Notes under the pieces: model-generated
Told to the model about the DNA's origin: nothing
The model's database searches: none
The model's input: the letters and a program-made list of their open reading frames with translations, nothing else
Program-made: the position numbers and the translations under genes
In this document: positions 1-64,000 of the stretch, in pieces
Numbering within the stretch: the first letter of the stretch is position 1
Layout: each line of letters opens with the position of its first letter
Source: Verrucosispora sp. WMMD573
Lineage (GTDB): Bacteria; Actinomycetota; Actinomycetes; Mycobacteriales; Micromonosporaceae
Assembly (NCBI RefSeq): GCF_027497175.1
Contig: NZ_CP114901.1
Span: 2,356,001 to 2,420,000 of the forward strand
Direction: 5' to 3'
Length of the DNA: 64,000 bases

Positions 1-519
1 CGGGGCGGGCGGCTGCGTACCGTCGCCGGCGTGCTCGGTGTCACCGCTGCGGTGACCGTGGTGGCCATCGCCGGGCTGCGCGCGGTCGGCCTGCGGGTGT
101 CGTTGCTGGTGCTGGTCGCTGCCGTGGTCGCGCTGCTGGTGGTACGCCGGATCGTCGCCACCCTCGCCCCACCACCGAAATCCGGCCAGGGCGGTTCGTC
201 GTCGCGGGGTGGTGAGGAGCCGGGCACCTACAACTGGGACGCCCGGGACGCGCTGCGAGCGGCGATCAACGGTTGGGCGACTCCCCTGGAGTGGTCCAAG
301 ACCCGCCCCGAACGGTTCACCACTGTGATCCTGCCCCGCCTGGCCGAGCTGGCGGACGAGCGGATGCGCCTGAAGCACGGCGTCACCCGCGAGTCGGATC
401 CGGCCCGGGCCCGCGCCCTGCTGGGCGATGACCTGTCGACGTTCCTGGAAACCCCACCCCGCCGCACCCCTTCGCCGCGCGACCTCGCGGCGATCGTCGC
501 CGAACTGGAGAAAATCTGA
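1..519 (+). CDS. Membrane protein of the MoxR/DUF58 operon, 5' end outside the window
   Basis: The frame is open from the first base, so the true start is either GTG at 31 or, more likely, upstream of the window. Two hydrophobic segments occupy about residues 2-17 and 22-40 counted from GTG 31. A hydrophilic, probably cytoplasmic, domain of about 110 residues follows. Its stop codon shares one base with the ATG of the MoxR ATPase (TGATG at 517-521), so the two are translationally coupled. I do not recognise a named domain. Its position as the small membrane protein ahead of moxR is typical of actinobacterial MoxR/DUF58 operons. Its function is unknown. Confidence 0.75.
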   Translation, partial: RGGRLRTVAGVLGVTAAVTVVAIAGLRAVGLRVSLLVLVAAVVALLVVRRIVATLAPPPKSGQGGSSSRGGEEPGTYNWDARDALRAAINGWATPLEWSKTRPERFTTVILPRLAELADERMRLKHGVTRESDPARARALLGDDLSTFLETPPRRTPSPRDLAAIVAELEKI

Positions 520-1526
520 TGAACGACGTCGGCCGGACGATGCCCCCCGCCGAGGTAGGTCGCCTCGCCCGGGCCGTACTGGACGCGGTGGGTCAGGTCG
601 TGGTCGGCAAACGGGACGCCCTGGAGTTGGTGCTGGCCGGCATCCTCGCCGGCGGCCACGTGCTGCTCGAAGATCTGCCGGGGCTGGGCAAGACACTCAC
701 CGCGCGCTCCTTCGCCCAGGCGTTGGGCCTTGATTTCCGGCGCCTCCAGTTCACCCCCGACCTGCTGCCCGCCGACGTCACCGGCTCGTTCCTCTACGAC
801 CAGCGCAGCGGTGACTTCACCTTCCGGGCCGGGCCGGTCTTCACCAACCTGCTGCTCGCCGACGAGATCAACCGGACCCCGCCGAAAACTCAGTCGGCCC
901 TGCTGGAGGCGATGCAGGAGAAGCAGGTGTCGGTGGAGGGCGTGACGTACCGGCTGGACGAGCCGTTCCACGTGCTCGCCACCGCCAACCCCATCGAGTA
1001 CGAGGGCACCTATCCGTTGCCGGAGGCGCAGCTGGACCGGTTCCTGCTGCGGGTGTCGTTCGGCTACCCGGCGCAGGACGAGGAATGGGAGGTGCTGCGT
1101 CGGCGGATGGCGCGCCGCCGGGAGGAGGCCGACATCAAACCGGTGGTCGACGCCGGCACGCTGCGCGCCATGCAGGCGGCGTTGGAGGACGTCGTGGTGG
1201 AGGACTCGGTGGGCCGGTACATCGTGGCGTTGACCGCGGCCACCCGCGAGCACCCGTCGGTGCTGGTGGGCGCCTCGCCGCGGGGCTCGCTGGCGCTGAT
1301 GTTGCTGTCCCGGGTGCGGGCGGTGCTCTCCGGGCGGGACTACGTGGTTCCCGAGGACGTCAAGGACGTCGCTGCCCCGGCGCTGGCCCACCGGATCACG
1401 TTGCGGCCCGAGATGTGGCTGCGTCGGGTCGATCCGTCCTTCGTGGTCGGTGAGGTTCTCGACGGCACCCCGGCGCCGGCCAGTGGCGCGCTGCCCAGCT
1501 ACGCCGCCGGCCGGCCGGGAGACTGA
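519..1526 (+). CDS. MoxR-family AAA+ ATPase
   Basis: A 335-residue AAA+ chaperone-like ATPase, the usual MoxR length. The Walker A motif PGLGKT is near residues 54-59 and the Walker B motif LLLADE near 111-116. It is followed by the family-typical segment INRTPPKTQSALLEAMQE and a sensor-1 region around ATANPIEYEG. MoxR proteins are thought to assist maturation or assembly of protein complexes together with VWA- or DUF58-containing partners, and a DUF58 gene follows directly. The ATG start overlaps the preceding stop by one base. The family assignment is secure; the physiological substrate is not known. Confidence 0.95.
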   Translation: MNDVGRTMPPAEVGRLARAVLDAVGQVVVGKRDALELVLAGILAGGHVLLEDLPGLGKTLTARSFAQALGLDFRRLQFTPDLLPADVTGSFLYDQRSGDFTFRAGPVFTNLLLADEINRTPPKTQSALLEAMQEKQVSVEGVTYRLDEPFHVLATANPIEYEGTYPLPEAQLDRFLLRVSFGYPAQDEEWEVLRRRMARRREEADIKPVVDAGTLRAMQAALEDVVVEDSVGRYIVALTAATREHPSVLVGASPRGSLALMLLSRVRAVLSGRDYVVPEDVKDVAAPALAHRITLRPEMWLRRVDPSFVVGEVLDGTPAPASGALPSYAAGRPGD

Positions 1527-1532
1527 CCCGGC

Positions 1533-2924
1533 GTGAGCGAGCGGAGCGAGCGAACGGCACCCACCAACTGGACGCCCACCTGGGCGTTCGGTCGGGCGGT
1601 GCTGATCACCGGCCTGCTTCTGGTCGCCGCGGTGCTGCTGGGACGGGTGGATCTGATCGTGCTGGCCGTCCCGTTCGCGCTCGGCACCGCGTACGCGTTG
1701 CGACGCCGGCCCGTCGAACTGCCCCGGGTGTGGCTCAGCGCCGACGAGGACCCACTGGTGGAGGGCGGTGCGATGACCGGGACGGTCACCGTCGGCAACC
1801 CGGGCACGGTCCCCTACGACGTGGCGGTGCTGCGTACCCGGGTCTCACCGTGGTTGCGGGTCGAACGCGCGGGTGTCGCCGGCAGCACGGTCGTCGGCGC
1901 CGGCCGAGCCGCCGGTGCCGGTCGACCGACCGTGGCGGATCGACCGTTCGTCACGTCGGTCGCGCCGGACACCGCCGTCGACCTGGAGTTGGCCGGTACC
2001 GCGCTGCGGTGGGGTCGGCATCCGCTGGGCCCGGCCGGCGCCCGGGTGGCCGCCGCGCAGGGCCTGCTCGTCTCGCGTGCGGTGATCGTCGAACCGGTCC
2101 GGTCGAAGGTGTACCCGAAGACCGAGCCGTTCGAGGCGGTCGAGGTGATGCCCCGGGCCGCCGGCCTGGTCGGGGCCCACCACTCGCGTCGTCCCGGTGA
2201 GGGAGGCGAACTCGCCGGGGTGCGGGTCTTCGCCCCCGGTGACCGGTTGCGCCGCATCGACTGGCGGGTGTCGCTGCGGGCCCGGCAACTGCACGTGGCG
2301 GCCACTCTCTCCGACCGGGACGCCGAAGTGGTCGTGCTGCTCGACGTGCTGGCCGAGGCGGGTCGCTCCGGTGGGGTCACCGGCACGGCGTCGGTGTTGG
2401 ACACCACGGTCCGGGCGGCCGCCGCCATCGCCGAGCACTACCTGCACCGGGGTGACCGGGTGGCGCTGCTGGAGTACGGCCCGAGTGCCCGGCGGCTGCG
2501 CCCGGCAACCGGACGACGGCAGTACCTGACCGTGCTGGAGTGGCTGTTGGACGTGAAGGCCCAGTCCTCCCCGCACGAGCCGTACGACCACGTGTTCGGC
2601 CCGCAACTGCTCTCCGCGGACGCGTTGGTGGTGGTGCTCACCCCGCTGCTGGAGGAGCGGTCCGCCCAGATGCTGGCCCGGTTGGCCCGTTCGGGGCGGT
2701 TCGTGGTGGCCGTCGACACGCTTCCGGCGGACCTGTCACCACCGAAGGATCGGGGCTGGGCCGAGGTGGCGTACCGGCTGTGGCGACTGGACCGGGACAC
2801 GATGATCGCGCAGTTGCGGGAGCACGGGGTGCCGGTGGTGCCGTGGGCCGGCGCCGGCAGTCTCGACCAGGTGCTGCGCGACGTGGCGAGGCTGGCCACC
2901 GCCCCCCGGGTGGGTGGCCGGTGA
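1533..2924 (+). CDS. DUF58 domain protein, MoxR partner
   Basis: A 463-residue protein with two N-terminal membrane segments at about residues 17-56 and a beta-rich extracellular-type region. The DUF58 signature lies near residues 230-255, where FAPGDRLRRIDW is visible. A VWA-like segment (EVVVLLDVL) follows. It starts six bases after the moxR stop and ends in a TGATG overlap with the next gene, so it is part of the same operon. The GTG start lies inside a direct duplication of GAGCGAGCG that encodes SERSER, an odd low-information N terminus. I kept it because no better start precedes the membrane segments. Role inferred: membrane partner of the MoxR ATPase. Confidence 0.92.
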   Translation: MSERSERTAPTNWTPTWAFGRAVLITGLLLVAAVLLGRVDLIVLAVPFALGTAYALRRRPVELPRVWLSADEDPLVEGGAMTGTVTVGNPGTVPYDVAVLRTRVSPWLRVERAGVAGSTVVGAGRAAGAGRPTVADRPFVTSVAPDTAVDLELAGTALRWGRHPLGPAGARVAAAQGLLVSRAVIVEPVRSKVYPKTEPFEAVEVMPRAAGLVGAHHSRRPGEGGELAGVRVFAPGDRLRRIDWRVSLRARQLHVAATLSDRDAEVVVLLDVLAEAGRSGGVTGTASVLDTTVRAAAAIAEHYLHRGDRVALLEYGPSARRLRPATGRRQYLTVLEWLLDVKAQSSPHEPYDHVFGPQLLSADALVVVLTPLLEERSAQMLARLARSGRFVVAVDTLPADLSPPKDRGWAEVAYRLWRLDRDTMIAQLREHGVPVVPWAGAGSLDQVLRDVARLATAPRVGGR

Positions 2925-3487
2925 TGGGGGCGGTCATCGGGCGGGTTCGGGCGTTGCGGACCGTCGCGGCACGGATCTCCCTGGCTCCCGTGCTGGTCCG
3001 GGTGGGGATCTTCCTCAGCGCACTTGTGGGGTTGCTGCTGGCCTATCCCGCCGAGGTGGTGGCGGGGGAGGCGCTGGGCCCGCTGGTGGCGGTCGCGGTG
3101 CTGCCGGCGGTTCTGCCGCGCCGGCTCTGGCCGACCTTCGCCGCCCTGGTCACGGTCGGCGGATGGCTGCTCGCCACCGACGGATATGACCGACCTATCG
3201 CGTTGTGGCGGCTGATGGCGGTGGCCGGGGCGCTCTACCTCACCCATACGCTCTGCGCGCTGGTGGCGGTGTTGCCGTACGACGCCGTGGTGGATCCGGA
3301 CGTGATAGTGCGTTGGCTCACCCGGGCCGCCGGAGTGTTGCTCGCCACGTCGGTGCTCGGCGTGCTGCTGCTCGAACTCTCCGGCGCCCGGGCCGGCGGT
3401 GGCGGCTGGCAGGCGGTCACCCTGGCCGGTCTGTTGCTGGCCGTCGGGATGACCGCGTTGCTGGCTGGGCTGCTGCGACGCAGGTGA
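2924..3487 (+). CDS. Five-helix integral membrane protein, last gene of the MoxR operon
   Basis: 187 residues from an ATG that overlaps the DUF58 stop by one base, which fixes the start even though the frame is open much further upstream. About five hydrophobic segments are visible, roughly at residues 27-48, 53-75, 92-118, 126-145 and 155-178. I recognise no catalytic motif. The coupling to the moxR and DUF58 genes implies a role in the same membrane-associated process. Its function is unknown. Confidence 0.85.
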   Translation: MGAVIGRVRALRTVAARISLAPVLVRVGIFLSALVGLLLAYPAEVVAGEALGPLVAVAVLPAVLPRRLWPTFAALVTVGGWLLATDGYDRPIALWRLMAVAGALYLTHTLCALVAVLPYDAVVDPDVIVRWLTRAAGVLLATSVLGVLLLELSGARAGGGGWQAVTLAGLLLAVGMTALLAGLLRRR

Positions 3488-3633
3488 TCGCGGGGCCGCC
3501 GAGGTCCGAGTGACAAGCGGTGTGCCCGCGTCCAGGGTGGCGACATCGGCCGGCGTTACCGGGGTCACAGCCGCCTTGTGCTCGGTCACAGAAGGGGGCC
3601 GCACCCGGGATTACCGCTGTCGGTGGGGGAAAG

Positions 3634-4968
3634 ATGGTAGGCGTGAATCCGAAGCGGATCCTTGTGGTGGGCGCCGGGCACGTCGGTCTCTACGCGGCGC
3701 TGCGCCTGTCGAAGAAGCTGAGTCCCCGTGAGGCTGAGGTCGTCGTCGTCGACCCCCAGCCGCACATGACGTACCAGCCTTTCCTGCCCGAGGCTTCGGC
3801 GGGAAACATCTCCCCACGGCACTCCGTGGTGCCGCTGCGTCGGGAGTTGCGCCGGTGCAAGGTGGTGGCCGGTGCGGTCACCCGGATCGACCACGCGAGT
3901 AAGACCGCCACGGTGCAGCCGATCATCGGCCCGCCCCGCGAGATCACCTATGACCACGTGGTGGTCGCCCCCGGCTCGGTCTCCCGGACCCTGCCCATCC
4001 CCGGCCTGCACGAGCACGGCATCGGCTTCAAGACCATCGGTGAGGCCATCTATCTGCGCAACCACGTGCTCGAACAGCTCGACGTGGCCGCCGCCACCAC
4101 CGACCCGGAGGTACGCCGTCGGGCGCTGACCTTCGTCTTCGTCGGCGGCGGGTACGCCGGCATCGAGGCGCTGGCCGAGATGGAGGACATGGCCCGCCAC
4201 GCGCTGAAGTACTACCCGGAGCTGAACACGTCGGACATGCGGTGGGTGCTGGTCGAGGCCACCCAGCGGGTGCTCCCGGAGGTCGACCGGGACATGGGCG
4301 CCTACACGGTGCAGCAGTTGCTGAAGCGGGACATGGATATCCGGCTCGACACCCGGCTGGAGTCCTGCGTCGACGGGGTGGTCAAGCTCTCCGACGGGGA
4401 CAGCTTCAGCGCGGACACCATCGTCTGGACCGCCGGGGTGAAGCCGTCGCCGATGCTGGACGCGACCGACTTCCCCCGCGAGGAGCGGCGCCGGGTCACC
4501 TGCCTGCCGACGTTGCAGGTGGTCGACGGTGACCGCGTGGTCGAGGGCGCCTGGAGCGCCGGCGACTGCGCCGCCGTACCTGATCTGACCAAGCCGCCGG
4601 GCAACTACTGCTCGCCGAGCGCACAGCACGCGGTACGGCAGGCCCAGCGGATGGCCGACAACATCGTCGCCGTGATCCGGGGCCGTGCGCCGGTGCCCTA
4701 CAAGCACAAGCACGCCGGCAGCGTGGCCAGCCTTGGCCTGCACAAGGGTGTGGCTCAGGTCTACGGCATCAAGATGACCGGCTGGCCGGCGTGGTTCATG
4801 CACCGGACTTACCACATGAGCCGGATTCCGTCGCTGAACCGGAAGGTCCGGGTCGTGGTCGACTGGACGCTGGCGTTCGTGCTCAAGCGCGAGGTGGTGG
4901 CCCTCGGCCAGTTGCACGACCCGCGCGAGGAGTTCGCCGAGGCGTCCCAGCCACCGTCGAAGGTGTGA
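3634..4968 (+). CDS. ndh: Type II NADH dehydrogenase (NAD(P)/FAD-dependent oxidoreductase)
   Basis: 444 residues. An N-terminal FAD-binding Rossmann motif, GAGHVG, follows a short beta strand. A second dinucleotide motif, GGGYAG, for NADH sits near residue 170. ATG 3634 and GTG 3643 are both possible starts; a GGGGGAAAG stretch lies just upstream. NDH-2 enzymes pass electrons from NADH to menaquinone without proton pumping and attach to the inner face of the membrane. The length, both GxGxxG motifs and the segment WSAGDCAAVPD near the flavin site fit the family. It appears monocistronic, with 146 bp to the preceding operon. Confidence 0.93.
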   Translation: MVGVNPKRILVVGAGHVGLYAALRLSKKLSPREAEVVVVDPQPHMTYQPFLPEASAGNISPRHSVVPLRRELRRCKVVAGAVTRIDHASKTATVQPIIGPPREITYDHVVVAPGSVSRTLPIPGLHEHGIGFKTIGEAIYLRNHVLEQLDVAAATTDPEVRRRALTFVFVGGGYAGIEALAEMEDMARHALKYYPELNTSDMRWVLVEATQRVLPEVDRDMGAYTVQQLLKRDMDIRLDTRLESCVDGVVKLSDGDSFSADTIVWTAGVKPSPMLDATDFPREERRRVTCLPTLQVVDGDRVVEGAWSAGDCAAVPDLTKPPGNYCSPSAQHAVRQAQRMADNIVAVIRGRAPVPYKHKHAGSVASLGLHKGVAQVYGIKMTGWPAWFMHRTYHMSRIPSLNRKVRVVVDWTLAFVLKREVVALGQLHDPREEFAEASQPPSKV

Positions 4969-5001
4969 GCGCACGTGGGGTGCCGATGGCTCCCCACGTG
5001 C

Positions 5002-6855
5002 TCAGACCCGCCAGTACCAGGCGTCGGTGAGTCGGGTCGAAGGTCCGTAGAGCGCCTCCAACGTCAGCCGCAGACTGTCGGCGTGCGCGGTGTCGGCCGC
5101 CAGCACCACGCACGAGGCGCCCCAGTGCGCGACGTCCTGCGTGGCGCGGCGGCGCTGCTCGTCCCCGACGACGGGCCGAAGGCCGCTGCGGGCCACGTCG
5201 GCCAGCAGGGCGGAGGTGGGTCGGGGGGCGACGCCCATCGCGGCGCTGCCGCCCCGGCCGTGCGGGCCGATGAAGAAACCCTGCGGCATGCTGAACTCGG
5301 CGTTGACGGCGGTCGCCCAGCGCATCGGCCAAGGTTCCTTGGGGGTGGCCAGCGGCACCGGTACCAGGACGCCGCCCGGCTCGACACAGGTCTTCCAGTG
5401 GCCTGCGGTGATGAACTCCGGAACCGGCGGGCGTTGTGCGGTGGGCAGCGGCGCGGGGAGCAGCGGTACCACCGCCACGGCGACCGCGACCAGCGTGAGC
5501 CGGCGGGCACGGCCCGCGCCGCGCAGCGCCCGGTCGACCGCCAGCACCAGCAGCGTCGCCATCAGCGGCGGTACGGCCAGGGCGAACCGCATCGGTAGCG
5601 CGCCGTCGACCACCGGCACCCCGCCGAGCAGTGCGTACGGCCCGGGCAGGCCGGAGCCTTCGCCGTCGAGAACCACCTCGGGGCCGAGCGACAGCGCACC
5701 CATCACGAGAATTCCGGCGGCGCAGGCCAGCACCAGCGGGCGGCGTCCCAGCCAGGCGGCGCAACCGACGGTGACCACCAGCAGCGGCCAACCCAGGAAG
5801 GTGTTGTACTCGGCCGGGCCGGTGCTCAGCTGGGCGGAACGGTCGTCGCCGAGCATCGAGAGCGGCGAGATCGCCCACCAACTTCGCAGGTCGGCCGAGA
5901 AGTAGTGCGGGCTGAACATGCCGTCGGCGACGCCGAGAGGCCCGGCGAACTGGAACCACAGCGGACGGGCGAGCACCAGCAGGGCCGTACCGGTGGCGAG
6001 GGCCATCGCGCCGGCGAAGGCGGGCATCGCCCGGCGGGCCAGATCGCGGTCTGTAATGATCATCGTGACCGCCATCACCAGCAGGGTGAGCGCGGCGAGG
6101 AACAGCACCTCCTCGCCGATGAACACCTGGGCGGACACAGCGGCGGCGAGCCCGATCGCGGAGGTGATCAGCCGACGTCGGCGCGGCTCGGCGGCGGGCA
6201 GGCCACCCGGTCCGGGGCGGGCGGCGGGATCGGCGGCCCGTAGCAGGCGTACCACCAGCCAGACGATGACCGGCAGCAGCCACTGCGCCGTCATGTGCAG
6301 GTGGCTGTTGCTCTGGGACACCATGCCAGGAGCGAAGCCGCACAGCCCACCGCCCAGCGTCGCGGCGGCCCGGTGAACCCGCAGCGTACGGCTGAACAGG
6401 AGGTACCAGGCGGTCGCGGTGCCGGCCAGGTTGACCGTTACCAGCAGGGCGAAGGTGACCGGAGCGCCGAACGCCAGGGTGACCGGGGCGCACAGCACAC
6501 CGAGGGCGATGACCGACGTGTTGGCCATCAGATTGACCCCGACAGGGGCGTTGAGCCGGTCGGTGGACAGGCCGAAGTCGCCCAGCAGCGCCCGCGCGTC
6601 GACGGCCAGGAACCACTCGTAGAGCACCTGGTCCTCGGGGTTGAGGGCGAGCACCAGACCGGTCGGGTCGGCCCAGAGCCGGTGGGTGAGCGCGCCGGCG
6701 AGCGCCGCGTAGAAGAGCCCGACCAGCAGGTCGATCCGGTTCCGGCCGGTGCTTCGGACCAGCCGGGTCAGCCACCGTGCGGGTACCCGTACGACTTGGT
6801 GATCCGCCTGCGTTGCCGTGTCGTCGGTAGGGGCGAGAGGTGCGCGGCTGCTCAC
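5002..6855 (-). CDS. Polytopic membrane protein, probable GT-C type glycosyltransferase
   Basis: A 617-residue protein with roughly ten or more hydrophobic segments and a hydrophilic C-terminal domain of about 150 residues. After the first membrane helix comes an acidic loop, NPEDQVLYEWF, in the place where GT-C glycosyltransferases carry their catalytic acidic residues. This architecture is common in actinobacterial cell-envelope transferases. The frame is open through to 7041, but that extension reads through the tRNA on the opposite strand. I therefore place the start at GTG 6855, just before the hydrophobic region. The gene is convergent with ndh. The substrate is unknown and the GT-C assignment is an inference. 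Confidence 0.7.
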   Translation of the reverse strand: MSSRAPLAPTDDTATQADHQVVRVPARWLTRLVRSTGRNRIDLLVGLFYAALAGALTHRLWADPTGLVLALNPEDQVLYEWFLAVDARALLGDFGLSTDRLNAPVGVNLMANTSVIALGVLCAPVTLAFGAPVTFALLVTVNLAGTATAWYLLFSRTLRVHRAAATLGGGLCGFAPGMVSQSNSHLHMTAQWLLPVIVWLVVRLLRAADPAARPGPGGLPAAEPRRRRLITSAIGLAAAVSAQVFIGEEVLFLAALTLLVMAVTMIITDRDLARRAMPAFAGAMALATGTALLVLARPLWFQFAGPLGVADGMFSPHYFSADLRSWWAISPLSMLGDDRSAQLSTGPAEYNTFLGWPLLVVTVGCAAWLGRRPLVLACAAGILVMGALSLGPEVVLDGEGSGLPGPYALLGGVPVVDGALPMRFALAVPPLMATLLVLAVDRALRGAGRARRLTLVAVAVAVVPLLPAPLPTAQRPPVPEFITAGHWKTCVEPGGVLVPVPLATPKEPWPMRWATAVNAEFSMPQGFFIGPHGRGGSAAMGVAPRPTSALLADVARSGLRPVVGDEQRRRATQDVAHWGASCVVLAADTAHADSLRLTLEALYGPSTRLTDAWYWRV

Positions 6856-6956
6856 GGCCTCGACCCTAGTGGCGGTGCTCGGCGGGGGACGCCGCAGTGG
6901 CGACGAACCCGCTACCGTGGCACTGCACCGTACGTGCCGGCACGCCGGTGTCACCC

Positions 6957-7040
6957 GCCCGGGTGGTGGAAAGGCAGACACGGCCGCCTTAAAAGCGGCT
7001 GCCGCAAGGCGTGCGGGTTCGACCCCCGCCCCGGGCACCA
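6957..7040 (+). tRNA. bldA: tRNA-Leu, anticodon UAA (bldA-like), 3' CCA encoded
   Basis: It folds as a class II tRNA. The acceptor stem is GCCCGGG/CCCGGGC, the D stem GTG/CAC and the anticodon stem GCCGC/GCGGC. The anticodon TAA is at 6990-6992 in a CTTAAAA loop. A long variable arm GCC-GCAA-GGC is characteristic of leucine. The T stem is GCGGG/CCCGC with loop TTCGACC, and CCA is encoded at 7038-7040. It decodes the rare codon UUA. In Streptomyces the equivalent tRNA is bldA, a developmental switch, and the 5' region GCCCGG-TGGTGGAA is very similar to bldA as I remember it. It is divergent from the GT-C gene. Confidence 0.96.
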
Positions 7041-7297
7041 CCTCACGGAGGTCCGCGGCCGCGGGTTGACTGCCGCAAGATCGGTAAAGGGGCCGGAATC
7101 GCGCTGCTCGTCGTCGCGGTCCTGGCCCGGACGCTCCTGGACGACGCGATGGTCTCGATCAGTGACCTGTTCCGCGTCGGCACTCTGGGCTACGGTCTGG
7201 CCTTTCTCGTCCCGAGCTTGGTGCCGGTTCGACTCAGCTCTCAGCTTTCCCTCAGCTTGGCGATCTCCAAGGGCTGGCCGGGACGTTTACTCTTGTG

Positions 7298-7315
7298 TTG
7301 CACGTTGACGTGCAA
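7298..7315. promoter_or_regulatory. Perfect palindrome upstream of the Bax-inhibitor gene, candidate operator
   Basis: TTGCACGT-TG-ACGTGCAA is a perfect 8-bp inverted repeat with a 2-bp spacer, 26 bp before the GTG of the YccA-like gene. Its size and symmetry fit a dimeric repressor site. The rest of the 300-bp gap between the tRNA and this gene holds no gene I can support. One short open frame there encodes a hydrophobic stretch but lacks a convincing start. Confidence 0.45.
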
Positions 7316-7341
7316 CGAGACCCCCTGAGGGAGGCCAGACA

Positions 7342-8175
7342 GTGAAGACTTCGAACCCGGTGCTCGCCCGGCTCGGTCAGGCGGCCGAGCGGGAGCGGGC
7401 CGCCGGGTACGCCCCGTCCGGGCCGTACGGACAGCCCGGCTACCCCCAGCAGGTTCCGCCGCAGGCCGGCTACCCGGGCGCGCCCGGCTTTCCGTCGGCC
7501 CCGCCGGCGGTCACCCCCATGTCGATCGACGACGTGGTGGTCAAGACGGTCACTCTCCTGGCCATCGTCGGCGTCGCCGCCGCAGCGGCGTGGGCGCTGG
7601 TGCCCGACGCGCTGCTCGGCGTCGCCTGGATCGGCGCGGCCATCGTCGGCCTGGTGCTCGGCCTGATCATCTCGTTCTCGCGGATGGCGAACCCGGCGCT
7701 CGTCGTCGCGTACGCCGTCGTCGAGGGTGTCCTCGTCGGCGCGGTGAGCAAGTTCTTTGAATCGCTGTACGAAGGCATCGTGCTCCAGGCGGTGACCGCA
7801 ACATTCGGTGTCTTCTTCGTGATGGCCATGCTCTACAAGGCGCGGGTCATCCGGGCGACGCCGAAGTTCGTCAAGGGCATGATCGCGGTGATGGCGGGCC
7901 TGTTCGCCGTCATGCTGATCAATTTGGTGCTGGCGCTCTTCGGCGTCAACACCGGCCTGCGGGACGGCAGCCCGCTGGCCATCGGCTTCAGCATCGTCTG
8001 CATCGTGGTCGCCTCGCTGAGCTTCGTGCTCAGCTTCAAGGAGGTCGAGGACGGTGTCCGGATGGGCCTGCCGCAGCGCTACTCCTGGGTGGCCGCGTTC
8101 GGCATCCTGGTCAGCCTGATCTGGCTCTACATCGAGATGCTGCGCCTGCTGAGCTACTTCCAGGGCGACGACTGA
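7342..8175 (+). CDS. Bax inhibitor-1 / YccA family membrane protein
   Basis: 277 residues. A Gly/Pro/Tyr-rich cytosolic N terminus (about residues 1-55) precedes seven hydrophobic segments, the expected topology for BI-1/YccA. The C-terminal region ends with the family-typical acidic and aromatic residues (LSYFQGDD). The GTG start is preceded by GAGGGAGG at good spacing. Family members are pH-sensitive calcium leak channels or modulators of membrane protease activity; which applies here is unknown. The gene is single, with a strong hairpin 22 bp after its stop. Confidence 0.93.
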   Translation: MKTSNPVLARLGQAAERERAAGYAPSGPYGQPGYPQQVPPQAGYPGAPGFPSAPPAVTPMSIDDVVVKTVTLLAIVGVAAAAAWALVPDALLGVAWIGAAIVGLVLGLIISFSRMANPALVVAYAVVEGVLVGAVSKFFESLYEGIVLQAVTATFGVFFVMAMLYKARVIRATPKFVKGMIAVMAGLFAVMLINLVLALFGVNTGLRDGSPLAIGFSIVCIVVASLSFVLSFKEVEDGVRMGLPQRYSWVAAFGILVSLIWLYIEMLRLLSYFQGDD

Positions 8176-8197
8176 CCTCGCCGCCCACCGAACGACC

Positions 8198-8226
8198 GGC
8201 GCCCGCCCCACCCCGGGGCGGGCGCC
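8198..8226 (+). terminator. Hairpin after the Bax-inhibitor gene
   Basis: GGCGCCCGCCCC and GGGGCGGGCGCC form a perfect 12-bp stem with a 5-nt loop, starting 22 bp after the stop codon. There is no U tract, as is common for actinobacterial terminator-like hairpins. Confidence 0.65.
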
Positions 8227-8235
8227 GTCGTCTCC

Positions 8236-8348
8236 GCACCCCCGCCCCAGCCCTGTCGATCATGCACTTGTGGTCGCGCCATAACGGGCGGAAGGGGTGA
8301 ATCGACGACCACAACTGCATGATCGGCGGGACGGTGGGGCGGGGGTGC
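8236..8348. repeat. Nested palindrome, copy A of a dispersed family
   Basis: Outer arms GCACCCCCGCCCCA (8236-8249) and their exact complement (8335-8348) enclose inner 20-bp arms at 8257-8276 and 8306-8325 that have a single mismatch. The inner arms end in CGATCATGCA. The layout matches copies B-E elsewhere in the window: a GATCATG-type end and a C-rich left and G-rich right flank. It is not protein-coding. Confidence 0.8.
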
Positions 8349-8356
8349 GTAGGGTG

Positions 8357-8452
8357 TGGGGGTGGGGGTGGGGGTGGGGGTGGGGATGGATGTGGTGACG
8401 GTGGGGGTGGGGTGGGGATGGATGTGGTGACGGTGGGGGTGGGGGTGGGGGT
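8357..8452. repeat. G-rich microsatellite (GGGGGT runs) with a duplicated 32-bp block
   Basis: Runs of GGGGGT/GGGGT repeat on the plus strand, with enough closely spaced G tracts to form G-quadruplexes. A 32-bp block containing an ATG is duplicated, with ATGs at 8386 and 8418. Because 32 is not a multiple of three, only the second copy is in frame with the following gene. Confidence 0.8.
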
Positions 8453-8756
8453 GGTGCGGGGGGTGGAGCTGTTGGTGCGGCAGGTCAGTCACTGGCAGCA
8501 GCCACGGTGGTCGGCCGCGGCATCGGTCGGCAACGTGTCCCGGGCGGATCTGGTGCACCGGCTGGTGCAGGAGATCGCCAACCTCGCCGCGGACGCAGAG
8601 GGGCAGCCACGACGACTCGTACCCCGGCTCGACAACGACCTCGCCCTGCCCGACCAGCTCCGGGTGGTTGCCGCCGACCTACTCGCCGCGAACCCGAGCG
8701 AGGAGGCCCTGGCCCGGGCCGCTACCGAGGTGACCGCGACCCGTACCGCCCTCTAG
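8418..8756 (+). CDS. Small conserved actinobacterial protein of unknown function
   Basis: 112 residues if started at ATG 8418; a GTG further in, such as 8463, is also possible. The first 15 residues come from the G-rich repeat and are Val/Gly only, so the true N terminus may be shorter. The remainder looks like a real soluble protein. An aromatic SHWQQPRW segment leads into an amphipathic helical region ending LPDQLRVVAADLLAANP, then ATRTAL at the C terminus. I recall similar short proteins in Micromonospora but no function. It is isolated, between repeats on both sides. Confidence 0.65.
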   Translation: MDVVTVGVGVGVVRGVELLVRQVSHWQQPRWSAAASVGNVSRADLVHRLVQEIANLAADAEGQPRRLVPRLDNDLALPDQLRVVAADLLAANPSEEALARAATEVTATRTAL

Positions 8757-8800
8757 CGACCGGGCCGAACCGAGCTGCGGCGCTCCTCAGAGACCGTCGG

Positions 8801-9057
8801 CCCGCCCAACGGCCCCACGCCCGCCCAACGGCCCCACGCCCGCCCAACGGCCCCACGCCCGCCCAACGGCCCCACGCCCGCCCAACGGCCCCACGCCCGC
8901 CCAACGGCCCCACGCCCGCCCAACGGCCCCACGCCCGCCCAACGGCCCCACGCCCGCCCAACGGCCCCACGCCCGCCCAACGGCCCCACGCCCGCCCAAC
9001 GGCCCCACGCCCGCCCAACGGCCCCACGCCCGCCCAACGGCCCCACGCCCGCCCGAC
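8801..9057. repeat. Minisatellite: 13 perfect tandem copies of a 19-bp unit plus a partial copy
   Basis: The unit CCCGCCCAACGGCCCCACG repeats at exactly 19-bp steps from 8801 to 9047. A broken fourteenth copy and degenerate GCCCGACGACC-type remnants follow. There are no spacers, so it is not a CRISPR array. It lies in the 547-bp gap between the small conserved gene and the thiolase (convergent), and no gene is supported in that gap. Open frames across it are by-products of the repeat. Confidence 0.95.
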
Positions 9058-9303
9058 GACCCCTTCGGCTGCCCGACGACCCTTTTCGACTGCCCGATCC
9101 CCCTCGAGCAGTCCGACATGCGGCAAGTCGGGGTCTCCGGCCGAGCTGATGGCCCGAGTCGCCGCATGTCGCGGCCCGGTGACCGCGGCCCCGTGACGCG
9201 GCCCCCGTGACCGCGGGCCGGTGACCGCGGGCCGGTGACCGCTGGCCGCGGTTAGTGTCGGCTGCGGTCGGCCGCGCAGACCGGGGGCGGCGACTTTGTG
9301 CTG

Positions 9304-10566
9304 TCAGCTCAGGCGCTCGATGACCATCGCCATGCCCTGCCCTCCGCCGACGCACATGGTCTCCAGGCCGATGGTCTTGTCGTGCCACTGCAGGGCGTTG
9401 AGCAGCGTGCCGGTGATCCGGGCACCGGTCATCCCGAACGGGTGGCCGACGGCGATCGCGCCGCCCATCACGTTCAGCTTCTCCTCCGGGATGCCGAGCT
9501 GGCGGTACGACGGGATCACCTGGGCGGCGAACGCCTCGTTGATCTCGACCAGGTCGACGTCGTCGATGGTCATACCGGCGCGTGCGAGTGCCTGCCTGCT
9601 CGCTTCCACCGGGCCGAGGCCCATGATCTCGGGTGACAGCGCGGTGACACCTGTGGAGACGATCCGGGCCAGCGGAGTGATACCCAGTTCCTCGGCCCGC
9701 TGGGCGCTCATCACGACCACGGCGGCGGACCCGTCGTTGAGCGGGCAGCAGTTACCGGCGGTGATCCGGCCGTCCGGTCGGAAGACCGGCTTCAGCTCGG
9801 AGACCGCCGCCAGGGAGACCCCGGCTCGGGGGCCGTCGTCAGTGCTGACCACCGTGCCGTCGGGCGTGGTGACCGGGGTGATCTCACGGGCCCAGAAGCC
9901 GTCGGCGATCGCCTTCTCGGCCAGGTTCTGGCTGCGTACGCCGAAGGCGTCCATGTCGGCGCGGCTGACGTCGTACACCTGCGCGAGATTCTCGGCGGTC
10001 TGCCCCATGGCCAGGTAGACGTCGGGTAGCGCGTCCTTCTCACGCGGGTCGGTCCAGACCGGCGCGCCCGCCTCGGCACGAGCCTGGGAGCGTTCGCGGG
10101 CCGACGCGAAGCGCGGGTTCTCCCAGCCGCCGCCGAGCAGGGCCTGAGCCTCGGGCGGCAGGCCGTCGGAGCTGCCACGTGCGTAACGGGAGACCATTTC
10201 GACGCCGGCGGAGATGAAGACGTCGCCCTCACCGGCCCGGATCGCGTGCATGGCCATCCGCGTCGTCTGCAGCGAGGATGCGCAGTAGCGGGTGAGGGTC
10301 GCGCCGGGTAGGCCGTCGAGGCCCATCAGCACGGCGACCACGCGAGCCATGTTGAAACCCTGCTCGCCGCCGGGCAGGCCGCACCCGAGATAAAGGTCGT
10401 CAATCTGTCGCGGGTCGAGTTGCGGCACCTTGGCCAGGGCCGCCTGCACGATGGTGGCGGCCAGATCGTCCGGGCGGAGATCACGTAGGGACCCCTTGTG
10501 GGCCCGGCCGATGGGGGAGCGGGCGGTGGCGACGATGACGGCGTCGCGGGACGACTCAATCGGCAT
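9304..10566 (-). CDS. Acetyl-CoA C-acyltransferase (thiolase)
   Basis: 420 residues, close to usual for FadA-type thiolases. The acylated Cys95 lies in TRYCASSLQ. The catalytic histidine region GHPFGMTGAR and the C-terminal active-site CVGGGQG are present, as is NEAFA. Thiolases cleave 3-ketoacyl-CoA with CoA or run the reverse condensation. The length and sequence type favour the degradative class, but which chain lengths it uses is not visible. It is single, 85 bp from the following SGNH gene. Acyl-CoA dehydrogenase and acetoacetyl-CoA synthetase occur 35 kb away in the same window. Confidence 0.95.
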   Translation of the reverse strand: MPIESSRDAVIVATARSPIGRAHKGSLRDLRPDDLAATIVQAALAKVPQLDPRQIDDLYLGCGLPGGEQGFNMARVVAVLMGLDGLPGATLTRYCASSLQTTRMAMHAIRAGEGDVFISAGVEMVSRYARGSSDGLPPEAQALLGGGWENPRFASARERSQARAEAGAPVWTDPREKDALPDVYLAMGQTAENLAQVYDVSRADMDAFGVRSQNLAEKAIADGFWAREITPVTTPDGTVVSTDDGPRAGVSLAAVSELKPVFRPDGRITAGNCCPLNDGSAAVVVMSAQRAEELGITPLARIVSTGVTALSPEIMGLGPVEASRQALARAGMTIDDVDLVEINEAFAAQVIPSYRQLGIPEEKLNVMGGAIAVGHPFGMTGARITGTLLNALQWHDKTIGLETMCVGGGQGMAMVIERLS

Positions 10567-10651
10567 ACCGTCACGTTAACTCGCCGGTAACTAGCGGCGG
10601 AAGTTTTCGCTGGCCGGGAAATGTCACCTCGCGTCGGACGGGTAGACCCGG

Positions 10652-11455
10652 TCAGTGGTGTGGGGTTACGGCCGCGGCGGCGGCCACCGCGGGTAGCAGG
10701 GCGTGGGCCCAGACCCGGTAACCGTCGGCGGAGGGGTGGTAGCCGTCGTGACAGAAGGTGCCGGCGTCGGCCCGGAACACCGGGCCTGTCTCGGTGGCCA
10801 GGTCCACCACCGTCCCGCCGGCGTCGAGTACCGCACCGGTCTGTGCCCGGGCGACGCGGTGCCCCATCCAGCCGACGACCTGCCGCAGCGGCGACGCGAT
10901 CGCGCGTACGGCACCGAGATCCGGGCAGGTGCCGACTACGACCTCGACGCCGGCCTGACGCAGCCGGTGCACGGCCGCGCCGAGATAGGCAGCGGCCTCG
11001 GTGGGCCGGCGCATGCTGGTGACGTCGTTGGCCCCGACCAGGACGACCGCCACGTCCGGCCGCTCGCCGAGCAGCGCCCGCGCCACCTGGGTAGCCAGGT
11101 CGGTCGAGCACGAGCCGGACACACCGACGCTGGACAGGTGCACCTGACGGCCGCCCGGCCCCTCCGCGAGCAACTCCGCCAACTGCCCGCCGATGGTGTC
11201 GCCGAGCCGATCCACCCCGACGCCGAGGGCGGAGGAGTCACCGAGCAGCACCAGGCGCAGCGGTGGGGCACCGGCCCGACCGACTGTCGCCCGCAGTGCC
11301 AGGCCGAGTTCCGGCTGGGCGTAGCGGCGGTTGCGCGCCACTACGGCCTCGCCGGCGAGCACCGCGGCCCCGCCGAGTGCGCCCGCGAGGAGGGAAAACG
11401 CGGCGGTACGGGCAACCCGCACGGCGACCTGGGTGCCGGCAGACAGATTGGTCAT
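10652..11455 (-). CDS. SGNH/GDSL-type hydrolase (paralogue 2)
   Basis: 267 residues starting at ATG 11455. An N-terminal hydrophobic segment around residues 12-32 suggests a membrane anchor or signal. SGNH blocks are visible: GDSS with the nucleophile serine, GANDVT, and DGYHPSADGY with the Asp-His pair. It is 46 bp downstream of a related SGNH gene on the same strand, and both share VGTCPDLGA and the block layout, so they are tandem paralogues. SGNH enzymes are esterases, lipases or acetyl-esterases; the substrate here is unknown. The longer open frame upstream is a shadow of the paralogue. Confidence 0.9.
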   Translation of the reverse strand: MTNLSAGTQVAVRVARTAAFSLLAGALGGAAVLAGEAVVARNRRYAQPELGLALRATVGRAGAPPLRLVLLGDSSALGVGVDRLGDTIGGQLAELLAEGPGGRQVHLSSVGVSGSCSTDLATQVARALLGERPDVAVVLVGANDVTSMRRPTEAAAYLGAAVHRLRQAGVEVVVGTCPDLGAVRAIASPLRQVVGWMGHRVARAQTGAVLDAGGTVVDLATETGPVFRADAGTFCHDGYHPSADGYRVWAHALLPAVAAAAAVTPHH

Positions 11456-11501
11456 GATGCCGCCCCCACGCCGGAACCGGAACGGCCCCTGATCCGCTCG
11501 G

Positions 11502-12554
11502 TCATGAGAATCCTTCCACTGCGGGTAAGTCGACGGTGCGGGCTGGCTGCGGCGTCGGACCGACACCGAAGAATCCCCGCCGGCGCAGCTGCGCCCAACG
11601 GCCCGCCGGACCGCCGTCGCTGCCCCGGACCTGCGTACCGCTGACCTCCGTCCCGGGGTGCCGAGCCGCCTCCTGCGCGGCCTTCGGCAACGACCGTACG
11701 CCTTCGAGCCGTGTTGGCGAAGGCCTGCGTTCGGCACCGTGGCCCAGCGCCGAGAGCACCGTCGGCAACAGGGCGGCGGCGGCCGCCGCGTAGCCCTCGG
11801 CGGAGGGGTGGAATCGGTCCCAGGCGAACATCCGCCCCGGCTCGGCGGTGAACCGGGGGCCGAGTAGGTCGCCGAGGGAGACCGTCCAACCACCGGCCGA
11901 CACCACCGCGACCGTCTGCGCGGCAGCGAGCTGCCGGCTCCACCGGCGGGCCAACCAGCGCAGCGGTGGCTGGATGGGTCGGATCGCGCCCAGGTCCGGG
12001 CAGGTCCCGACGATCACCTCCGCACCGCCCGCGCGCAGTGCCCGGACCCCCTCGACGAGATACCGTACGGCCAGGGCCGGCGGGGTGCGGTTGGTGACGT
12101 CGTTGCCGCCGATGAGGATGACCGCGACCTCGGGCTCGCACTCCAGGGCCGCCTCCACCTGGAACCGCAGGCCGGCGGAGATGGCGCCCACCACCGCGAA
12201 GCGGTGCAACCGGACGGGACGCTGCAGACGCCGGGACAGGCCGGTGGCCAGCAACGCGCCCGGCGTCTCCCGGCGTCGGTGCACCCCGTAACCGGCGGCC
12301 GACGAGTCACCGAGAATGACCATGGTGATCGCGGGCCCGGTGAATTTCGCGCCGTAGACCCCGTCGCAGCGTGGTGGCGGTGCCTCGGCCATCGGAATGG
12401 TGCGCCGGGCCTGCCTCGCCTGACCGAAGAGGACACCTGTCGTCGCCGCCGCGGCCGCCACCGTGGCCCCCGTGCCGATGGCCGCGAGACGGGCCACCCG
12501 CAGGGCACGCTGCCAGCGCGGACGATCCGGTACGACGGAACCAGCGACCCCCAT
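11502..12554 (-). CDS. SGNH/GDSL-type hydrolase (paralogue 1)
   Basis: 350 residues. A hydrophobic segment at about residues 20-45 is a probable anchor. The catalytic blocks are GDSSAAGYG, GGNDVT and DRFHPSAEGY. Compared with its downstream neighbour it has an extra Arg/Pro/Gly-rich C-terminal tail of about 80 residues without recognisable domain. It is probably co-transcribed with the downstream paralogue. The genes look like an old tandem duplication, since motifs are shared but much of the rest has diverged. Confidence 0.9.
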   Translation of the reverse strand: MGVAGSVVPDRPRWQRALRVARLAAIGTGATVAAAAATTGVLFGQARQARRTIPMAEAPPPRCDGVYGAKFTGPAITMVILGDSSAAGYGVHRRRETPGALLATGLSRRLQRPVRLHRFAVVGAISAGLRFQVEAALECEPEVAVILIGGNDVTNRTPPALAVRYLVEGVRALRAGGAEVIVGTCPDLGAIRPIQPPLRWLARRWSRQLAAAQTVAVVSAGGWTVSLGDLLGPRFTAEPGRMFAWDRFHPSAEGYAAAAAALLPTVLSALGHGAERRPSPTRLEGVRSLPKAAQEAARHPGTEVSGTQVRGSDGGPAGRWAQLRRRGFFGVGPTPQPARTVDLPAVEGFS

Positions 12555-12693
12555 ACCGTGACACTAGCGCGCCTGTCTGACGCCCTGCTGTCATCGTCGC
12601 GGCGCTCCGGTGCCTGGAAAACGACCGCGCTGGGTACTTGGATGGAGGGTGTTGCGGCGGAGCGTCACGCTGCACGTGGAGAGGAGCACGACG

Positions 12694-13050
12694 ATGGCTA
12701 AGACGTTGAAACGAGGTGCCGCCTTCGTGGCCTTGGCGCGGGCGATGACCGCCGGCTCCCGGGGAGGGCCGTCGCTCGGCGCCCGGATCGGGGCGCTGCC
12801 CAGGATGATCGCGGCCACCGCGCGGGGCCAGTACGACGGCGGGCTGCGGCTTGCCATGATGACCGCCGCCACGGCGTACATCGTCTCGCCGATCGACGCG
12901 GTGCCGGAAATGTTCCTCGCCGTGTTCGGGCTGATCGACGACGCGGTGATGGTCACCTGGCTGGCCGGTTCGGTGCTCGCCGAGACCGAGCGCTTCCTGG
13001 AGTGGGAGGCACGTCGCAGCACCGTGGTCCCCGGCCACGTGGTGCCCTGA
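12694..13050 (+). CDS. DUF1232 (YkvA-type) membrane-associated protein
   Basis: 118 residues from ATG 12694, preceded by GGAGAGGAG. The core IVSPIDAVPE followed by LIDDAVMVTWL is the DUF1232 signature: a hydrophobic hairpin with YxxSPID-like residues. The function of the family is not established. The frame is open upstream, but the ribosome binding site and start of similarity favour this ATG. It is 82 bp ahead of cbs on the same strand. Confidence 0.88.
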   Translation: MAKTLKRGAAFVALARAMTAGSRGGPSLGARIGALPRMIAATARGQYDGGLRLAMMTAATAYIVSPIDAVPEMFLAVFGLIDDAVMVTWLAGSVLAETERFLEWEARRSTVVPGHVVP

Positions 13051-13132
13051 CCGACGTACCCTTGGCGGGAATTCCACCTGGTTCACCCGCCCGGCCTGGC
13101 GTGCCGGTGCCGGAGCGAAAGGGCACAACGAG

Positions 13133-14503
<1,371 letters not shown>

Positions 14504-14538
14504 CCCAACCCCCCAACCCCCACACCCTCCCAACCAGT

Positions 14539-14599
14539 GTTGATCATGAGGTTAGCGGCATCGGGGAGATCGAAAACTGCCGCCAACCTCATGATCAAC
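14539..14599. repeat. Intergenic palindrome, copy B
   Basis: 22-bp arms (14539-14560 and 14578-14599) with one mismatch and a 17-nt loop. The ends are GTTGATCATGA/TCATGATCAAC. It lies 35 bp past the cbs stop, between convergent genes, with C-rich DNA to the left and (GTGGG)n-like DNA to the right. It could also act as a bidirectional terminator. Confidence 0.85.
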
Positions 14600-14628
14600 G
14601 GAGTGGGTGGGGTGGGGTGGGGCGGGGA

Positions 14629-15138
14629 TCAGAGTTGGCGCTCGTAGCGCAGTTGGGGGGTTTGCGCGGGGCCGATCATCTCGTCGCGGGTCACCCCGGT
14701 GGGGTGCCAGCCGCCGCGCTCGTAGAAGAGGCGGGCGTGGGTGTTGTCGCGCAGCACCCAGAGGACCGCCCAGCGCCAGCCTCGCGTCCGCATCTTGGTC
14801 AGGGCGTCGACCATCAGGGCCCGGCCGACGCCGCGACCCCGCTCGGACGGCTCCAGGTGGATGGCGTTGAGCAGCCCGGTCGCCGGATCGCCCGCGTCGT
14901 CGGGGCCGAAGTAGCTGAAGCCGGCCAGGGCACCGTTCCGCTCGGCCACCGTCATCACATGGTCGGCTCGCTCCCAGGTCCATCGCTGCACCCAGTATTC
15001 GCCCATCGCCTCCGGGGTCGGATCGGCCAGCGCCTCCGCCGGCAGGAACGAGGAGTAGGCGGCGACCCGGGAACGTTGGTGCAGGGCCCCCACCGGCAGG
15101 AGATCAGTGGATCCTGCCGGACGCAGCGTGACGGTCAC
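14629..15138 (-). CDS. GNAT family N-acetyltransferase
   Basis: 169 residues, a standard single GNAT domain. Motif A with the acetyl-CoA pyrophosphate loop is seen as [10 protein letters not shown], preceded by the strand LLNAIHLEP. Motif [11 protein letters not shown], follows, with the aromatic residue typical of the family. The substrate is unknown. Its ATG overlaps the rnz stop by four bases, so it is translated downstream of RNase Z in the same transcript. Confidence 0.92.
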
Positions 15139-16064
15139 TCGACCGAGGGTACCCGTCGGGGTGGCACCTGAATCGTGGTCAGATCCTCGGCGATCACCAG
15201 ATCCCCGTCGAAGTGCCGGCGGGCCTCGTCGGCGAATCGGGCCGGGTCGGCGTACCGCTGGGAGAAGTGGGTGAGCACGAGTCGGCGTACCCCTGACTCG
15301 GCCGCCACCCGCGCGGCCTGGCCGGCGGTGAGATGCCCGACCTCGGCGGCGAGCGCGGCCTCCGACTCCAGGAACGTCGACTCGATGACCAGCAGGTCGG
15401 CGTGCTCGGCCAGCGCGTACACCCCGTCGCAGAGGCCGGTGTCCATCACGAAGGCGAACCGCTGCCCCGGCCGTGGCGTGCTCACCTGCTCCCGGGTGAC
15501 GCGCCGCCCGTCGAGGTCGAGGTGGCCGGTGCGTTGCAGCTCACCGACCGCCGGCCCGGTGATGCCGTACGCGGCCAGCCTCTCCGGCAGCATCCGGCAC
15601 CCGTCGGGCTCCACCAGCCGATAGCCGTACGTCTCGATGGGGTGCCACAGCCGGCGTGCCTCCAACGTCCCGTGCCGCAGCAGGATTCGTTGCCCGTCCG
15701 ACTCGATCGGGGTGACGGCCAGTTCGGCGGTCTCGTGGAAGGAACTGGCGTGCCGCAGCCGGGCGAAGTAGTCGGCGCCGCCGGCCGGGAAGTGCACCGC
15801 CACCGGATGCGGCACCCGGTCCAGGGACAGGCGCTGGATGGTGCCGGGCAGGCCGAGGCAGTGGTCGCCGTGGAAGTGGGTGACGCAGATCCGGGTCAGG
15901 TCGTTGGCGGTGACGCCGGTGTGCAGCAGTTGCCGCTGGCTGCCCTCGCCGGGGTCGAAGAGGATCACCTCGTCGTCCCACCGCAGCACGTACCCGTTGT
16001 GGTTGCGGGTCCGGGTGGGTGCCTGGCTCGCCGTGCCGAGTACCACCAGCTCGCGCATTGACAC
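15135..16064 (-). CDS. rnz: Ribonuclease Z (tRNase Z)
   Basis: 309 residues of the metallo-beta-lactamase fold. The zinc motif [13 protein letters not shown] is intact, as are DPGEGSQRQ near the N terminus and later metal ligands ([16 protein letters not shown]). RNase Z removes 3' trailers from tRNA precursors; actinobacterial tRNAs often encode CCA, as the one at 6957 does. Two starts are possible: GTG 16064, five bases after GGAGG, or ATG 16058. I kept the GTG. A long upstream region with a small ORF and hairpins precedes it. It is coupled to the downstream GNAT gene. Confidence 0.93.
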
Positions 16065-16088
16065 GGCCGCCTCCGGTACGGAATGAAG

Positions 16089-16152
16089 CGACCCCCGGGG
16101 CTTCCGCGCTGACGCGCGGGCCGACTGGACTGGGCCGGCACCCCGGGGGTCG
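16089..16152 (-). promoter_or_regulatory. GC-rich hairpin in the rnz leader
   Basis: CGACCCCCGGGG (16089-16100) and CCCCGGGGGTCG (16141-16152) are perfect 12-bp arms with a 40-nt loop, ending about 15 bases before the rnz ribosome binding site. In the rnz transcript it could control access to that site or terminate leader transcription. The rest of the 318-bp gap to the M42 gene contains the leader ORF at 16251-16289 and nothing else I can support. Confidence 0.5.
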
Positions 16153-16250
16153 GGTGGCTGTCGTGGTTTCGCCGCACCGCTGCCACACGGTCTCGACGAC
16201 TCTTACCGTGCCCGTCCCGGGGGACAGGCTGTCACTGTCGAGGACAGCGG

Positions 16251-16289
16251 CTAGCGGACAGCCACCTCACGAGTCCGATTGCTATACAA
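16251..16289 (-). CDS. Candidate 12-codon leader peptide upstream of rnz
   Basis: A TTG start is followed by codons for MYSNRTREVAVR and a TAG stop. An uncommonly strong Shine-Dalgarno sequence, AAAGGAGG (complement of 16300-16308), lies ten bases upstream. The ORF sits about 190 nt upstream of rnz on the same strand, with several short inverted repeats and the hairpin at 16089-16152 in between, the layout of an attenuation leader. Three of the twelve codons encode arginine. It is too short to prove from composition; the ribosome binding site is the main evidence. Confidence 0.45.
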   Translation of the reverse strand: MYSNRTREVAVR

Positions 16290-16382
16290 GTCTGGACCAC
16301 CTCCTTTCCCGTGTACCGCCACGCTATCCAGCCGCCGGCCGACCGGCAACGGATTTCGATCACACTGCCGTCGGCCCCGCTG

Positions 16383-17576
16383 TCAGGCGCTCTGGGCGAT
16401 GCCTATCGGCCCCTCGCGGGGGCCGTCCGCGCTGGCCGGCTGCACCGCCAGCGACGGGAAGTCGGCCAGGTCGCCCTCCGGCTCCGCGTCCCATTCGGGA
16501 AACACCAGGTCGCTCTGGAGGTAGAGGCAGATCAGCTGGGCCAGGTGACGCAGCCCTTCCAGGTGGGTGCGCTCGTGACCGTGGGTGGCGTCGACGCCGA
16601 AGCCGAGCAGCGCCACCCGGGCGTGTGCCCCCGCCTCCACCGCCGCCGCCACGTCCGAGCGGTAGTAGTCGAAGACGTCCCGGACGAGATCCACGTCGTG
16701 TTCCCGGGCGATCGACGCCAGGTTGCGGGTCAGGTGGTAGTCGAACGGCCCGACGCCGTCGCCCATCGCCAGGGTGGCCGAGTGCTCCCGGGACTGCTGC
16801 CCGGGGGCGACCACCGCCGCGTCCACCGAGACGATCTCGGCCACGTCGGGGTCGAGGCCGTGGGACGCCCCGTGGCCGATCTCCTCGGTCACGGTGACCA
16901 GCAGGTGAGCGCTGACGGCGGGCTTCACCCCGGCCTCGACCATCGCCTTCAGCGCGGCGAGCACCGCGGCCACCCCGGCCTTGTCGTCCAGATGGCGGGA
17001 CTTGACGTACCCACTTGGGGTGACCGTCGGGTTGGGCAGGAACGCCACGAAGTCGCCCGCGTCGATGCCGAGCGCCCGCAGCCCGGCGATGTCCTCCACC
17101 GGCTCGTCGACGCGTACCTCCACCTGCTCCCAGCCGAAGCCCTGCAGGTCGACACCCTCGTTGTAGCGGTGCCCGCTGGCCTTGAGCGGCAGCACCTGAC
17201 CGGTGACCACCCGGTCCAGGTCGTCGGTGAAGATCCGTACGTGGGCGCCCTCGGCGAACCGGGCACTGTGCGTACCGATCGGCTTCAGTTCCAGCCGGCC
17301 GTTCTCCTTCAGCCGCTTGACCATGCCGCCGATGGTGTCGGTGTGCACCACGATGGCCCGGTCCGCGCCGGTCTCGCGAGGTCCGGGCAGGCAGGCGCTC
17401 AGCGCGCCCCGGCGGGTTAGCGTCGACGGGATGCCGAGCGCCGACAGGCGCTCGCCCACGTACTGCTGCACATGGTCGGTGCGCCCGGACGGGCTCGGTA
17501 TGTCGAGCAGCTCGACCAGCACCTGACGGAGATAGTCCAGGTCGATGGGGAGCGGAGTGGTCTTGCGTACGGTCAT
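16383..17576 (-). CDS. M42-family metallopeptidase of the NAGGN cassette
   Basis: 397 residues from ATG 17576, overlapping the ngg stop by four bases. M42 metal-site elements are visible: HTDTIGGM, LDDKAG, TEEIGHGAS and DAAVVAPG, then HGHERTH at the end. M42 enzymes are di-zinc aminopeptidases. A distinct M42 subgroup accompanies asnO and ngg wherever N-acetylglutaminylglutamine amide is made, and the order asnO-ngg-M42 here fits that group. It may process or degrade the dipeptide, but that role is not proven. The open frame extends upstream only as a shadow of ngg. Confidence 0.92.
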   Translation of the reverse strand: MTVRKTTPLPIDLDYLRQVLVELLDIPSPSGRTDHVQQYVGERLSALGIPSTLTRRGALSACLPGPRETGADRAIVVHTDTIGGMVKRLKENGRLELKPIGTHSARFAEGAHVRIFTDDLDRVVTGQVLPLKASGHRYNEGVDLQGFGWEQVEVRVDEPVEDIAGLRALGIDAGDFVAFLPNPTVTPSGYVKSRHLDDKAGVAAVLAALKAMVEAGVKPAVSAHLLVTVTEEIGHGASHGLDPDVAEIVSVDAAVVAPGQQSREHSATLAMGDGVGPFDYHLTRNLASIAREHDVDLVRDVFDYYRSDVAAAVEAGAHARVALLGFGVDATHGHERTHLEGLRHLAQLICLYLQSDLVFPEWDAEPEGDLADFPSLAVQPASADGPREGPIGIAQSA

Positions 17577-19465
17577 GCCCCAGATGGTGCCGCACCCGCC
17601 GGCGTCCACAGCTTCTGCGGTGCCCGAGTCCCGGGAAAGAGCAGATCCACGAAGCGTTCGGCGGTGGGCTGCGGCTCGTGGTTGGCCAGCCCGGGCCGTT
17701 CGTTGGCCTCGATGAAGACGTGCTCGGGTTGGTCCGGCGCCGGCACCAGCAGGTCGAGCCCGGTGACCGGGATGTCGATGGCGCGACTGGCGGCGACGCA
17801 CGCCTCGGCGATCACCGGGTGCAGCTCTCCGGTGACGTCGTGGATGGTGCCGCCGGTGTGCAGGTTCGCGGTGCGTCGCACCGCCAGCACCTGCCCCTCC
17901 GGCAGCACGTCGTGCAGCCCGTATCCGGCCTCGGTGACCACGTCCCGGGTCATGTCGTCGAGCGGGATGCGGGACTCGCCACCGGTGGCGGCGGCCCGGC
18001 GACGACTCTGCCGCTCGATCAGCTCGGCGATGTCGTGCACGCCGTCGCCGGTGATCGAGGCGGGCCGGCGTACGGCGGCGGCCACCACCTCGTGATCGAT
18101 CATGACGACCCGCAGGTCCTCACCGGTGCACAGCTCCTCAAGCAGCACCTCCGGACAGAACCGGGCGGCCAGTTCGACGGCCGCGGCCAGCGCCTCGCTG
18201 GTGCGTACCCCGACGGTGATGCCGTTGCCCTGCTCGCCCCGCGCCGGCTTGACCACCACCTGGCCCACCTCGGCCAGGAACTCCGCGTCGGCGCCGTCGC
18301 CGGTGGCGGTGCGTCCGCGCGGCACCGACAGACCGGCCTCGGTCAGGATCCGGCGGGTGACCCGCTTGTCGTCGCAGCGGCTCATCGCCACCGCCGAGGT
18401 CAGCTCGGACAGCGACTCCCGGGTGAGGATGGTCCGGCCGCCGCTGGTCAGTCGCAGCTCGCCCCACTCCGGGTCGGTCACCTCCACCCGGATGCCCCGC
18501 CGCATCGCCTCGTCGGCGACGATCCGCGCGTACGGGTTGAGCCCGTCGTAGCCGACCGGCATGGCCGGCAGGAACAACCGCTCGTTGATCGGGTTCTTCC
18601 GCTTCACGCAGAGCGTGGCGGTGCGGTAGAAGCCGAGTCGCTCGTAGAGCCGGATGGCACCGGCGTTCTCGGCGAGCACGGACAGGTCGACGTACGCGCG
18701 ACCCCGGGCGACCAGCCGGCTGGCCAGCTCGGTGATCAGTGCCTGCCCGGTGCCGGGCGGGGCCTGGTTGAAGTCGACGGTCAGGCACCACAGGCTGGCG
18801 CCGTTGTCCGGGTCGTCGAAGACCGCCACGTGGTCGATGCCGGTGATGGTGCCGACGATCTCGCCGGTGACCGCCTCGGCCACCAGGTGCAGGAACCGGT
18901 CGGTGGCGGCGTTGTCGACAAGCACGTCGACCGGGGCAGTGACCATGCCGTTGGCGGCGTAGATCCGGTTGACCGCATCGGCGTCGGCGGCGTCACGCAA
19001 CCGACGGATGCGTACCCCGGGCAGCTCGTTGCGGCCGTCGAGCGGTGCCGGCGTCTCGGCGCTGCCGGCCTCCTCGGTGGTACCGGCGCCGGGACGGGGC
19101 CCGCGACGGTCCCCGCCGAGCGGCAACCGGAAGGTCAGCGACGGGTCGATGAACAACTCGTCGGGCAGCCGGGAGACCAGCACGTGCGGATCCCGCAGGT
19201 AGATGCAGATGTCCCGGGCACCGGCCGCCTCGGAACGCAGCACGTCGGCGACCGCGGACTGGTCGGCGAACGTCTGACCGAAGACCAGCCGCCCCCAACC
19301 GCAGTCGACGATGACATCCGCACCGGTGCTCGGGCGTTCGTCGGTGGTCGGGTCGGCGCCGCCGGTAGCGATCGGATCACCGCCCGGCCCGACCCGCTCG
19401 TACCGTCTGCCCGTGCCGCGGCCCCGGTCTGTCCGGGCGACGCCGGTGGCCAGGGTGTCGGTCAC
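17573..19465 (-). CDS. ngg: N-acetylglutaminylglutamine synthetase (GNAT plus ATP-grasp fusion)
   Basis: About 630 residues. A low-complexity N-terminal stretch is followed by a GNAT domain (roughly residues 130-300, with AIRLYERLGFY) and a C-terminal ATP-grasp ligase with VVKPARGEQGNGITVGV and FIEANERPGL. The fusion joins acetylation and peptide-bond formation: acetylglutamine joined to glutamine. I place the start at GTG 19465, two bases after the asnO stop. An ATG at 19519 would overlap asnO by 52 bp and is the alternative. It overlaps the M42 gene by four bases, so the three genes form one operon. Confidence 0.92.
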   Translation of the reverse strand: MTDTLATGVARTDRGRGTGRRYERVGPGGDPIATGGADPTTDERPSTGADVIVDCGWGRLVFGQTFADQSAVADVLRSEAAGARDICIYLRDPHVLVSRLPDELFIDPSLTFRLPLGGDRRGPRPGAGTTEEAGSAETPAPLDGRNELPGVRIRRLRDAADADAVNRIYAANGMVTAPVDVLVDNAATDRFLHLVAEAVTGEIVGTITGIDHVAVFDDPDNGASLWCLTVDFNQAPPGTGQALITELASRLVARGRAYVDLSVLAENAGAIRLYERLGFYRTATLCVKRKNPINERLFLPAMPVGYDGLNPYARIVADEAMRRGIRVEVTDPEWGELRLTSGGRTILTRESLSELTSAVAMSRCDDKRVTRRILTEAGLSVPRGRTATGDGADAEFLAEVGQVVVKPARGEQGNGITVGVRTSEALAAAVELAARFCPEVLLEELCTGEDLRVVMIDHEVVAAAVRRPASITGDGVHDIAELIERQSRRRAAATGGESRIPLDDMTRDVVTEAGYGLHDVLPEGQVLAVRRTANLHTGGTIHDVTGELHPVIAEACVAASRAIDIPVTGLDLLVPAPDQPEHVFIEANERPGLANHEPQPTAERFVDLLFPGTRAPQKLWTPAGAAPSGA

Positions 19466-19467
19466 GG

Positions 19468-21252
19468 TCAGTCGATTCCGTGGCTCTGGAGCCACATTTC
19501 CAGGAGTCCGAGTTGCCACAGCTTGTTTCCGTTCAACGGGGTCAGTTCGGCGTTGGGCGCGTCGAGCAGGGCGTTGACGTAATCGGTGCGGAACAGGTCG
19601 CGGCGGCGGGCCTCCGGAGCGGACAGCGCGTCGCGTACCCGGTCGAGGAGCTTGCCCTCCAGGTGTGTCAGGCCCGGCACCGGGAAGTAACCCTTGGGCC
19701 GGTCGATGACCTCGTGCGGCAGCACACGACGGCCGATCTCCTTCAGCACACCCTTACCGCCCTGCGCCAGCTTCAGCTCCGGTGGGCAGGCGGCGGCCAG
19801 TTCCACGAACTCGTGATCCAGGAACGGCACCCGGGCCTCCAGCCCGTGCGCCATGGTCATGTTGTCGACCCGCTTGACCGGGTCGTCGGTGAGCATGATC
19901 TGTGTGTCGATGCGCAGGCCGGCGTCGACCGCGGTCTGCGCGCCGGGCCGCGCCAGGTGCGCGGCGACGAACTCCCGGGCCGGGTCGCCGTCGGCGAGCC
20001 AGTCGGGGTTGAGCACCCGGGCCAGGCCGGCGCCGTCGCGGTCGAAGAAGGCCCGGGCGTACGTGTCGAGAGCCTGTTCCCGGCCGACCTGGGCCAGCGG
20101 GGGATACCAGTGGTAGCCGCCCAGGATCTCGTCGGCGCCCTGGCCGGACTGCACCACCTTGACGTGCCGGGACACCTCCTGACTGAGCAGGTAGAAGGCG
20201 ACGCAGTCGTGGCTGACCATGGGCTCGCTCATGGCCGCGACCGCCGCCTCCAGCGGCGGGACCAGATCCTGTGCGGCGACCCGGATCTGGTGGTGGTCGG
20301 TGTCGAAGGTCTTGGCGACCACGTCGGAGTAGCGGAACTCGTCACCCTCCCGGCCGCCCACGGCGTCGAAGCCGATGGAGAAGGTCGACAGCCCACGCTG
20401 CCCCTCCCCGGCCAGCAGGGCCACCACCAGGCTGCTGTCCAGACCACCGGAGAGCAGCACGCCGACCGGCACGTCGGCGACCATCCGTCGGCGTACGGCG
20501 GTGATGAGTGACTCGTGCAGCGCGTCCTGCCACTCCCGCTCGGACCATCCGGCGTGCTCGTCGCGGCGGAGGAACGGCGGGTCCCAGTAGACGCGCTCGT
20601 GGCTGCGGCCGTCGGCCTCGTAGACCCGGACGGTGGCCGGGGGCAGCTTGGCGACCCCGCGCAGGATGGTGCGCGGCGGCGGGACGATGCTGTGGAAGCT
20701 GAGGTAGTGACCCAGCGCGACCGGGTCGATGCTGGTGTCCACCCCGCCGCCGGCCAGCAGCGCCGGCAGGGTGCTGGCGAAGCGCACCACGCCGGCGGAC
20801 TCGGCGAGGTAGAGCGGCTTGATGCCGAGTCGGTCCCGGGCCAGCACCAGGCGGCCGGTGTCCCGCTCGCTGATCGCCACCGCGAACATGCCGACCAGGT
20901 GGTCGACGAAGTTCAGCCCCCACTCGGCGTACGCCTTGACGACGACCTCGCTGTCGCCACTGGAGAAGAAGTGGTGACCCTTGGCCTGTAGCTCGGCGCG
21001 CAGCTCGCGGTAGTTGTAGATGCAGCCGTTGAAGACGCCGGTGAGGCCGGCGGCGGAGTCGACGATCGGCTGGCCGCTGGCCGCCGACAGGTCGATGATC
21101 TTCAGGCGGCGGTGGCCGAGGGCGACCGGCCCCTGTGACCACACCCCGCTGCCATCCGGCCCCCGATCGCACATGGTGGCGGCCATCCGTTCCACCGCTG
21201 CGACGTCGGCACGCGTCGCGTCCCGTCGGAACTCCCCAGCCAGTCCGCACAT
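19468..21252 (-). CDS. asnO: N-acetylglutaminylglutamine amidotransferase (asparagine synthase family)
   Basis: 594 residues beginning MCGLAGEF, so Cys2 is the glutaminase nucleophile after methionine removal. The class II amidotransferase domain (RGPDGSG, HRRLKIIDLS, FNGCIYNYREL) is followed by an asparagine-synthase domain with LLSGGLDSSLV as the ATP pyrophosphatase loop. Its place directly upstream of ngg and the M42 peptidase indicates that it amidates the dipeptide to N-acetylglutaminylglutamine amide, an osmoprotectant, rather than making asparagine. I see no clear ribosome binding site, so the message may be nearly leaderless. Confidence 0.93.
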   Translation of the reverse strand: MCGLAGEFRRDATRADVAAVERMAATMCDRGPDGSGVWSQGPVALGHRRLKIIDLSAASGQPIVDSAAGLTGVFNGCIYNYRELRAELQAKGHHFFSSGDSEVVVKAYAEWGLNFVDHLVGMFAVAISERDTGRLVLARDRLGIKPLYLAESAGVVRFASTLPALLAGGGVDTSIDPVALGHYLSFHSIVPPPRTILRGVAKLPPATVRVYEADGRSHERVYWDPPFLRRDEHAGWSEREWQDALHESLITAVRRRMVADVPVGVLLSGGLDSSLVVALLAGEGQRGLSTFSIGFDAVGGREGDEFRYSDVVAKTFDTDHHQIRVAAQDLVPPLEAAVAAMSEPMVSHDCVAFYLLSQEVSRHVKVVQSGQGADEILGGYHWYPPLAQVGREQALDTYARAFFDRDGAGLARVLNPDWLADGDPAREFVAAHLARPGAQTAVDAGLRIDTQIMLTDDPVKRVDNMTMAHGLEARVPFLDHEFVELAAACPPELKLAQGGKGVLKEIGRRVLPHEVIDRPKGYFPVPGLTHLEGKLLDRVRDALSAPEARRRDLFRTDYVNALLDAPNAELTPLNGNKLWQLGLLEMWLQSHGID

Positions 21253-21494
21253 GTGAGCCCATGCTGCCAGAGGATGTTGCGATTAGCCTGTTGAGACCAT
21301 GACGGTCGTGTAACAGCATTGCTAGAATCCGCGCCCCGCGATCAAGGCATTGTCATTCGGGGTCGAGCGACGTGATGTTTCGTGCCCGCCTCGTAGCACT
21401 TGTGGCGTTTGGGCAGCAGCGTTAAGTGTGACGAATGCCGCAATACGTGTCGCATCGACTCGATCACGGGTCTGCCGTCCCACGCCCACGCGGC

Positions 21495-21524
21495 GGCCGG
21501 CCCGCCGAAATCGGCGGGCCGGCC
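21495..21524 (-). terminator. Perfect hairpin after msrA
   Basis: GGCCGGCCCGCCGA-AA-TCGGCGGGCCGGCC is a perfect 14-bp stem with a 2-nt centre, 31 bp beyond the msrA stop. It is probably the msrA terminator, though without a U tract. The rest of the gap at 21253-21554 should hold the asnO promoter on the minus strand. I could not identify it with confidence and see no gene there. Confidence 0.65.
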
Positions 21525-21554
21525 GTCAAGGGGCGCTTGGGTGTGTCGCGCTGC

Positions 21555-22217
<663 letters not shown>

Positions 22218-22329
22218 GGTGGGACTCCTTTCGTACCCTTCCCCGCGTGTAACACCGGCGGATCCCGCTTCCTTACCCGCCGCGCCGCCGCTCAGGCCCG
22301 CGCACCGCAGCGCCCGCTCGCCGCTGGGC

Positions 22330-22746
22330 TCACGCCGGCAGCGCGGCGTGCACGCGGCCGGCGTAGGCCGTGGCCTCGGCGTCGTCGGCGTAACGGGTAC
22401 GCGGCCAGAAGAAGCCACGCAGCCCGTCGCCCTTCGTTCTGGGCACCACATGGGTGTGCAGGTGCGGAACGGACTGGGACACCCGGTTGTTCATCGCCAC
22501 GAACGTGCCGCCCGCGCCAAGGCCGGACTCGACCGCCACGGCGATCCGCCGCACCAACCTGAAGTAGCCGGGCAGCGACTCCGGCGGCAGGTCGGCGAGG
22601 GTGACCAGATGGGTGCGCGGCACCACCAGCACGTGCCCCTTGAACACCGGCCGGGTGTCCAGGAACGCCACCCCGTCCGGCTCGTCGGTCACCCGGAACG
22701 CCGGCACCTCACCGGCCACGATCCCGCAGAACACGCACCCCGCCAT
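22330..22746 (-). CDS. HIT family protein (histidine triad hydrolase)
   Basis: 138 residues with a Zn-type N terminus CVFCGI and the histidine triad HLHTHVV. HIT proteins hydrolyse nucleoside phosphoramidates or related dinucleotides. The C-terminal tail WPRTRYADD is common in the actinobacterial branch. The nearest neighbour upstream is the AbiEii-like gene 52 bp away; no functional link is evident. Confidence 0.93.
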
Positions 22747-22798
22747 CCGGTCAGATTAAGCCTGGGCGGGTGCCGCCGCCGCCCGCACCGCACCGCCG

Positions 22799-23491
22799 TC
22801 ACAGTCGGTCGAGGTACGCGTCCCACTCGTCGCCGGCGACCGGGACCGGACCGCTCTCCCCGTTCGCCAGGCGAGACCGGATGTCCGCCTCCCAGGCGAG
22901 GGCCCAGCCACGTAGCTCGACGATCCTCGGGTCGGTCAGTCCGTACGCGGCGAACGTCTCGTCGTCCAGCTCACCGATGGCGCCGAGTCGGTCGGCCAAC
23001 TCCTCCAACGAGAATCCGACCGTGTGCCGGGCACCCAGATGCTCCAGATCCCGCCTGCCGAGGCGGTCGTTGGCAGCGTGGATGTCGATGTAGTCGCGAT
23101 GCGCAGCCCGCTCGTGAAGCGCTCGCATCTTGAGGCCGACCGCGTCGTCGAAGGCGAGAACCGGCCCAAGACTGAGCGCGGCCGGCGGCCCGATCGCCTC
23201 TTTCAACAGGTCCACCTCGCAGGCTTCTTCCGGCGAGGTGACCATCAACCGTGCCATTCGTGCGGTCGCCTCGATGATGCGCGCGTCGAATCCGGCTGCG
23301 ACGTACGCATCGACAAGGCGGGCGGCGACGACCGGTAGAGGAAGGGTGGTAGCTGTCGCGAAGTCGATGTCCCGGGACGGTCTTTTGACCAGTTCGTGCG
23401 CGGTGAGGGCGTAGCCGCCAGCCAGGACCAGCCCGAGATCTTCGCCGGCAGCGAAGCCGACCCGTAGCAGCCGAAGGTGTAATTCATCCAC
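22799..23491 (-). CDS. AbiEii-like nucleotidyltransferase (candidate toxin)
   Basis: 230 residues. The nucleotidyltransferase signature appears as LAGGYAL followed by SRDIDF, with the metal-binding Asp pair at 41 and 43. A third acidic residue is in CEVDLL, and a helical C-terminal domain follows. This is the AbiEii/AbiGii toxin-type superfamily (MNTase fold). It starts at GTG 23491, two bases after the stop of a 108-residue protein, so the two are one operon. Codon 4 is TTA (23480-23482), rare in this genome and dependent on the tRNA-Leu at 6957. The pair resembles an imported island. Toxin activity is an inference from family only. Confidence 0.85.
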   Translation of the reverse strand: MDELHLRLLRVGFAAGEDLGLVLAGGYALTAHELVKRPSRDIDFATATTLPLPVVAARLVDAYVAAGFDARIIEATARMARLMVTSPEEACEVDLLKEAIGPPAALSLGPVLAFDDAVGLKMRALHERAAHRDYIDIHAANDRLGRRDLEHLGARHTVGFSLEELADRLGAIGELDDETFAAYGLTDPRIVELRGWALAWEADIRSRLANGESGPVPVAGDEWDAYLDRL

Positions 23492-23493
23492 GC

Positions 23494-23820
23494 TCAGGAA
23501 ACGAGTTCGGGAAGCTGACGTTCCCAGATCGCCACCAGACGCCTTGAGGTGAGCCGCCTGATGCGGGGCCAGTCGTGGCGGAGCAGCGTCGCACTGACGT
23601 AGCGGACGATGTCGTCACGCTGGCCGCAGTCAAGCAGCGTCCGGTAAAGAGTCAGCCGTTGCCGCGCATCGGCGATTTCGAACTCGGTGAGGCCCGACCA
23701 GGCCAACCGCAGCGGCAGCACGACGTGACCGCTCTCCGGTCCGGTGAGCTGATCCAGCGATGTCGGGATGCGGTCGGCCGCGTCAGCAAGGCGAGACGGC
23801 AGGATTTCCGTCGGGCTCAT
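23494..23820 (-). CDS. Small protein paired with the AbiEii-like gene (candidate antitoxin)
   Basis: 108 residues, predicted mainly helical and rich in Leu and Arg (for example DARQRLTLYRTLLDCG and RRLVAIWERQLPELV). I do not recognise the family and see no clear winged-helix motif, unlike classical AbiEi antitoxins, which are also longer. It is transcribed first, with only two bases between its stop and the nucleotidyltransferase start. Such gene order is usual for antitoxin-toxin pairs. Its function is otherwise unknown. Confidence 0.75.
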   Translation of the reverse strand: MSPTEILPSRLADAADRIPTSLDQLTGPESGHVVLPLRLAWSGLTEFEIADARQRLTLYRTLLDCGQRDDIVRYVSATLLRHDWPRIRRLTSRRLVAIWERQLPELVS

Positions 23821-23896
23821 CGGCCAAGTATGACCCAGCCCGCCGCCAGGGTGGGTTTAATCCGGTGGGACGGGCGGGAGGACTAACGTCTGCGGA

Positions 23897-25039
23897 ATGA
23901 CCCACGGCTTCGAGACGCTCGCCATCCACGCCGGCCAGGACCCCGAGGCCCGCACCGGCGCGGTGATCCCACCGATCTACCAGACCAGCACGTACGCCCA
24001 GGACGCCGTCGGCGCACCCCGGCTCGGCTACGAGTACAGCCGCTCCGGCAACCCCACCCGGGACGCGCTCCAGGAGTGCCTGGCCGCGCTGGAGGCCGGC
24101 CAGGTCGGCCTGGCCTTCGCCAGCGGCCTCGCCGCCGAGGACACGCTGCTGCGCACCGTGTGTGGTCCGGGTGACCACGTGGTGATCCCCGATGACGCGT
24201 ACGGCGGCACGTACCGGCTCTTCGCAAAGGTCGCCGAGCGGTGGGGGCTGGCGTACACCCCGGCCAAGGTCTCCGACACCGACGCCGTGCGGGCCGCGAT
24301 CCGGCCCGGTGTCACGAAGGTGGTCTGGGTGGAGACCCCGACCAACCCGCTGCTCGGCATCGCCGACGTCGCCACCCTGGCCGCCGTGGCGCACGACGCC
24401 GGGGCGCTGTTGGTGGTCGACAACACGTTCGCCTCGCCATACCTGCAACAGCCGATCACCCTCGGCGCGGACGTGGTCGTGCACTCGACCACCAAGTACG
24501 TCGGCGGGCACTCCGATGTGGTCGGCGGCGCGCTCGTGACGGCCGACGCCGACCTCGGCGAGCGGTTGCGCTACCACCAGAACGCGATGGGCGCGGTCAA
24601 CGGCCCGTTCGACGCCTGGCTGACCCTGCGCGGCATCAAGACCCTCGGGGTACGCATGGACCGGCACTGCGACAACGCCGAGCGGATCGTCGCGTACCTG
24701 GACGGGCACGCCAAGGTCGGTCAGGTGCTCTACCCGGGCCTGCCGACACACCCGGGGCACGAGGTGGCGGCCAAGCAGATGCGCCGGTTCGGCGGCATGA
24801 TCTCCTTCCGCGCCGCCGGGGGCGAGGAGCACGCCGTCGAGATCTGTAACCGGGCCCGGCTCTTCGTGCTCGCCGAGTCCCTCGGCGGGGTGGAATCCCT
24901 GATCGAGCATCCGGGTCGGATGACACACGCGAGTGCTGCCGGCTCGCCGCTTGAAGTTCCCTCCGATCTCGTGCGACTGTCTGTCGGCATCGAGACGGTC
25001 GAAGACCTGCTCGCCGATCTGGAGCAGGCGCTGGGCTGA
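23897..25039 (+). CDS. metB: Cystathionine gamma-synthase / PLP-dependent transsulfuration enzyme
   Basis: 380 residues of the Cys/Met metabolism PLP family. The PLP lysine is in HSTTKYVGGHSD, the cofactor phosphate region is ASGLAAED, and SLGGVESLIEHP lies near the C terminus. The EYSRSGNPTR segment near residue 50 is typical of cystathionine gamma-synthases and lyases. Synthase and lyase activities cannot be separated by eye. With cbs at 13 kb it connects homocysteine, cystathionine and cysteine pools. It is 22 bp ahead of the amidase gene, so probably co-transcribed. Confidence 0.9.
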   Translation: MTHGFETLAIHAGQDPEARTGAVIPPIYQTSTYAQDAVGAPRLGYEYSRSGNPTRDALQECLAALEAGQVGLAFASGLAAEDTLLRTVCGPGDHVVIPDDAYGGTYRLFAKVAERWGLAYTPAKVSDTDAVRAAIRPGVTKVVWVETPTNPLLGIADVATLAAVAHDAGALLVVDNTFASPYLQQPITLGADVVVHSTTKYVGGHSDVVGGALVTADADLGERLRYHQNAMGAVNGPFDAWLTLRGIKTLGVRMDRHCDNAERIVAYLDGHAKVGQVLYPGLPTHPGHEVAAKQMRRFGGMISFRAAGGEEHAVEICNRARLFVLAESLGGVESLIEHPGRMTHASAAGSPLEVPSDLVRLSVGIETVEDLLADLEQALG

Positions 25040-25061
25040 CCGCTGGCTTGGGAGGGTGGCC

Positions 25062-26465
25062 GTGCAGGACATCATGCCGACCTGGGTCGGGGCGACCGCC
25101 AAACAGATCGCCCGGGGCGTACGCCGGGGTGACGTCTCGGCCACCCAGGTGCTTGCCGACCACCTCGACCACGTCGCCAAGGCCGACGTCGACCTCGCCG
25201 CGTTCCGCGCGGTACGCGGCGGGGAGGCGGTCACCGAGGCGGAGAAGGTCGACGAGCAGGAGGACCTGGCGAACCTGCCGCTGGCCGGGGTGCCGATCGC
25301 GGTCAAGGAGAACACCCCGGTGGCCGGCGTGCCCACCTGGAACGGCTCCGCCGCCGTCCGGACCGGCGTGGCGGAGGCCGACCACGAGGTGGTCCGCCGG
25401 CTGCGTGGGGCCGGTGCCGTGATCCTCGGCGTCACCCGGATGCCCGAGCTGGGACTGTGGGGCATCACCGACGACGAGACGGCGGTCACCCGCAACCCGT
25501 GGGACCTCTCCCGGACCCCCGGTGGTTCCTCCGGCGGTGCGGCTGCTGCGGTGGCCGCCGGGCTGGTCCCGATCGCCCACGGCAACGACGGTCTCGGCTC
25601 GATCCGCATCCCCGCCGCCTGCTGCGGGCTGGTCGGGCTGAAACCCGGTCGTGGCGTGGTGCCCTGTCAGCTCGGCGCGGAGGACTGGTTCGGCCTGGTC
25701 GAGCACGGCATGCTCAGCACCACCGTCGCCGACGCGGCGGTCGGCTTCCAGGTGCTCGCCGGTCGCGCCCAGGGCAAGCTCGTTCCGCCGCAGCGCCTGC
25801 GGGTCGGCGTGTCGCTACGGTCTCCGGTGCGGGGTGTCTCGCCCGACGCGCCGAACCGGGACGCGGTCGCCGCCGCCGGTCGGCTACTCGCCCGTGCCGG
25901 GCACGACACCGTGCCGGCCGACCCGGTGTACCCGACCGCGCTGGGACTGAAGGGCATCGCCACCTGGTTCGCCGCCGCCGCGGCGGACGTACGCGCCGCC
26001 GGGGTCGACCGGCGTGCCCTGCAACGCCGCAGTCGCCGGCACGTCGCGCTCGGCGAGTGGGCGTGGCGGCGCGGATACGTCCGGGAGGCCGACCGGCTGG
26101 CCTGGCGTGAACGGTCGATCGGCTTCTTCACCGACCACTCGGTGGATCTGCTGCTCACCCCGGCGCTGGCCAGCGCGCCCCCACCGGCGACCAGTTGGTC
26201 GACCCGCTCCTGGCAGGCCAACATGTTGGCCAGCATCCGGTACGCCCCGTACGCCGCACCGTGGAACATCGCCGGGCTGCCCGCCCTGGTGGTGCCGGTG
26301 GGCCGCCGCCCGGACGGGCTGCCGCTCGCCGTGCAGCTGGTCGGACCGCCCGGCTCGGAACTGCTGCTGCTCGGTGTCGCCGGTCAGTTCGAGATGGAAA
26401 GCCCTTGGCCTCGGCACGCCCCTGGTTACCCGCGCGTCGGAACGGGCTGGCCCGCCACCGCCTGA
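25062..26465 (+). CDS. Amidase signature family hydrolase
   Basis: 467 residues. The Ser-cisSer-Lys triad context is visible: Lys in VAVKENTP, the glycine/serine-rich TPGGSSGGAAAAVAAG, and the nucleophile Ser in GNDGLGSIRIPA. The GND variant in place of the usual GTD occurs in some amidase subgroups. It starts at GTG 25062, preceded by GGGAGGG. It hydrolyses an amide, but the substrate is not predictable and nothing suggests a GatA role, since no gatB or gatC neighbours exist. A 190-bp gap with GGCCGGGCGTCGG near-repeats separates it from ilvA. Confidence 0.9.
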   Translation: MQDIMPTWVGATAKQIARGVRRGDVSATQVLADHLDHVAKADVDLAAFRAVRGGEAVTEAEKVDEQEDLANLPLAGVPIAVKENTPVAGVPTWNGSAAVRTGVAEADHEVVRRLRGAGAVILGVTRMPELGLWGITDDETAVTRNPWDLSRTPGGSSGGAAAAVAAGLVPIAHGNDGLGSIRIPAACCGLVGLKPGRGVVPCQLGAEDWFGLVEHGMLSTTVADAAVGFQVLAGRAQGKLVPPQRLRVGVSLRSPVRGVSPDAPNRDAVAAAGRLLARAGHDTVPADPVYPTALGLKGIATWFAAAAADVRAAGVDRRALQRRSRRHVALGEWAWRRGYVREADRLAWRERSIGFFTDHSVDLLLTPALASAPPPATSWSTRSWQANMLASIRYAPYAAPWNIAGLPALVVPVGRRPDGLPLAVQLVGPPGSELLLLGVAGQFEMESPWPRHAPGYPRVGTGWPATA

Positions 26466-26655
26466 TCATCTACGCTCCCGTGCCGTCGATGCCCAGCGGT
26501 CCGATCCTGCCCGGCATGAAGATCGCCGCAACGGCGGATCTCGCGGTGCCGACCGCACCGGACCAGGCCGCGGGGGTTGGGCCGGGCCGGGCGTCGGAGG
26601 TTGGCCCGGGCCGGGCGTCGGCGGCGCCGGACGGAGCGGGTGGCACGATCTAGGC

Positions 26656-27876
26656 ATGACGGAACTGGTCAGCCTGGACGAGGTGCGCGCGGCGCGGGAC
26701 CTGCTCGACGGGGTCGTCCGTACCACTCCGCTGGAGCCGTCCCGTCCGCTCAGCGCCGCGCTCGGTGGGCCGGTCTGGCTCAAGTGCGAGAACCTTCAGC
26801 GGGCGGGGTCGTACAAGGTGCGCGGGGCGTACGTGCGGATCTCTCGGTTGTCGGCGCAGGAGCGTGCTCGGGGCGTGGTCGCGGCCAGCGCCGGCAATCA
26901 CGCACAGGGCGTGGCGCTCGCCGCCGGGCTGGTCGGCACCCACGCCACCGTCTTCATGCCGGTGAACGCGCCACTGCCGAAGGTGGCGGCGACGAAGGGG
27001 TACGGCGCCCAGGTCGAGCTGATCGGTGCCACGGTCGACGAGTCGCTGGTCGCGGCACAGACGTTCGCGGAGCGCACTGGAGCGGTGCTGATCCATCCGT
27101 TCGACCACCGGGACGTGATCGCCGGGCAGGGCACGGTGGCGCTGGAGATCCTGGAGCAGTGCCCGCAGGTCACCACGATCGTCACCGGCGTCGGCGGGGG
27201 AGGACTGATCTCCGGGCTGGCGGTGGCCGCCAAGGCGCTCCGGCCGGACGTTCGGGTGATCGGCGTGCAGGCGGCCGGCGCGGCGGCCTTCCCGCCGTCA
27301 CTGGTCGCGGGCGAGCCGGTCCGGCTCCCGGCCTTCACCACCATCGCCGACGGCATCGCGGTCGGTCGGCCGGGTGATGTCACCTTCAGCCACGTCAGCA
27401 AGCTGGTCGACGACATGGTCACCGTCTCCGAGGAGGACATCTCCCGGGCGCTGCTCATGCTGCTCGAACGCGGCAAGCAGGTGGTGGAGCCGGCCGGGGC
27501 GGTCGGTGTGGCCGCCCTGCTGGCCGGCGCTGTCGAGGTGACCGCGCCAGCGGTGGTGGTGCTCTCCGGCGGCAACATCGACCCGCTGCTGATGCTGCGC
27601 GTGATCGAGCATGGCCTGGCGGCGGCGGGGCGCTACCTGCGGGTCACGGTGCGCTGCTCGGACCGGCCCGGACAGTTGGCCTCGCTGTTGCGCGAGATCG
27701 CCGAGCACCGGGCGAACGTGGTGGACGTGGTCCACCAGCGGGCCAACCCGCACCTGCGTCTCGGTGAGGTGGAGGTCGCGCTGTCCGTGGAGACCCGGGG
27801 TGTCGAACACTCCGACATGCTGATCAGCGCTCTGCGGGCCAGCGGCTATCAGGTGACGATCGCACCAGAGGCGTGA
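26656..27876 (+). CDS. ilvA: Threonine ammonia-lyase with C-terminal ACT domain
   Basis: 406 residues from ATG 26656. The PLP lysine K54 is in GSYKVRGAY; ASAGNHAQGVA and VGGGGLISG bind the cofactor phosphate. An ACT-like domain occupies about residues 330-404 (VTVRCSDRPGQLASLL). This is the short form with one ACT domain, as in TdcB-type or actinobacterial IlvA enzymes. It deaminates threonine to 2-oxobutyrate for isoleucine synthesis or catabolism. A strong hairpin overlaps its stop codon. The frame runs upstream into the amidase region as a shadow. Confidence 0.94.
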   Translation: MTELVSLDEVRAARDLLDGVVRTTPLEPSRPLSAALGGPVWLKCENLQRAGSYKVRGAYVRISRLSAQERARGVVAASAGNHAQGVALAAGLVGTHATVFMPVNAPLPKVAATKGYGAQVELIGATVDESLVAAQTFAERTGAVLIHPFDHRDVIAGQGTVALEILEQCPQVTTIVTGVGGGGLISGLAVAAKALRPDVRVIGVQAAGAAAFPPSLVAGEPVRLPAFTTIADGIAVGRPGDVTFSHVSKLVDDMVTVSEEDISRALLMLLERGKQVVEPAGAVGVAALLAGAVEVTAPAVVVLSGGNIDPLLMLRVIEHGLAAAGRYLRVTVRCSDRPGQLASLLREIAEHRANVVDVVHQRANPHLRLGEVEVALSVETRGVEHSDMLISALRASGYQVTIAPEA

Positions 27877-27898
27877 CGCCGCAGCGTCACGCCTCTGG
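27865..27898 (+). terminator. Hairpin overlapping the ilvA stop codon
   Basis: CCAGAGGCGTGACG (27865-27878) and its exact complement (27885-27898) form a 14-bp stem with a 6-nt loop. The ilvA TGA lies inside the 5' arm. It lies between convergent ilvA and greA, so it could end both transcripts. Confidence 0.7.
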
Positions 27899-28005
27899 AC
27901 GAACGGACTACTGGTCCGGGTGGCGGAACAGTCCTCGGTCGACTTGCCGGCTGGGGTGGCGGCACGGCGGTCGATCGGATCGCCGGCCCGGCCAGCGGAC
28001 GACGG

Positions 28006-28503
28006 TCAGCCGGAGAACGGCTCGAAGCTGACCACCGTCACCTTGATGTCGGCGCCGCTCGGTGCGGTGTAGGTGCAGGCCTGACCTGCCTTGCCGCCCA
28101 GGATCGCCTGGCCGAGGGCCGACTCGGGGCTGTAGACCGTCAGGTCCGTGGTCGAGGCGATCTCACGCGAGCCGAGCAGGAACGTCTCTGTGTCGTCGGC
28201 GTCGTCGTCGAAGTAGATCGTCACGACCATCCCGGGCGCCACGGCGTCGACGGTCGGCGCCTCGCCGACCTGGGCCGTGCGGAGCAGCTCCTTCAGATAG
28301 AGGATGCGCCCCTCGGCCTTGCCCTGCTCCTCGCGGGCGGCGTGGTAGCCGCCGTTCTCGCGCAGGTCGCCTTCCTCACGCCGGGCGTTGATCTCGGCGG
28401 CGATGACCGGCCGGTTGGCGATCAACTCGTCGAGCTCGCCCTTCAGGCGGTCGTACGCGTCCTGGGACAGCCAGGTGGCGGGCGCCTCGTTGCCATTGGA
28501 CAC
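28006..28503 (-). CDS. greA: Transcription elongation factor GreA
   Basis: 165 residues. The N-terminal coiled coil holds the acidic tip EEGDLRENGGYHAAREEQ, which reaches into the RNA polymerase secondary channel. The C-terminal FKBP-like domain ends YTAPSGADIKVTVVSFEPF. GreA stimulates RNA cleavage in backtracked complexes. Its neighbourhood with DUF4307 and mca is, as I recall, shared with mycobacteria, which supports the calls of all three. Confidence 0.96.
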   Translation of the reverse strand: MSNGNEAPATWLSQDAYDRLKGELDELIANRPVIAAEINARREEGDLRENGGYHAAREEQGKAEGRILYLKELLRTAQVGEAPTVDAVAPGMVVTIYFDDDADDTETFLLGSREIASTTDLTVYSPESALGQAILGGKAGQACTYTAPSGADIKVTVVSFEPFSG

Positions 28504-28616
28504 AGGCGGTCCTCCTTATTTCTGCGTGCTGGCTGACAGGTGAACCTCCAAGTTACCAGTGCCCTACGACAAGGAGTGTCGGCGATCACGCCGGCCGCAG
28601 GTGGGGCCGCCGAGCC

Positions 28617-29051
28617 TCAGGCGGGCGGCCGGCAGCGCACGACCTCGCCGATGAACGGCCGTGCCGTGGTGGCGAGGCGGTGCCGGACGGTGACGTGACG
28701 CTGCCCGGCGGCGGCGGTCACCGGCACCTCTTCGCGGGCCACCTCGGCGCCGGCGTGGTCCCGGGCGCGCAGCACGCACACCGCCGTGCCGCCGTCCGGC
28801 AGGTTGACCCGGAAGTCGACCACCACCTGATTGTCCGTGATGTCGCCGTAGCTGATCACCTGGGCGTCGTACGCCGGATCGCCGTACTGCCGGTAGAGCC
28901 GGACCGCGACGACGGTGAGCGTCGCGACCACGACGATGGCCAGCAGCGCGGCCAGCACCGGCCGGTGGCGCCGGGGCGCGCGACGGTGGCCGTACCGACC
29001 GGGCGGGAAGACCGGCGCGTTCGGTCCAAGTGTGGCGTGCGTCTCGGTCAC
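28617..29051 (-). CDS. DUF4307 single-pass membrane protein
   Basis: 144 residues from GTG 29051, with AGGGAG upstream. One transmembrane segment (about residues 35-57, AALLAIVVVATLTVVAV) is followed by an extracellular beta-rich domain with DNQVVVDFRVNLPDG. DUF4307 proteins sit between greA and mca in many Actinobacteria. Their function is not known. It is divergent from mca across 220 bp. Confidence 0.9.
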   Translation of the reverse strand: MTETHATLGPNAPVFPPGRYGHRRAPRRHRPVLAALLAIVVVATLTVVAVRLYRQYGDPAYDAQVISYGDITDNQVVVDFRVNLPDGGTAVCVLRARDHAGAEVAREEVPVTAAAGQRHVTVRHRLATTARPFIGEVVRCRPPA

Positions 29052-29271
29052 CGTCGGGTATCTCCCTGGCGTTGTTGTCAGCGGTATCGGCAAGAATGGC
29101 AGAGTCCGCCATTCCTGTTCGACTCGGTCGCCAGATCTGGCTCAGCGTCGCGTACGGCTGGGGTCAAATATGACAGGCCGGCGCGGTCCGGTGCCGCTAC
29201 GGGGAGGAATCCGGCAGGTCAACGGGGGCCCGGGGTGGGTCGCCGGTGGGCAGAGACGAGGAGCGCCGACC

Positions 29272-30153
29272 TTGGCAGAGCAACTTCGACTCATGGCCGT
29301 TCACGCGCACCCCGACGACGAGTCGAGCAAGGGCGCCGCGACGATGGCGAAGTACGTCGCGGAGGGGGTGGACGTACTGGTCGTGACGTGTACGGGCGGC
29401 GAGCGGGGCAGCGTGCTCAACCCCAAGCTCGACCGGCCCGACGTCTGGGCGAACATCGCCGAGATCCGTCGCGCCGAGATGGACGCGGCACGAGCCATCC
29501 TCGGCATCGAGCAGGCGTGGTTGGGGTTCGTCGACTCCGGCCTGCCCGAGGGCGACCCGCTGCCGCCACTGCCCGAGGGCTGCTTCGCCCTCCAGGACGT
29601 GGACGTGGCCGCCGGTCCGCTGGTGCGGCTGATGCGCGAGTTCCGTCCGCACGTGGTCACCACCTACGACGAGGAGGGTGGCTACCCGCACCCGGATCAC
29701 ATCATGTGCCACAAGATCAGCGTGGCGGCCTTCGACGCGGCCGGCGACGCCGAGCGCTACCCGGAACTGGGTGCGCCGTGGCAGCCGCTGAAGCTCTACT
29801 ACGACATCGGTTTCTCCAAGGGCAAGATCCTGGCGCTGCACGAGGCCGTTCTCGCGACCGGTGCCGAGTCGCCGTACGCGGAGTGGCTGACCCGTTGGGA
29901 GGACCGGCCGGACAAGGGGCCACGGATCACCACCCGGGTTCCGTGCGCCGAGTACTTCCCGGTCCGGGACGACGCCTTGCGGGCGCACGCCACCCAGGTG
30001 GATCCGGACGGCTTCTGGTTCCAGGTGCCGATGGAGCTGCAACAGCGTGCCTGGCCGACGGAGGATTTCGAGTTGGTCCGGTCGTCGGTCGACAGCCCCA
30101 TGCCGGAGTCCGACCTGTTCGCCGGGGTACGCGGGACGGCTCATGCCCGCTGA
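29272..30153 (+). CDS. mca: Mycothiol S-conjugate amidase
   Basis: 293 residues starting at TTG 29272 after GAGGAG. Zinc-binding AHPDDE near the N terminus, GGERG, and the later HPDH are the LmbE/PIG-L family motifs. The length and segments such as EEGGYPHPDHIMCH and KLYYDIGFSKGK match Mca rather than MshB. Mca cleaves mycothiol conjugates to release mercapturic acids for export, a detoxification route. Its presence means the host uses mycothiol. A longer open frame upstream is ignored, because the motif starts within 15 residues of the chosen TTG. Confidence 0.95.
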   Translation: MAEQLRLMAVHAHPDDESSKGAATMAKYVAEGVDVLVVTCTGGERGSVLNPKLDRPDVWANIAEIRRAEMDAARAILGIEQAWLGFVDSGLPEGDPLPPLPEGCFALQDVDVAAGPLVRLMREFRPHVVTTYDEEGGYPHPDHIMCHKISVAAFDAAGDAERYPELGAPWQPLKLYYDIGFSKGKILALHEAVLATGAESPYAEWLTRWEDRPDKGPRITTRVPCAEYFPVRDDALRAHATQVDPDGFWFQVPMELQQRAWPTEDFELVRSSVDSPMPESDLFAGVRGTAHAR

Positions 30154-30201
30154 GCGGGCGGCGGGCTACCCTGGTTGCACACCGCGAACCGGAGGAATCC
30201 C

Positions 30202-30498
30202 ATGCTGACCGCTGCCCAGGTGCTCGCCCAGAACAACTTCGGTGACACCCGCACGGGTGGCCTGGCCGGGCCGATGGGCCTGTTCCTGATCCTGGTTCTC
30301 GGCGCCGCCACCGTGCTGCTGATCCGCAACATGAACGCCCGGCTGCGCCGCCTTCCGGACCGGTTCCCCGACCAGGGGCCGGCGGCGCCCGGCGCGGAGC
30401 CGATGGACCGTTCGGTCGATGATCCGACAGGTGGGATCGTGACGGAGGATTCATCCACGGATGCTGCCAACGGGCACCAGCAGCGCCGCAACGGCTGA
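30202..30498 (+). CDS. Small single-pass membrane protein downstream of mca
   Basis: 98 residues from ATG 30202, with GGAGGAA at good spacing. One membrane helix (about residues 28-45) is followed by basic RNMNARLRRLP and a Pro/Asp-rich tail, so the C terminus is likely cytosolic. It lies 48 bp after mca and is probably co-transcribed. I recognise similar proteins only as conserved hypotheticals. Confidence 0.8.
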   Translation: MLTAAQVLAQNNFGDTRTGGLAGPMGLFLILVLGAATVLLIRNMNARLRRLPDRFPDQGPAAPGAEPMDRSVDDPTGGIVTEDSSTDAANGHQQRRNG

Positions 30499-30517
30499 TC
30501 GGAGCATGATTCACGTC

Positions 30518-30555
30518 AAACCGGATGGTCGACCCCTGTTGCGACCATCAGGTTT
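30518..30555. promoter_or_regulatory. Inverted repeat between the small membrane gene and the GGDEF-EAL gene
   Basis: AAACCGGATGGTCG (30518-30531) and CGACCATCAGGTTT (30542-30555) are 14-bp arms with one mismatch and a 10-nt loop. It could be a terminator for the upstream gene or an operator for the GGDEF-EAL gene 120 bp downstream. I see no match to a known c-di-GMP riboswitch in the remaining spacer. Confidence 0.45.
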
Positions 30556-30675
30556 GGCTTAGCCTTCCGCCGGGGGGACCGAAAGTCCTCAAGCTGCGCG
30601 GGAGGGGGCGCCGATGGCCACGTCAGTCGTGTCCGCCCGCCGCGTGGCCTGTCCCCGGCCGGCGGGAGGGGGTCG

Positions 30676-33207
30676 GTGACCTCCGGCAGGGCCGGTCAAC
30701 CTCTCGACCGGCCCGCAGGCCGTGGTACGCCGACAGGGCTGCACCTGCTCACCGCCGCCGTCGTGGCCACCGCGCTGGTTGCCGCGGTGGTGGGGCTGAG
30801 TCTGCCGGTGGGGCTGCCGGCCGACGATCCGCTCGGCGGGCCCGCCCGCTTCGGCTTCGCGGTCGCCCTGTTCGCCCTCTCCCAGCTGGCCCGGCTCCGA
30901 TTCCGCGCCGCGGCCGGCGTGGTCAGTGTCACCTGGGCCGAAGCCGCCCTGATCGTCTGCCTCTACCTCGTACCGCCCGGCTGGCTGCCGGGGGCCGCGC
31001 TGCTCGGCGTCACACTCGCCTGGACGGCGCTCTCGGTGGTGGACGACGGGCGCACCACCTGGGACGTGATCCGCGTCGCGGGCGCGCACACCGCCGCCAC
31101 CGCGTTGGCGGTGGCGGTCACCACCGCCCTGGGGCAGCCGACGCTCGCCGTTCCGACCCCGTCACTCACCCTCGCGGTGGCCGCCGGTGCGGTCGCCTAC
31201 CTCCTGGCCAGCGCCTGGCTGGGCGGGGTGATGCTGGCGCTGCGGCACGGCATGCCGATCGGGCGCCCATTGCTCGCCGCGTTGCGCGGCAAGCTGCTGA
31301 TGTTCGTCGGCAACGTGGTGGTCGGCCTGCTGGTGGTGGCACTGATCGAGATCGACCCGCACTGGCTCCTGCTGCTGCCCGCTCCGCTGTGGCTGCTACA
31401 GCAGACCTATCGGCAACGGCTGTTCCAGGACCGCGACCGGCGTACCTGGCGATCGTTCGCCGAGGCCACGAAGGCGCTCAACCAGCTCGACGAGCGGGGC
31501 GTGGCCACTGCGGGTGTCACCGGGGCGCTGGCGCTGTTCGAGGCGGAACTCGTCGACGTGGAGGTGGCCCGGGGGGACGGGCGGTGGCGCCGCTACCGGG
31601 GTGACCCGGGCGGTCAGGTGGTCGACCGGGAGATCGCCCCGCCCGGCGGCGACGGGCCCGAACCGGGGGACCTGGTCCGTGACCTGTCGATCGGCGAAAC
31701 CCGCGTAGGCCGCTTGCGGGTGCGATTCCCCCGTACGGCGCCACCCACCGGCCGGGAACGCGACGCCCACGCGGCCTTCGCCGACGCCCTCGCCGGGGCT
31801 CTGCACGACGCCGCCAACCATCGGGAGCTGCGCCTGGTCACGGCCCGATCGTCGTACGAGGCGGTGCATGACCCGCTGACCGGCCTGGCCAACCGGGCCG
31901 CGATGCTCGGCAAGGGCGACCAGGCGTTGCGACAACTGGCCCATGACCATCCGGTCGCCCTGCTGCTGCTGGACATCGACCAGTTCAAAGAGGTCAACGA
32001 CACCCTCGGGCACGCCGCCGGTGATCAGCTGCTGCGGCTGACCGCGAACCGGCTGGGTGCCCTGGCCCGCTCGGGTGATCTGCTGGCCCGGCTCGGCGGT
32101 GACGAGTTCGCCCTGCTGCTGAGTTCGGTCCCGCTGGTCGGCGACCGCGCCGCACCCATGGCGTACGCGCTGCGTCAGGCCCGGGACATCGCCGAGCGGC
32201 TGGCCGCACCCACCGAGGTGGCCGGGGTGCGGATGTCCGTCGAGGTCTCCGTCGGGGTGGTGGTGGCCCCGGCCGGCACCGCCGACCTGACCGAGCTGCT
32301 GCGCCGGGCCGACATCGCGATGTACCAGGCCAAGTCGGGTGGCGTCAGCGTGGCCGCGTACGACACCTCACGTGACGCGGCCAGCACCGACCAGCTGGCC
32401 CTGCTCGCTGAGCTGCGGGAGGCGTTGCAGGCCGACGACCAGTTGGTGCTCGTGTTGCAGCCGGCCGTGGACCTGGTGACCGGGGCGCCAACCGGCGTGG
32501 AGGCGTTGATCCGGTGGCGGCACCCGAGGCGGGGCTGGTTGGGGCCCGCCGACTTCATCCGGCCGGTGGAGAACAGCGAGCAGCTCGGCGCCTTCACCCG
32601 CTACGTGCTCGACAAGGCGCTCGCCGTGGCCGCCGACTGGGCCCGGGAGGGCCTGGACGTACCCATCTCGGTGAACCTGTCCGCGCGTAGCCTGCTGAAT
32701 CCGCGACTGCCGGCGGAGATCGCCGAGGCGTTGCGCCGGCACCAGGTGCCCGCCGACCGGCTGGTCCTGGAGATCACCGAGACGGTGGTGATGAGCGAGC
32801 TGGAGGTCATCGACCAGGTGCTCACCTCGTTGCGGTCGATGGGCGTGCAGTTGGCCGTGGACGACTTCGGGACCGGCTTCTCGTCACTGGCGTTCCTCAC
32901 CCGGGTCGCCGTGGACGAGCTGAAGGTGGACCGCTCCTTCGTGCTCCAGATGGCGGATTCACCACAGGCGGCGGCCATCGTACGCAGCACCGTCGGGCTG
33001 GCCCACCAGTTGGGCCTGCGGGTGGTGGCCGAGGGGGTGGAGACGGCCGCGCAGCGTTCCGCCCTGGCCGAGCTGGGCTGCACCGCCGCCCAGGGCTACC
33101 ACTTCTTCAAACCGATGCCCGCCGACAAGATCGCCGCCGTCCTCAACTCCCTACGCGACACCGCCCCCAACAACGTCCTTCCCCTCCGCGCCGACGGTGC
33201 CTCCTGA
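30676..33207 (+). CDS. Membrane-bound GGDEF-EAL c-di-GMP enzyme
   Basis: 843 residues. About seven hydrophobic helices at residues 15-235 form a MASE-like sensor region; the type is not recognised. The GGDEF motif is intact at 474-478 (ARLGGDEFALLL). An RxxD inhibitory site, RSGD, lies five residues before it, so product feedback is likely. The EAL motif is intact at 609-611 (EALIRW), with DDFGTG near 729, so phosphodiesterase activity is plausible too. The enzyme may make or break c-di-GMP depending on its membrane signal. It starts at GTG 30676. In Streptomyces c-di-GMP controls BldD; bldD itself is not in this window. Confidence 0.95.
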   Translation: MTSGRAGQPLDRPAGRGTPTGLHLLTAAVVATALVAAVVGLSLPVGLPADDPLGGPARFGFAVALFALSQLARLRFRAAAGVVSVTWAEAALIVCLYLVPPGWLPGAALLGVTLAWTALSVVDDGRTTWDVIRVAGAHTAATALAVAVTTALGQPTLAVPTPSLTLAVAAGAVAYLLASAWLGGVMLALRHGMPIGRPLLAALRGKLLMFVGNVVVGLLVVALIEIDPHWLLLLPAPLWLLQQTYRQRLFQDRDRRTWRSFAEATKALNQLDERGVATAGVTGALALFEAELVDVEVARGDGRWRRYRGDPGGQVVDREIAPPGGDGPEPGDLVRDLSIGETRVGRLRVRFPRTAPPTGRERDAHAAFADALAGALHDAANHRELRLVTARSSYEAVHDPLTGLANRAAMLGKGDQALRQLAHDHPVALLLLDIDQFKEVNDTLGHAAGDQLLRLTANRLGALARSGDLLARLGGDEFALLLSSVPLVGDRAAPMAYALRQARDIAERLAAPTEVAGVRMSVEVSVGVVVAPAGTADLTELLRRADIAMYQAKSGGVSVAAYDTSRDAASTDQLALLAELREALQADDQLVLVLQPAVDLVTGAPTGVEALIRWRHPRRGWLGPADFIRPVENSEQLGAFTRYVLDKALAVAADWAREGLDVPISVNLSARSLLNPRLPAEIAEALRRHQVPADRLVLEITETVVMSELEVIDQVLTSLRSMGVQLAVDDFGTGFSSLAFLTRVAVDELKVDRSFVLQMADSPQAAAIVRSTVGLAHQLGLRVVAEGVETAAQRSALAELGCTAAQGYHFFKPMPADKIAAVLNSLRDTAPNNVLPLRADGAS

Positions 33208-33236
33208 CCCTCCCCACCCATCCTCGCCCCACCCGG

Positions 33237-33295
33237 CTGATCAAGAAGTCTGCGCCGGAGTAGAGCGCTTCCGCCGACGCAAACCTCTTGGTCAA
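33237..33295. repeat. Intergenic palindrome, copy C (diverged)
   Basis: 22-bp arms at 33237-33258 and 33274-33295 match at 17 of 22 positions. All five differences are transitions, as expected of an old copy. It has TGATCAAGA-type ends and an AGCGCT in its loop. It lies 30 bp after the GGDEF-EAL stop, between convergent genes, with C-rich left and G-rich right flanks. Confidence 0.65.
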
Positions 33296-33325
33296 CACGA
33301 GTGGGCGCGGGGGGATGGGGTCGGG

Positions 33326-34360
33326 TTAGGCGCGGGGGAGGGTTTCGGCGATGACCTGGGGGATGGGGGCCCAGTCGGCGGAGGCGATGGTGGCGTGGCG
33401 GGCGGCCAACTCGGCGAGGCGGGCGCGGGCGGCGGCCGGGTCGGTGGTGCCGACGGCGGGCGGGACCTTGTGTGCGTCGGTCATCACCAGCAGGTAGTGG
33501 TTGGTGGAGTACCAGGCGGTGTCGATGTTGCCGGTGACGTAGGCGGTGGCGTCGCCGTCGAAAATGACGAACCAGGGGCGCAGGTTGGTCTCCGCGTACT
33601 GGGTACGCGGGTCGCCGGTGCGGGCCCGGTGTACGGCCGGGAACGCCTTCGCGGCGCCGAGGTTACCGGCCGCGTCCAAGGCGACCAGGTGCCGGGCGTA
33701 CTCCACGTCGGTGCGCAGCGTGTCGGTCGGGTTGCTGTGCTCGACGGTGCCCGGGATCAGGTAGACGATCACCTTCCCGGCCAGCTGGCGACGGGTCGGC
33801 CAGGCGTTCGCGCGGGCGGCGGCGTCCAGGCTGGCGTGCCCGCCGCGCAGTTGGGCCGGGGTGAACAGCCGGTCGCCGAGCCGGGCGGCGAGCACCGCGT
33901 CGAGCTGCGCCGGGCCCTGACCGGTACGGGCACTGAACCCCGTCTTCAGTTCGATCTTGAGCAGCAGTGGCCCGGCGTCCGGGTGCGCGGTCAGCCAGAG
34001 TCGAATGTTGTCCAGGCAGTGTTCGAGGTTTCGGTTCCGGGTGCCGGTGTAGAGCTGGGCGGCGCTGGCGGCGGCCACGCAGTTGTTGTCGTTGCCGAGC
34101 GGGTTGGAGTGGCTGACCCGCCACTGTCGGGTGAGAATGTCCGGCCAGACATCCAACTCGATCAGCCCCGGCCGGGCGTCGAGCGACTGCGCGAGATAGG
34201 TGTAGGTGGCTCTCTCGTACGCGTTGTGAGTGCCGACGCCGGTGGTGGCCGAGATTCGAGCGTCCGGATCGACGGCGGCGCTGGCCGGGGTCACCGGCAC
34301 TGCCAGTGTGGCCGCCAGCAGACCGATCGCGAGGACGGACAGGAGCCGGAGTCTGCGCAT
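33326..34360 (-). CDS. Secreted phosphatidylinositol-specific phospholipase C-like protein
   Basis: 344 residues from ATG 34360, preceded by GGAGG. A clear signal peptide (MRRLRLLSV, then a hydrophobic core) ends at about ASA-AVDP. The catalytic domain shows GTHNAYE with the first catalytic His, LIELDVWPD, and HSNPLGND with the second His. The segment LLKIELKTG fits a Ca-dependent PI-PLC-like TIM barrel. Such enzymes cleave phosphoinositides or related glycolipids outside the cell. Substrate and role are unknown. It is divergent from the DUF255 gene across 140 bp. Confidence 0.85.
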   Translation of the reverse strand: MRRLRLLSVLAIGLLAATLAVPVTPASAAVDPDARISATTGVGTHNAYERATYTYLAQSLDARPGLIELDVWPDILTRQWRVSHSNPLGNDNNCVAAASAAQLYTGTRNRNLEHCLDNIRLWLTAHPDAGPLLLKIELKTGFSARTGQGPAQLDAVLAARLGDRLFTPAQLRGGHASLDAAARANAWPTRRQLAGKVIVYLIPGTVEHSNPTDTLRTDVEYARHLVALDAAGNLGAAKAFPAVHRARTGDPRTQYAETNLRPWFVIFDGDATAYVTGNIDTAWYSTNHYLLVMTDAHKVPPAVGTTDPAAARARLAELAARHATIASADWAPIPQVIAETLPRA

Positions 34361-34500
34361 GGGAACCTCCTCGTCGCCGAGCCGGCGGGCGTCGCCGGCA
34401 GGCATGCACAGATCTAAATAGAGAGATGTGAACGGCGGGAGGCGGACCGGCACACGGCGTCCGACCGGCAACCGAGGGTGCGGCTGGATATGGTCGTCGG

Positions 34501-36540
<2,040 letters not shown>

Positions 36541-36590
36541 GTCGGACCGCCGGTCGGTGCCGCGACCGGCCCGGATAGGCTGACGCCGCT

Positions 36591-37778
36591 ATGGATTCCC
36601 GTACCGGTCTGCCCGTTGTCGGCATGGTGGGCGGCGGCCAGCTGGCCCGGATGACCCACCAGGCTGCCATCTCCCTCGGCCAGTCACTGCGTGTGCTCGC
36701 GCTCACCCCGGACGACGGTGCGGCCCTGGTCGCCGCCGACGTCCAGTACGGCGACCACACCGACCTCGCCGCGCTGCGCACCTTCGCCAAGGGCTGCGAG
36801 GTGGTCACCTTCGACCACGAGCACGTCCCGACCGAACACATCCGCACGCTGACCGACGAGGGGGTGAAGCTGTTCCCGCCCGCCGACGCCCTGGTGCACG
36901 CCCAGGACAAGCAGGTGATGCGGGAACGGCTCGGTGCCCTCGGCGCGCCGAATCCCCGCTGGCGACCGGTCGCTTCCCCCACCGATCTGGTCACCTTCGG
37001 CGACGAGGTCGGCTGGCCGGTCGTGCTCAAGGCTGCCCGTGGTGGGTACGACGGGCGGGGCGTGTGGCCGGCCACCGATCCGGCGTCCGCCATCGAGTTG
37101 GCGCAGAGGCTGCTCGCCGGCGGCACGAAGCTGATCGTCGAGGAGCGGGTGGCGCTGCGCCGGGAACTGGCCGTGCAGGTGGCGCGCTCGCCGTTCGGGC
37201 AGGTCGCGGTCTACCCGGTCGTCGAGACGGTCCAGCGCGACGGGATCTGCGTCGAGGTGCTGGCTCCGGCACCCGGCCTGGCGAAGGAGCTGGCGGTCGC
37301 CGCGCAGCAGCTCGCCATCGACCTGGCCACCGCGCTCGGCGTGGTGGGCCTGCTCGCGATGGAGCTGTTCGAGGTCGGCGATTCGGCGACATCGGGCGGT
37401 AGCCGGCTCCTGGTCAACGAACTTGCCATGCGCCCGCACAACTCGGGGCACTGGACCATCGAGGGTGCCCGGACGTCGCAGTTCGAGCAGCACCTGCGCG
37501 CGGTGCTGGACTACCCCATGGGTGACACGTCGTTGACCGCTCCGGTGGTGGTGATGGCGAACGTGCTCGGTGGTCGGCCGGGCGGCATGTCGGTCGACGA
37601 GCGGCTGCACCACCTCTTCGCCGCCGAGCCGACCGCCCGGGTCCACCTGTACGGCAAGCAGGTGCGGCCGGGTCGCAAGATCGGGCATGTCACGGTGCTC
37701 GGCGACGATCTGGACGAGGTACGAGCCCGGGCCGCCCGGGCCGCCCGCTGGCTGCGGGACGGAACACCGGAGGAATGA
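36591..37778 (+). CDS. purK: 5-(carboxyamino)imidazole ribonucleotide synthase
   Basis: 395 residues. The N-terminal [13 protein letters not shown] is the PurK signature. ATP-grasp elements include [15 protein letters not shown] and the metal-binding region [16 protein letters not shown]. PurK uses ATP and bicarbonate to carboxylate AIR to N5-CAIR in purine synthesis. Its last four bases overlap the purE start (ATGA), so the two are translated together. Confidence 0.96.
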
Positions 37779-38275
37779 GCAGCGTGAGCACGGTCGGTGT
37801 GATCATGGGAAGCGACTCGGACTGGCCGACGATGAAGGCTGCCGCCGAGGTGCTCACCGAGTTCGAGGTGCCGTACGAGGTCGAGGTGGTCTCGGCCCAC
37901 CGCACCCCGGTCAAGATGATCGACTACGGTCGGGCCGCCGCCGACCGGGGCGTCAAAGTGATCATCGCTGGGGCGGGTGGCGCGGCGGCGCTGCCCGGCA
38001 TGGTCGCGTCCGTGACCCCGTTGCCGGTGATCGGCGTACCGGTGCCGCTGAAGCACCTCGACGGCATCGACTCGCTGCTGTCCATCGTGCAGATGCCGGC
38101 CGGCGTGCCGGTGGCGACGGTGTCCATCGGCAACGCCCGCAACGCCGGGCTGCTCGCCGTGCGGATCCTCGCCAGCGCCGACCGTGCCCTGCTCGACCGG
38201 ATGTCGGCGTACCAGGCCGACCTGGAGCAGTTGGTCGCCGAGAAGGACGCCGCCCTCCGCGCCTCCCTGGCCTGA
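37775..38275 (+). CDS. purE: N5-carboxyaminoimidazole ribonucleotide mutase
   Basis: 166 residues, typical of class I Pur[10 protein letters not shown] at the N terminus, SAHRTP, and the [11 protein letters not shown] loop are all present. PurE moves the carboxyl group of N5-CAIR to form CAIR, the step after PurK. It starts at ATG 37775, overlapping purK. It is convergent with the SCO7613-type gene, with only eight bases between stops. Confidence 0.97.
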
Positions 38276-38283
38276 CGCCACAC

Positions 38284-41200
38284 TCAGCGCATGCCGCGGA
38301 GCGCGGTCTGTAGGCGTTCCTGGGCGCGGCGTCGGCGTTCGTTGCTGGCGCCGAGAATCAGCAGCAGGAAGCCGACCGGGATCAGCGCCAGCCATGGTCC
38401 GAGGCTGAACAGCGCGTGCACGGCCGCGATGGCGGTGACCACCGCACCGACGATGACCGGCGCCTGCTGCTGGGTCATCGAGCCGAAGACCAGCACCGCC
38501 ACCGCACCGAGCAGCAGCAGCACCTGGCGCATCGTGCTCGAATCGGTGGCCAGCACGATCGCCAGGGTCGGCACGAAGGCGGCCAGCAGCGCCGGCCCGT
38601 ACGCCACCCAGCTGCTCAGGTCGGTGCGCTGACGTAGCTCCAGCACCCCGACCAGCAGGGCCAGCGCGGCGAACGGCAGAGTGTACGCCTCGGGCAGGGC
38701 GACGTCGGCGACCCGCATCAGGATCCACCAGGCGGTGATCTCGCAGAGCACCACCGCCCAGAACAGCACCCGTCGCTCCGTCGGCCGGCGGCCGGGCCGG
38801 GTCGCGGCGAGGCCGAGGACCGCACCCCAGGCGGCGAGCAGCGCGGCGATGTGCCGAGGTGAGTCGAAGGCCAGCGCCAGCGCGATCAGCGCGGCGGCGT
38901 GGCCGCTCCACTCCACGGTCGCCGCCTCGCGGCGCGCCTCCGGACGGCGGAGCCGGGGCAGCGTGGCGGAGAAGACCTGCAATGCCGCGCCGACCGCCAG
39001 CACCCCGAACGCCGACCAGACCGGGGCGAGCCCGGCCACCAGGCCAGCGGTGAGCACGAACAGCTGCGCCATCAGCGAGGCGAACAACCAACCGAGCAGA
39101 CGGGCCCGGGAGGTGAGGCCGTACAGGGCGGCCACCAGCCCGACCCCGACCGCACCGCCGAGGGTGAACAGGGTCAGTTCCCGGGTGGCGAGGCTGCCGG
39201 CGAGGCCGGCCCCGCCCGCCGCCAGCCCGATCAGGAAGACCAGGACCCGGGCCAGCCGCAGCGAACGAGCTCGTTCCACCAGGGCCGGCGGTGGCGTCAA
39301 CGCCAGCCCCAGCATCGAGATGGTGAACACCGCCAGCGCCGACAGGGTGCTCGCCGGCCAGCCGCCGCCCAGCGCGATCGGGGCGATGAGCAGGGTGACT
39401 GCGGCGCCGGGCAGCACCACCGGCACCGCCCGGGACCGGCGACCGCCGCTGAACCCGGTGGCGGCCAGCGCCGCCGTCGCGGTGAGCAGCAGCGCGGTGA
39501 GCACATGGGTCGGGTTGACCGCCGCCGGAGGCGGGGCCAGCAGGGCCGCCGGTGGTCCCTGCCAGATCCGGCCGACGGTGCGATGCGGGTCGACGAGAGC
39601 CGCGATCAGCGCCGGGGCGATGGAGACCAGGGCCAGCACGGTCGGCAGGGCGGCAGCAGCCAGCGCGCCAGCGGCCGGGCTCACCCGCCACCGGCGTCGG
39701 TTGTCGTCGGGCAGGCGGCGCAGCGCCCCGTCGAGCAGCACCGTCCAGCGGCGCACCGGTTGGGCCGCGCCGACCGGCGGCTCGGTCGCCCCTCGTACGA
39801 GTTCGGCGAGCACACCGAGCAGGGCCGCCGCTGCGGCGTACACCCCGACGGGCAGGGCGATCGGTACGGCGGCGAGCGCGGTCACGCTCGCCCCGCCGAC
39901 GACCCCGGCGCTGGCCCAGGGCAGGTACTGGGGAACCTGCCGACGGGCCGCGGCCACCGCGGCCAGGCCCAGACTGGACGCGGCCAGGCCGGCGGTGAGC
40001 ACCACCTGAGGGGTATGACCGAACTCGACGGCGAGGGCGGCGGTGGCGCCCGGCAACGCCAACAGCGCCGCGCACACCCCCGCGCCACCGATCTGCGCCA
40101 GGTGCGGCGGCATGCCCTCCGCCTCGATGTCATCGACGAGTGGCTCGGCCATCTCACGGGCCAGCGCGGCCACCACCGCGCCGATCAGGACGATGCTGCC
40201 CAGGGCCAGCGCGGTCGTCCACGGCCGCACCAGGCCGGCACCGGCCGCATGCAGCGCGACCACCCCGGCCACCGTGATCCGGGACAGCGCCGCCCGGGGC
40301 TCGATCGTGGCGACCGCGGCCATCCCGAAGATGGTGGCGACCATGCCGCCGATCAGTACCGGTGACCACCAGGGCAGCTCGAAGGCGGCGGGAGCGCCGA
40401 TGGTGGCGAGCACCACCGCCACGCCGGCCACGTCCCAGCGCCACGGCGGTGGCAGCAGGATGCCGGCCGCGACCGCGAGCAGCACCAGGGCGATCGGTCC
40501 CTGCCAGGTCGTACCGCCGGTCGGCGCGGCCGGCCAACCACTCAGGTCACCGTTCCAGATCGGGCCGGGGGTGGCCAGCACGCCGAGGCCGCCGCGCAAC
40601 GCCATCCAGCCGGCCAGCAGCCCGATCAGCACCCCACCGACAGCGAGGCCGAGCACCGGGCCTCGTCGCCACTCCTCCGGCATCGCCCGGGCCGCCACGG
40701 CGACCACCAGGACCAGCGCGGCGGCGACGGCGAGCTGCCCGCTCGGCGCGAGCACGGCGCCGATCCGGAGCAGGGTGGCGACCAGCGTGGCGGTCACCGC
40801 GGCGGCTGCCAGGTCGGAACCGTCCAGGGTGAGATCCGAGCGGCGGCCGGTGTCGATCGACGGAGCCAGATAGAGCAGCACCGCGGAGACCAGCAGCAGC
40901 GCCCCGACCCAGGCGTCCGCGACGGTGGCGCCCGGTGCGCCGAAGCCGGCTGCGGCGACCACCAACGCGCCCAGACCGGTCCCCACCGACAGCGGTACCG
41001 GGATCTGGCGTTGCGACACCTGCACGACGGCCGCGTAGCCGAGCGTGACACAGCAGGCGAGGAAGCTGGCCGCGAGCACCGGTACGGTCGCCTCGCGCAG
41101 GCTCGCCGGAGTCGGCGTGGTGTCTACCGGCAGGGTGGCCGCCACGAAGGCGGCCACCGCTCCGGGCAGCGCGAAGGCGGCACCTCCGGCGGCCCAGGCG

Positions 41201-43212
41201 GAGACACTGTCCGCCGCCGCCGGGGCGAGCCGGATCCGGGGGGCGGCGGCGATCAGGGCACCGGCCACGACGAGGGTGATCAGCACGGCGGCGGTCAGCG
41301 CCGGCCGGGCGAGGGCCGCGCCCGCGCCGACCAGCCCGACCACGGCGGCGGCAATGGCGTGCGCCAGCGCAGCGCGGGGCGTCCGCGCGGAGAGGCCAGC
41401 GGCCCCGATGCCGATCGCCGCCAGCACCATCGGCCACGGCGCCAACGTCCAGGCCAGCCCGAAGGAGGCCGGTACGGCAAGCGCGGTGAGCGCCGCACCG
41501 GTCACGGCGAACTCGCGGCGGATCTCCGGCGGCAGGGCCAGCACCGCGGCCACGGTCAGCAGGAAGGCGCTGACGGCGAGCTGCCAGGCGGCCGGTCCCA
41601 CGGCGGCGGCCAGCTCGGCCGGGTACCGGTCGAGGTCCGCCGCCCAGGCCGGCAGCGCCGCCTGGACGGGGGCGATTCCGGCGCGCAGCGCGCTGCCGGC
41701 GACCACCACCCCGCTGACCGTGAGCGCCACCGCAGAGGCCAGCTGCGGTCCCCGGCGGGCCGACTCGGGTACCGCCCGGACCGCCAGACCGGTGACCGTG
41801 ATGACCGCCGCGATCAGCAGCAGGGCCCGACCGGGCAGCGCCACCGCGGCGATCCGTCCCAGGGCGCCGATGACGGCCAGCGTGAACACGCCCGCCCCCA
41901 GGTCCGGTAGGGGTGGGCGACGGAGCACCAGCGTTCCGGCCAGGCAGACCGCGGCGGCGAGGAGGAGGACCAGGCCGGCGCCGGTCGCGCCCGGCACGGT
42001 GGTGGTCCGCAGCAGGGCGGTCACCGCGTACGCCAGGGCTAGCGCGACCGCCACCCCGTGCAGCACCCAGGTCAGTACCCGCAGCCCGGGCACCGGTCGG
42101 CTCGGTGCGGTCGCGGTGCTGCCGACGCCGAGGTCAAGCAGTTCGCCGCCCTCCTCCGGCGCGGCTTCCGGCCTGCGGTCGGCCCGGCTCTCCTCGGCGG
42201 TCCGCGGTCGGGGCGCTGTCGACCGGCTGGCGTCGTCCATGCCGTCGGTGCGGGACTGCTCCACGGTGACCGGCGAGCGGGCCAGCCACAGGTCGAGCAG
42301 CGCTACCACGGTCAACACCAGCGCCCAGCCCGCCGGACCGGTGATCCGGTCGTACGCCAGCAGCGGCACCACCGGCTGGGCGGCCAGCACGGTGGCGAAC
42401 CGGGGCGCGCGCAGCCTGGTCCACCCGGCGTAGCCGACGGCGACGGCAGCGGTGACCGCGAAGATCACTCCAGCGAAGACGGCACCGGAGGCACCGCCGT
42501 TGCCGATCCGGTCCACGGCCCACAACGCGTACCCGGCGAGCGGCACCAGGAGCAGGCCCACCGCGGCGATGGTCTCGGCCGTGGAGGTCAGCCCACGCCG
42601 GACCAGCACCGGCGGGGCGAGCAGCATCAGTACCGTCGCGAGCAGCAGGATGCCGAGTCGGGTCAACGCGTCCATCGAGCTGGTGGCGACCACGGCGAAC
42701 ACCACGGCGGCGACGCCGAGCAGCAGCGCGCCGAGGCCGAGCGGGATGTTCTGGACCTCCCGTGAGGAGGCTTCCGGTGGGTGCTCCGGGTCGTCGGCGT
42801 CCAACCACACAGGTTCGGTCGGTGGCGGTGGCTCCTGGGCGCCGGCGCCCTGCCGGGGGACCCGGGGCGGCGGAGTCGCACCGTCGCGGGGCGGTGAGGC
42901 GCCCTCGGACGTGGGTCGTCGCGGCGGCCGACGACGTAGCACACGGCGGGGGCGGGCGGACTGCCGGACTCGCTCGTCACCCTGACTACCGGCGTGCGAG
43001 AGGATGTCCCGCTGGAAGAGCGCGGCCTGCATCTTCGCGGCGAGCTGCCGTTGCTCGCGGGCGATGGCGGCCTCGCGGGCCTTCAACTCCGCGATGGACC
43101 GTTCGATCTCCGTCAGGTGATCGGCCCACTGCGGCTGATGCGCGCCGCAGTGCGGGCAGCGAACCGCCGGCTTGATCTTCCGGCCACACGAAGGGCACTG
43201 AAAGTTCGCCAC
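38284..43212 (-). CDS. Giant polytopic membrane protein, SCO7613-type
   Basis: 1642 residues. The N terminus is a zinc ribbon (CPSC at 6-9, CPHC at 19-22) followed by a charged coiled-coil segment of about 40 residues. A Pro/Arg-rich linker then leads into a very long array of hydrophobic helices, probably around 40. The C-terminal segment resembles what databases call the SCO7613 C-terminal domain. I know of no established function; the design suggests a scaffold or transporter with a cytosolic zinc-binding head. The many Ala/Val/Leu repeats with similar spacing suggest internal duplication. It has its own start and is convergent with purE. Confidence 0.88.
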
Positions 43213-43322
43213 GACACCCCTTCACCCGCACTGTGGATTCCCACTGTCGCAGCATGCCCAAAGCGGGCCGGGAATTCGACAGTTGTCGGCGGGTCAAGCG
43301 CCAACATCACCGGACGGTGCGA

Positions 43323-44750
43323 TCAAGGTCGCCCCATGCCCCGGTACTCCCAGCCGGCCTGGGTCCACAGTGCGGGGTCGAGGCAGTTGCGGGCGTCGAC
43401 GATGCGGCGGCCGGCGACGAGGTCGCCGAGGTGGCTGGGGTCGGCGTTGCGGAAGTCGGCCCACTCGGTGAGGACGCAGACCAGGTCGGCGCCGGTCACC
43501 GCCTCGGCCATGTCGGGCTCGTAGGTCAGTTCCGGTACCGCCCGGCGGGCGTTCTCCATGCCCTGGGGGTCGTAGACGTGCACGTTGGCGCCGGCCTTGT
43601 GCAGCAGGGCGGCGACGGCGAGGGCGGGGGCGTCGCGTACGTCGTCGGTGTTGGGTTTGAAGGTGGCGCCGAGCACGGCGATGCGGGTGCCGGACAGGTC
43701 GGGGCCGGCGGGACCGGAGCGGCGACCGAGCAGGTCGGCGGCGAGTTGCAGCACGCGGGTGCGTCGGCGCAGGTTGATCAGGTCGACCTCGTGCAGGAAG
43801 CGCAGGGCCTCACCGGCGCCGAGTTCCTGGGCGCGGGCCTGGAAGGCGCGGATGTCCTTGGGCAGGCAGGCGCCGCCGAAGCCGAGGCCGGCCTGGAGGA
43901 AGCGGTTGCCGATGCGCGGGTCGTAGCCGATTGCCTTGGCGAGCTGGGTGACGTCGCCGCCGGAGGCCTCGCAGACCTCGGCCATGGCGTTGATGAAGGA
44001 GATCTTGGTGGCCAGGAAGGCGTTCGCGGCGACCTTGACCAGCTCGGCGGTGGCGAAGTCGGTGACGACGAGGGGTACTTCCCGGTCCTCGGTGGCGGCG
44101 AGGTCGAATACGCCCTTGTGGGCGGCGTAGAGCATGCCGTTGGCCCACTCGCTCTTGACGCCGACCACGATCCGGTTGGGGCGCAGCACGTCGTCGACGG
44201 CGAAGCCCTCCTGGAGGAACTCGGGGCTCCAGGCGACCTCTACGCCGAGGTCGGCGGAGGCGTGCTTGCCGACGAGTTGCTCCACCCATTCGGCGGTGCC
44301 GACCGGGACCGTGGACTTGCCGACGATCAGCGCCTTGCGGGTCAGGTGCTGAGCCAGGCCGGTGACCGACGCCTCGACGTACGACAGGTCGGCGCCCATC
44401 CCGTCGGCCCGCTGGGGGGTGCCGACGCAGATGAAGTGCACGTCACCGAAGTCGGCGGTCTCGGCGATGTCGGTGCTGAACCGCAGCCGACCGGCGGCCA
44501 GGTTACGCCGCAGCAACTCGTCCAGGCCGGGCTCGTGGATCGGCACCTCACCCGCGTTCAGCTTGGCGATCTTGTCCGCGTCGACGTCGAACCCGAGCAC
44601 CTCGTAGCCGAGTTCCGCGTAGCAGATGGCGTAGGTCGCGCCGAGGTAGCCGGTGCCCAGGAAGGTCACCCGGGGGCGGGAGGCGCCCGAGGGGGGAGTG
44701 ACCGCCGCGATGGCGGGCACCGGCTGGGTGTTCGGGTACGGGATGGTCAC
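43323..44750 (-). CDS. ugd: UDP-glucose 6-dehydrogenase
   Basis: 475 residues from GTG 44750. The NAD-binding motif FLGTGYLGATY begins near residue 30. The catalytic Cys295 sits in GFGGACLPKD. FKPNTDDVRDAPA lies in the C-terminal UDP-binding domain. It oxidises UDP-glucose to UDP-glucuronate, a precursor of cell-wall and capsular polymers and of glycoside antibiotics. The N-terminal 25 residues before the Rossmann strand are Pro-rich and may be partly upstream of the real start. It lies 110 bp downstream of the SCO7613-type gene on the same strand. Confidence 0.95.
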   Translation of the reverse strand: MTIPYPNTQPVPAIAAVTPPSGASRPRVTFLGTGYLGATYAICYAELGYEVLGFDVDADKIAKLNAGEVPIHEPGLDELLRRNLAAGRLRFSTDIAETADFGDVHFICVGTPQRADGMGADLSYVEASVTGLAQHLTRKALIVGKSTVPVGTAEWVEQLVGKHASADLGVEVAWSPEFLQEGFAVDDVLRPNRIVVGVKSEWANGMLYAAHKGVFDLAATEDREVPLVVTDFATAELVKVAANAFLATKISFINAMAEVCEASGGDVTQLAKAIGYDPRIGNRFLQAGLGFGGACLPKDIRAFQARAQELGAGEALRFLHEVDLINLRRRTRVLQLAADLLGRRSGPAGPDLSGTRIAVLGATFKPNTDDVRDAPALAVAALLHKAGANVHVYDPQGMENARRAVPELTYEPDMAEAVTGADLVCVLTEWADFRNADPSHLGDLVAGRRIVDARNCLDPALWTQAGWEYRGMGRP

Positions 44751-45004
44751 GCCTGTCTTCTCCGCTCGCACTGGCGCCGCGTGGCTGCGTCGCATTCCTT
44801 TGCGGCGCCGAGGCGGGGCGCCGGAGAGGTGGTGGTTCGTCTGCTGGGTTCCATCATCGCCGAGCGGCTTCAGGGTTTCGTCTTGCCCCAGCCTACGCGC
44901 CGGTAACATCACCTGAACTGTGGTCGTTATCCTTCAGTCTGCGCGGTGGGTGTCCAGGTGACGCTACAGACTGCGCATGATAGCGGTGAAGGGGAGGGGC
45001 CGAC

Positions 45005-46168
45005 ATGGCCGCAGAGCAGTCGTTCGACGCGTACCGCCTGCCGGAGGAGCACGAGGCGATCCGGGAAGCGGTGCGTGAGGTCTGTGCGGCCAAGGTGGCT
45101 CCGCACGCCGCCGAGGCCGATGAGACAGGTGAGTTCCCGAAGGCGTCGTACGACGCGCTACGTGCCGCCGACTTCCACGCACCGCACATCCCGGTCGAGT
45201 ACGGCGGGGCCGGCGCGGACGCGCTGGCCACGGCAATCGTGATCGAGGAGGTCGCGCGGGCCTGCGCCTCGTCGTCGCTGATCCCGGCGGTGAACAAGCT
45301 GGGCACGATGCCGCTGCTGCTGGCCGGCTCCGACGATCTCAAGCGCCGGTACCTGACTCCGGTCGCCAGCGGCGAGGCGATGTTCTCGTACTGCCTCTCC
45401 GAGCCGGAGGCGGGCAGCGACGCGGCCGCGATGACCACCCGGGCGGTACGTGACGGCGATCACTGGGTGCTCAACGGCGTGAAGCGTTGGATCACCAACG
45501 CCGGTGTCTCGGAGTTCTACACCGTCTTCGCGGCGACCGACCCCACCGCCCGGTCCCGGGGCATCTCCGCCTTCGTGGTCGAGAAGTCCGATCCGGGGGT
45601 GAGCTTCGGCGCGCCCGAGAAGAAGTTGGGCATCAAGGGCTCCCCGACCCGCGAGGTCTACCTGGACAACGTCCGGATCCCGGCGGACCGGATGATCGGC
45701 GCCGAGGGCACCGGCTTCGCCACCGCGATGAAGACCCTGGACCACACCCGGGTCACCATCGCCGCCCAGGCGGTGGGCATCGCGCAGGGTGCGCTCGACT
45801 ACGCCAAGGGTTACGTCGCCGAGCGCCGGCAGTTCGGCAAGGCGGTCGCCGAGTTCCAGGGTGTGCAGTTCATGCTCGCCGACATGGGCATGAAACTGGA
45901 GGCGGCCCGGCAGCTGACGTACGCGGCGGCCGGCCGGTCCGAGCGTGGCGACGCCGATCTGACCTACTTCGGCGCGGCGGCGAAGTGCTTCGCCTCGGAC
46001 GCCGCCATGGAGATCACCACCGACGCGGTCCAGCTGCTCGGCGGCTACGGCTACACCCGTGACTACCCGGTCGAGCGGATGATGCGGGATGCCAAGATCA
46101 CCCAGATCTACGAGGGTACGAACCAGGTGCAGCGCATCGTGATGGCCCGCCAACTGCTCAAGGGCTGA
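45005..46168 (+). CDS. Acyl-CoA dehydrogenase
   Basis: 387 residues of the FAD-dependent family. YCLSEPEAGSDAA and WITNAG bind FAD and substrate. The catalytic Glu lies in QIYEGTNQVQR near the C terminus, in the position of short-chain enzymes. LLGGYGYTRDYPVERMMRDAK is well conserved. It introduces the first double bond in beta-oxidation or branched-chain catabolism; the exact substrate is not visible. A perfect hairpin follows the stop. Confidence 0.95.
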   Translation: MAAEQSFDAYRLPEEHEAIREAVREVCAAKVAPHAAEADETGEFPKASYDALRAADFHAPHIPVEYGGAGADALATAIVIEEVARACASSSLIPAVNKLGTMPLLLAGSDDLKRRYLTPVASGEAMFSYCLSEPEAGSDAAAMTTRAVRDGDHWVLNGVKRWITNAGVSEFYTVFAATDPTARSRGISAFVVEKSDPGVSFGAPEKKLGIKGSPTREVYLDNVRIPADRMIGAEGTGFATAMKTLDHTRVTIAAQAVGIAQGALDYAKGYVAERRQFGKAVAEFQGVQFMLADMGMKLEAARQLTYAAAGRSERGDADLTYFGAAAKCFASDAAMEITTDAVQLLGGYGYTRDYPVERMMRDAKITQIYEGTNQVQRIVMARQLLKG

Positions 46169-46187
46169 CGGCCCGGGGAGAACCAGC

Positions 46188-46224
46188 GTCACCTCCGCCC
46201 GTGCGGTTGTCGGGCGGAGGTGAC
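46188..46224. terminator. Bidirectional hairpin terminator
   Basis: GTCACCTCCGCCCG (46188-46201) and its exact complement (46211-46224) form a 14-bp stem with a 9-nt loop. It sits between the convergent ends of the acyl-CoA dehydrogenase and the next gene, 20 and 17 bp from their stops. Confidence 0.75.
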
Positions 46225-46240
46225 GATCGGTGATGCGGGT

Positions 46241-46894
46241 TCAGCTGGTGGCGTCGTCGCGTCGGGGCAGGTTGCCCGGCGGCGCCGACCAGGGCGACCC
46301 ACCTCCGGTACGCCGGGGCAGCGGCTCGGTCGGCGTCGAATCCGGATCCGGATAGCCCAGGCTCAGCGGCGCGGTGTCCCGTTCCGTCGACGGGTTCGGT
46401 GACCAGTCGGTCGACGTCGGGTCCGTTGCCGGAGCGTCGGGTGTCACCGACGCTGGTGCCGGCACCGGGGCTGGCCAACGCCGCCAGCGTTGCCCACTGA
46501 ACGTCGCGATCAGCAGCAGCATGCCGATCAGGAAGAGCGTGCCGTTCTCCACCGGCAACCCCAACGGCAGCGGGTCGCCGAGAAACTCCCCGTCGGACGG
46601 GATGCGTTCGCGTACCTCAAAGGGCGCGATGAACAGTCCGACGTACGGGGTGACCAGCAGCAGTCCGGCCACCAGCGGGCCGAGCGGTGAGATGCGTAGC
46701 GTGCCGAGCAGGCCCAGCACGATGCCGCCGACAGCGAGGTACACGGCCGGTTCGATGAGGTTTGCCGTGTTGGAGGTGCCGATCTCCACCCACCGGTCGA
46801 CGGTGCCGGCCGACCCGTCCTGACCGAGGGTGATCAGCACCCAGGTGACCGGCACCACCACCAGCCCTGCGAGGAAGCTCCACAGATGTCGCAT
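46241..46894 (-). CDS. Four-helix membrane protein with disordered C terminus
   Basis: 217 residues. Hydrophobic segments lie at about residues 5-23, 47-66, 71-90 and 118-134. A long Pro/Ser/Thr/Asp-rich tail with no fold follows. I do not recognise a domain. Its ATG is only 23 bp from the ATG of the divergent thioesterase gene, so the two must share overlapping promoters, with short or absent leaders. Confidence 0.78.
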   Translation of the reverse strand: MRHLWSFLAGLVVVPVTWVLITLGQDGSAGTVDRWVEIGTSNTANLIEPAVYLAVGGIVLGLLGTLRISPLGPLVAGLLLVTPYVGLFIAPFEVRERIPSDGEFLGDPLPLGLPVENGTLFLIGMLLLIATFSGQRWRRWPAPVPAPASVTPDAPATDPTSTDWSPNPSTERDTAPLSLGYPDPDSTPTEPLPRRTGGGSPWSAPPGNLPRRDDATS

Positions 46895-46917
46895 CCGCGC
46901 ACCGTACCGTTTCCGAC

Positions 46918-47439
46918 ATGACCGAGCACCCCGCCACCGCCCTGCCGGGCAAGCCGACCTCGTACTCCCGGGTAACCCTCAGCCGGATCATGACCGCTGT
47001 GGATGTGAACCTGTACGGAACGGTGCACGGCGGGGTGTTGATGAAGTTCGTCGACGACGTGGCCGGCGCGGCGGCGGCACGGCACAGCGGCGGTACGGCG
47101 GTGACTGCCGCGATCGACGAGATCGTCTTCTCGGAGGCCGTCCGGGTGGGCGACCTGGTGCACGCGTACGCCCAGGTGAACTGGACCGGGCAGACCTCGA
47201 TGGAGGTCGGCGTGCGGGTGATGGCGGAGCGCTGGGACTCGGCCGACGAGGTGCCGGTGCGGGTGGCCACCGCGTACCTCGTCTTTGTCGGGGTCGAGGT
47301 TGGTGGCGCGCCCCGGCCGGTGCGTCCGGTGCTACCGGAGACGCCGGAGGACGAGCGGCGCTGGCGGGAGGCGGAGATCCGCCGCGCCCACCGGCTGGCC
47401 CGCCGTCAGGCCATCCAGGCGGCCCGCAGCGAACCCTGA
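46918..47439 (+). CDS. Hotdog-fold acyl-CoA thioesterase
   Basis: 173 residues. NLYGTVHGGVLMKFVDDVAG is the start of the central helix of the acyl-CoA thioesterase hotdog fold, with the catalytic Asp region in DDVAG. YAQVNWTGQTSMEVGV forms the paired strand. A basic helical C-terminal tail of about 35 residues follows. Such enzymes hydrolyse acyl-CoA to free acid. It starts 23 bp from a divergent gene. Confidence 0.9.
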   Translation: MTEHPATALPGKPTSYSRVTLSRIMTAVDVNLYGTVHGGVLMKFVDDVAGAAAARHSGGTAVTAAIDEIVFSEAVRVGDLVHAYAQVNWTGQTSMEVGVRVMAERWDSADEVPVRVATAYLVFVGVEVGGAPRPVRPVLPETPEDERRWREAEIRRAHRLARRQAIQAARSEP

Positions 47440-47637
47440 GGCCGCCGGCCGGCTCTGCTTCGGCGGCGATCGGCAGCCCCTCCCTGCGCCATGGCCACAC
47501 TGGTCTGCCGCCGGGGGTGTGGTGCGGGCACATGCGCCCGCAGGGTGCGGGTGCGGAGAATGACGCTTCGAGGTAGGGCAAGATGGCGCCACGGCCCACC
47601 GCACAGCGTCGTGCCGGGCCAGGGGAGGAGTGGACCA

Positions 47638-49620
47638 GTGACGGACGTGCTGTGGACGCCACCGGCGGACGTGCTCCAGCGGTCCCGGATCGGGGCTTAC
47701 CTGCGTTGGCTCGACGAGCACCGGGGGCTGACGTTCGCCGACTACGACGCGTTGTGGCGGTGGTCGGTCACCGACCTGGACGCGTTCTGGCGGTCGATCT
47801 GGGACCACTTCGGCGTCGTCGCGCACACCCCGCCGACCGCCACCCTGACCGACCGGGACATGCCGGGCACCCGGTGGTTCCCTGGCGCCACCCTCAACTA
47901 CGCCGAGAACGTGCTGCGGATGCCGGGACGGGCCGACGACGAGCCGGTGGTCGTGGCACACGGGCAGACCCGGGCGCCGGTCACCCTCACCGCCGGGCAA
48001 CTGCGCGAGCAGGTCCGCCGGGTCGCCGCCGGGCTGCGCCGGCTCGGCGTCACCACCGGCGACCGGGTGGCGGCGTACGCCCCGAACATCCCCGAGACGT
48101 ACGTGCTGATGCTGGCCAGCGCCAGCCTCGGTGCCATCTTCTCGTCCTGTGCGCCGGAGTTCGGCACCCGCAGCGTGACCGACCGGTGGCAGCAGATCGA
48201 GCCGAAGATCCTGGTCGCGGTGGACGGCTACCGCTACGGCGACAAGCCGGTGGACCGGCGCGCCGAGGTGGCCGCGATCCGGGCCGCGCTGCCGTCGCTG
48301 CGGCACACCGTCTCGATTCCCTACCTCGACCCCGACGGTTCCCCGGCGGACGGGGCACTGGCCTGGACGGAGCTGGCGGCCGAGACCGACGAACCGCTGG
48401 CCTGCACCCCGGTGCCGTTCGACCACCCGCTGTACGTGCTCTACTCCTCCGGCACCACCGGGCTGCCCAAGCCGATCGTGCACGGACACGGCGGAATTCT
48501 GCTGGAACATTTGAAGATGCTCGCCCTGCATCACGATCTCGGCCCGGCGGACCGGTTCTTCTGGTTCACCACCACCGGCTGGATGATGTGGAACTTCCTG
48601 ATCTCCGGGCCGGCGGTGGGCGCGGCGATCGTGCTGTTCGACGGCAACCCCGGCCACCCTGACCTGGGCGAGATGTGGCGGCTGGCCGAGCAGACCGGCA
48701 CCACGTACTGCGGCACCTCCGCGCCCTTCCTGCTGGCCTGCCGCAAGGCCGGGCTGGTCCCGCGCGAGATCGCCGACCTCTCCGCGCTGCGCGGCCTCGG
48801 CTCCACCGGCGCGCCGCTGCCCGCAGAGGGCTTCACCTGGGTGTACGACACGGTCGGCAGCGATCTTCAGCTCCAGTCGCTCTCCGGCGGCACGGACGTC
48901 TGCACCGGTTTCGTCGGCGGCGTACCGCTGCTGCCGGTGCACGCCGGTGAGATCGCCTGCCGGGCCCTGGGCGCCAAGGTGGAGGCCCGTTCTCCGGATG
49001 GCACCCCGGTCATCGGGGAACTGGGCGAGCTGGTGATCACCGAGCCGATGCCGAGCATGCCGGTAGGTTTCTGGAACGATCCGGACGGGGTCCGCTACCG
49101 GGAGGCGTACTTCGACGTCTATCCCGGGGTGTGGCGGCACGGGGACTGGATCACCATCAACGCCCGGGGCGGGTGCGTCATCACCGGCCGCTCCGATGCC
49201 ACCCTCAACCGGGGCGGCGTACGGCTCGGCACCGCCGAGTTCTACTCCGTCGTGGAGGGGCTGGACGAGGTCGTCGACTCGGTGGTGGTGCACCTGGAGG
49301 ACGGCGAGGGCGGCGCCGGTGAGCTGCTGCTGTTCGTGGTGCTGGCCGAGGGAATGACGCTCAACGACGAGTTGCGCCGGACGATCTGCCGCGAGCTGCG
49401 CACCGCGTTGTCCCCCCGACACGTACCCGACGAGATCCACCAGGTCCGCGCGGTGCCACGCACCCTGTCGGCGAAGAAGCTCGAGGTACCGGTCAAGAAG
49501 ATCCTCACCGGTACCCCGGTCGACCAGGCCGCCGCCAAGGGCGCCCTGGCCAACCCCGAGTCCCTGGCCGCCTTCGCCACCCTGGCTGAACTTCGCACCC
49601 CGGACCGCTCCACCACCTGA
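47638..49620 (+). CDS. aacS: Acetoacetyl-CoA synthetase
   Basis: 660 residues from GTG 47638, with GGGGAGGAG upstream. An ANL-superfamily ligase. The P-loop YSSGTTGLPKPIVHGHGG, the GGTDVCTGF adenylate region and the C-terminal catalytic lysine in LSAKKLEVPVKK are present. The length and N terminus (RYLRWL-like and WSVTDLDAFW) fit acetoacetate--CoA ligase better than acetyl-CoA synthetase. It activates acetoacetate so carbon can enter thiolase reactions. It is single, with a hairpin 92 bp beyond its stop. Confidence 0.9.
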   Translation: MTDVLWTPPADVLQRSRIGAYLRWLDEHRGLTFADYDALWRWSVTDLDAFWRSIWDHFGVVAHTPPTATLTDRDMPGTRWFPGATLNYAENVLRMPGRADDEPVVVAHGQTRAPVTLTAGQLREQVRRVAAGLRRLGVTTGDRVAAYAPNIPETYVLMLASASLGAIFSSCAPEFGTRSVTDRWQQIEPKILVAVDGYRYGDKPVDRRAEVAAIRAALPSLRHTVSIPYLDPDGSPADGALAWTELAAETDEPLACTPVPFDHPLYVLYSSGTTGLPKPIVHGHGGILLEHLKMLALHHDLGPADRFFWFTTTGWMMWNFLISGPAVGAAIVLFDGNPGHPDLGEMWRLAEQTGTTYCGTSAPFLLACRKAGLVPREIADLSALRGLGSTGAPLPAEGFTWVYDTVGSDLQLQSLSGGTDVCTGFVGGVPLLPVHAGEIACRALGAKVEARSPDGTPVIGELGELVITEPMPSMPVGFWNDPDGVRYREAYFDVYPGVWRHGDWITINARGGCVITGRSDATLNRGGVRLGTAEFYSVVEGLDEVVDSVVVHLEDGEGGAGELLLFVVLAEGMTLNDELRRTICRELRTALSPRHVPDEIHQVRAVPRTLSAKKLEVPVKKILTGTPVDQAAAKGALANPESLAAFATLAELRTPDRSTT

Positions 49621-49711
49621 TCCGATCCCCAGACGCCGCCCCCTCGACCCGCCCGCCCCCGGGTCTCGCCGCGGGTTCTGGCGTATAGGAGCCGGGCGCG
49701 CTGGTAGCCAG

Positions 49712-49737
49712 GACCCCCGCTGCGGTGATCGGGGGTC
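49712..49737 (+). terminator. Possible terminator of aacS
   Basis: GACCCCCG/CGGGGGTC forms an 8-bp stem with a 10-nt loop, 92 bp after the aacS stop, followed by ATAGA. Confidence 0.45.
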
Positions 49738-49805
49738 ATAGACGAGTTGATACCCGTCCTCACTCAGCGTGCTGTCGCAGCTCGCCCAACCAACACCCCT
49801 CTTCC

Positions 49806-49932
49806 TCCTTTGCTCTGCTTCAACCCACGCAACAGTTACTCTCCGCAGTTTTCTGGCGCGCGAGTGTCGCCGGACCCCAACCGCGTCGTCGCAGTTCAGC
49901 GGGTTGTGCGTCGGTTGAAGCAGAGCAAAGGA
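49806..49932. repeat. 127-bp element with 20-bp perfect inverted ends
   Basis: TCCTTTGCTCTGCTTCAACC (49806-49825) is repeated in inverted orientation at 49913-49932. Partial complementarity continues inward (ACGCA/TGCGT). Its size and terminal repeats recall a MITE or a long hairpin; I could not identify a target-site duplication. It lies in the 575-bp gap at 49621-50195, which holds no supported gene. Confidence 0.75.
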
Positions 49933-50195
49933 CGGGAGGGGGAACGCCTCCGGGCGCGGGCACGGCAACGGTGGGTGACAACCACGGAGGGTGAGGTTCG
50001 ACTCGAAGTTTCGACTCGGTGGATCGATCGTTGCCTCGGAAGGGGTTCTCGCAAGGGGAGGTCGACCCAGTCAGGTCAGGCCGAGCGGGCCAGTCGGATC
50101 GGGCAGGGGACGAGCCCCGGTAGACCGGGATACGCGGGCGAACTGGGCCGAGGTGGGATGGGTGGGGGCGGACAGGGCCGAGAGGGGTGGGCAGG

Positions 50196-50906
50196 TCAGC
50201 GGAGGGTCTGGGTTACGCGTTCCGTCGATTGACGGTCGGCCAGGCGGGCCGGATCCGGGTGGGCGCAGAGCACCAGGGTGGCGCCCGCGCTGAGTGGGGC
50301 CAGCAGCCAGTCGAGCGGGTCCGGGTGCCGGTCGACGTCCACGAGGAGCCGGCCGCCGCGGGAGATACCGAGGTCGGCGGCGCGGGCGGCGGCCCGGGCG
50401 CGCAGCGTGGTGTGGTCCGGCCCTCCCGGGGGGTACGCCGTGAAGTGGTCGCCGTGTGCGCGTACCTCGGTGACGTAGTCGGCGAAGCCCGCCGGTACCT
50501 CCCGCAGCGGCAGCGCGAACGGGTGCAACGCCAGCGCGTACCGGTCGGCGGCCGACCAGGCGTCGGCCTCGGCGACACGGTCGGCAGCGGCGAAGAGCAC
50601 GTCCACCTCGCCCGGCGGGTCGGCGCCCGGCGATCCGGTCGGCCGAACCGTCAACCCGGCCGACCAGCAGCCGAGCAGCACGGCGGCGCTCTGCCAGTGT
50701 GGCGGCAGCAGCACCGCCGCGGTGCCGCCCGGCCCGAGGGCCAGTTCGTCGACGAGCAGGTTGGCGGTCTTGGCCACCCAGTTCGCCAGGGTCGCTCCGG
50801 AAAGCTCGGTGCGTTCGCCGGACGCGTCGTCGTACCAGGTCAGCAGCGGGCGGTTCGGGTCGGTCGCGATCACGTCGGTGAAGACCCGGGCAATGTTGTC
50901 GGCCAT
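50196..50906 (-). CDS. TIGR03089-family protein (acyl-CoA ligase-like N-terminal fragment family)
   Basis: 236 residues from ATG 50906. Similarity is to the N-terminal part of ANL ligases: PLLTWYDDASGERTELSGATLANWVAKTANLL and an LLPPHWQSA segment. The ATP P-loop and the catalytic C-terminal domain are absent. This truncated architecture is normal for TIGR03089, which is actinobacterial and of unknown function. It is divergent from the glycosyltransferase gene. An open frame extending to 54032 on the same strand is only the shadow of two plus-strand genes and the NUDIX region. Confidence 0.88.
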   Translation of the reverse strand: MADNIARVFTDVIATDPNRPLLTWYDDASGERTELSGATLANWVAKTANLLVDELALGPGGTAAVLLPPHWQSAAVLLGCWSAGLTVRPTGSPGADPPGEVDVLFAAADRVAEADAWSAADRYALALHPFALPLREVPAGFADYVTEVRAHGDHFTAYPPGGPDHTTLRARAAARAADLGISRGGRLLVDVDRHPDPLDWLLAPLSAGATLVLCAHPDPARLADRQSTERVTQTLR

Positions 50907-51056
50907 CGGCGCGAACGATACGCGCCCGGCGGCCGTACTCGATGACAACGACAAGTCGGCGTACCGTCGGGTCGCAGTCAGCGTCCGCGCCGGGCTCCGG
51001 CGTAGGCTTGCCGGAGTGTCGTTCCCCACAGTCCCGCCACCGCAAGGAGTCGCCCC

Positions 51057-52202
51057 GTGACCGCCGGTCGCCCGCCCCGCGTGCTCATCGACGCCACGAG
51101 TGTTCCCGCCGATCGCGGCGGCGTCGGTAGATACGTCGATGGCCTGCTCGGCGCCCTCGGCAAGGTGTGCGGATCGGCGGTGGACCTGGTGGTGGTCAGC
51201 CTCCGCACCGATCTTGAGCGCTACCGCCGGAAGCTGCCCCCCGCGGAGATCATCCCGGCGCCGGCCGCGGTCGCGCACCGGCCGGCCCGGCTCGCCTGGG
51301 AGCAGACCGGGCTGCCGCTGCTCGCCCAACAGGTCGGTGCTGAGGTGCTGCACTCGCCCTTCTACACCTGCCCGCTGCGGGCCGGCTGTCCGGTGACCGT
51401 GACGGTGCACGATGCGACGTTCTTCACCGAGCCGGAGCACTACGACAAGTCCCGCCGGACGTTCTTCCGCAGCGCCATCAAGACCTCGCTGAGGCGAGCG
51501 GACCGGGTGATCGTCCCCAGCAAGGCCACCCGCGACGAGTTGATCCGGCTGCTGGACGCTGACCCGACCCGGATCGACGTGGCCTACCACGGCGTGGACC
51601 ATGACGCCTTCCACGCGCCCGGCGACGAGGAGAAGGCCCGGGTCCGGGCCCGCCTGGGGCTCGGCGGTAGCAGTTACGTCGCGTTCCTCGGTGCCAAGGA
51701 GCCCCGCAAGAACGTGCCGAACCTGATCCGGGGCTGGGTCCGGGCGGTCGCCGACCGGCAGGACCCGCCGGCACTGGTGGTGGCCGGCGGGCAGGGACAC
51801 GACGACGACATCGACCGTGCGGTGGCCGAGGTGCCCTCGCATCTGCGGCTGCTGCGTCCCGGCTACCTGCGCTACGGCGACCTGCCGGGCTTCCTCGGCG
51901 GTGCCCTGGTGGCCGCGTACCCCTCCTACGGCGAGGGGTTCGGGTTGCCCATCCTGGAGGCGATGGCGTGCGCCGCCCCGGTACTCACCACCCCCCGGCT
52001 GTCGCTGCCCGAGGTCGGCGGCGACGCGGTCGCGTACACCAGCGAGGATCCGGACCAGATCGCCACGGACCTGGCCGCGCTGCTCGACGACGAGCCGCGC
52101 CGGTTGTCGCTGGCCAAGGCCGGCTTCGACCGGGCGAAGGAGTTCACCTGGGGGTCCAGCGCCGAGGTGCACATCGCGGCGTGGACCAGGGCGCGGACCT
52201 GA
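51057..52202 (+). CDS. Glycosyltransferase (GT4 type)
   Basis: 381 residues. An N-terminal Rossmann-like half begins RVLIDATSVPADRGGVGRYV. The GT4 signature in the C-terminal half includes EPRKNVPNLI and the nucleotide-sugar site GEGFGLPILEAM. GT-B fold retaining transferases of this kind move mannose, glucose or related sugars. It is followed 48 bp downstream by the GDP-mannose synthesis gene, which suggests that GDP-mannose may be its donor. Starts at GTG 51057. Confidence 0.92.
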   Translation: MTAGRPPRVLIDATSVPADRGGVGRYVDGLLGALGKVCGSAVDLVVVSLRTDLERYRRKLPPAEIIPAPAAVAHRPARLAWEQTGLPLLAQQVGAEVLHSPFYTCPLRAGCPVTVTVHDATFFTEPEHYDKSRRTFFRSAIKTSLRRADRVIVPSKATRDELIRLLDADPTRIDVAYHGVDHDAFHAPGDEEKARVRARLGLGGSSYVAFLGAKEPRKNVPNLIRGWVRAVADRQDPPALVVAGGQGHDDDIDRAVAEVPSHLRLLRPGYLRYGDLPGFLGGALVAAYPSYGEGFGLPILEAMACAAPVLTTPRLSLPEVGGDAVAYTSEDPDQIATDLAALLDDEPRRLSLAKAGFDRAKEFTWGSSAEVHIAAWTRART

Positions 52203-52250
52203 GGCCGGCAACGAGGCGCCCGGTCCGGGTGGTTCGGGCATGATGTCCTG

Positions 52251-53342
52251 GTGATCTACGTCGTTATTCCGGCCGGTGGCAGCGGCACAAGGTTGTGGCC
52301 GCTGTCCCGCGCCGGCCATCCCAAATTTCTTCACCCGTTCACCGGCACGTCCGCGTCGCTGCTCCAGGCGACGGTCGATCGGCTGGGGCCACTGACCACT
52401 CCTGAACGAACAATGGTGGTCACCGGGGTCGCGCACGCTGCGGCCGTGGCTCGCCAACTGACCGGTCTGCCGGAGGAGAACATTCTGGTCGAACCGTCGC
52501 CCCGGGACTCCTGCGCCGCCATCGCGCTGGCCGCGGCGGTGATCGCCGTACGCGATCCGGACGCCGTCATGGGATCGTTCGCCGCCGACCATCTGATCGG
52601 TGACCCTGAGCGTTGGGTGGACACCGTCCGGGAGGCGGTTCGGGGTGCGGAGCAGGGGCTGCTGATGACGGTCGGGATCACTCCGACCCGGCCGGAGACC
52701 GGCTACGGATACCTGCGGACCGGCGACCCCGTCGACGGCGGGCCGATGCGCCCGGTGGTCGAGTTCAAGGAGAAGCCGAGCGCGGAGGTGGCCGAGACGT
52801 ACGTGCGGTCGGGCCACTACCTCTGGAACGCTGGCATGTTCGTCTGGCGGGTGTCGGCATTCCTCGCCGAGCTGGCCCGTCAGCAGCCCGACCTGCACGC
52901 GGGGGTCACGGCGATCGCGGCGGCGTGGGGCACCGAGGAACAGGACGACGTGCTCGGAACGGTCTGGCCCACGCTGACGAAGATCTCCGTGGACTACGCG
53001 GTGATGGAGGGCGCTGCCGCGGCCGGCCGGGTGGCGACCGTACCCGGTGACTTCCGGTGGAACGACGTGGGTGACTTCCACACCCTCGGCGAGGTGTTGC
53101 CGGCGGACACCGACGGCAACGTGGTGCTCACCGGCGACGCCAAGCCCGAGGTGCTGCTGCACGACAGCAGCGGCCTGGTGGTGGCGCCGCAGGCCGGCCG
53201 GCTGGTGGCCGCCGTCGGCGTACGGGACCTGATCGTGGTCGACACCGAGGACGCGTTGCTGGTCTGCCCGCGTGACCGCGCTCAGGACGTGAAGTCGATC
53301 GTGGACGAACTCAAGAGGCGGGGTGAGGACAGGCTCGTCTGA
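52251..53342 (+). CDS. manC: Mannose-1-phosphate guanylyltransferase
   Basis: 363 residues. The nucleotidyltransferase signature VIPAGGSGTRLWPLSR lies at the N terminus. ETGYGYLRTG and the EFKEKP motif follow; Lys in FKEKP contacts the sugar phosphate. Short (single-domain) form, without isomerase domain. It makes GDP-mannose for glycolipids, polymers and glycoproteins. The 3' end overlaps the tail of the convergent NUDIX gene by 32 bp. Confidence 0.94.
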   Translation: MIYVVIPAGGSGTRLWPLSRAGHPKFLHPFTGTSASLLQATVDRLGPLTTPERTMVVTGVAHAAAVARQLTGLPEENILVEPSPRDSCAAIALAAAVIAVRDPDAVMGSFAADHLIGDPERWVDTVREAVRGAEQGLLMTVGITPTRPETGYGYLRTGDPVDGGPMRPVVEFKEKPSAEVAETYVRSGHYLWNAGMFVWRVSAFLAELARQQPDLHAGVTAIAAAWGTEEQDDVLGTVWPTLTKISVDYAVMEGAAAAGRVATVPGDFRWNDVGDFHTLGEVLPADTDGNVVLTGDAKPEVLLHDSSGLVVAPQAGRLVAAVGVRDLIVVDTEDALLVCPRDRAQDVKSIVDELKRRGEDRLV

Positions 53343-53922
53343 AGGCTGCCAGGCCCGGTGTGACGAGCCGGGCCGTGCCGCCAGCCAGCGGATGTGGCAG
53401 GCGATCCGGTGGGAACCAGCCGAGCGCCTCGGACTCCGCGCTGACCCGTTCCGTCGCCCCCGCCGGAGCGAACACGGCGAAGCGCACGTCGTGATGCAGT
53501 GAGCCGCCCTGGCAGGCCACCGGGTGCACGTCCACGTCGATCGGCATCGGATCGATCCGCAGACCGGTGACGCCCGACTCCTCGGTGGCCTCCCGCAACG
53601 CCGCGCCGGCCAGCGTCCGGTCGGCGGGCTCGCAGTGCCCGCCCAACTGCACCCACTTGTGGAACTTCCCGTGCAGGCAGAGCAACACCTGGGTGCCGGT
53701 CGCGTCGAACACCAATGCGCTCGCGGTGACGTGGCCGGCCCGGTGTTCGCGGCCCATCGCGATCGGCCCGGCGTCGAGCAGGCCGAGGGTACGGTCCCGG
53801 GCCACCGCCGCGTCCGGGCTGGTCGGCATCCAGCCGCTGAGCACCGCCACCGCGTCGGCGTGCAGCGCCGTCCAGTCCGCGTCGCCGCGCGGGGATTCGT
53901 CAACTGTTCGGGGCGTCGACAA
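53311..53922 (-). CDS. NUDIX hydrolase
   Basis: 203 residues from TTG 53922 after GAGGAG. A NUDIX box is visible: GGHCEPADRTLAGAALREATEESGV, with the REATEE helix and metal-binding Glu residues. A helical N-terminal extension of about 75 residues precedes it. NUDIX enzymes hydrolyse nucleoside diphosphate derivatives; the exact substrate is unknown. Its last 32 bp overlap the end of manC in tail-to-tail arrangement. The frame is open further upstream, but without a better start. Confidence 0.9.
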   Translation of the reverse strand: MSTPRTVDESPRGDADWTALHADAVAVLSGWMPTSPDAAVARDRTLGLLDAGPIAMGREHRAGHVTASALVFDATGTQVLLCLHGKFHKWVQLGGHCEPADRTLAGAALREATEESGVTGLRIDPMPIDVDVHPVACQGGSLHHDVRFAVFAPAGATERVSAESEALGWFPPDRLPHPLAGGTARLVTPGLAAFRRACPHPAS

Positions 53923-54017
53923 CGGCCGCTCCTCTCGTCCGTGCCAGCGTACGGGGGTGCTGGTGGACACCTCGGTGCGGTGCGTGGAGCCGGGCGGATG
54001 TGCCGGGGCTGGGCAGA

Positions 54018-54081
54018 GAGATCGGGCGGCACCCCCTGCGGAACTTGAGCCGCAGACCCTCGAATGGTGCCGCCCGATCTC
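54018..54081. repeat. Nested palindrome in the divergent NUDIX/ArsR intergenic region
   Basis: Outer perfect 16-bp arms, GAGATCGGGCGGCACC and its complement (54018-54033, 54066-54081), enclose an inner 6-bp stem CTGCGG/CCGCAG (54036-54041, 54050-54055) with an 8-nt loop. It is in the 338-bp gap between two divergent genes. It could be a structured RNA or a DNA cruciform acting as a regulatory site. I see no gene in this gap. Confidence 0.7.
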
Positions 54082-54260
54082 GGGCACCCAGCGGGGCGGC
54101 ACGTTCGACGTGCGTCGCCCCCTGTGGCACGGGAAGCATGGCGGATTCACATGACGGGCGTCGAGGTCTTTTAGCTGAGGCTTAACTGACCGAGGCCGAC
54201 GTGGCCGGGTAGAGTTCGAAGGTCGCCGGGTGCCCCCTTCGCCGGGTGATGGGAGTACCC

Positions 54261-55253
54261 ATGCTTAAGATCCATTTCTCCGGCGAGGACATCCTCCGGA
54301 CCCGGGTGGCGCCGGCGGCCGATCCGGTCTGGGAAGTGGTGCTGAGCCTGCACCTGCTGCCCGGGCGCAGTCGTGACCCGCTGCTCGCCGGCTGGCGTCG
54401 CGAGGTTTCGCGGGGGCTGCGTCGACAGGTGGATGCTGAGGCGTTGCGATTACTGTCCACGTTGAACCCGCCGCGTGGTTACTTTCCGGATTTCCTGACC
54501 CCGTACGAGAGCGTGCACGGTTTCGAGGCGGGGATGGAGGCGTTGCGGCGTACCCCCGTGACGTTGCTGCAACGCGACCTGACGCTGCTCGCCAACAGCA
54601 ACCGGAACCTGCCTGTCGGTGTCGCCGCCATCGCCCGGGGCGAGCCGGCGGCCCTGACCCACCTGACGGAGACGATGGGCCGCTACCGCGAGCTCGCCCT
54701 CGGGCCGTACTGGACGCGGGTCCAGGGGGCGGTGGAGGCCGACCGCGCCCGCCGTGCGCGGGCCATGCTCGACGGCGGTGTCGAAGGGCTGCTGACCACG
54801 CTGCGGCCGGGCCTGCGCTGGGATTCCGGGGTGCTGGAGATCCCCGCCTACCCGAGGAGCCGGGAACTTCACCTGGAGGGGCGAGGACTGCTGCTGGTGC
54901 CGTCGTTCTTCTGTGCGAACACGCCCGTCGCACTGCTCGATCCGGAACTGCCGCCGGTGCTGGTCTACCCGGTCGACAAGCTGGGTGGGTTGACCACCGA
55001 CTCGGTCGGGGCGGGCGACACCGGCCGGGAGGCGCTGGCCGCGTTGCTCGGCCGTACCCGCGCTGCGGTCCTCGCCGCCAGCGACGACGGCTGCACCACC
55101 GGCGAGCTGGCCCGCCGGCTGCACATCTCGGCGGCCGCGGCCAGCCAGCACACCACCGTGCTGCGGAACGCGGGCCTGCTGGTCAGCCACCGCGACCGCA
55201 ACACCGTCCTACACACCCTCACCCCCCTCGGCCGCGCCGTCCTCAACCCCTGA
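54261..55253 (+). CDS. ArsR-like winged-helix transcriptional regulator with a TTA codon
   Basis: 330 residues from ATG 54261 after GGGAG. The C-terminal about 80 residues hold a winged helix: AVLAASDDGCTTGELARRLHISAAAASQHTTVLRNAGLLVSHRDRN, the ArsR pattern. The N-terminal 230 residues are an effector-like domain I recognise only as an actinobacterial DUF, possibly DUF5937. No metal-binding cysteine box is visible. Codon 64 is TTA (54450-54452). It is divergent from NUDIX and convergent with fbiB. Confidence 0.88.
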   Translation: MLKIHFSGEDILRTRVAPAADPVWEVVLSLHLLPGRSRDPLLAGWRREVSRGLRRQVDAEALRLLSTLNPPRGYFPDFLTPYESVHGFEAGMEALRRTPVTLLQRDLTLLANSNRNLPVGVAAIARGEPAALTHLTETMGRYRELALGPYWTRVQGAVEADRARRARAMLDGGVEGLLTTLRPGLRWDSGVLEIPAYPRSRELHLEGRGLLLVPSFFCANTPVALLDPELPPVLVYPVDKLGGLTTDSVGAGDTGREALAALLGRTRAAVLAASDDGCTTGELARRLHISAAAASQHTTVLRNAGLLVSHRDRNTVLHTLTPLGRAVLNP

Positions 55254-55270
55254 CCCACCCACCCCCGGAG

Positions 55271-55395
55271 CTGGCTCCCGTTGGAACCCCCCGGGCCTGG
55301 CTCCGTTGAAACCCACCCCCGGGGGCTGGCTCCGTTGATCATGAAGTTATTGCGCCGGAGAGCGCTCCCCGGCGGCAATAACTCCATGATCAACG
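55271..55395. repeat. Three direct repeats leading into palindrome copy D
   Basis: CTGGCTCC(C)GTTG occurs at 55271-55283, 55297-55308 and 55326-55337, 26 and 29 bp apart. The last copy merges into the left arm of palindrome D (55333-55358; right arm 55369-55395). D has one mismatch and one bulge over about 26 bp. Its ends are CGTTGATCATG, and its loop holds GAGCGCTC. Confidence 0.85.
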
Positions 55396-55461
55396 AGGAG
55401 GTGAGGGGGAGAGGGAGGGGGAGAGGGAGAGGGAGAGGGAGAGAGGGGTGGGGGGTGGGGG
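55396..55461. repeat. (GAGGGA)n microsatellite
   Basis: A purine-only run of GAGGGA-type hexamers and G tracts between palindrome D and the fbiB stop. It could be G-quadruplex forming. It lies between convergent genes and is non-coding. Confidence 0.8.
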
Positions 55462-56550
55462 TTAGAGGGCGAGGGTGGCGGCGGCGGTGGTGCCGTTGGG
55501 TGGGGGGAGGAGTTGGGTGGGCACGTTTGCTGCCGCGAGGGCGGTGCGCAGGCGTTGCACGTCGGTGCCGAAGCGGACCAGCTGGAACGCGCCTACGGGG
55601 GTGGGTGGGGAGCAGAGCACCAGGCCGGTCGCGTGGGCCGGCCAACCCGGCACGATGGGGACAAGCGCAGCGCGTACCTCATCGTCGGTCACCTGGGTGA
55701 AGACCGTGCCGGGCGCGATCACAGCGGCGACCGAGGCGATCGCCCGGTCGACCGCGGCCGGGTCGGGCGCGGCTTCCCCCGGCTGGTCCGGCAGGGTGGC
55801 GGCGGCAGCCAACCCGGCGGCCTTCGCCTCGGCGGTTCCGAGCGAGAACAGGTCCATCGAGGCGTCTCGCACCAGGACCCGGGCACCCTCGCCGTCGCCT
55901 GACAGCGGCGTCGTCAGGTAACCGCGGATGACCGCGACCGGCATCTGGTCACACTTGCCCTTGATCAGTTCGCCCGCCGCGGCCAGCTCGTCGATCACCG
56001 CCATCTGCGTCAGTACCAGCTCGTTGCCGTACGGGTCGACCTCGCCCCGGTGATCGCGGATTGCGGCCATGCCGGCGACCCCGAGAGCCACATCGGTCAG
56101 CCCGTTGCGCCAGGGGCGACCGCTGGTGTCGCTGACCACGACCGCCACGTCCACGCCGTACCGGGCGCGCAGCCCGGCGCGGAGTGCGCGCGCCGAGGCG
56201 TCCGGATCCTCGGGCAGCAGCACCAGCCGGGTCTTGTCGACGTTGGAGGCGTCGATGCCGGCGGCGGCCATCACGAAGCCGTGGCGGGTCTGCACAATCC
56301 GGGTCGGGCCGCGCGAGGCCACCACCCGTACCGTCTCCGCCGCCAACACCTCGTCCCGGACGGCCTGCCGCTCCGGGCCGTCGGCGGGTACGTCCACCAG
56401 CCGGCCCTCGGCCTTCGAGATGATTTTGCTGGTCACCACCAGCACGTCCCCGTCGCGAAGCCAGGGCGCCGCGCTTCCGATCAGTACGACGAGGTCGTCA
56501 CCCTCGGTCACGTGCCCGATGCCGGGCACCGGCAGGATCTCCAGTCTCAC
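55462..56550 (-). CDS. fbiB: Coenzyme F420-0:L-glutamate ligase with an extra C-terminal domain
   Basis: 362 residues from GTG 56550, overlapping fbiA by four bases. The first 245 residues are a complete CofE domain: PVPGIGHV, KIISKAEGR, RGPTRIVQTRHGF, SDTSGRPWRNG and IKGKCDQMPVAVIRGY. It adds glutamates to F420-0. Instead of the FMN-binding nitroreductase domain of mycobacterial FbiB there are only about 110 residues, ending in TLAL. These do not look like nitroreductase; the motif ATGLVLCSPPTPVGAFQLVRFG is the only clear feature. Its role is unknown. Confidence 0.92.
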   Translation of the reverse strand: MRLEILPVPGIGHVTEGDDLVVLIGSAAPWLRDGDVLVVTSKIISKAEGRLVDVPADGPERQAVRDEVLAAETVRVVASRGPTRIVQTRHGFVMAAAGIDASNVDKTRLVLLPEDPDASARALRAGLRARYGVDVAVVVSDTSGRPWRNGLTDVALGVAGMAAIRDHRGEVDPYGNELVLTQMAVIDELAAAGELIKGKCDQMPVAVIRGYLTTPLSGDGEGARVLVRDASMDLFSLGTAEAKAAGLAAAATLPDQPGEAAPDPAAVDRAIASVAAVIAPGTVFTQVTDDEVRAALVPIVPGWPAHATGLVLCSPPTPVGAFQLVRFGTDVQRLRTALAAANVPTQLLPPPNGTTAAATLAL

Positions 56551-57494
56551 GTCAACTCCACCGCAGCGCGGACCATCGCCGCCGTCGCCGCCTCGTCGGT
56601 CATCCGCAGTGGCACCGCGCGGACCGTCACGTCCGACACCACAGTTGCGGCATCCTCCTCGGCCACCAACCAACCGTCGAGCAGCCCGCCGGTGGCCCGG
56701 CTGCCGTACATTCCGCCGACGCCGCCAGCGGAGCATTCCACCCCGACGACCGCCAGGCAGCGGTCGGCCATGCCGCGTACCGGCGCGTCACCGATGATCG
56801 GCGAAACGCCCACCACCGGGGCGGAAGCGCCTGCCACCGCCTCGCGTAGGCCCGGTACGGCGAGGATCGGCGCGATGCTGACCACCGGGTTGCTCGGCGC
56901 GACGAGCAGCACGTCGGCGTCGGCGATCGCCTCCGTGACGCCGGCTGCCGGCTTCGCCGACTCCGCCCCCACGAAGACGAACCGGTGGGTCGGGATCTGC
57001 GCCCGGTGCCGTACCCACCACTCCTGGAAGTGGATCGCCCGCTGGCCACCGTCGATGTCGACGACCGCGTGCGTCTCCAGGCGGTCGTCGGTCGCCGGCA
57101 GCAGTCGTACGCCGGGCCGCCAGCGCGCCGCCAGCGCCTCGGTGACCTGGTGCAGCGGATAGCCGGCGTCGAGCATGGTGGTGCGAACCAGATGGGTGGC
57201 GATGTCCCGGTCACCCAGCCCGAACCAACTCGGCTCGGCACCGTACGCCGCCAGCTCGTCCTTGACCGTCCAGCTCTCGTCGACGCGCCCCCAGCCCCGC
57301 TGCGGGTCGGCACCGCCGCCGAGGGTGTACAGCACGCTGTCCAGGTCCGGGCAGATCCGCAGCCCGTGCAGCCGGAGGTCGTCGCCGACATTGACCACGG
57401 CGGTCACCTCGGCACCCACCTCGCGGGCGTACGCCCGCGCCCCCAGCAGGAACCGGGCGCCGCCGATCCCGCCGGTCAGAACCACGATGCGCAT
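56547..57494 (-). CDS. fbiA: F420 2-phospho-L-lactate (or phosphoenolpyruvyl) transferase
   Basis: 315 residues from ATG 57494. VVLTGGIGGARFLLG at the start, NVGDDLRLHGLRICPDLDSVLY, and APSNPVVSIAPIL are CofD/FbiA signatures. It joins the activated phospholactate or PEP moiety to FO, giving F420-0 or its dehydro form. It is translated just before fbiB and in the same operon. fbiC is 1.3 kb away; fbiD (cofC) is not in this window. Confidence 0.95.
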   Translation of the reverse strand: MRIVVLTGGIGGARFLLGARAYAREVGAEVTAVVNVGDDLRLHGLRICPDLDSVLYTLGGGADPQRGWGRVDESWTVKDELAAYGAEPSWFGLGDRDIATHLVRTTMLDAGYPLHQVTEALAARWRPGVRLLPATDDRLETHAVVDIDGGQRAIHFQEWWVRHRAQIPTHRFVFVGAESAKPAAGVTEAIADADVLLVAPSNPVVSIAPILAVPGLREAVAGASAPVVGVSPIIGDAPVRGMADRCLAVVGVECSAGGVGGMYGSRATGGLLDGWLVAEEDAATVVSDVTVRAVPLRMTDEAATAAMVRAAVELT

Positions 57495-57591
57495 CCGCCC
57501 ATCCTCGCCTACGTGACGCCTCCGCAACCCAGCTGCCCCGGGAGACTAGGCTCACGTCGGCATCTGTCCGCTTTCGCCCCAGGGAGAGTTC

Positions 57592-58665
57592 GTGACCAGC
57601 CCCGCCGAGCCCCCACCCACCGATCCGACCCCGGCCCGCCAGGTGACCGGGCCGCTGCGTGAACTCGTCGCCCTCGTGCTCCTGGGCGCGAACGCCGTCT
57701 TCCTCTTCGTGGGCCTGATCCGGCTACTCACCCCGCAGGGCGCGTACAGCACGGTGACCGGCCGTGCGGCCAGCTCGTTCTTCGCCTTCATCGGCGTCGA
57801 GGCGGTCGTCCTGCCGGTGCTGGCGGTACTGCTGGCCACCCATCTCGCCCCGACCGTCGGACGGGCGAAACTGATCACGCAGGTGGCACTGATCGAGTAC
57901 GCGGTAAGCGCCGTGCTGGGCGGTCTGACCCTGCTGATCTGGGTGGTCGGTCGGCTGGCCGAAGCGCAGCTCTTCGACGCGATGACCGGCCTGCTCACCC
58001 GGGTTGCCTGGGTGGCGCTGTTCGCGGCGGCCGCGTACGTGGTGTGGAGCGTGTGGCAGCGGCTCTACCACGTGCCCCGGTCCAAGCCCGAGCCCGGCCT
58101 GTACGGCACGCCGCAGCAGGGCTGGCCGCAGCCCGCAGGCCCGGGCCAGTTCGGTGGCCAGCCCGGTCACCCGGGCGGCGGCTGGGCGCCGCCTGGCCAG
58201 TCGGGTGGTTGGCCGGGCGCCGAACGATCCGCTGGCTATCCGGCCGTTCACCCCGGCTCCGGCCACCCGGGTTGGCCCACGGCCGGTCAGGCACCCGCCG
58301 CCGGTGGGCCCCCGGAGTCCCCGCACACCTGGCCGCCGCACGGTCAGCCGGCGGTGCCACCGCAGTCGGCATCGCCGTCCGCGCCGTCCGCACCGCCGTT
58401 CGGACAGCCGGCCTCGGCCGACCCGACGCAGAGCATCCCGCGCCAGGGCGACCCGGCCGGGGGTATGCCGCGCCAGGGCGACCCGGCCGGACACTCGCCG
58501 CGCCAGGGGGTCGAGCCGTCCCAGGCGATCCCGCACCAGAGCGCCGAGCCGACCCAGGCGATTCCGCGGCCGGGCGGTGGTGACGCCGGCCCGTCGGTTC
58601 CCCGGCCGGGCGACGGCGAGGCAGACCGCACCCAGCGGATCGACCCGGGCGACCAGCCCGGCTGA
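57592..58665 (+). CDS. Four-helix membrane protein with a TQxI-rich tail
   Basis: 357 residues. Membrane segments lie at about 26-44, 63-82, 100-120 and 130-155. The C-terminal 190 residues are Pro/Gly/Gln-rich and end in a repeated zone: PTQSI, PSQAI, PTQAI, then RTQRI, plus near-copies of RQGDPAGG. Such Thr-Gln motifs resemble phosphothreonine sites for FHA domains, but no kinase or FHA gene is next to it. It is divergent from fbiA, with 97 bp between starts. Function unknown. Confidence 0.78.
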   Translation: MTSPAEPPPTDPTPARQVTGPLRELVALVLLGANAVFLFVGLIRLLTPQGAYSTVTGRAASSFFAFIGVEAVVLPVLAVLLATHLAPTVGRAKLITQVALIEYAVSAVLGGLTLLIWVVGRLAEAQLFDAMTGLLTRVAWVALFAAAAYVVWSVWQRLYHVPRSKPEPGLYGTPQQGWPQPAGPGQFGGQPGHPGGGWAPPGQSGGWPGAERSAGYPAVHPGSGHPGWPTAGQAPAAGGPPESPHTWPPHGQPAVPPQSASPSAPSAPPFGQPASADPTQSIPRQGDPAGGMPRQGDPAGHSPRQGVEPSQAIPHQSAEPTQAIPRPGGGDAGPSVPRPGDGEADRTQRIDPGDQPG

Positions 58666-58771
58666 GCGAGACCGCAGGAATCGGGCCGTGCCAGGCTCGC
58701 CGTCCTCGTGGCGACGTGCGGTTGCCCACGGGGCGGGGACCGGACCGGGCCGCAGCGCATAGGCTGAGCGG

Positions 58772-61351
58772 ATGGTTGATCAGAGCGAGCGCGGGCCGGG
58801 TGACGGGGGCGTACGGCGGGCACTGCGTCGCGCCGCCGCCGGGCGGGCGCTCGACGTCGACGAGGCGTCGACCCTGCTGACCGCCCGGGGCGCGGCCCTG
58901 GAGGAACTGCTCGGCATCGCCGGTGCGATCCGTGACGCGGGTCTGCGGGACGCCGGCCGGCCCGGCGTGGTGACGTACTCGAAGAAGGTCTTCATTCCGC
59001 TGACCCGGCTCTGCCGGGACCGCTGCCACTACTGCACGTTCGCCACGGTGCCGCACCGGCTGCCGGCGGCCTTCCTCGACCGCGACGAGGTGCTCGCCAT
59101 CGCCCGGGCGGGTGCGGCGCAGGGCTGCAAGGAGGCCCTGTTCACCCTCGGTGACCGACCGGAGGAGCGTTGGCCGGCTGCCCGACAGTGGCTGGACGAA
59201 CGGGGCTACGGGTCCACTCTGGACTACGTCCGGGCCTGCGCCGTGGCGGTGCTGGAGGAGACCGGCCTGCTGCCGCACCTGAACCCGGGCGTGCTCTCCT
59301 GGGCGGAACTGCAACGACTCAAGCCGGTGGCGCCGAGCATGGGCATGATGCTGGAGACCACGGCCACCCGGCTGTGGTCCGAGCCCGGCGGCCCGCACTA
59401 CGGCTCCCCGGACAAGGAACCGGCGGTGCGGTTGCGGGTGCTCGACGACGCCGGGCGGGTCGGCGTCCCGTTCACCACCGGCATCCTGATCGGCATCGGC
59501 GAGACCCTCGCCGAACGGGTCGACGCGATCTTCGCCATTCGGCGTGCCCAGCGTGAGTACGGCCACCTCCAGGAGGTGATCGTGCAGAACTTCCGGGCTA
59601 AGCCGGACACGGCGATGCGTGGGATGCCCGACGCCGAGCTGCACGATCTCGCCGCCACCGTGGCGGTGGCCCGGGTGCTGCTGGGCCCGAAGGCCCGCAT
59701 CCAGGCCCCACCGAACCTCATCGCCGGCGAGTACGACCTGCTGCTGCGGGCCGGTATCGACGACTGGGGTGGCGTCTCACCGGTGACCCCGGACCACGTC
59801 AACCCGGAGCGTCCCTGGCCACAGCTCGACGAACTGGCGGCCCGCACCGCGGCGGCCGGCTTCACGCTCCGGGAACGGTTGACCGTCTACCCGGAGTACG
59901 TCCAGGCCGGCGAGCCGTGGCTGGACGCCCGCCTGCTGCCGCACGTGACCGCGCTCGCCGACCCGACGACCGGGCTGGCGGTCGAGGCGGCCCGCCCGGT
60001 GGGCCGGCCGTGGCAGGAGCCCGACGAGACCTTCGGCGGACGGACCGACCTGCACGCCACCATCGACACCGCGGGGCGTACGGACGACCGCCGGGGCGAC
60101 TTCGACCACGTCTACGGCGACTGGACGGAGGTCGCCGCGAAGGCGGCCGTGCCACCGGCGCGGGCGGGAGTCCACGGCGGCCCGACGCCCGAGGCGGTGC
60201 ACCGGGCCGGGACTGGCCGGCGGGGCACCGCCGGCTCCGGTGACGCCGACCTGCGCGCCGGTCTGAGGTTGGCCGCCGACGACCCGGCGGCGCTGCTGGA
60301 GCCCCGGCACACCGATGTCGCGCTGGCGCTGTTCGGCGCGGACGGTCCGGCCCTGGACGAGCTGTGCCGCACCGCCGACGAGCTGCGCCGCTCCGCCGTG
60401 GGTGACGACGTGACCTACGTGGTCAACCGCAACATCAACTTCTCCAACGTCTGCTACGTGGGCTGCCGGTTCTGCGCCTTCGCCCAGCGGGAACGGGACG
60501 CCGACGCGTACCGGCTCTCGGTGGAGCAGGTCGCGGACCGGGCGCAGGAGGCGTGGGCGGCCGGTGCCGGCGAGGTCTGCCTCCAGGGCGGCATCGACCC
60601 GAAGCTGCCGGTGACGATCTACGCCGACCTGGTCCGGGCGATCAAGGCCCGGGTACCGCAGATGCACGTGCACGCCTTCTCGCCGATGGAGATCGTCACC
60701 GCCGCCGCCAAGGCCGGAGTGCCGGTGCGAGAGTGGCTGGCGGGGCTGCGTGAGGCGGGACTGGACACCATCCCGGGCACCGCGGCGGAGATCCTCGACG
60801 ACGAGGTGCGCTGGGTGCTCACCAAGGGCAAGTTGCCGGCCGCCGCCTGGGTGGAGGTGGTCAGCACGGCCCACGAGCTGGGCATCCGGTCCAGCTCGAC
60901 GATGATGTACGGCCACGTCGACCACCCCGCGCACTGGCTGGCGCACTTCCGGGTACTGGCCGGGGTGCAGGACCGCACCGGCGGGTTCACGGAGTTCGTG
61001 GCGCTGCCGTTCGTGCACACCAACGCCCCGATCTACCTTGCCGGCATCGCCCGGCCCGGTCCGACGTGGCGGGAGAACCGGGTGGTGCACGCGATGGCGC
61101 GGGTGCTGCTGCACGGCCGGATCGACAACATCCAGTGCTCCTGGGTGAAGCTGGGCGACGCCGGCACCGCGGAGCTGTTGCGCAGTGGCTGCAACGACCT
61201 GGGCGGCACGCTGATGGAGGAGACCATCTCGCGGATGGCCGGGTCCGGTAATGGTTCGGCGCGAACCGAGGAGCAGTTGCGGGCCATCGCGGCGGCGGCC
61301 GGTCGGCCGGCGCGTAGGCGTACGACTGCGTACGGTCACCTCGCGGCCTAG
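58772..61351 (+). CDS. fbiC: FO synthase, bifunctional CofG-CofH
   Basis: 859 residues with two radical-SAM domains. The first cluster cysteines C81, C85 and C88 are in LCRDRCHYC (CofG half). The second, C561, C565 and C568, are in VCYVGCRFC (CofH half). The fused form is typical of Actinobacteria. It makes the deazaflavin FO from tyrosine and a ribityl pyrimidine. A short linker region near residues 430-500 is poorly conserved in appearance. With fbiA and fbiB it covers most F420 steps. Confidence 0.96.
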
Positions 61352-61510
61352 CGTCGAACCTTCGCCCGCCGCCGGACGTACCTGTCGATGCCGGCGGCGG
61401 CACGGCGAGGACCGCCGCCGGCACCCCCCGCTCGGAGGCTCGGCCGGTCGCGCGGGTTGCGCCGCCGCGCCGACCGCTACCGCTGGCGGGGGCCGGCCTC
61501 GGTCGTCGGG

Positions 61511-61768
61511 ATGCGGACCTACACCGGACGGCACTTGCTCGGTCGGGAGCTTGAGGTGGGCCGCGCCCGATCGGGACGGCGGCACGCGTACCCACTGGGT
61601 CGTACGCTCCGGGACGTCACCTTCCACAGTGCCGTCTATCCGGACCACACGGCGGGTGTCTATACCGTTTGGTGGGACAGTGACACGCCCGGCGGGTCGG
61701 TCACCGTGACCGGTGGCGTGGCCGCCGAATTCGCCTTACCGGCCAGCTTGACCGCGCCACCCGACTGA
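61511..61768 (+). CDS. Small protein of unknown function with a TTA codon
   Basis: 85 residues if begun at ATG 61511; ATG 61388 would add 41 Arg/Pro-rich residues that look like noise. The visible sequence, TYTGRHLLGRELEVGR and VTVTGGVAAEFALP, is consistent with a small beta-rich protein, and the codon third positions look coding. Codon 76 is TTA (61736-61738). No known domain. It follows fbiC by 159 bp. Confidence 0.5.
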   Translation: MRTYTGRHLLGRELEVGRARSGRRHAYPLGRTLRDVTFHSAVYPDHTAGVYTVWWDSDTPGGSVTVTGGVAAEFALPASLTAPPD

Positions 61769-62093
61769 CCGCTGGAGCTTCTGCCCGCCGTGTCCCGTCC
61801 ACAATGTGGGCGGGACGCGGCGTCGTTCACCCGCTCGGCGGGCAGGGTTGGCGAAGTCGGGATAGCCTTGCCCGTCAAGATCAACGGATCTTGGTCCAGC
61901 GGCTCTCTCCACGTTGATGCGAAGTCGGATCGCTCCGGCGGCGCTCGGTGCGCCACGGGAGAAAACTCGGGCAACTCGCCGGGGAGGGCGTTACTCGGCC
62001 GGGGTCTGAATCGATAGGGCAGGGCGAGACCGGGTGGTACGGACGACCGTCCGGGAGGCGTGTCGGGAGGGCGACTCCATTATCAAGTTTGGC

Positions 62094-62123
62094 TTGACGG
62101 CGCACGCATTACACGCGTGTAAT
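62094..62123 (+). promoter_or_regulatory. whiB promoter with overlapping 16-bp palindrome
   Basis: A -35-like TTGACG (62094-62099) and a -10-like TGTAAT (62118-62123) are separated by 18 bp. The perfect palindrome ATTACACGCGTGTAAT spans 62108-62123, covering the end of the spacer and the -10. It is 118 bp before the whiB start, a good place for control by a dimeric factor. The rest of the 472-bp gap (61769-62240) contains no gene I can support. Confidence 0.55.
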
Positions 62124-62240
62124 TTGAATGGGGCTGTTCGCACGGAACGCACGATAACGGGACCGGACGGACAAAAGCACGCCTTTCGCGTGGGGGGTTG
62201 CAGCGGCGACGACGCCGGTGCGCGACAAGGAGGCAACTGA

Positions 62241-62498
62241 ATGGACGGCCAACTCGAGGCGGCCGACCTGCTCGGAAACGCGCCGGAGTGGCAGGAGCGG
62301 GCCCTGTGCTCGCAGACCGATCCGGAGGCGTTCTTCCCCGAGAAGGGCGGCTCGACCCGCGAAGCGAAGCGCATCTGCTCGCGGTGCGAGGTCAAGACGG
62401 AATGCCTCGAATACGCTCTCGGCCACGACGAGCGGTTCGGGATCTGGGGTGGACTCTCCGAACGGGAGCGGCGCAAGCTCAAGCGCCGGGCGGCCTGA
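62241..62498 (+). CDS. whiB: WhiB family iron-sulfur transcriptional regulator
   Basis: 85 residues. Four cluster cysteines are at C23, C46, C49 and C55, and the loop GIWGG is followed by the basic tail RERRKLKRRA. The segment EKGGSTREAK and the length match Streptomyces WhiB and mycobacterial WhiB2 (WhmD), which control septation and sporulation with WhiA. It binds a [4Fe-4S] cluster and partners with the primary sigma factor. ATG 62241 follows a likely RBS AAGGAGG. As I remember it, its position next to a zincin gene, DUF3499 and the F420 genes recalls the whiB2 region of mycobacteria. Confidence 0.95.
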   Translation: MDGQLEAADLLGNAPEWQERALCSQTDPEAFFPEKGGSTREAKRICSRCEVKTECLEYALGHDERFGIWGGLSERERRKLKRRAA

Positions 62499-62574
62499 GT
62501 CGACGTGGGGCGGGGCGGTTGGGGACCGTCCCCACCCGGCGCGGTCAAGGTCGTTCCACCCGGCCCGGCGGTGA

Positions 62575-63024
62575 TCAGGCCAACTCGTCCGGATCGACGC
62601 CGAGCAGGTTCGCGACCTGCTCGATGATGACATCGTGGACCAGATCGGCGAGATCCTCCCGGTCCATCGCCCGAAATTCCAGCGGTCGCCGGTACAGCAC
62701 GATCCGGGGCGGAACCTCTTGGCGGCCGGGTCGCCCGGGTAGCAGCCGGGCCAGCGGCACCTCGCCATCCTCCAGCACGTCGGAGTCGTAGACGTTCAGG
62801 TCGGGCGGGACGTCCTCGACGGCGAACTCCACCCCGGCCAGCTCCTTGGCGAACCGACGCTCCAGCGTCTCGACGGTGTCCAGCACCAGATCATCGAAGA
62901 TCTCCGCCTTGGTCCGCGCCAGCGGCACGGTGGCCGGCACCAGCCGCCCACGCAGACCGCGGCCGTGCCGGTCGCGGTGCGCCCGCCGGCCGGTGCCGGG
63001 GCGGCGGTTCTCCGGGCTCGTCAT
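62575..63024 (-). CDS. Metallopeptidase-family (Zincin_1-like) protein lacking HExxH
   Basis: 149 residues from ATG 63024. The family is recognised by LAGVEFAVEDVPPDLNVYDSDVLEDG and the final helical part. Where active relatives have a HExxH zinc helix, here one reads HDVIIEQVANLLGVDP, so both zinc histidines and the catalytic Glu are lost or displaced. It is probably a non-enzymatic fold. It is convergent with whiB and divergent from DUF3499. Confidence 0.85.
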   Translation of the reverse strand: MTSPENRRPGTGRRAHRDRHGRGLRGRLVPATVPLARTKAEIFDDLVLDTVETLERRFAKELAGVEFAVEDVPPDLNVYDSDVLEDGEVPLARLLPGRPGRQEVPPRIVLYRRPLEFRAMDREDLADLVHDVIIEQVANLLGVDPDELA

Positions 63025-63176
63025 GAGCCAAAGAGTAGCTTCCGGCCCGCTGCTGGCCGCGTCAGCGCCGAACTCGTGGCGCGTTGCGGCCACGGACGAG
63101 AAATGTGATCACCAAGACGGGCGTGTCGTAACGCGAAGCGGTGCGCCGGAGCCGGTAATGGAGATACCCTGCGCCG

Positions 63177-63554
63177 GTGAGGTCACCACGGCGCTGCTCC
63201 CGCAACGGCTGCCCCCGGCAAGCGGTCGCCACGCTGACCTATGTCTACAACGAGTCGACCGCCGTGGTGGGCCCATTGGCCGCCTTCGCCGAGCCGCATA
63301 CGTACGACCTCTGTGAGCCGCACGCCCGCAGCCTGACTGCTCCGCGCGGCTGGGAGGTGGTCCGGCACGAGGGCGAGTTCGAGCCGCCGCCGCCGACCAC
63401 GGACGACCTGGTGGCCCTGGCCGAGGCGGTTCGGGAGGCCGCCCGCCCCGCCCCCCGTCCACCTCAGGACGACCAGAACCACCCCTCCGCACCCCCCGCC
63501 GCCTCCCCTTCCTCCCGCCGCGGCCACCTCCGCGTAATCCCCCCCACCCACTAA
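63177..63554 (+). CDS. DUF3499 protein
   Basis: 125 residues. The N-terminal domain has CSRNGC and LCEPHA, a probable zinc-binding knuckle, with ATLTYVYNESTAVVGPLA between, the DUF3499 pattern. A disordered Pro/Ser-rich tail follows. It is restricted to Actinobacteria, as far as I know, and of unknown function. It starts at GTG 63177. The same neighbour order with whiB2-like genes in mycobacteria supports the call. Confidence 0.92.
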   Translation: MRSPRRCSRNGCPRQAVATLTYVYNESTAVVGPLAAFAEPHTYDLCEPHARSLTAPRGWEVVRHEGEFEPPPPTTDDLVALAEAVREAARPAPRPPQDDQNHPSAPPAASPSSRRGHLRVIPPTH

Positions 63555-63587
63555 CCCACCCCCTCCGCTACCCGGCGTCGCTGTCGT

Positions 63588-63652
63588 GCGTTGATCATGA
63601 GGTTAGCGGCGTTTTTGATCTCTAGAAATGCCGCTAACCTCATGATCAACGC
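63588..63652. repeat. Intergenic palindrome, copy E (perfect)
   Basis: Perfect 23-bp arms at 63588-63610 and 63630-63652 with a 19-nt loop. The ends are GCGTTGATCATGA and the arm interior GGTTAGCGGC. The left arm shares 21 bases with copy B at 14539. It is 34 bp after the DUF3499 stop, with C-rich left and (GTGGG)-like right flanks. The further gap to 63857 contains nothing else I recognise. Confidence 0.9.
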
Positions 63653-63857
63653 TTGTGGCGGGGTGGGGGTCGGGTGGGCGGCCGCCGCGCTTTTGGGTTG
63701 GCCGTGATCGATGCCGTTTGCGGGGCGTCTCGGGGGCATCTGGAGCGCATCTCGGATGCGCGAAACAGTCCTGGCCGCAACACGCCGGCAGCCGGCGGAC
63801 ATGGCCACTCCTGGTGACTAGCGTGCGCCGGAGGGTGACGCGAGTCGGGAGGCTGCG

Positions 63858-64000
63858 ATGGGCAACGGGACAGTGGGCAACGAGGCGCTGCGGGTGGCGA
63901 TGGCGGACAAGGGCGAGACGGCCGAGTCCCTGGCCGGCAAGGTGGGCGTCGACCCGAAGACGGCGGCCCGCTGGCTGGCGGACGGGCGGATCCCGCATCC
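63858..64000 (+). CDS. Helix-turn-helix regulator, 3' end outside the window
   Basis: A partial gene: 47 full codons to the window end. ATG 63858 is preceded by GGGAGG. The readable part, AMADKGETAESLAGKVGVDPKTAARWLADGRIPHP, is a Cro/XRE-like helix-turn-helix. I have seen this variant with a Trp at this position in actinobacterial regulators. The remainder and its function lie beyond the window. Confidence 0.8.
   Translation, partial: MGNGTVGNEALRVAMADKGETAESLAGKVGVDPKTAARWLADGRIPH

Follow-up and report, generated by a model that had tools for sequence, protein, structure and literature searches.

The intergenic palindromes of the window (the whole stretch of 64,000 nucleotides analysed) belong to a family of short units that are copied as such in Micromonospora genomes, and we consider it probable that these non-autonomous palindromes are kept as two-way hairpins, with a putative role as terminators or 3′ ends for genes on both sides. 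The repeat unit is usually exactly 61 bp long (GTTGATCATGARGTT...AACYTCATGATCAAC), with variants of 60–76 bp, and the host genome (6.50 Mb; a Micromonospora by its relatives) contains dozens of such 61-bp hairpins, as do its relatives. All five window elements of the original prediction were recovered, and the family is larger than had been stated. A genome-wide model search, in which an absence of further copies would have spoken against a family, matched at least 81 places; three of the window elements were among the matches listed, and the remaining two are diverged variants. Within the window, TTGATCATG with at most one mismatch occurs 14 times against 2.65 expected, a number that none of 100 shuffles reached. 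Genome-wide, GTTGATCATGNNGTT matches 62 times in forward and 65 times in reverse orientation (control pattern, 0 and 0), and 78 of the 100 matches listed form 39 pairs, each spanning 61 bp. In 864 kb there are 22 two-ended matches of exactly 61 bp; when one 400-kb stretch was shuffled twice with a Markov model, none appeared. Rfam 15 matches above gathering in the window were confined to tRNA and Ms_IGR-5, both away from the elements; around element 2, seven matches with E ≤ 1, the best of which (0.002) was to a microRNA precursor model, were all far below gathering. Moreover, no description of GTTGATCATG or of such Micromonospora, Salinispora or actinobacterial repeats was found among the titles and abstract openings of the papers listed.

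Element 1 (8255–8327; no strand is assigned to any of the five) is a long variant of 73 bp with arms GTCGATCATGCASTTGTGG of family F4 and an RNA fold z-score of −5.5. The others are 61 bp in length: element 2 (14539–14599) has F1 arms (GATCATGAGGTTAGCGGC) and a class A-like loop (GGAGATCGA; z −8.6), element 3 (33236–33296), of a diverged AAG dialect, has F3 arms (GATCAAGAAGT), a class C loop (AGAGCGCTTCC) and the weakest fold of the five (z −2.8), element 4 (55334–55394) combines F2 arms (GATCATGAAGTTATTGC) with a class C-like loop (z −9.0), and element 5 (63590–63650) has F1 arms and a class A loop (TTGATCTCTA; z −13.6). By their fold z-scores and gene positions, the elements are stable RNA hairpins past stop codons. 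An intergenic location 28–82 bp past a stop had been proposed for all five, three of them between convergent genes. Our own gene calls agree on the three convergent spacers (28–80 bp past a stop), which include those of element 2 (stops 35 and 29 bp away) and element 4 (stops 80 and 67 bp away), and place one further copy in a tandem spacer, 79 bp past a stop; the copy at 63590, at the window edge, has no clear context.

The arms are about 21 nt long, self-complementary and start with GTTGATC, the GATC ends being near-invariant across copies. In their variable part 95.7% of the cells are paired. It had been proposed that the two arms changed together. All 69 double changes are confined to 6 of the 21 pairs, which points mostly to a few arm families and not to many independent compensations. 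Between orthologs, 13 arm positions were altered on both sides against 5.1 expected, and divergence amounted to 7% in the arms versus 24% in the loops (31 pairs). The loops hold conserved, off-centre motifs. Of 44 tandem sites, 32 have the class B motif in gene sense (p 0.004). The bias is uneven (2 of 6 in relative G324, 5 of 9 in the first set analysed) and is absent from class A loops (6 vs 7). Furthermore, the family has dialects, with 127 ATG versus 6 AAG matches in the own genome and 30 versus 77 in relative G197. These genome-wide dialects, which resemble those of uptake sequences, and the near-invariant GATC ends could suggest sites for a DNA-binding protein (nucleoid, segregation or uptake recognition), in which case the dialects would track the protein and the hairpin would be incidental. 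We regard this as very unlikely, however, since arm complementarity is kept, with more two-sided ortholog changes than expected, the orientation of the class B loop tracks transcription, and most of the listed genomic matches are paired over 61 bp, not single.

The presence of identical 61-mers between unrelated flanks, together with a site that is empty in 6 of 15 species (see below), indicates that copying involves the 61 bp as one unit. In G324 an identical 61-mer was present at 4 of 12 places fetched, with near variants at the other eight, the 12 having been picked for alike loops out of 17 listed; flank identity among the four identical copies was 0.64, versus 0.66 with other copies. These observations, with the family switching at orthologous sites described below, support the suggestion of a non-autonomous mobile family. 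No direct repeat of 2–9 bp flush with the ends was seen at the four identical copies, and the occupied/empty junctions were too diverged to be read. No transposase with matching ends was recognisable by eye between five close copy pairs (one read in part), and two lone-arm places proved to be full or diverged copies. Carriage by phages or plasmids was rejected, as none of 50,697 phage and 72,556 plasmid records matched the one F1 copy used as query, and viral contigs gave no hit to the exact ATG-type pattern. The elements are REP-like in form, as had been proposed, but RAYT-driven REPs are ruled out for the own genome, where no Y1_Tnp domain (PF01797) was found (the control was found in 5 of 14), and likewise for relatives G197, G225, G278, G281 and G248, in which no Y1_Tnp/RAYT was detected. 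Y1_Tnp occurs in 28 of 101 genomes of the genus, and some element-bearing species do have a RAYT (G201, G238); G282 has seven Y1_Tnp and no match to either dialect, and G201 has one and 78 matches.

At orthologous sites the elements are retained, exchanged or missing, depending on the species. Comparison of the own genome with G197, G225, G278 and G281 (flanks 90–96% identical) gave 26 comparisons at 12 own sites, of which 17 had the same family, nine a different one (one of these, at 3208363 in G278, was scored 'none' by the script and read by eye as AAG) and none was empty; the overlapping G278 loci L256/L289 are counted once here and doubled in two other tallies. The 12 sites are those of 27 scanner-found own elements that could be mapped in a close relative, so that sites with unmapped flanks, including all five window elements and four B sites (3029765, 3083613, 3109134 and 3365410), are left out, and the scanner, limited to six arm families, overlooked some weak copies, of which one was re-read by eye. 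Empty sites were found elsewhere: one that is filled in G225, G278 and G281 is vacant in G197, another with an element in G197 is vacant in G225, and at 1413806 a skew-flanked palindrome that belongs to none of the six arm families is missing from G281. In one convergent spacer followed through 15 species (G324 plus 14 taken from the top matches among 159), six carry an element, one a degenerate remnant, two another hairpin-like sequence and six a compact empty spacer; among the six elements, four have F2-type arms, that of G266 F1-type and that of G077 F3 AAG arms. Positions shared by all relatives would have spoken against the earlier suggestion. They were seen when the own copies were compared with the closest relatives, a third of these comparisons showing a different family; elsewhere sites are empty. 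In the order as a whole the family is present in 52 of 200 genomes and 15 of 60 genera (own included), sporadically and with changing copy number outside the genus.

Such sporadic presence, the species dialects, the identical copies in G324, the empty sites and the small number of copies in divergent spacers (2 of 27) would all fit purely selfish REP/REPIN- or MITE-like repeats that have no job and lie past genes only since they are harmful elsewhere. We consider this rather unlikely, as none of the 26 own-copy comparisons was empty even though loops diverge fast, the class B loop follows transcription, and ordinary hairpins alternate with elements at the same sites. One of these is 1516125, where by eye G246, G200, G251 and G255 have a unique GC-rich hairpin instead, that of G251 with a T-rich tail; a unique GC-rich hairpin also replaces the element at 1520431 and 1573407 in G248 (by eye). 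In more distant relatives, ordinary hairpins replace the elements. Furthermore, convergent spacers hold 15 of the 26 intergenic copies and account for 58 of 367 spacers of at least 90 bp (p 3.5e-7), and a second short hairpin tends to be rarer in element-bearing convergent spacers (2 of 15 vs 26 of 66; a trend, p 0.07). No T-run follows the hairpin, the downstream flank being G-rich. A putative two-way terminator role would fit the location of the copies, their enrichment in convergent spacers and the ordinary hairpins that replace them. The 61-bp palindrome would be copied by some enzyme or repair process into new locations, chiefly a short way beyond the stops of convergent genes, where one family may come to occupy the place of another. 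The element could then take over from an ordinary hairpin terminator, and the hairpin, which is approached through C-rich sequence on both strands, would be retained because it ends or trims transcripts from both sides.

The copies lie between a C-rich left and a G-rich right flank. For element 2 these are 14464–14538 (plus strand; skew 0.60 over 75 nt) and 14600–14674 (plus strand; 0.59 over 75 nt); the other window elements have similar flanks of varying strength. A scan for skew only, over 1.89 Mb, gave 42 peaks, of which 39 were such palindromes. The skew, (C−G)/(C+G), is 0.62 in 34 element-bearing 3′ regions versus 0.04 in 355 others, so that the RNA ahead of the putative end point is C-rich and G-poor on each strand, as at Rho-type terminators. 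In tandem spacers (33 sites) it is 0.51 on the side of the next gene start versus 0.45 on the other, and such near-equal values are not expected from selection for a one-way terminator. For the flanks alone, we hold it only somewhat less than evenly probable that the skew is mutational and not selected, a stalled polymerase slipping on the C-rich nascent strand so that CCCAC-type repeats grow on both sides. Both sides are indeed about equal regardless of gene orientation, the flank at one site ranges between species from <20 to >100 nt of CCCAC-like repeats, and ortholog flanks are hard to align yet alike in composition; against this, skew is bimodal among 661 long palindromes of these genomes, most others having none, and in G080, from outside the family, two copies show no consistent skew. 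The flanks had been thought to extend the symmetry of the palindrome, which is so for C/G composition. The stem is hardly lengthened, as flanks pair only slightly better with their own partner than with those of other copies (79 of 135; mean rank 9.3 of 20, 10 by chance; p 0.02); symmetry is therefore mainly compositional, and an extended stem was dropped as a weak effect at most. No tetranucleotide is conserved beside the hairpin foot: columns 1–20 vary, with C/G bias only (135 copies). Two other ideas were set aside. One was skew that remains where there is no element, with a single case in G225; the other was entry of new copies only into pre-existing C|G-flanked modules, dropped because spacers with an element are interspersed with compact empty ones.

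Site 3232711 of G197 appears to have kept its loop while its arms were replaced together. An exchange of this kind allows a tentative and unlikely suggestion, that of a new copying system of modular hairpins with separately exchanged arms and loop, in which a non-RAYT factor of the genus would rewrite terminators genome-wide into a new dialect and each hairpin would make its own C|G flanks. More generally, the family would be a natural case of copying DNA that takes over, and switches, positions of transcription stop, and the 160 sequenced species of the genus allow gain, loss and family switching to be traced at single sites. Both the copying of short palindromes without a RAYT and the recruitment of copied repeats as terminators become testable.

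In REPs and REPINs a conserved tetranucleotide adjoins the hairpin foot. The present family has neither this nor PF01797 (own genome, five relatives), and differs further by its conserved loop motif, C|G flanks and family switching at fixed sites. The two are alike as intergenic palindromes with inverted arms, a variable spacer, tens of copies and species-specific populations (REPINs are described in PMC8049555). MITEs are likewise short, non-autonomous, bounded by terminal inverted repeats and copied as a unit; unlike them, the present unit is mostly inverted repeat. No flush 2–9 bp direct repeat was seen at the four identical copies, nor any autonomous partner. Uptake sequences are many short single words, and their inverted pairs have a terminator role. 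The present family consists of roughly 100 paired units of 61 bp with a conserved loop. It shares inverted pairs at gene ends and per-species dialects with the uptake sequences of Neisseriaceae and Pasteurellaceae (PMC3630211). Finally, unlike intrinsic or Rho-dependent terminators, the family has no T-run and has sequence-identical copies at unrelated genes; what it shares with them is a hairpin just past the stops and a C-rich, G-poor approach on each strand.

The window (bases 2356001-2420000 of a single-contig genome of 6,495,827 bases) holds all five palindromes of the original prediction, each where it had been placed. A covariance model trained on 32 copies from the Verrucosispora genome itself gave at least 150 matches counted per strand, that is, at least 81 places, 3 of them in the window. 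The places listed by the model are spread unevenly along the chromosome, with just 5 of 81 in the third that runs from 3.69 to 5.76 Mb (p 2e-8). The last 0.5 Mb contains 14 of the 81. Under strict filters, the model matched 52 of 200 genomes of the order, with at least 27 matches in most genomes of the genus. When the element pattern was sought in other records, Micromonospora made up 59 of 80 named rows, among at least 120 matching stretches, and the remaining named rows were chiefly Hamadaea, Dactylosporangium and Verrucosispora among the matches listed. Judged by its relatives, the window would belong to Micromonospora.

The element has a well-defined span: 118 two-ended copies from other records measured 61 bp in 91 cases, 62 in 14, 60 in 5 and another length in 8, with longer variants of 72 bp in Geodermatophilus and 75-76 bp in Dactylosporangium. 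Six arm families were distinguished, F1 (GATCATGAGGTTAGCGGC), F2 (GATCATGAAGTTRTTG), F3 (GATCAAGARGTT), F4 (GATCATGCASTTGWGG), F5 (GATCTTGCASTTTCGG) and F6 (GATCTTGRTGCGG). The loops are not random sequence, since GACACGCC and GAGATCAA recur in 51 and 26 of 183 loops, respectively, and in none of the shuffled loops. The motif of the class B loop, CGGCGTGTCG, keeps an almost constant offset (of 30 loci, 24 give a matched length of 39, 4 of 40 and 2 of 38). Of 151 genomes of the genus, 85 have it together with the ATG end; the reversed control gave 0 among the rows listed. Arms and loops reassort. At 1513900 in the Verrucosispora genome a class A loop sits between F2 arms, and at 3232711 the G197 ortholog combines F3 arms with an A loop that G278 and Verrucosispora carry between F1 arms. 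The loop is not kept at other switched sites, e.g. 1520431 in G197 and 1521531 in G281, and at 1513900 one loop is inverted between species. The ends also differ between genomes: of 101 genomes of the genus, 87 contain GTTGATCATGNNGTT and 90 contain GTTGATCAAGNNGTT, and matches to the ATG versus AAG end dialects (forward plus reverse) number 127/6 in Verrucosispora, 30/77 in G197, 2/85 in G077, 0/62 in G233, 0/54 in G248, 44/0 in G221 and 52/0 in G253, many genomes being mixed (e.g. G215, 23/26).

Positions relative to genes were counted using our own codon-usage gene caller. Of 27 elements in 864 kb, 15 lay in convergent spacers, 9 in tandem and 2 in divergent ones, one of these two at the window edge, and 1 overlapped a called gene; background spacers at least 90 bp long numbered 58 convergent, 189 tandem and 120 divergent. 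The 118 elements in loci of other species were convergent in 53 cases, tandem in 33, divergent in 7, inside a called gene in 9 and unassignable in 16. At tandem sites the class B loop was in gene sense 32 times and antisense 12 times (p 0.004), which hints that it acts in RNA. By set, the counts with and against the genes were 5/4 in the earlier loci (10/2 under looser matching, which gave 6/7 for class A), 11/1 and 14/3 in two later sets, and 2/4 in G324.

Orthologous sites were compared by systematic flank mapping with doubles removed. For 12 Verrucosispora sites set against the close relatives G197, G225, G278 and G281, 26 comparisons gave 17 same-family and 8 different-family results and 1 with no family scored; the last is by eye a diverged AAG copy, so that all 26 are occupied and 9 switched. 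The reverse comparison gave 17, 8 and 0. Against the more distant G248 (flanks about 77-91%), 8 comparisons gave 0, 3 and 5, the five sites lacking the element including an ordinary GC-rich hairpin at two and a compact spacer at one. G225 is empty at the site of G197 87573, where the skew persists, and 1413806, a skew-flanked palindrome outside the six arm families, has no counterpart in G281. Three arm families occur among four close species at 3232711, and at 1516125 unique hairpins occupy G246, G200, G251 and G255, while G205 and G077 have no hairpin of the element family. In 31 pairs of same-family orthologs, divergence is 7% for the arms and 24% for the loops. Both sides had changed at 13 arm positions, where independence predicts 5.1, and one side alone at 67; as the pairs share species, the events are non-independent. 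Near the ortholog of 1573777, G225 (contig C7, L226-L235) carries a MITE-like stretch with inverted GGCCCTGTGTCGAAGTCC ends; the corresponding regions of Verrucosispora, G281 and G197 did not show it. TTATCCACA, which we take to be DnaA-box-like, adjoins the element at 1624678 and likewise its orthologs in G281 and G248.

Among twelve places in the relative G324 picked for their alike loops, four were identical 61-mers, with flanks no more alike than those of other copies, and eight were near variants. At the spacer around one G324 copy, 15 species had the element in 6 (three arm types), a degenerate remnant in 1, another hairpin-like sequence in 2 and a compact spacer between two stops in 6; G197 is empty there. 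In the occupied spacers the flanks vary in length between less than 20 and more than 100 bases, and CCCAC-like repeats make up the long ones. The 61-bp unit is thus moved or copied precisely, and its skewed flanks seem to grow around it.

On either strand, the hairpin is preceded by 75-100 nt rich in C and poor in G. Over 54 flanks, the skew (C-G)/(C+G) measures 0.50-0.69 in the nearest 45 nt and has dropped to roughly 0.2 at a distance of 120 nt. The mean was 0.62 in 34 3' regions with an element versus 0.04 in 355 without, with values above 0.5 in 22 and 4, respectively. In tandem spacers the skew is alike on either side. The proposal that the flanks extend the symmetry holds mainly for composition and hardly for pairing, as left and right flanks pair just slightly better with each other than with the flanks of another copy. 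A scan for skew alone across 1.89 Mb of five genomes, which recovers 3 of the 5 window elements, gave 42 peaks, 39 of them palindromes with GATC or ATCTTG-type arms; 1795487 and G225 241870 lack an element, and 2405848 is a different palindrome family. Among 661 long palindromes surveyed, C-rich/G-rich flanks accompanied 39 rows (some doubled), all elements except for that other family. The latter (TTTGCTCTGCTTCAACCCACGCAACAG ... TTGAAGCAGAGCAAAG, arms about 26 nt) is itself dispersed, lying at window 49806-49932 and near 3156760, with weaker flank skew at the window copy. Also in the window, 16083-16314 on the minus strand matches the Rfam actinobacterial sRNA Ms_IGR-5 at 91 bits. Outside the taxonomic family, 140 kb of G080 hold two copies, neither consistently skewed, and no element with these arms was found in 140 kb of G157 or 120 kb of G070. 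Also in G080 (contig C1, L268, about 1031834), one such palindrome is apparently nested inside second GATC ends.

The 61-bp unit, its copying, positions, family switching and flank skew are all observed steps; beyond them, the hairpin would terminate transcripts or protect 3' ends, and Rho may load on its C-rich approach. The Y1/RAYT protein, the mover of REP/REPIN repeats, is absent from the Verrucosispora genome and from the five relatives searched (G197, G225, G278, G281 and G248). Most likely the elements are palindromes that copy themselves about, and their use as two-way 3'-end hairpins determines where they land and whether they survive.
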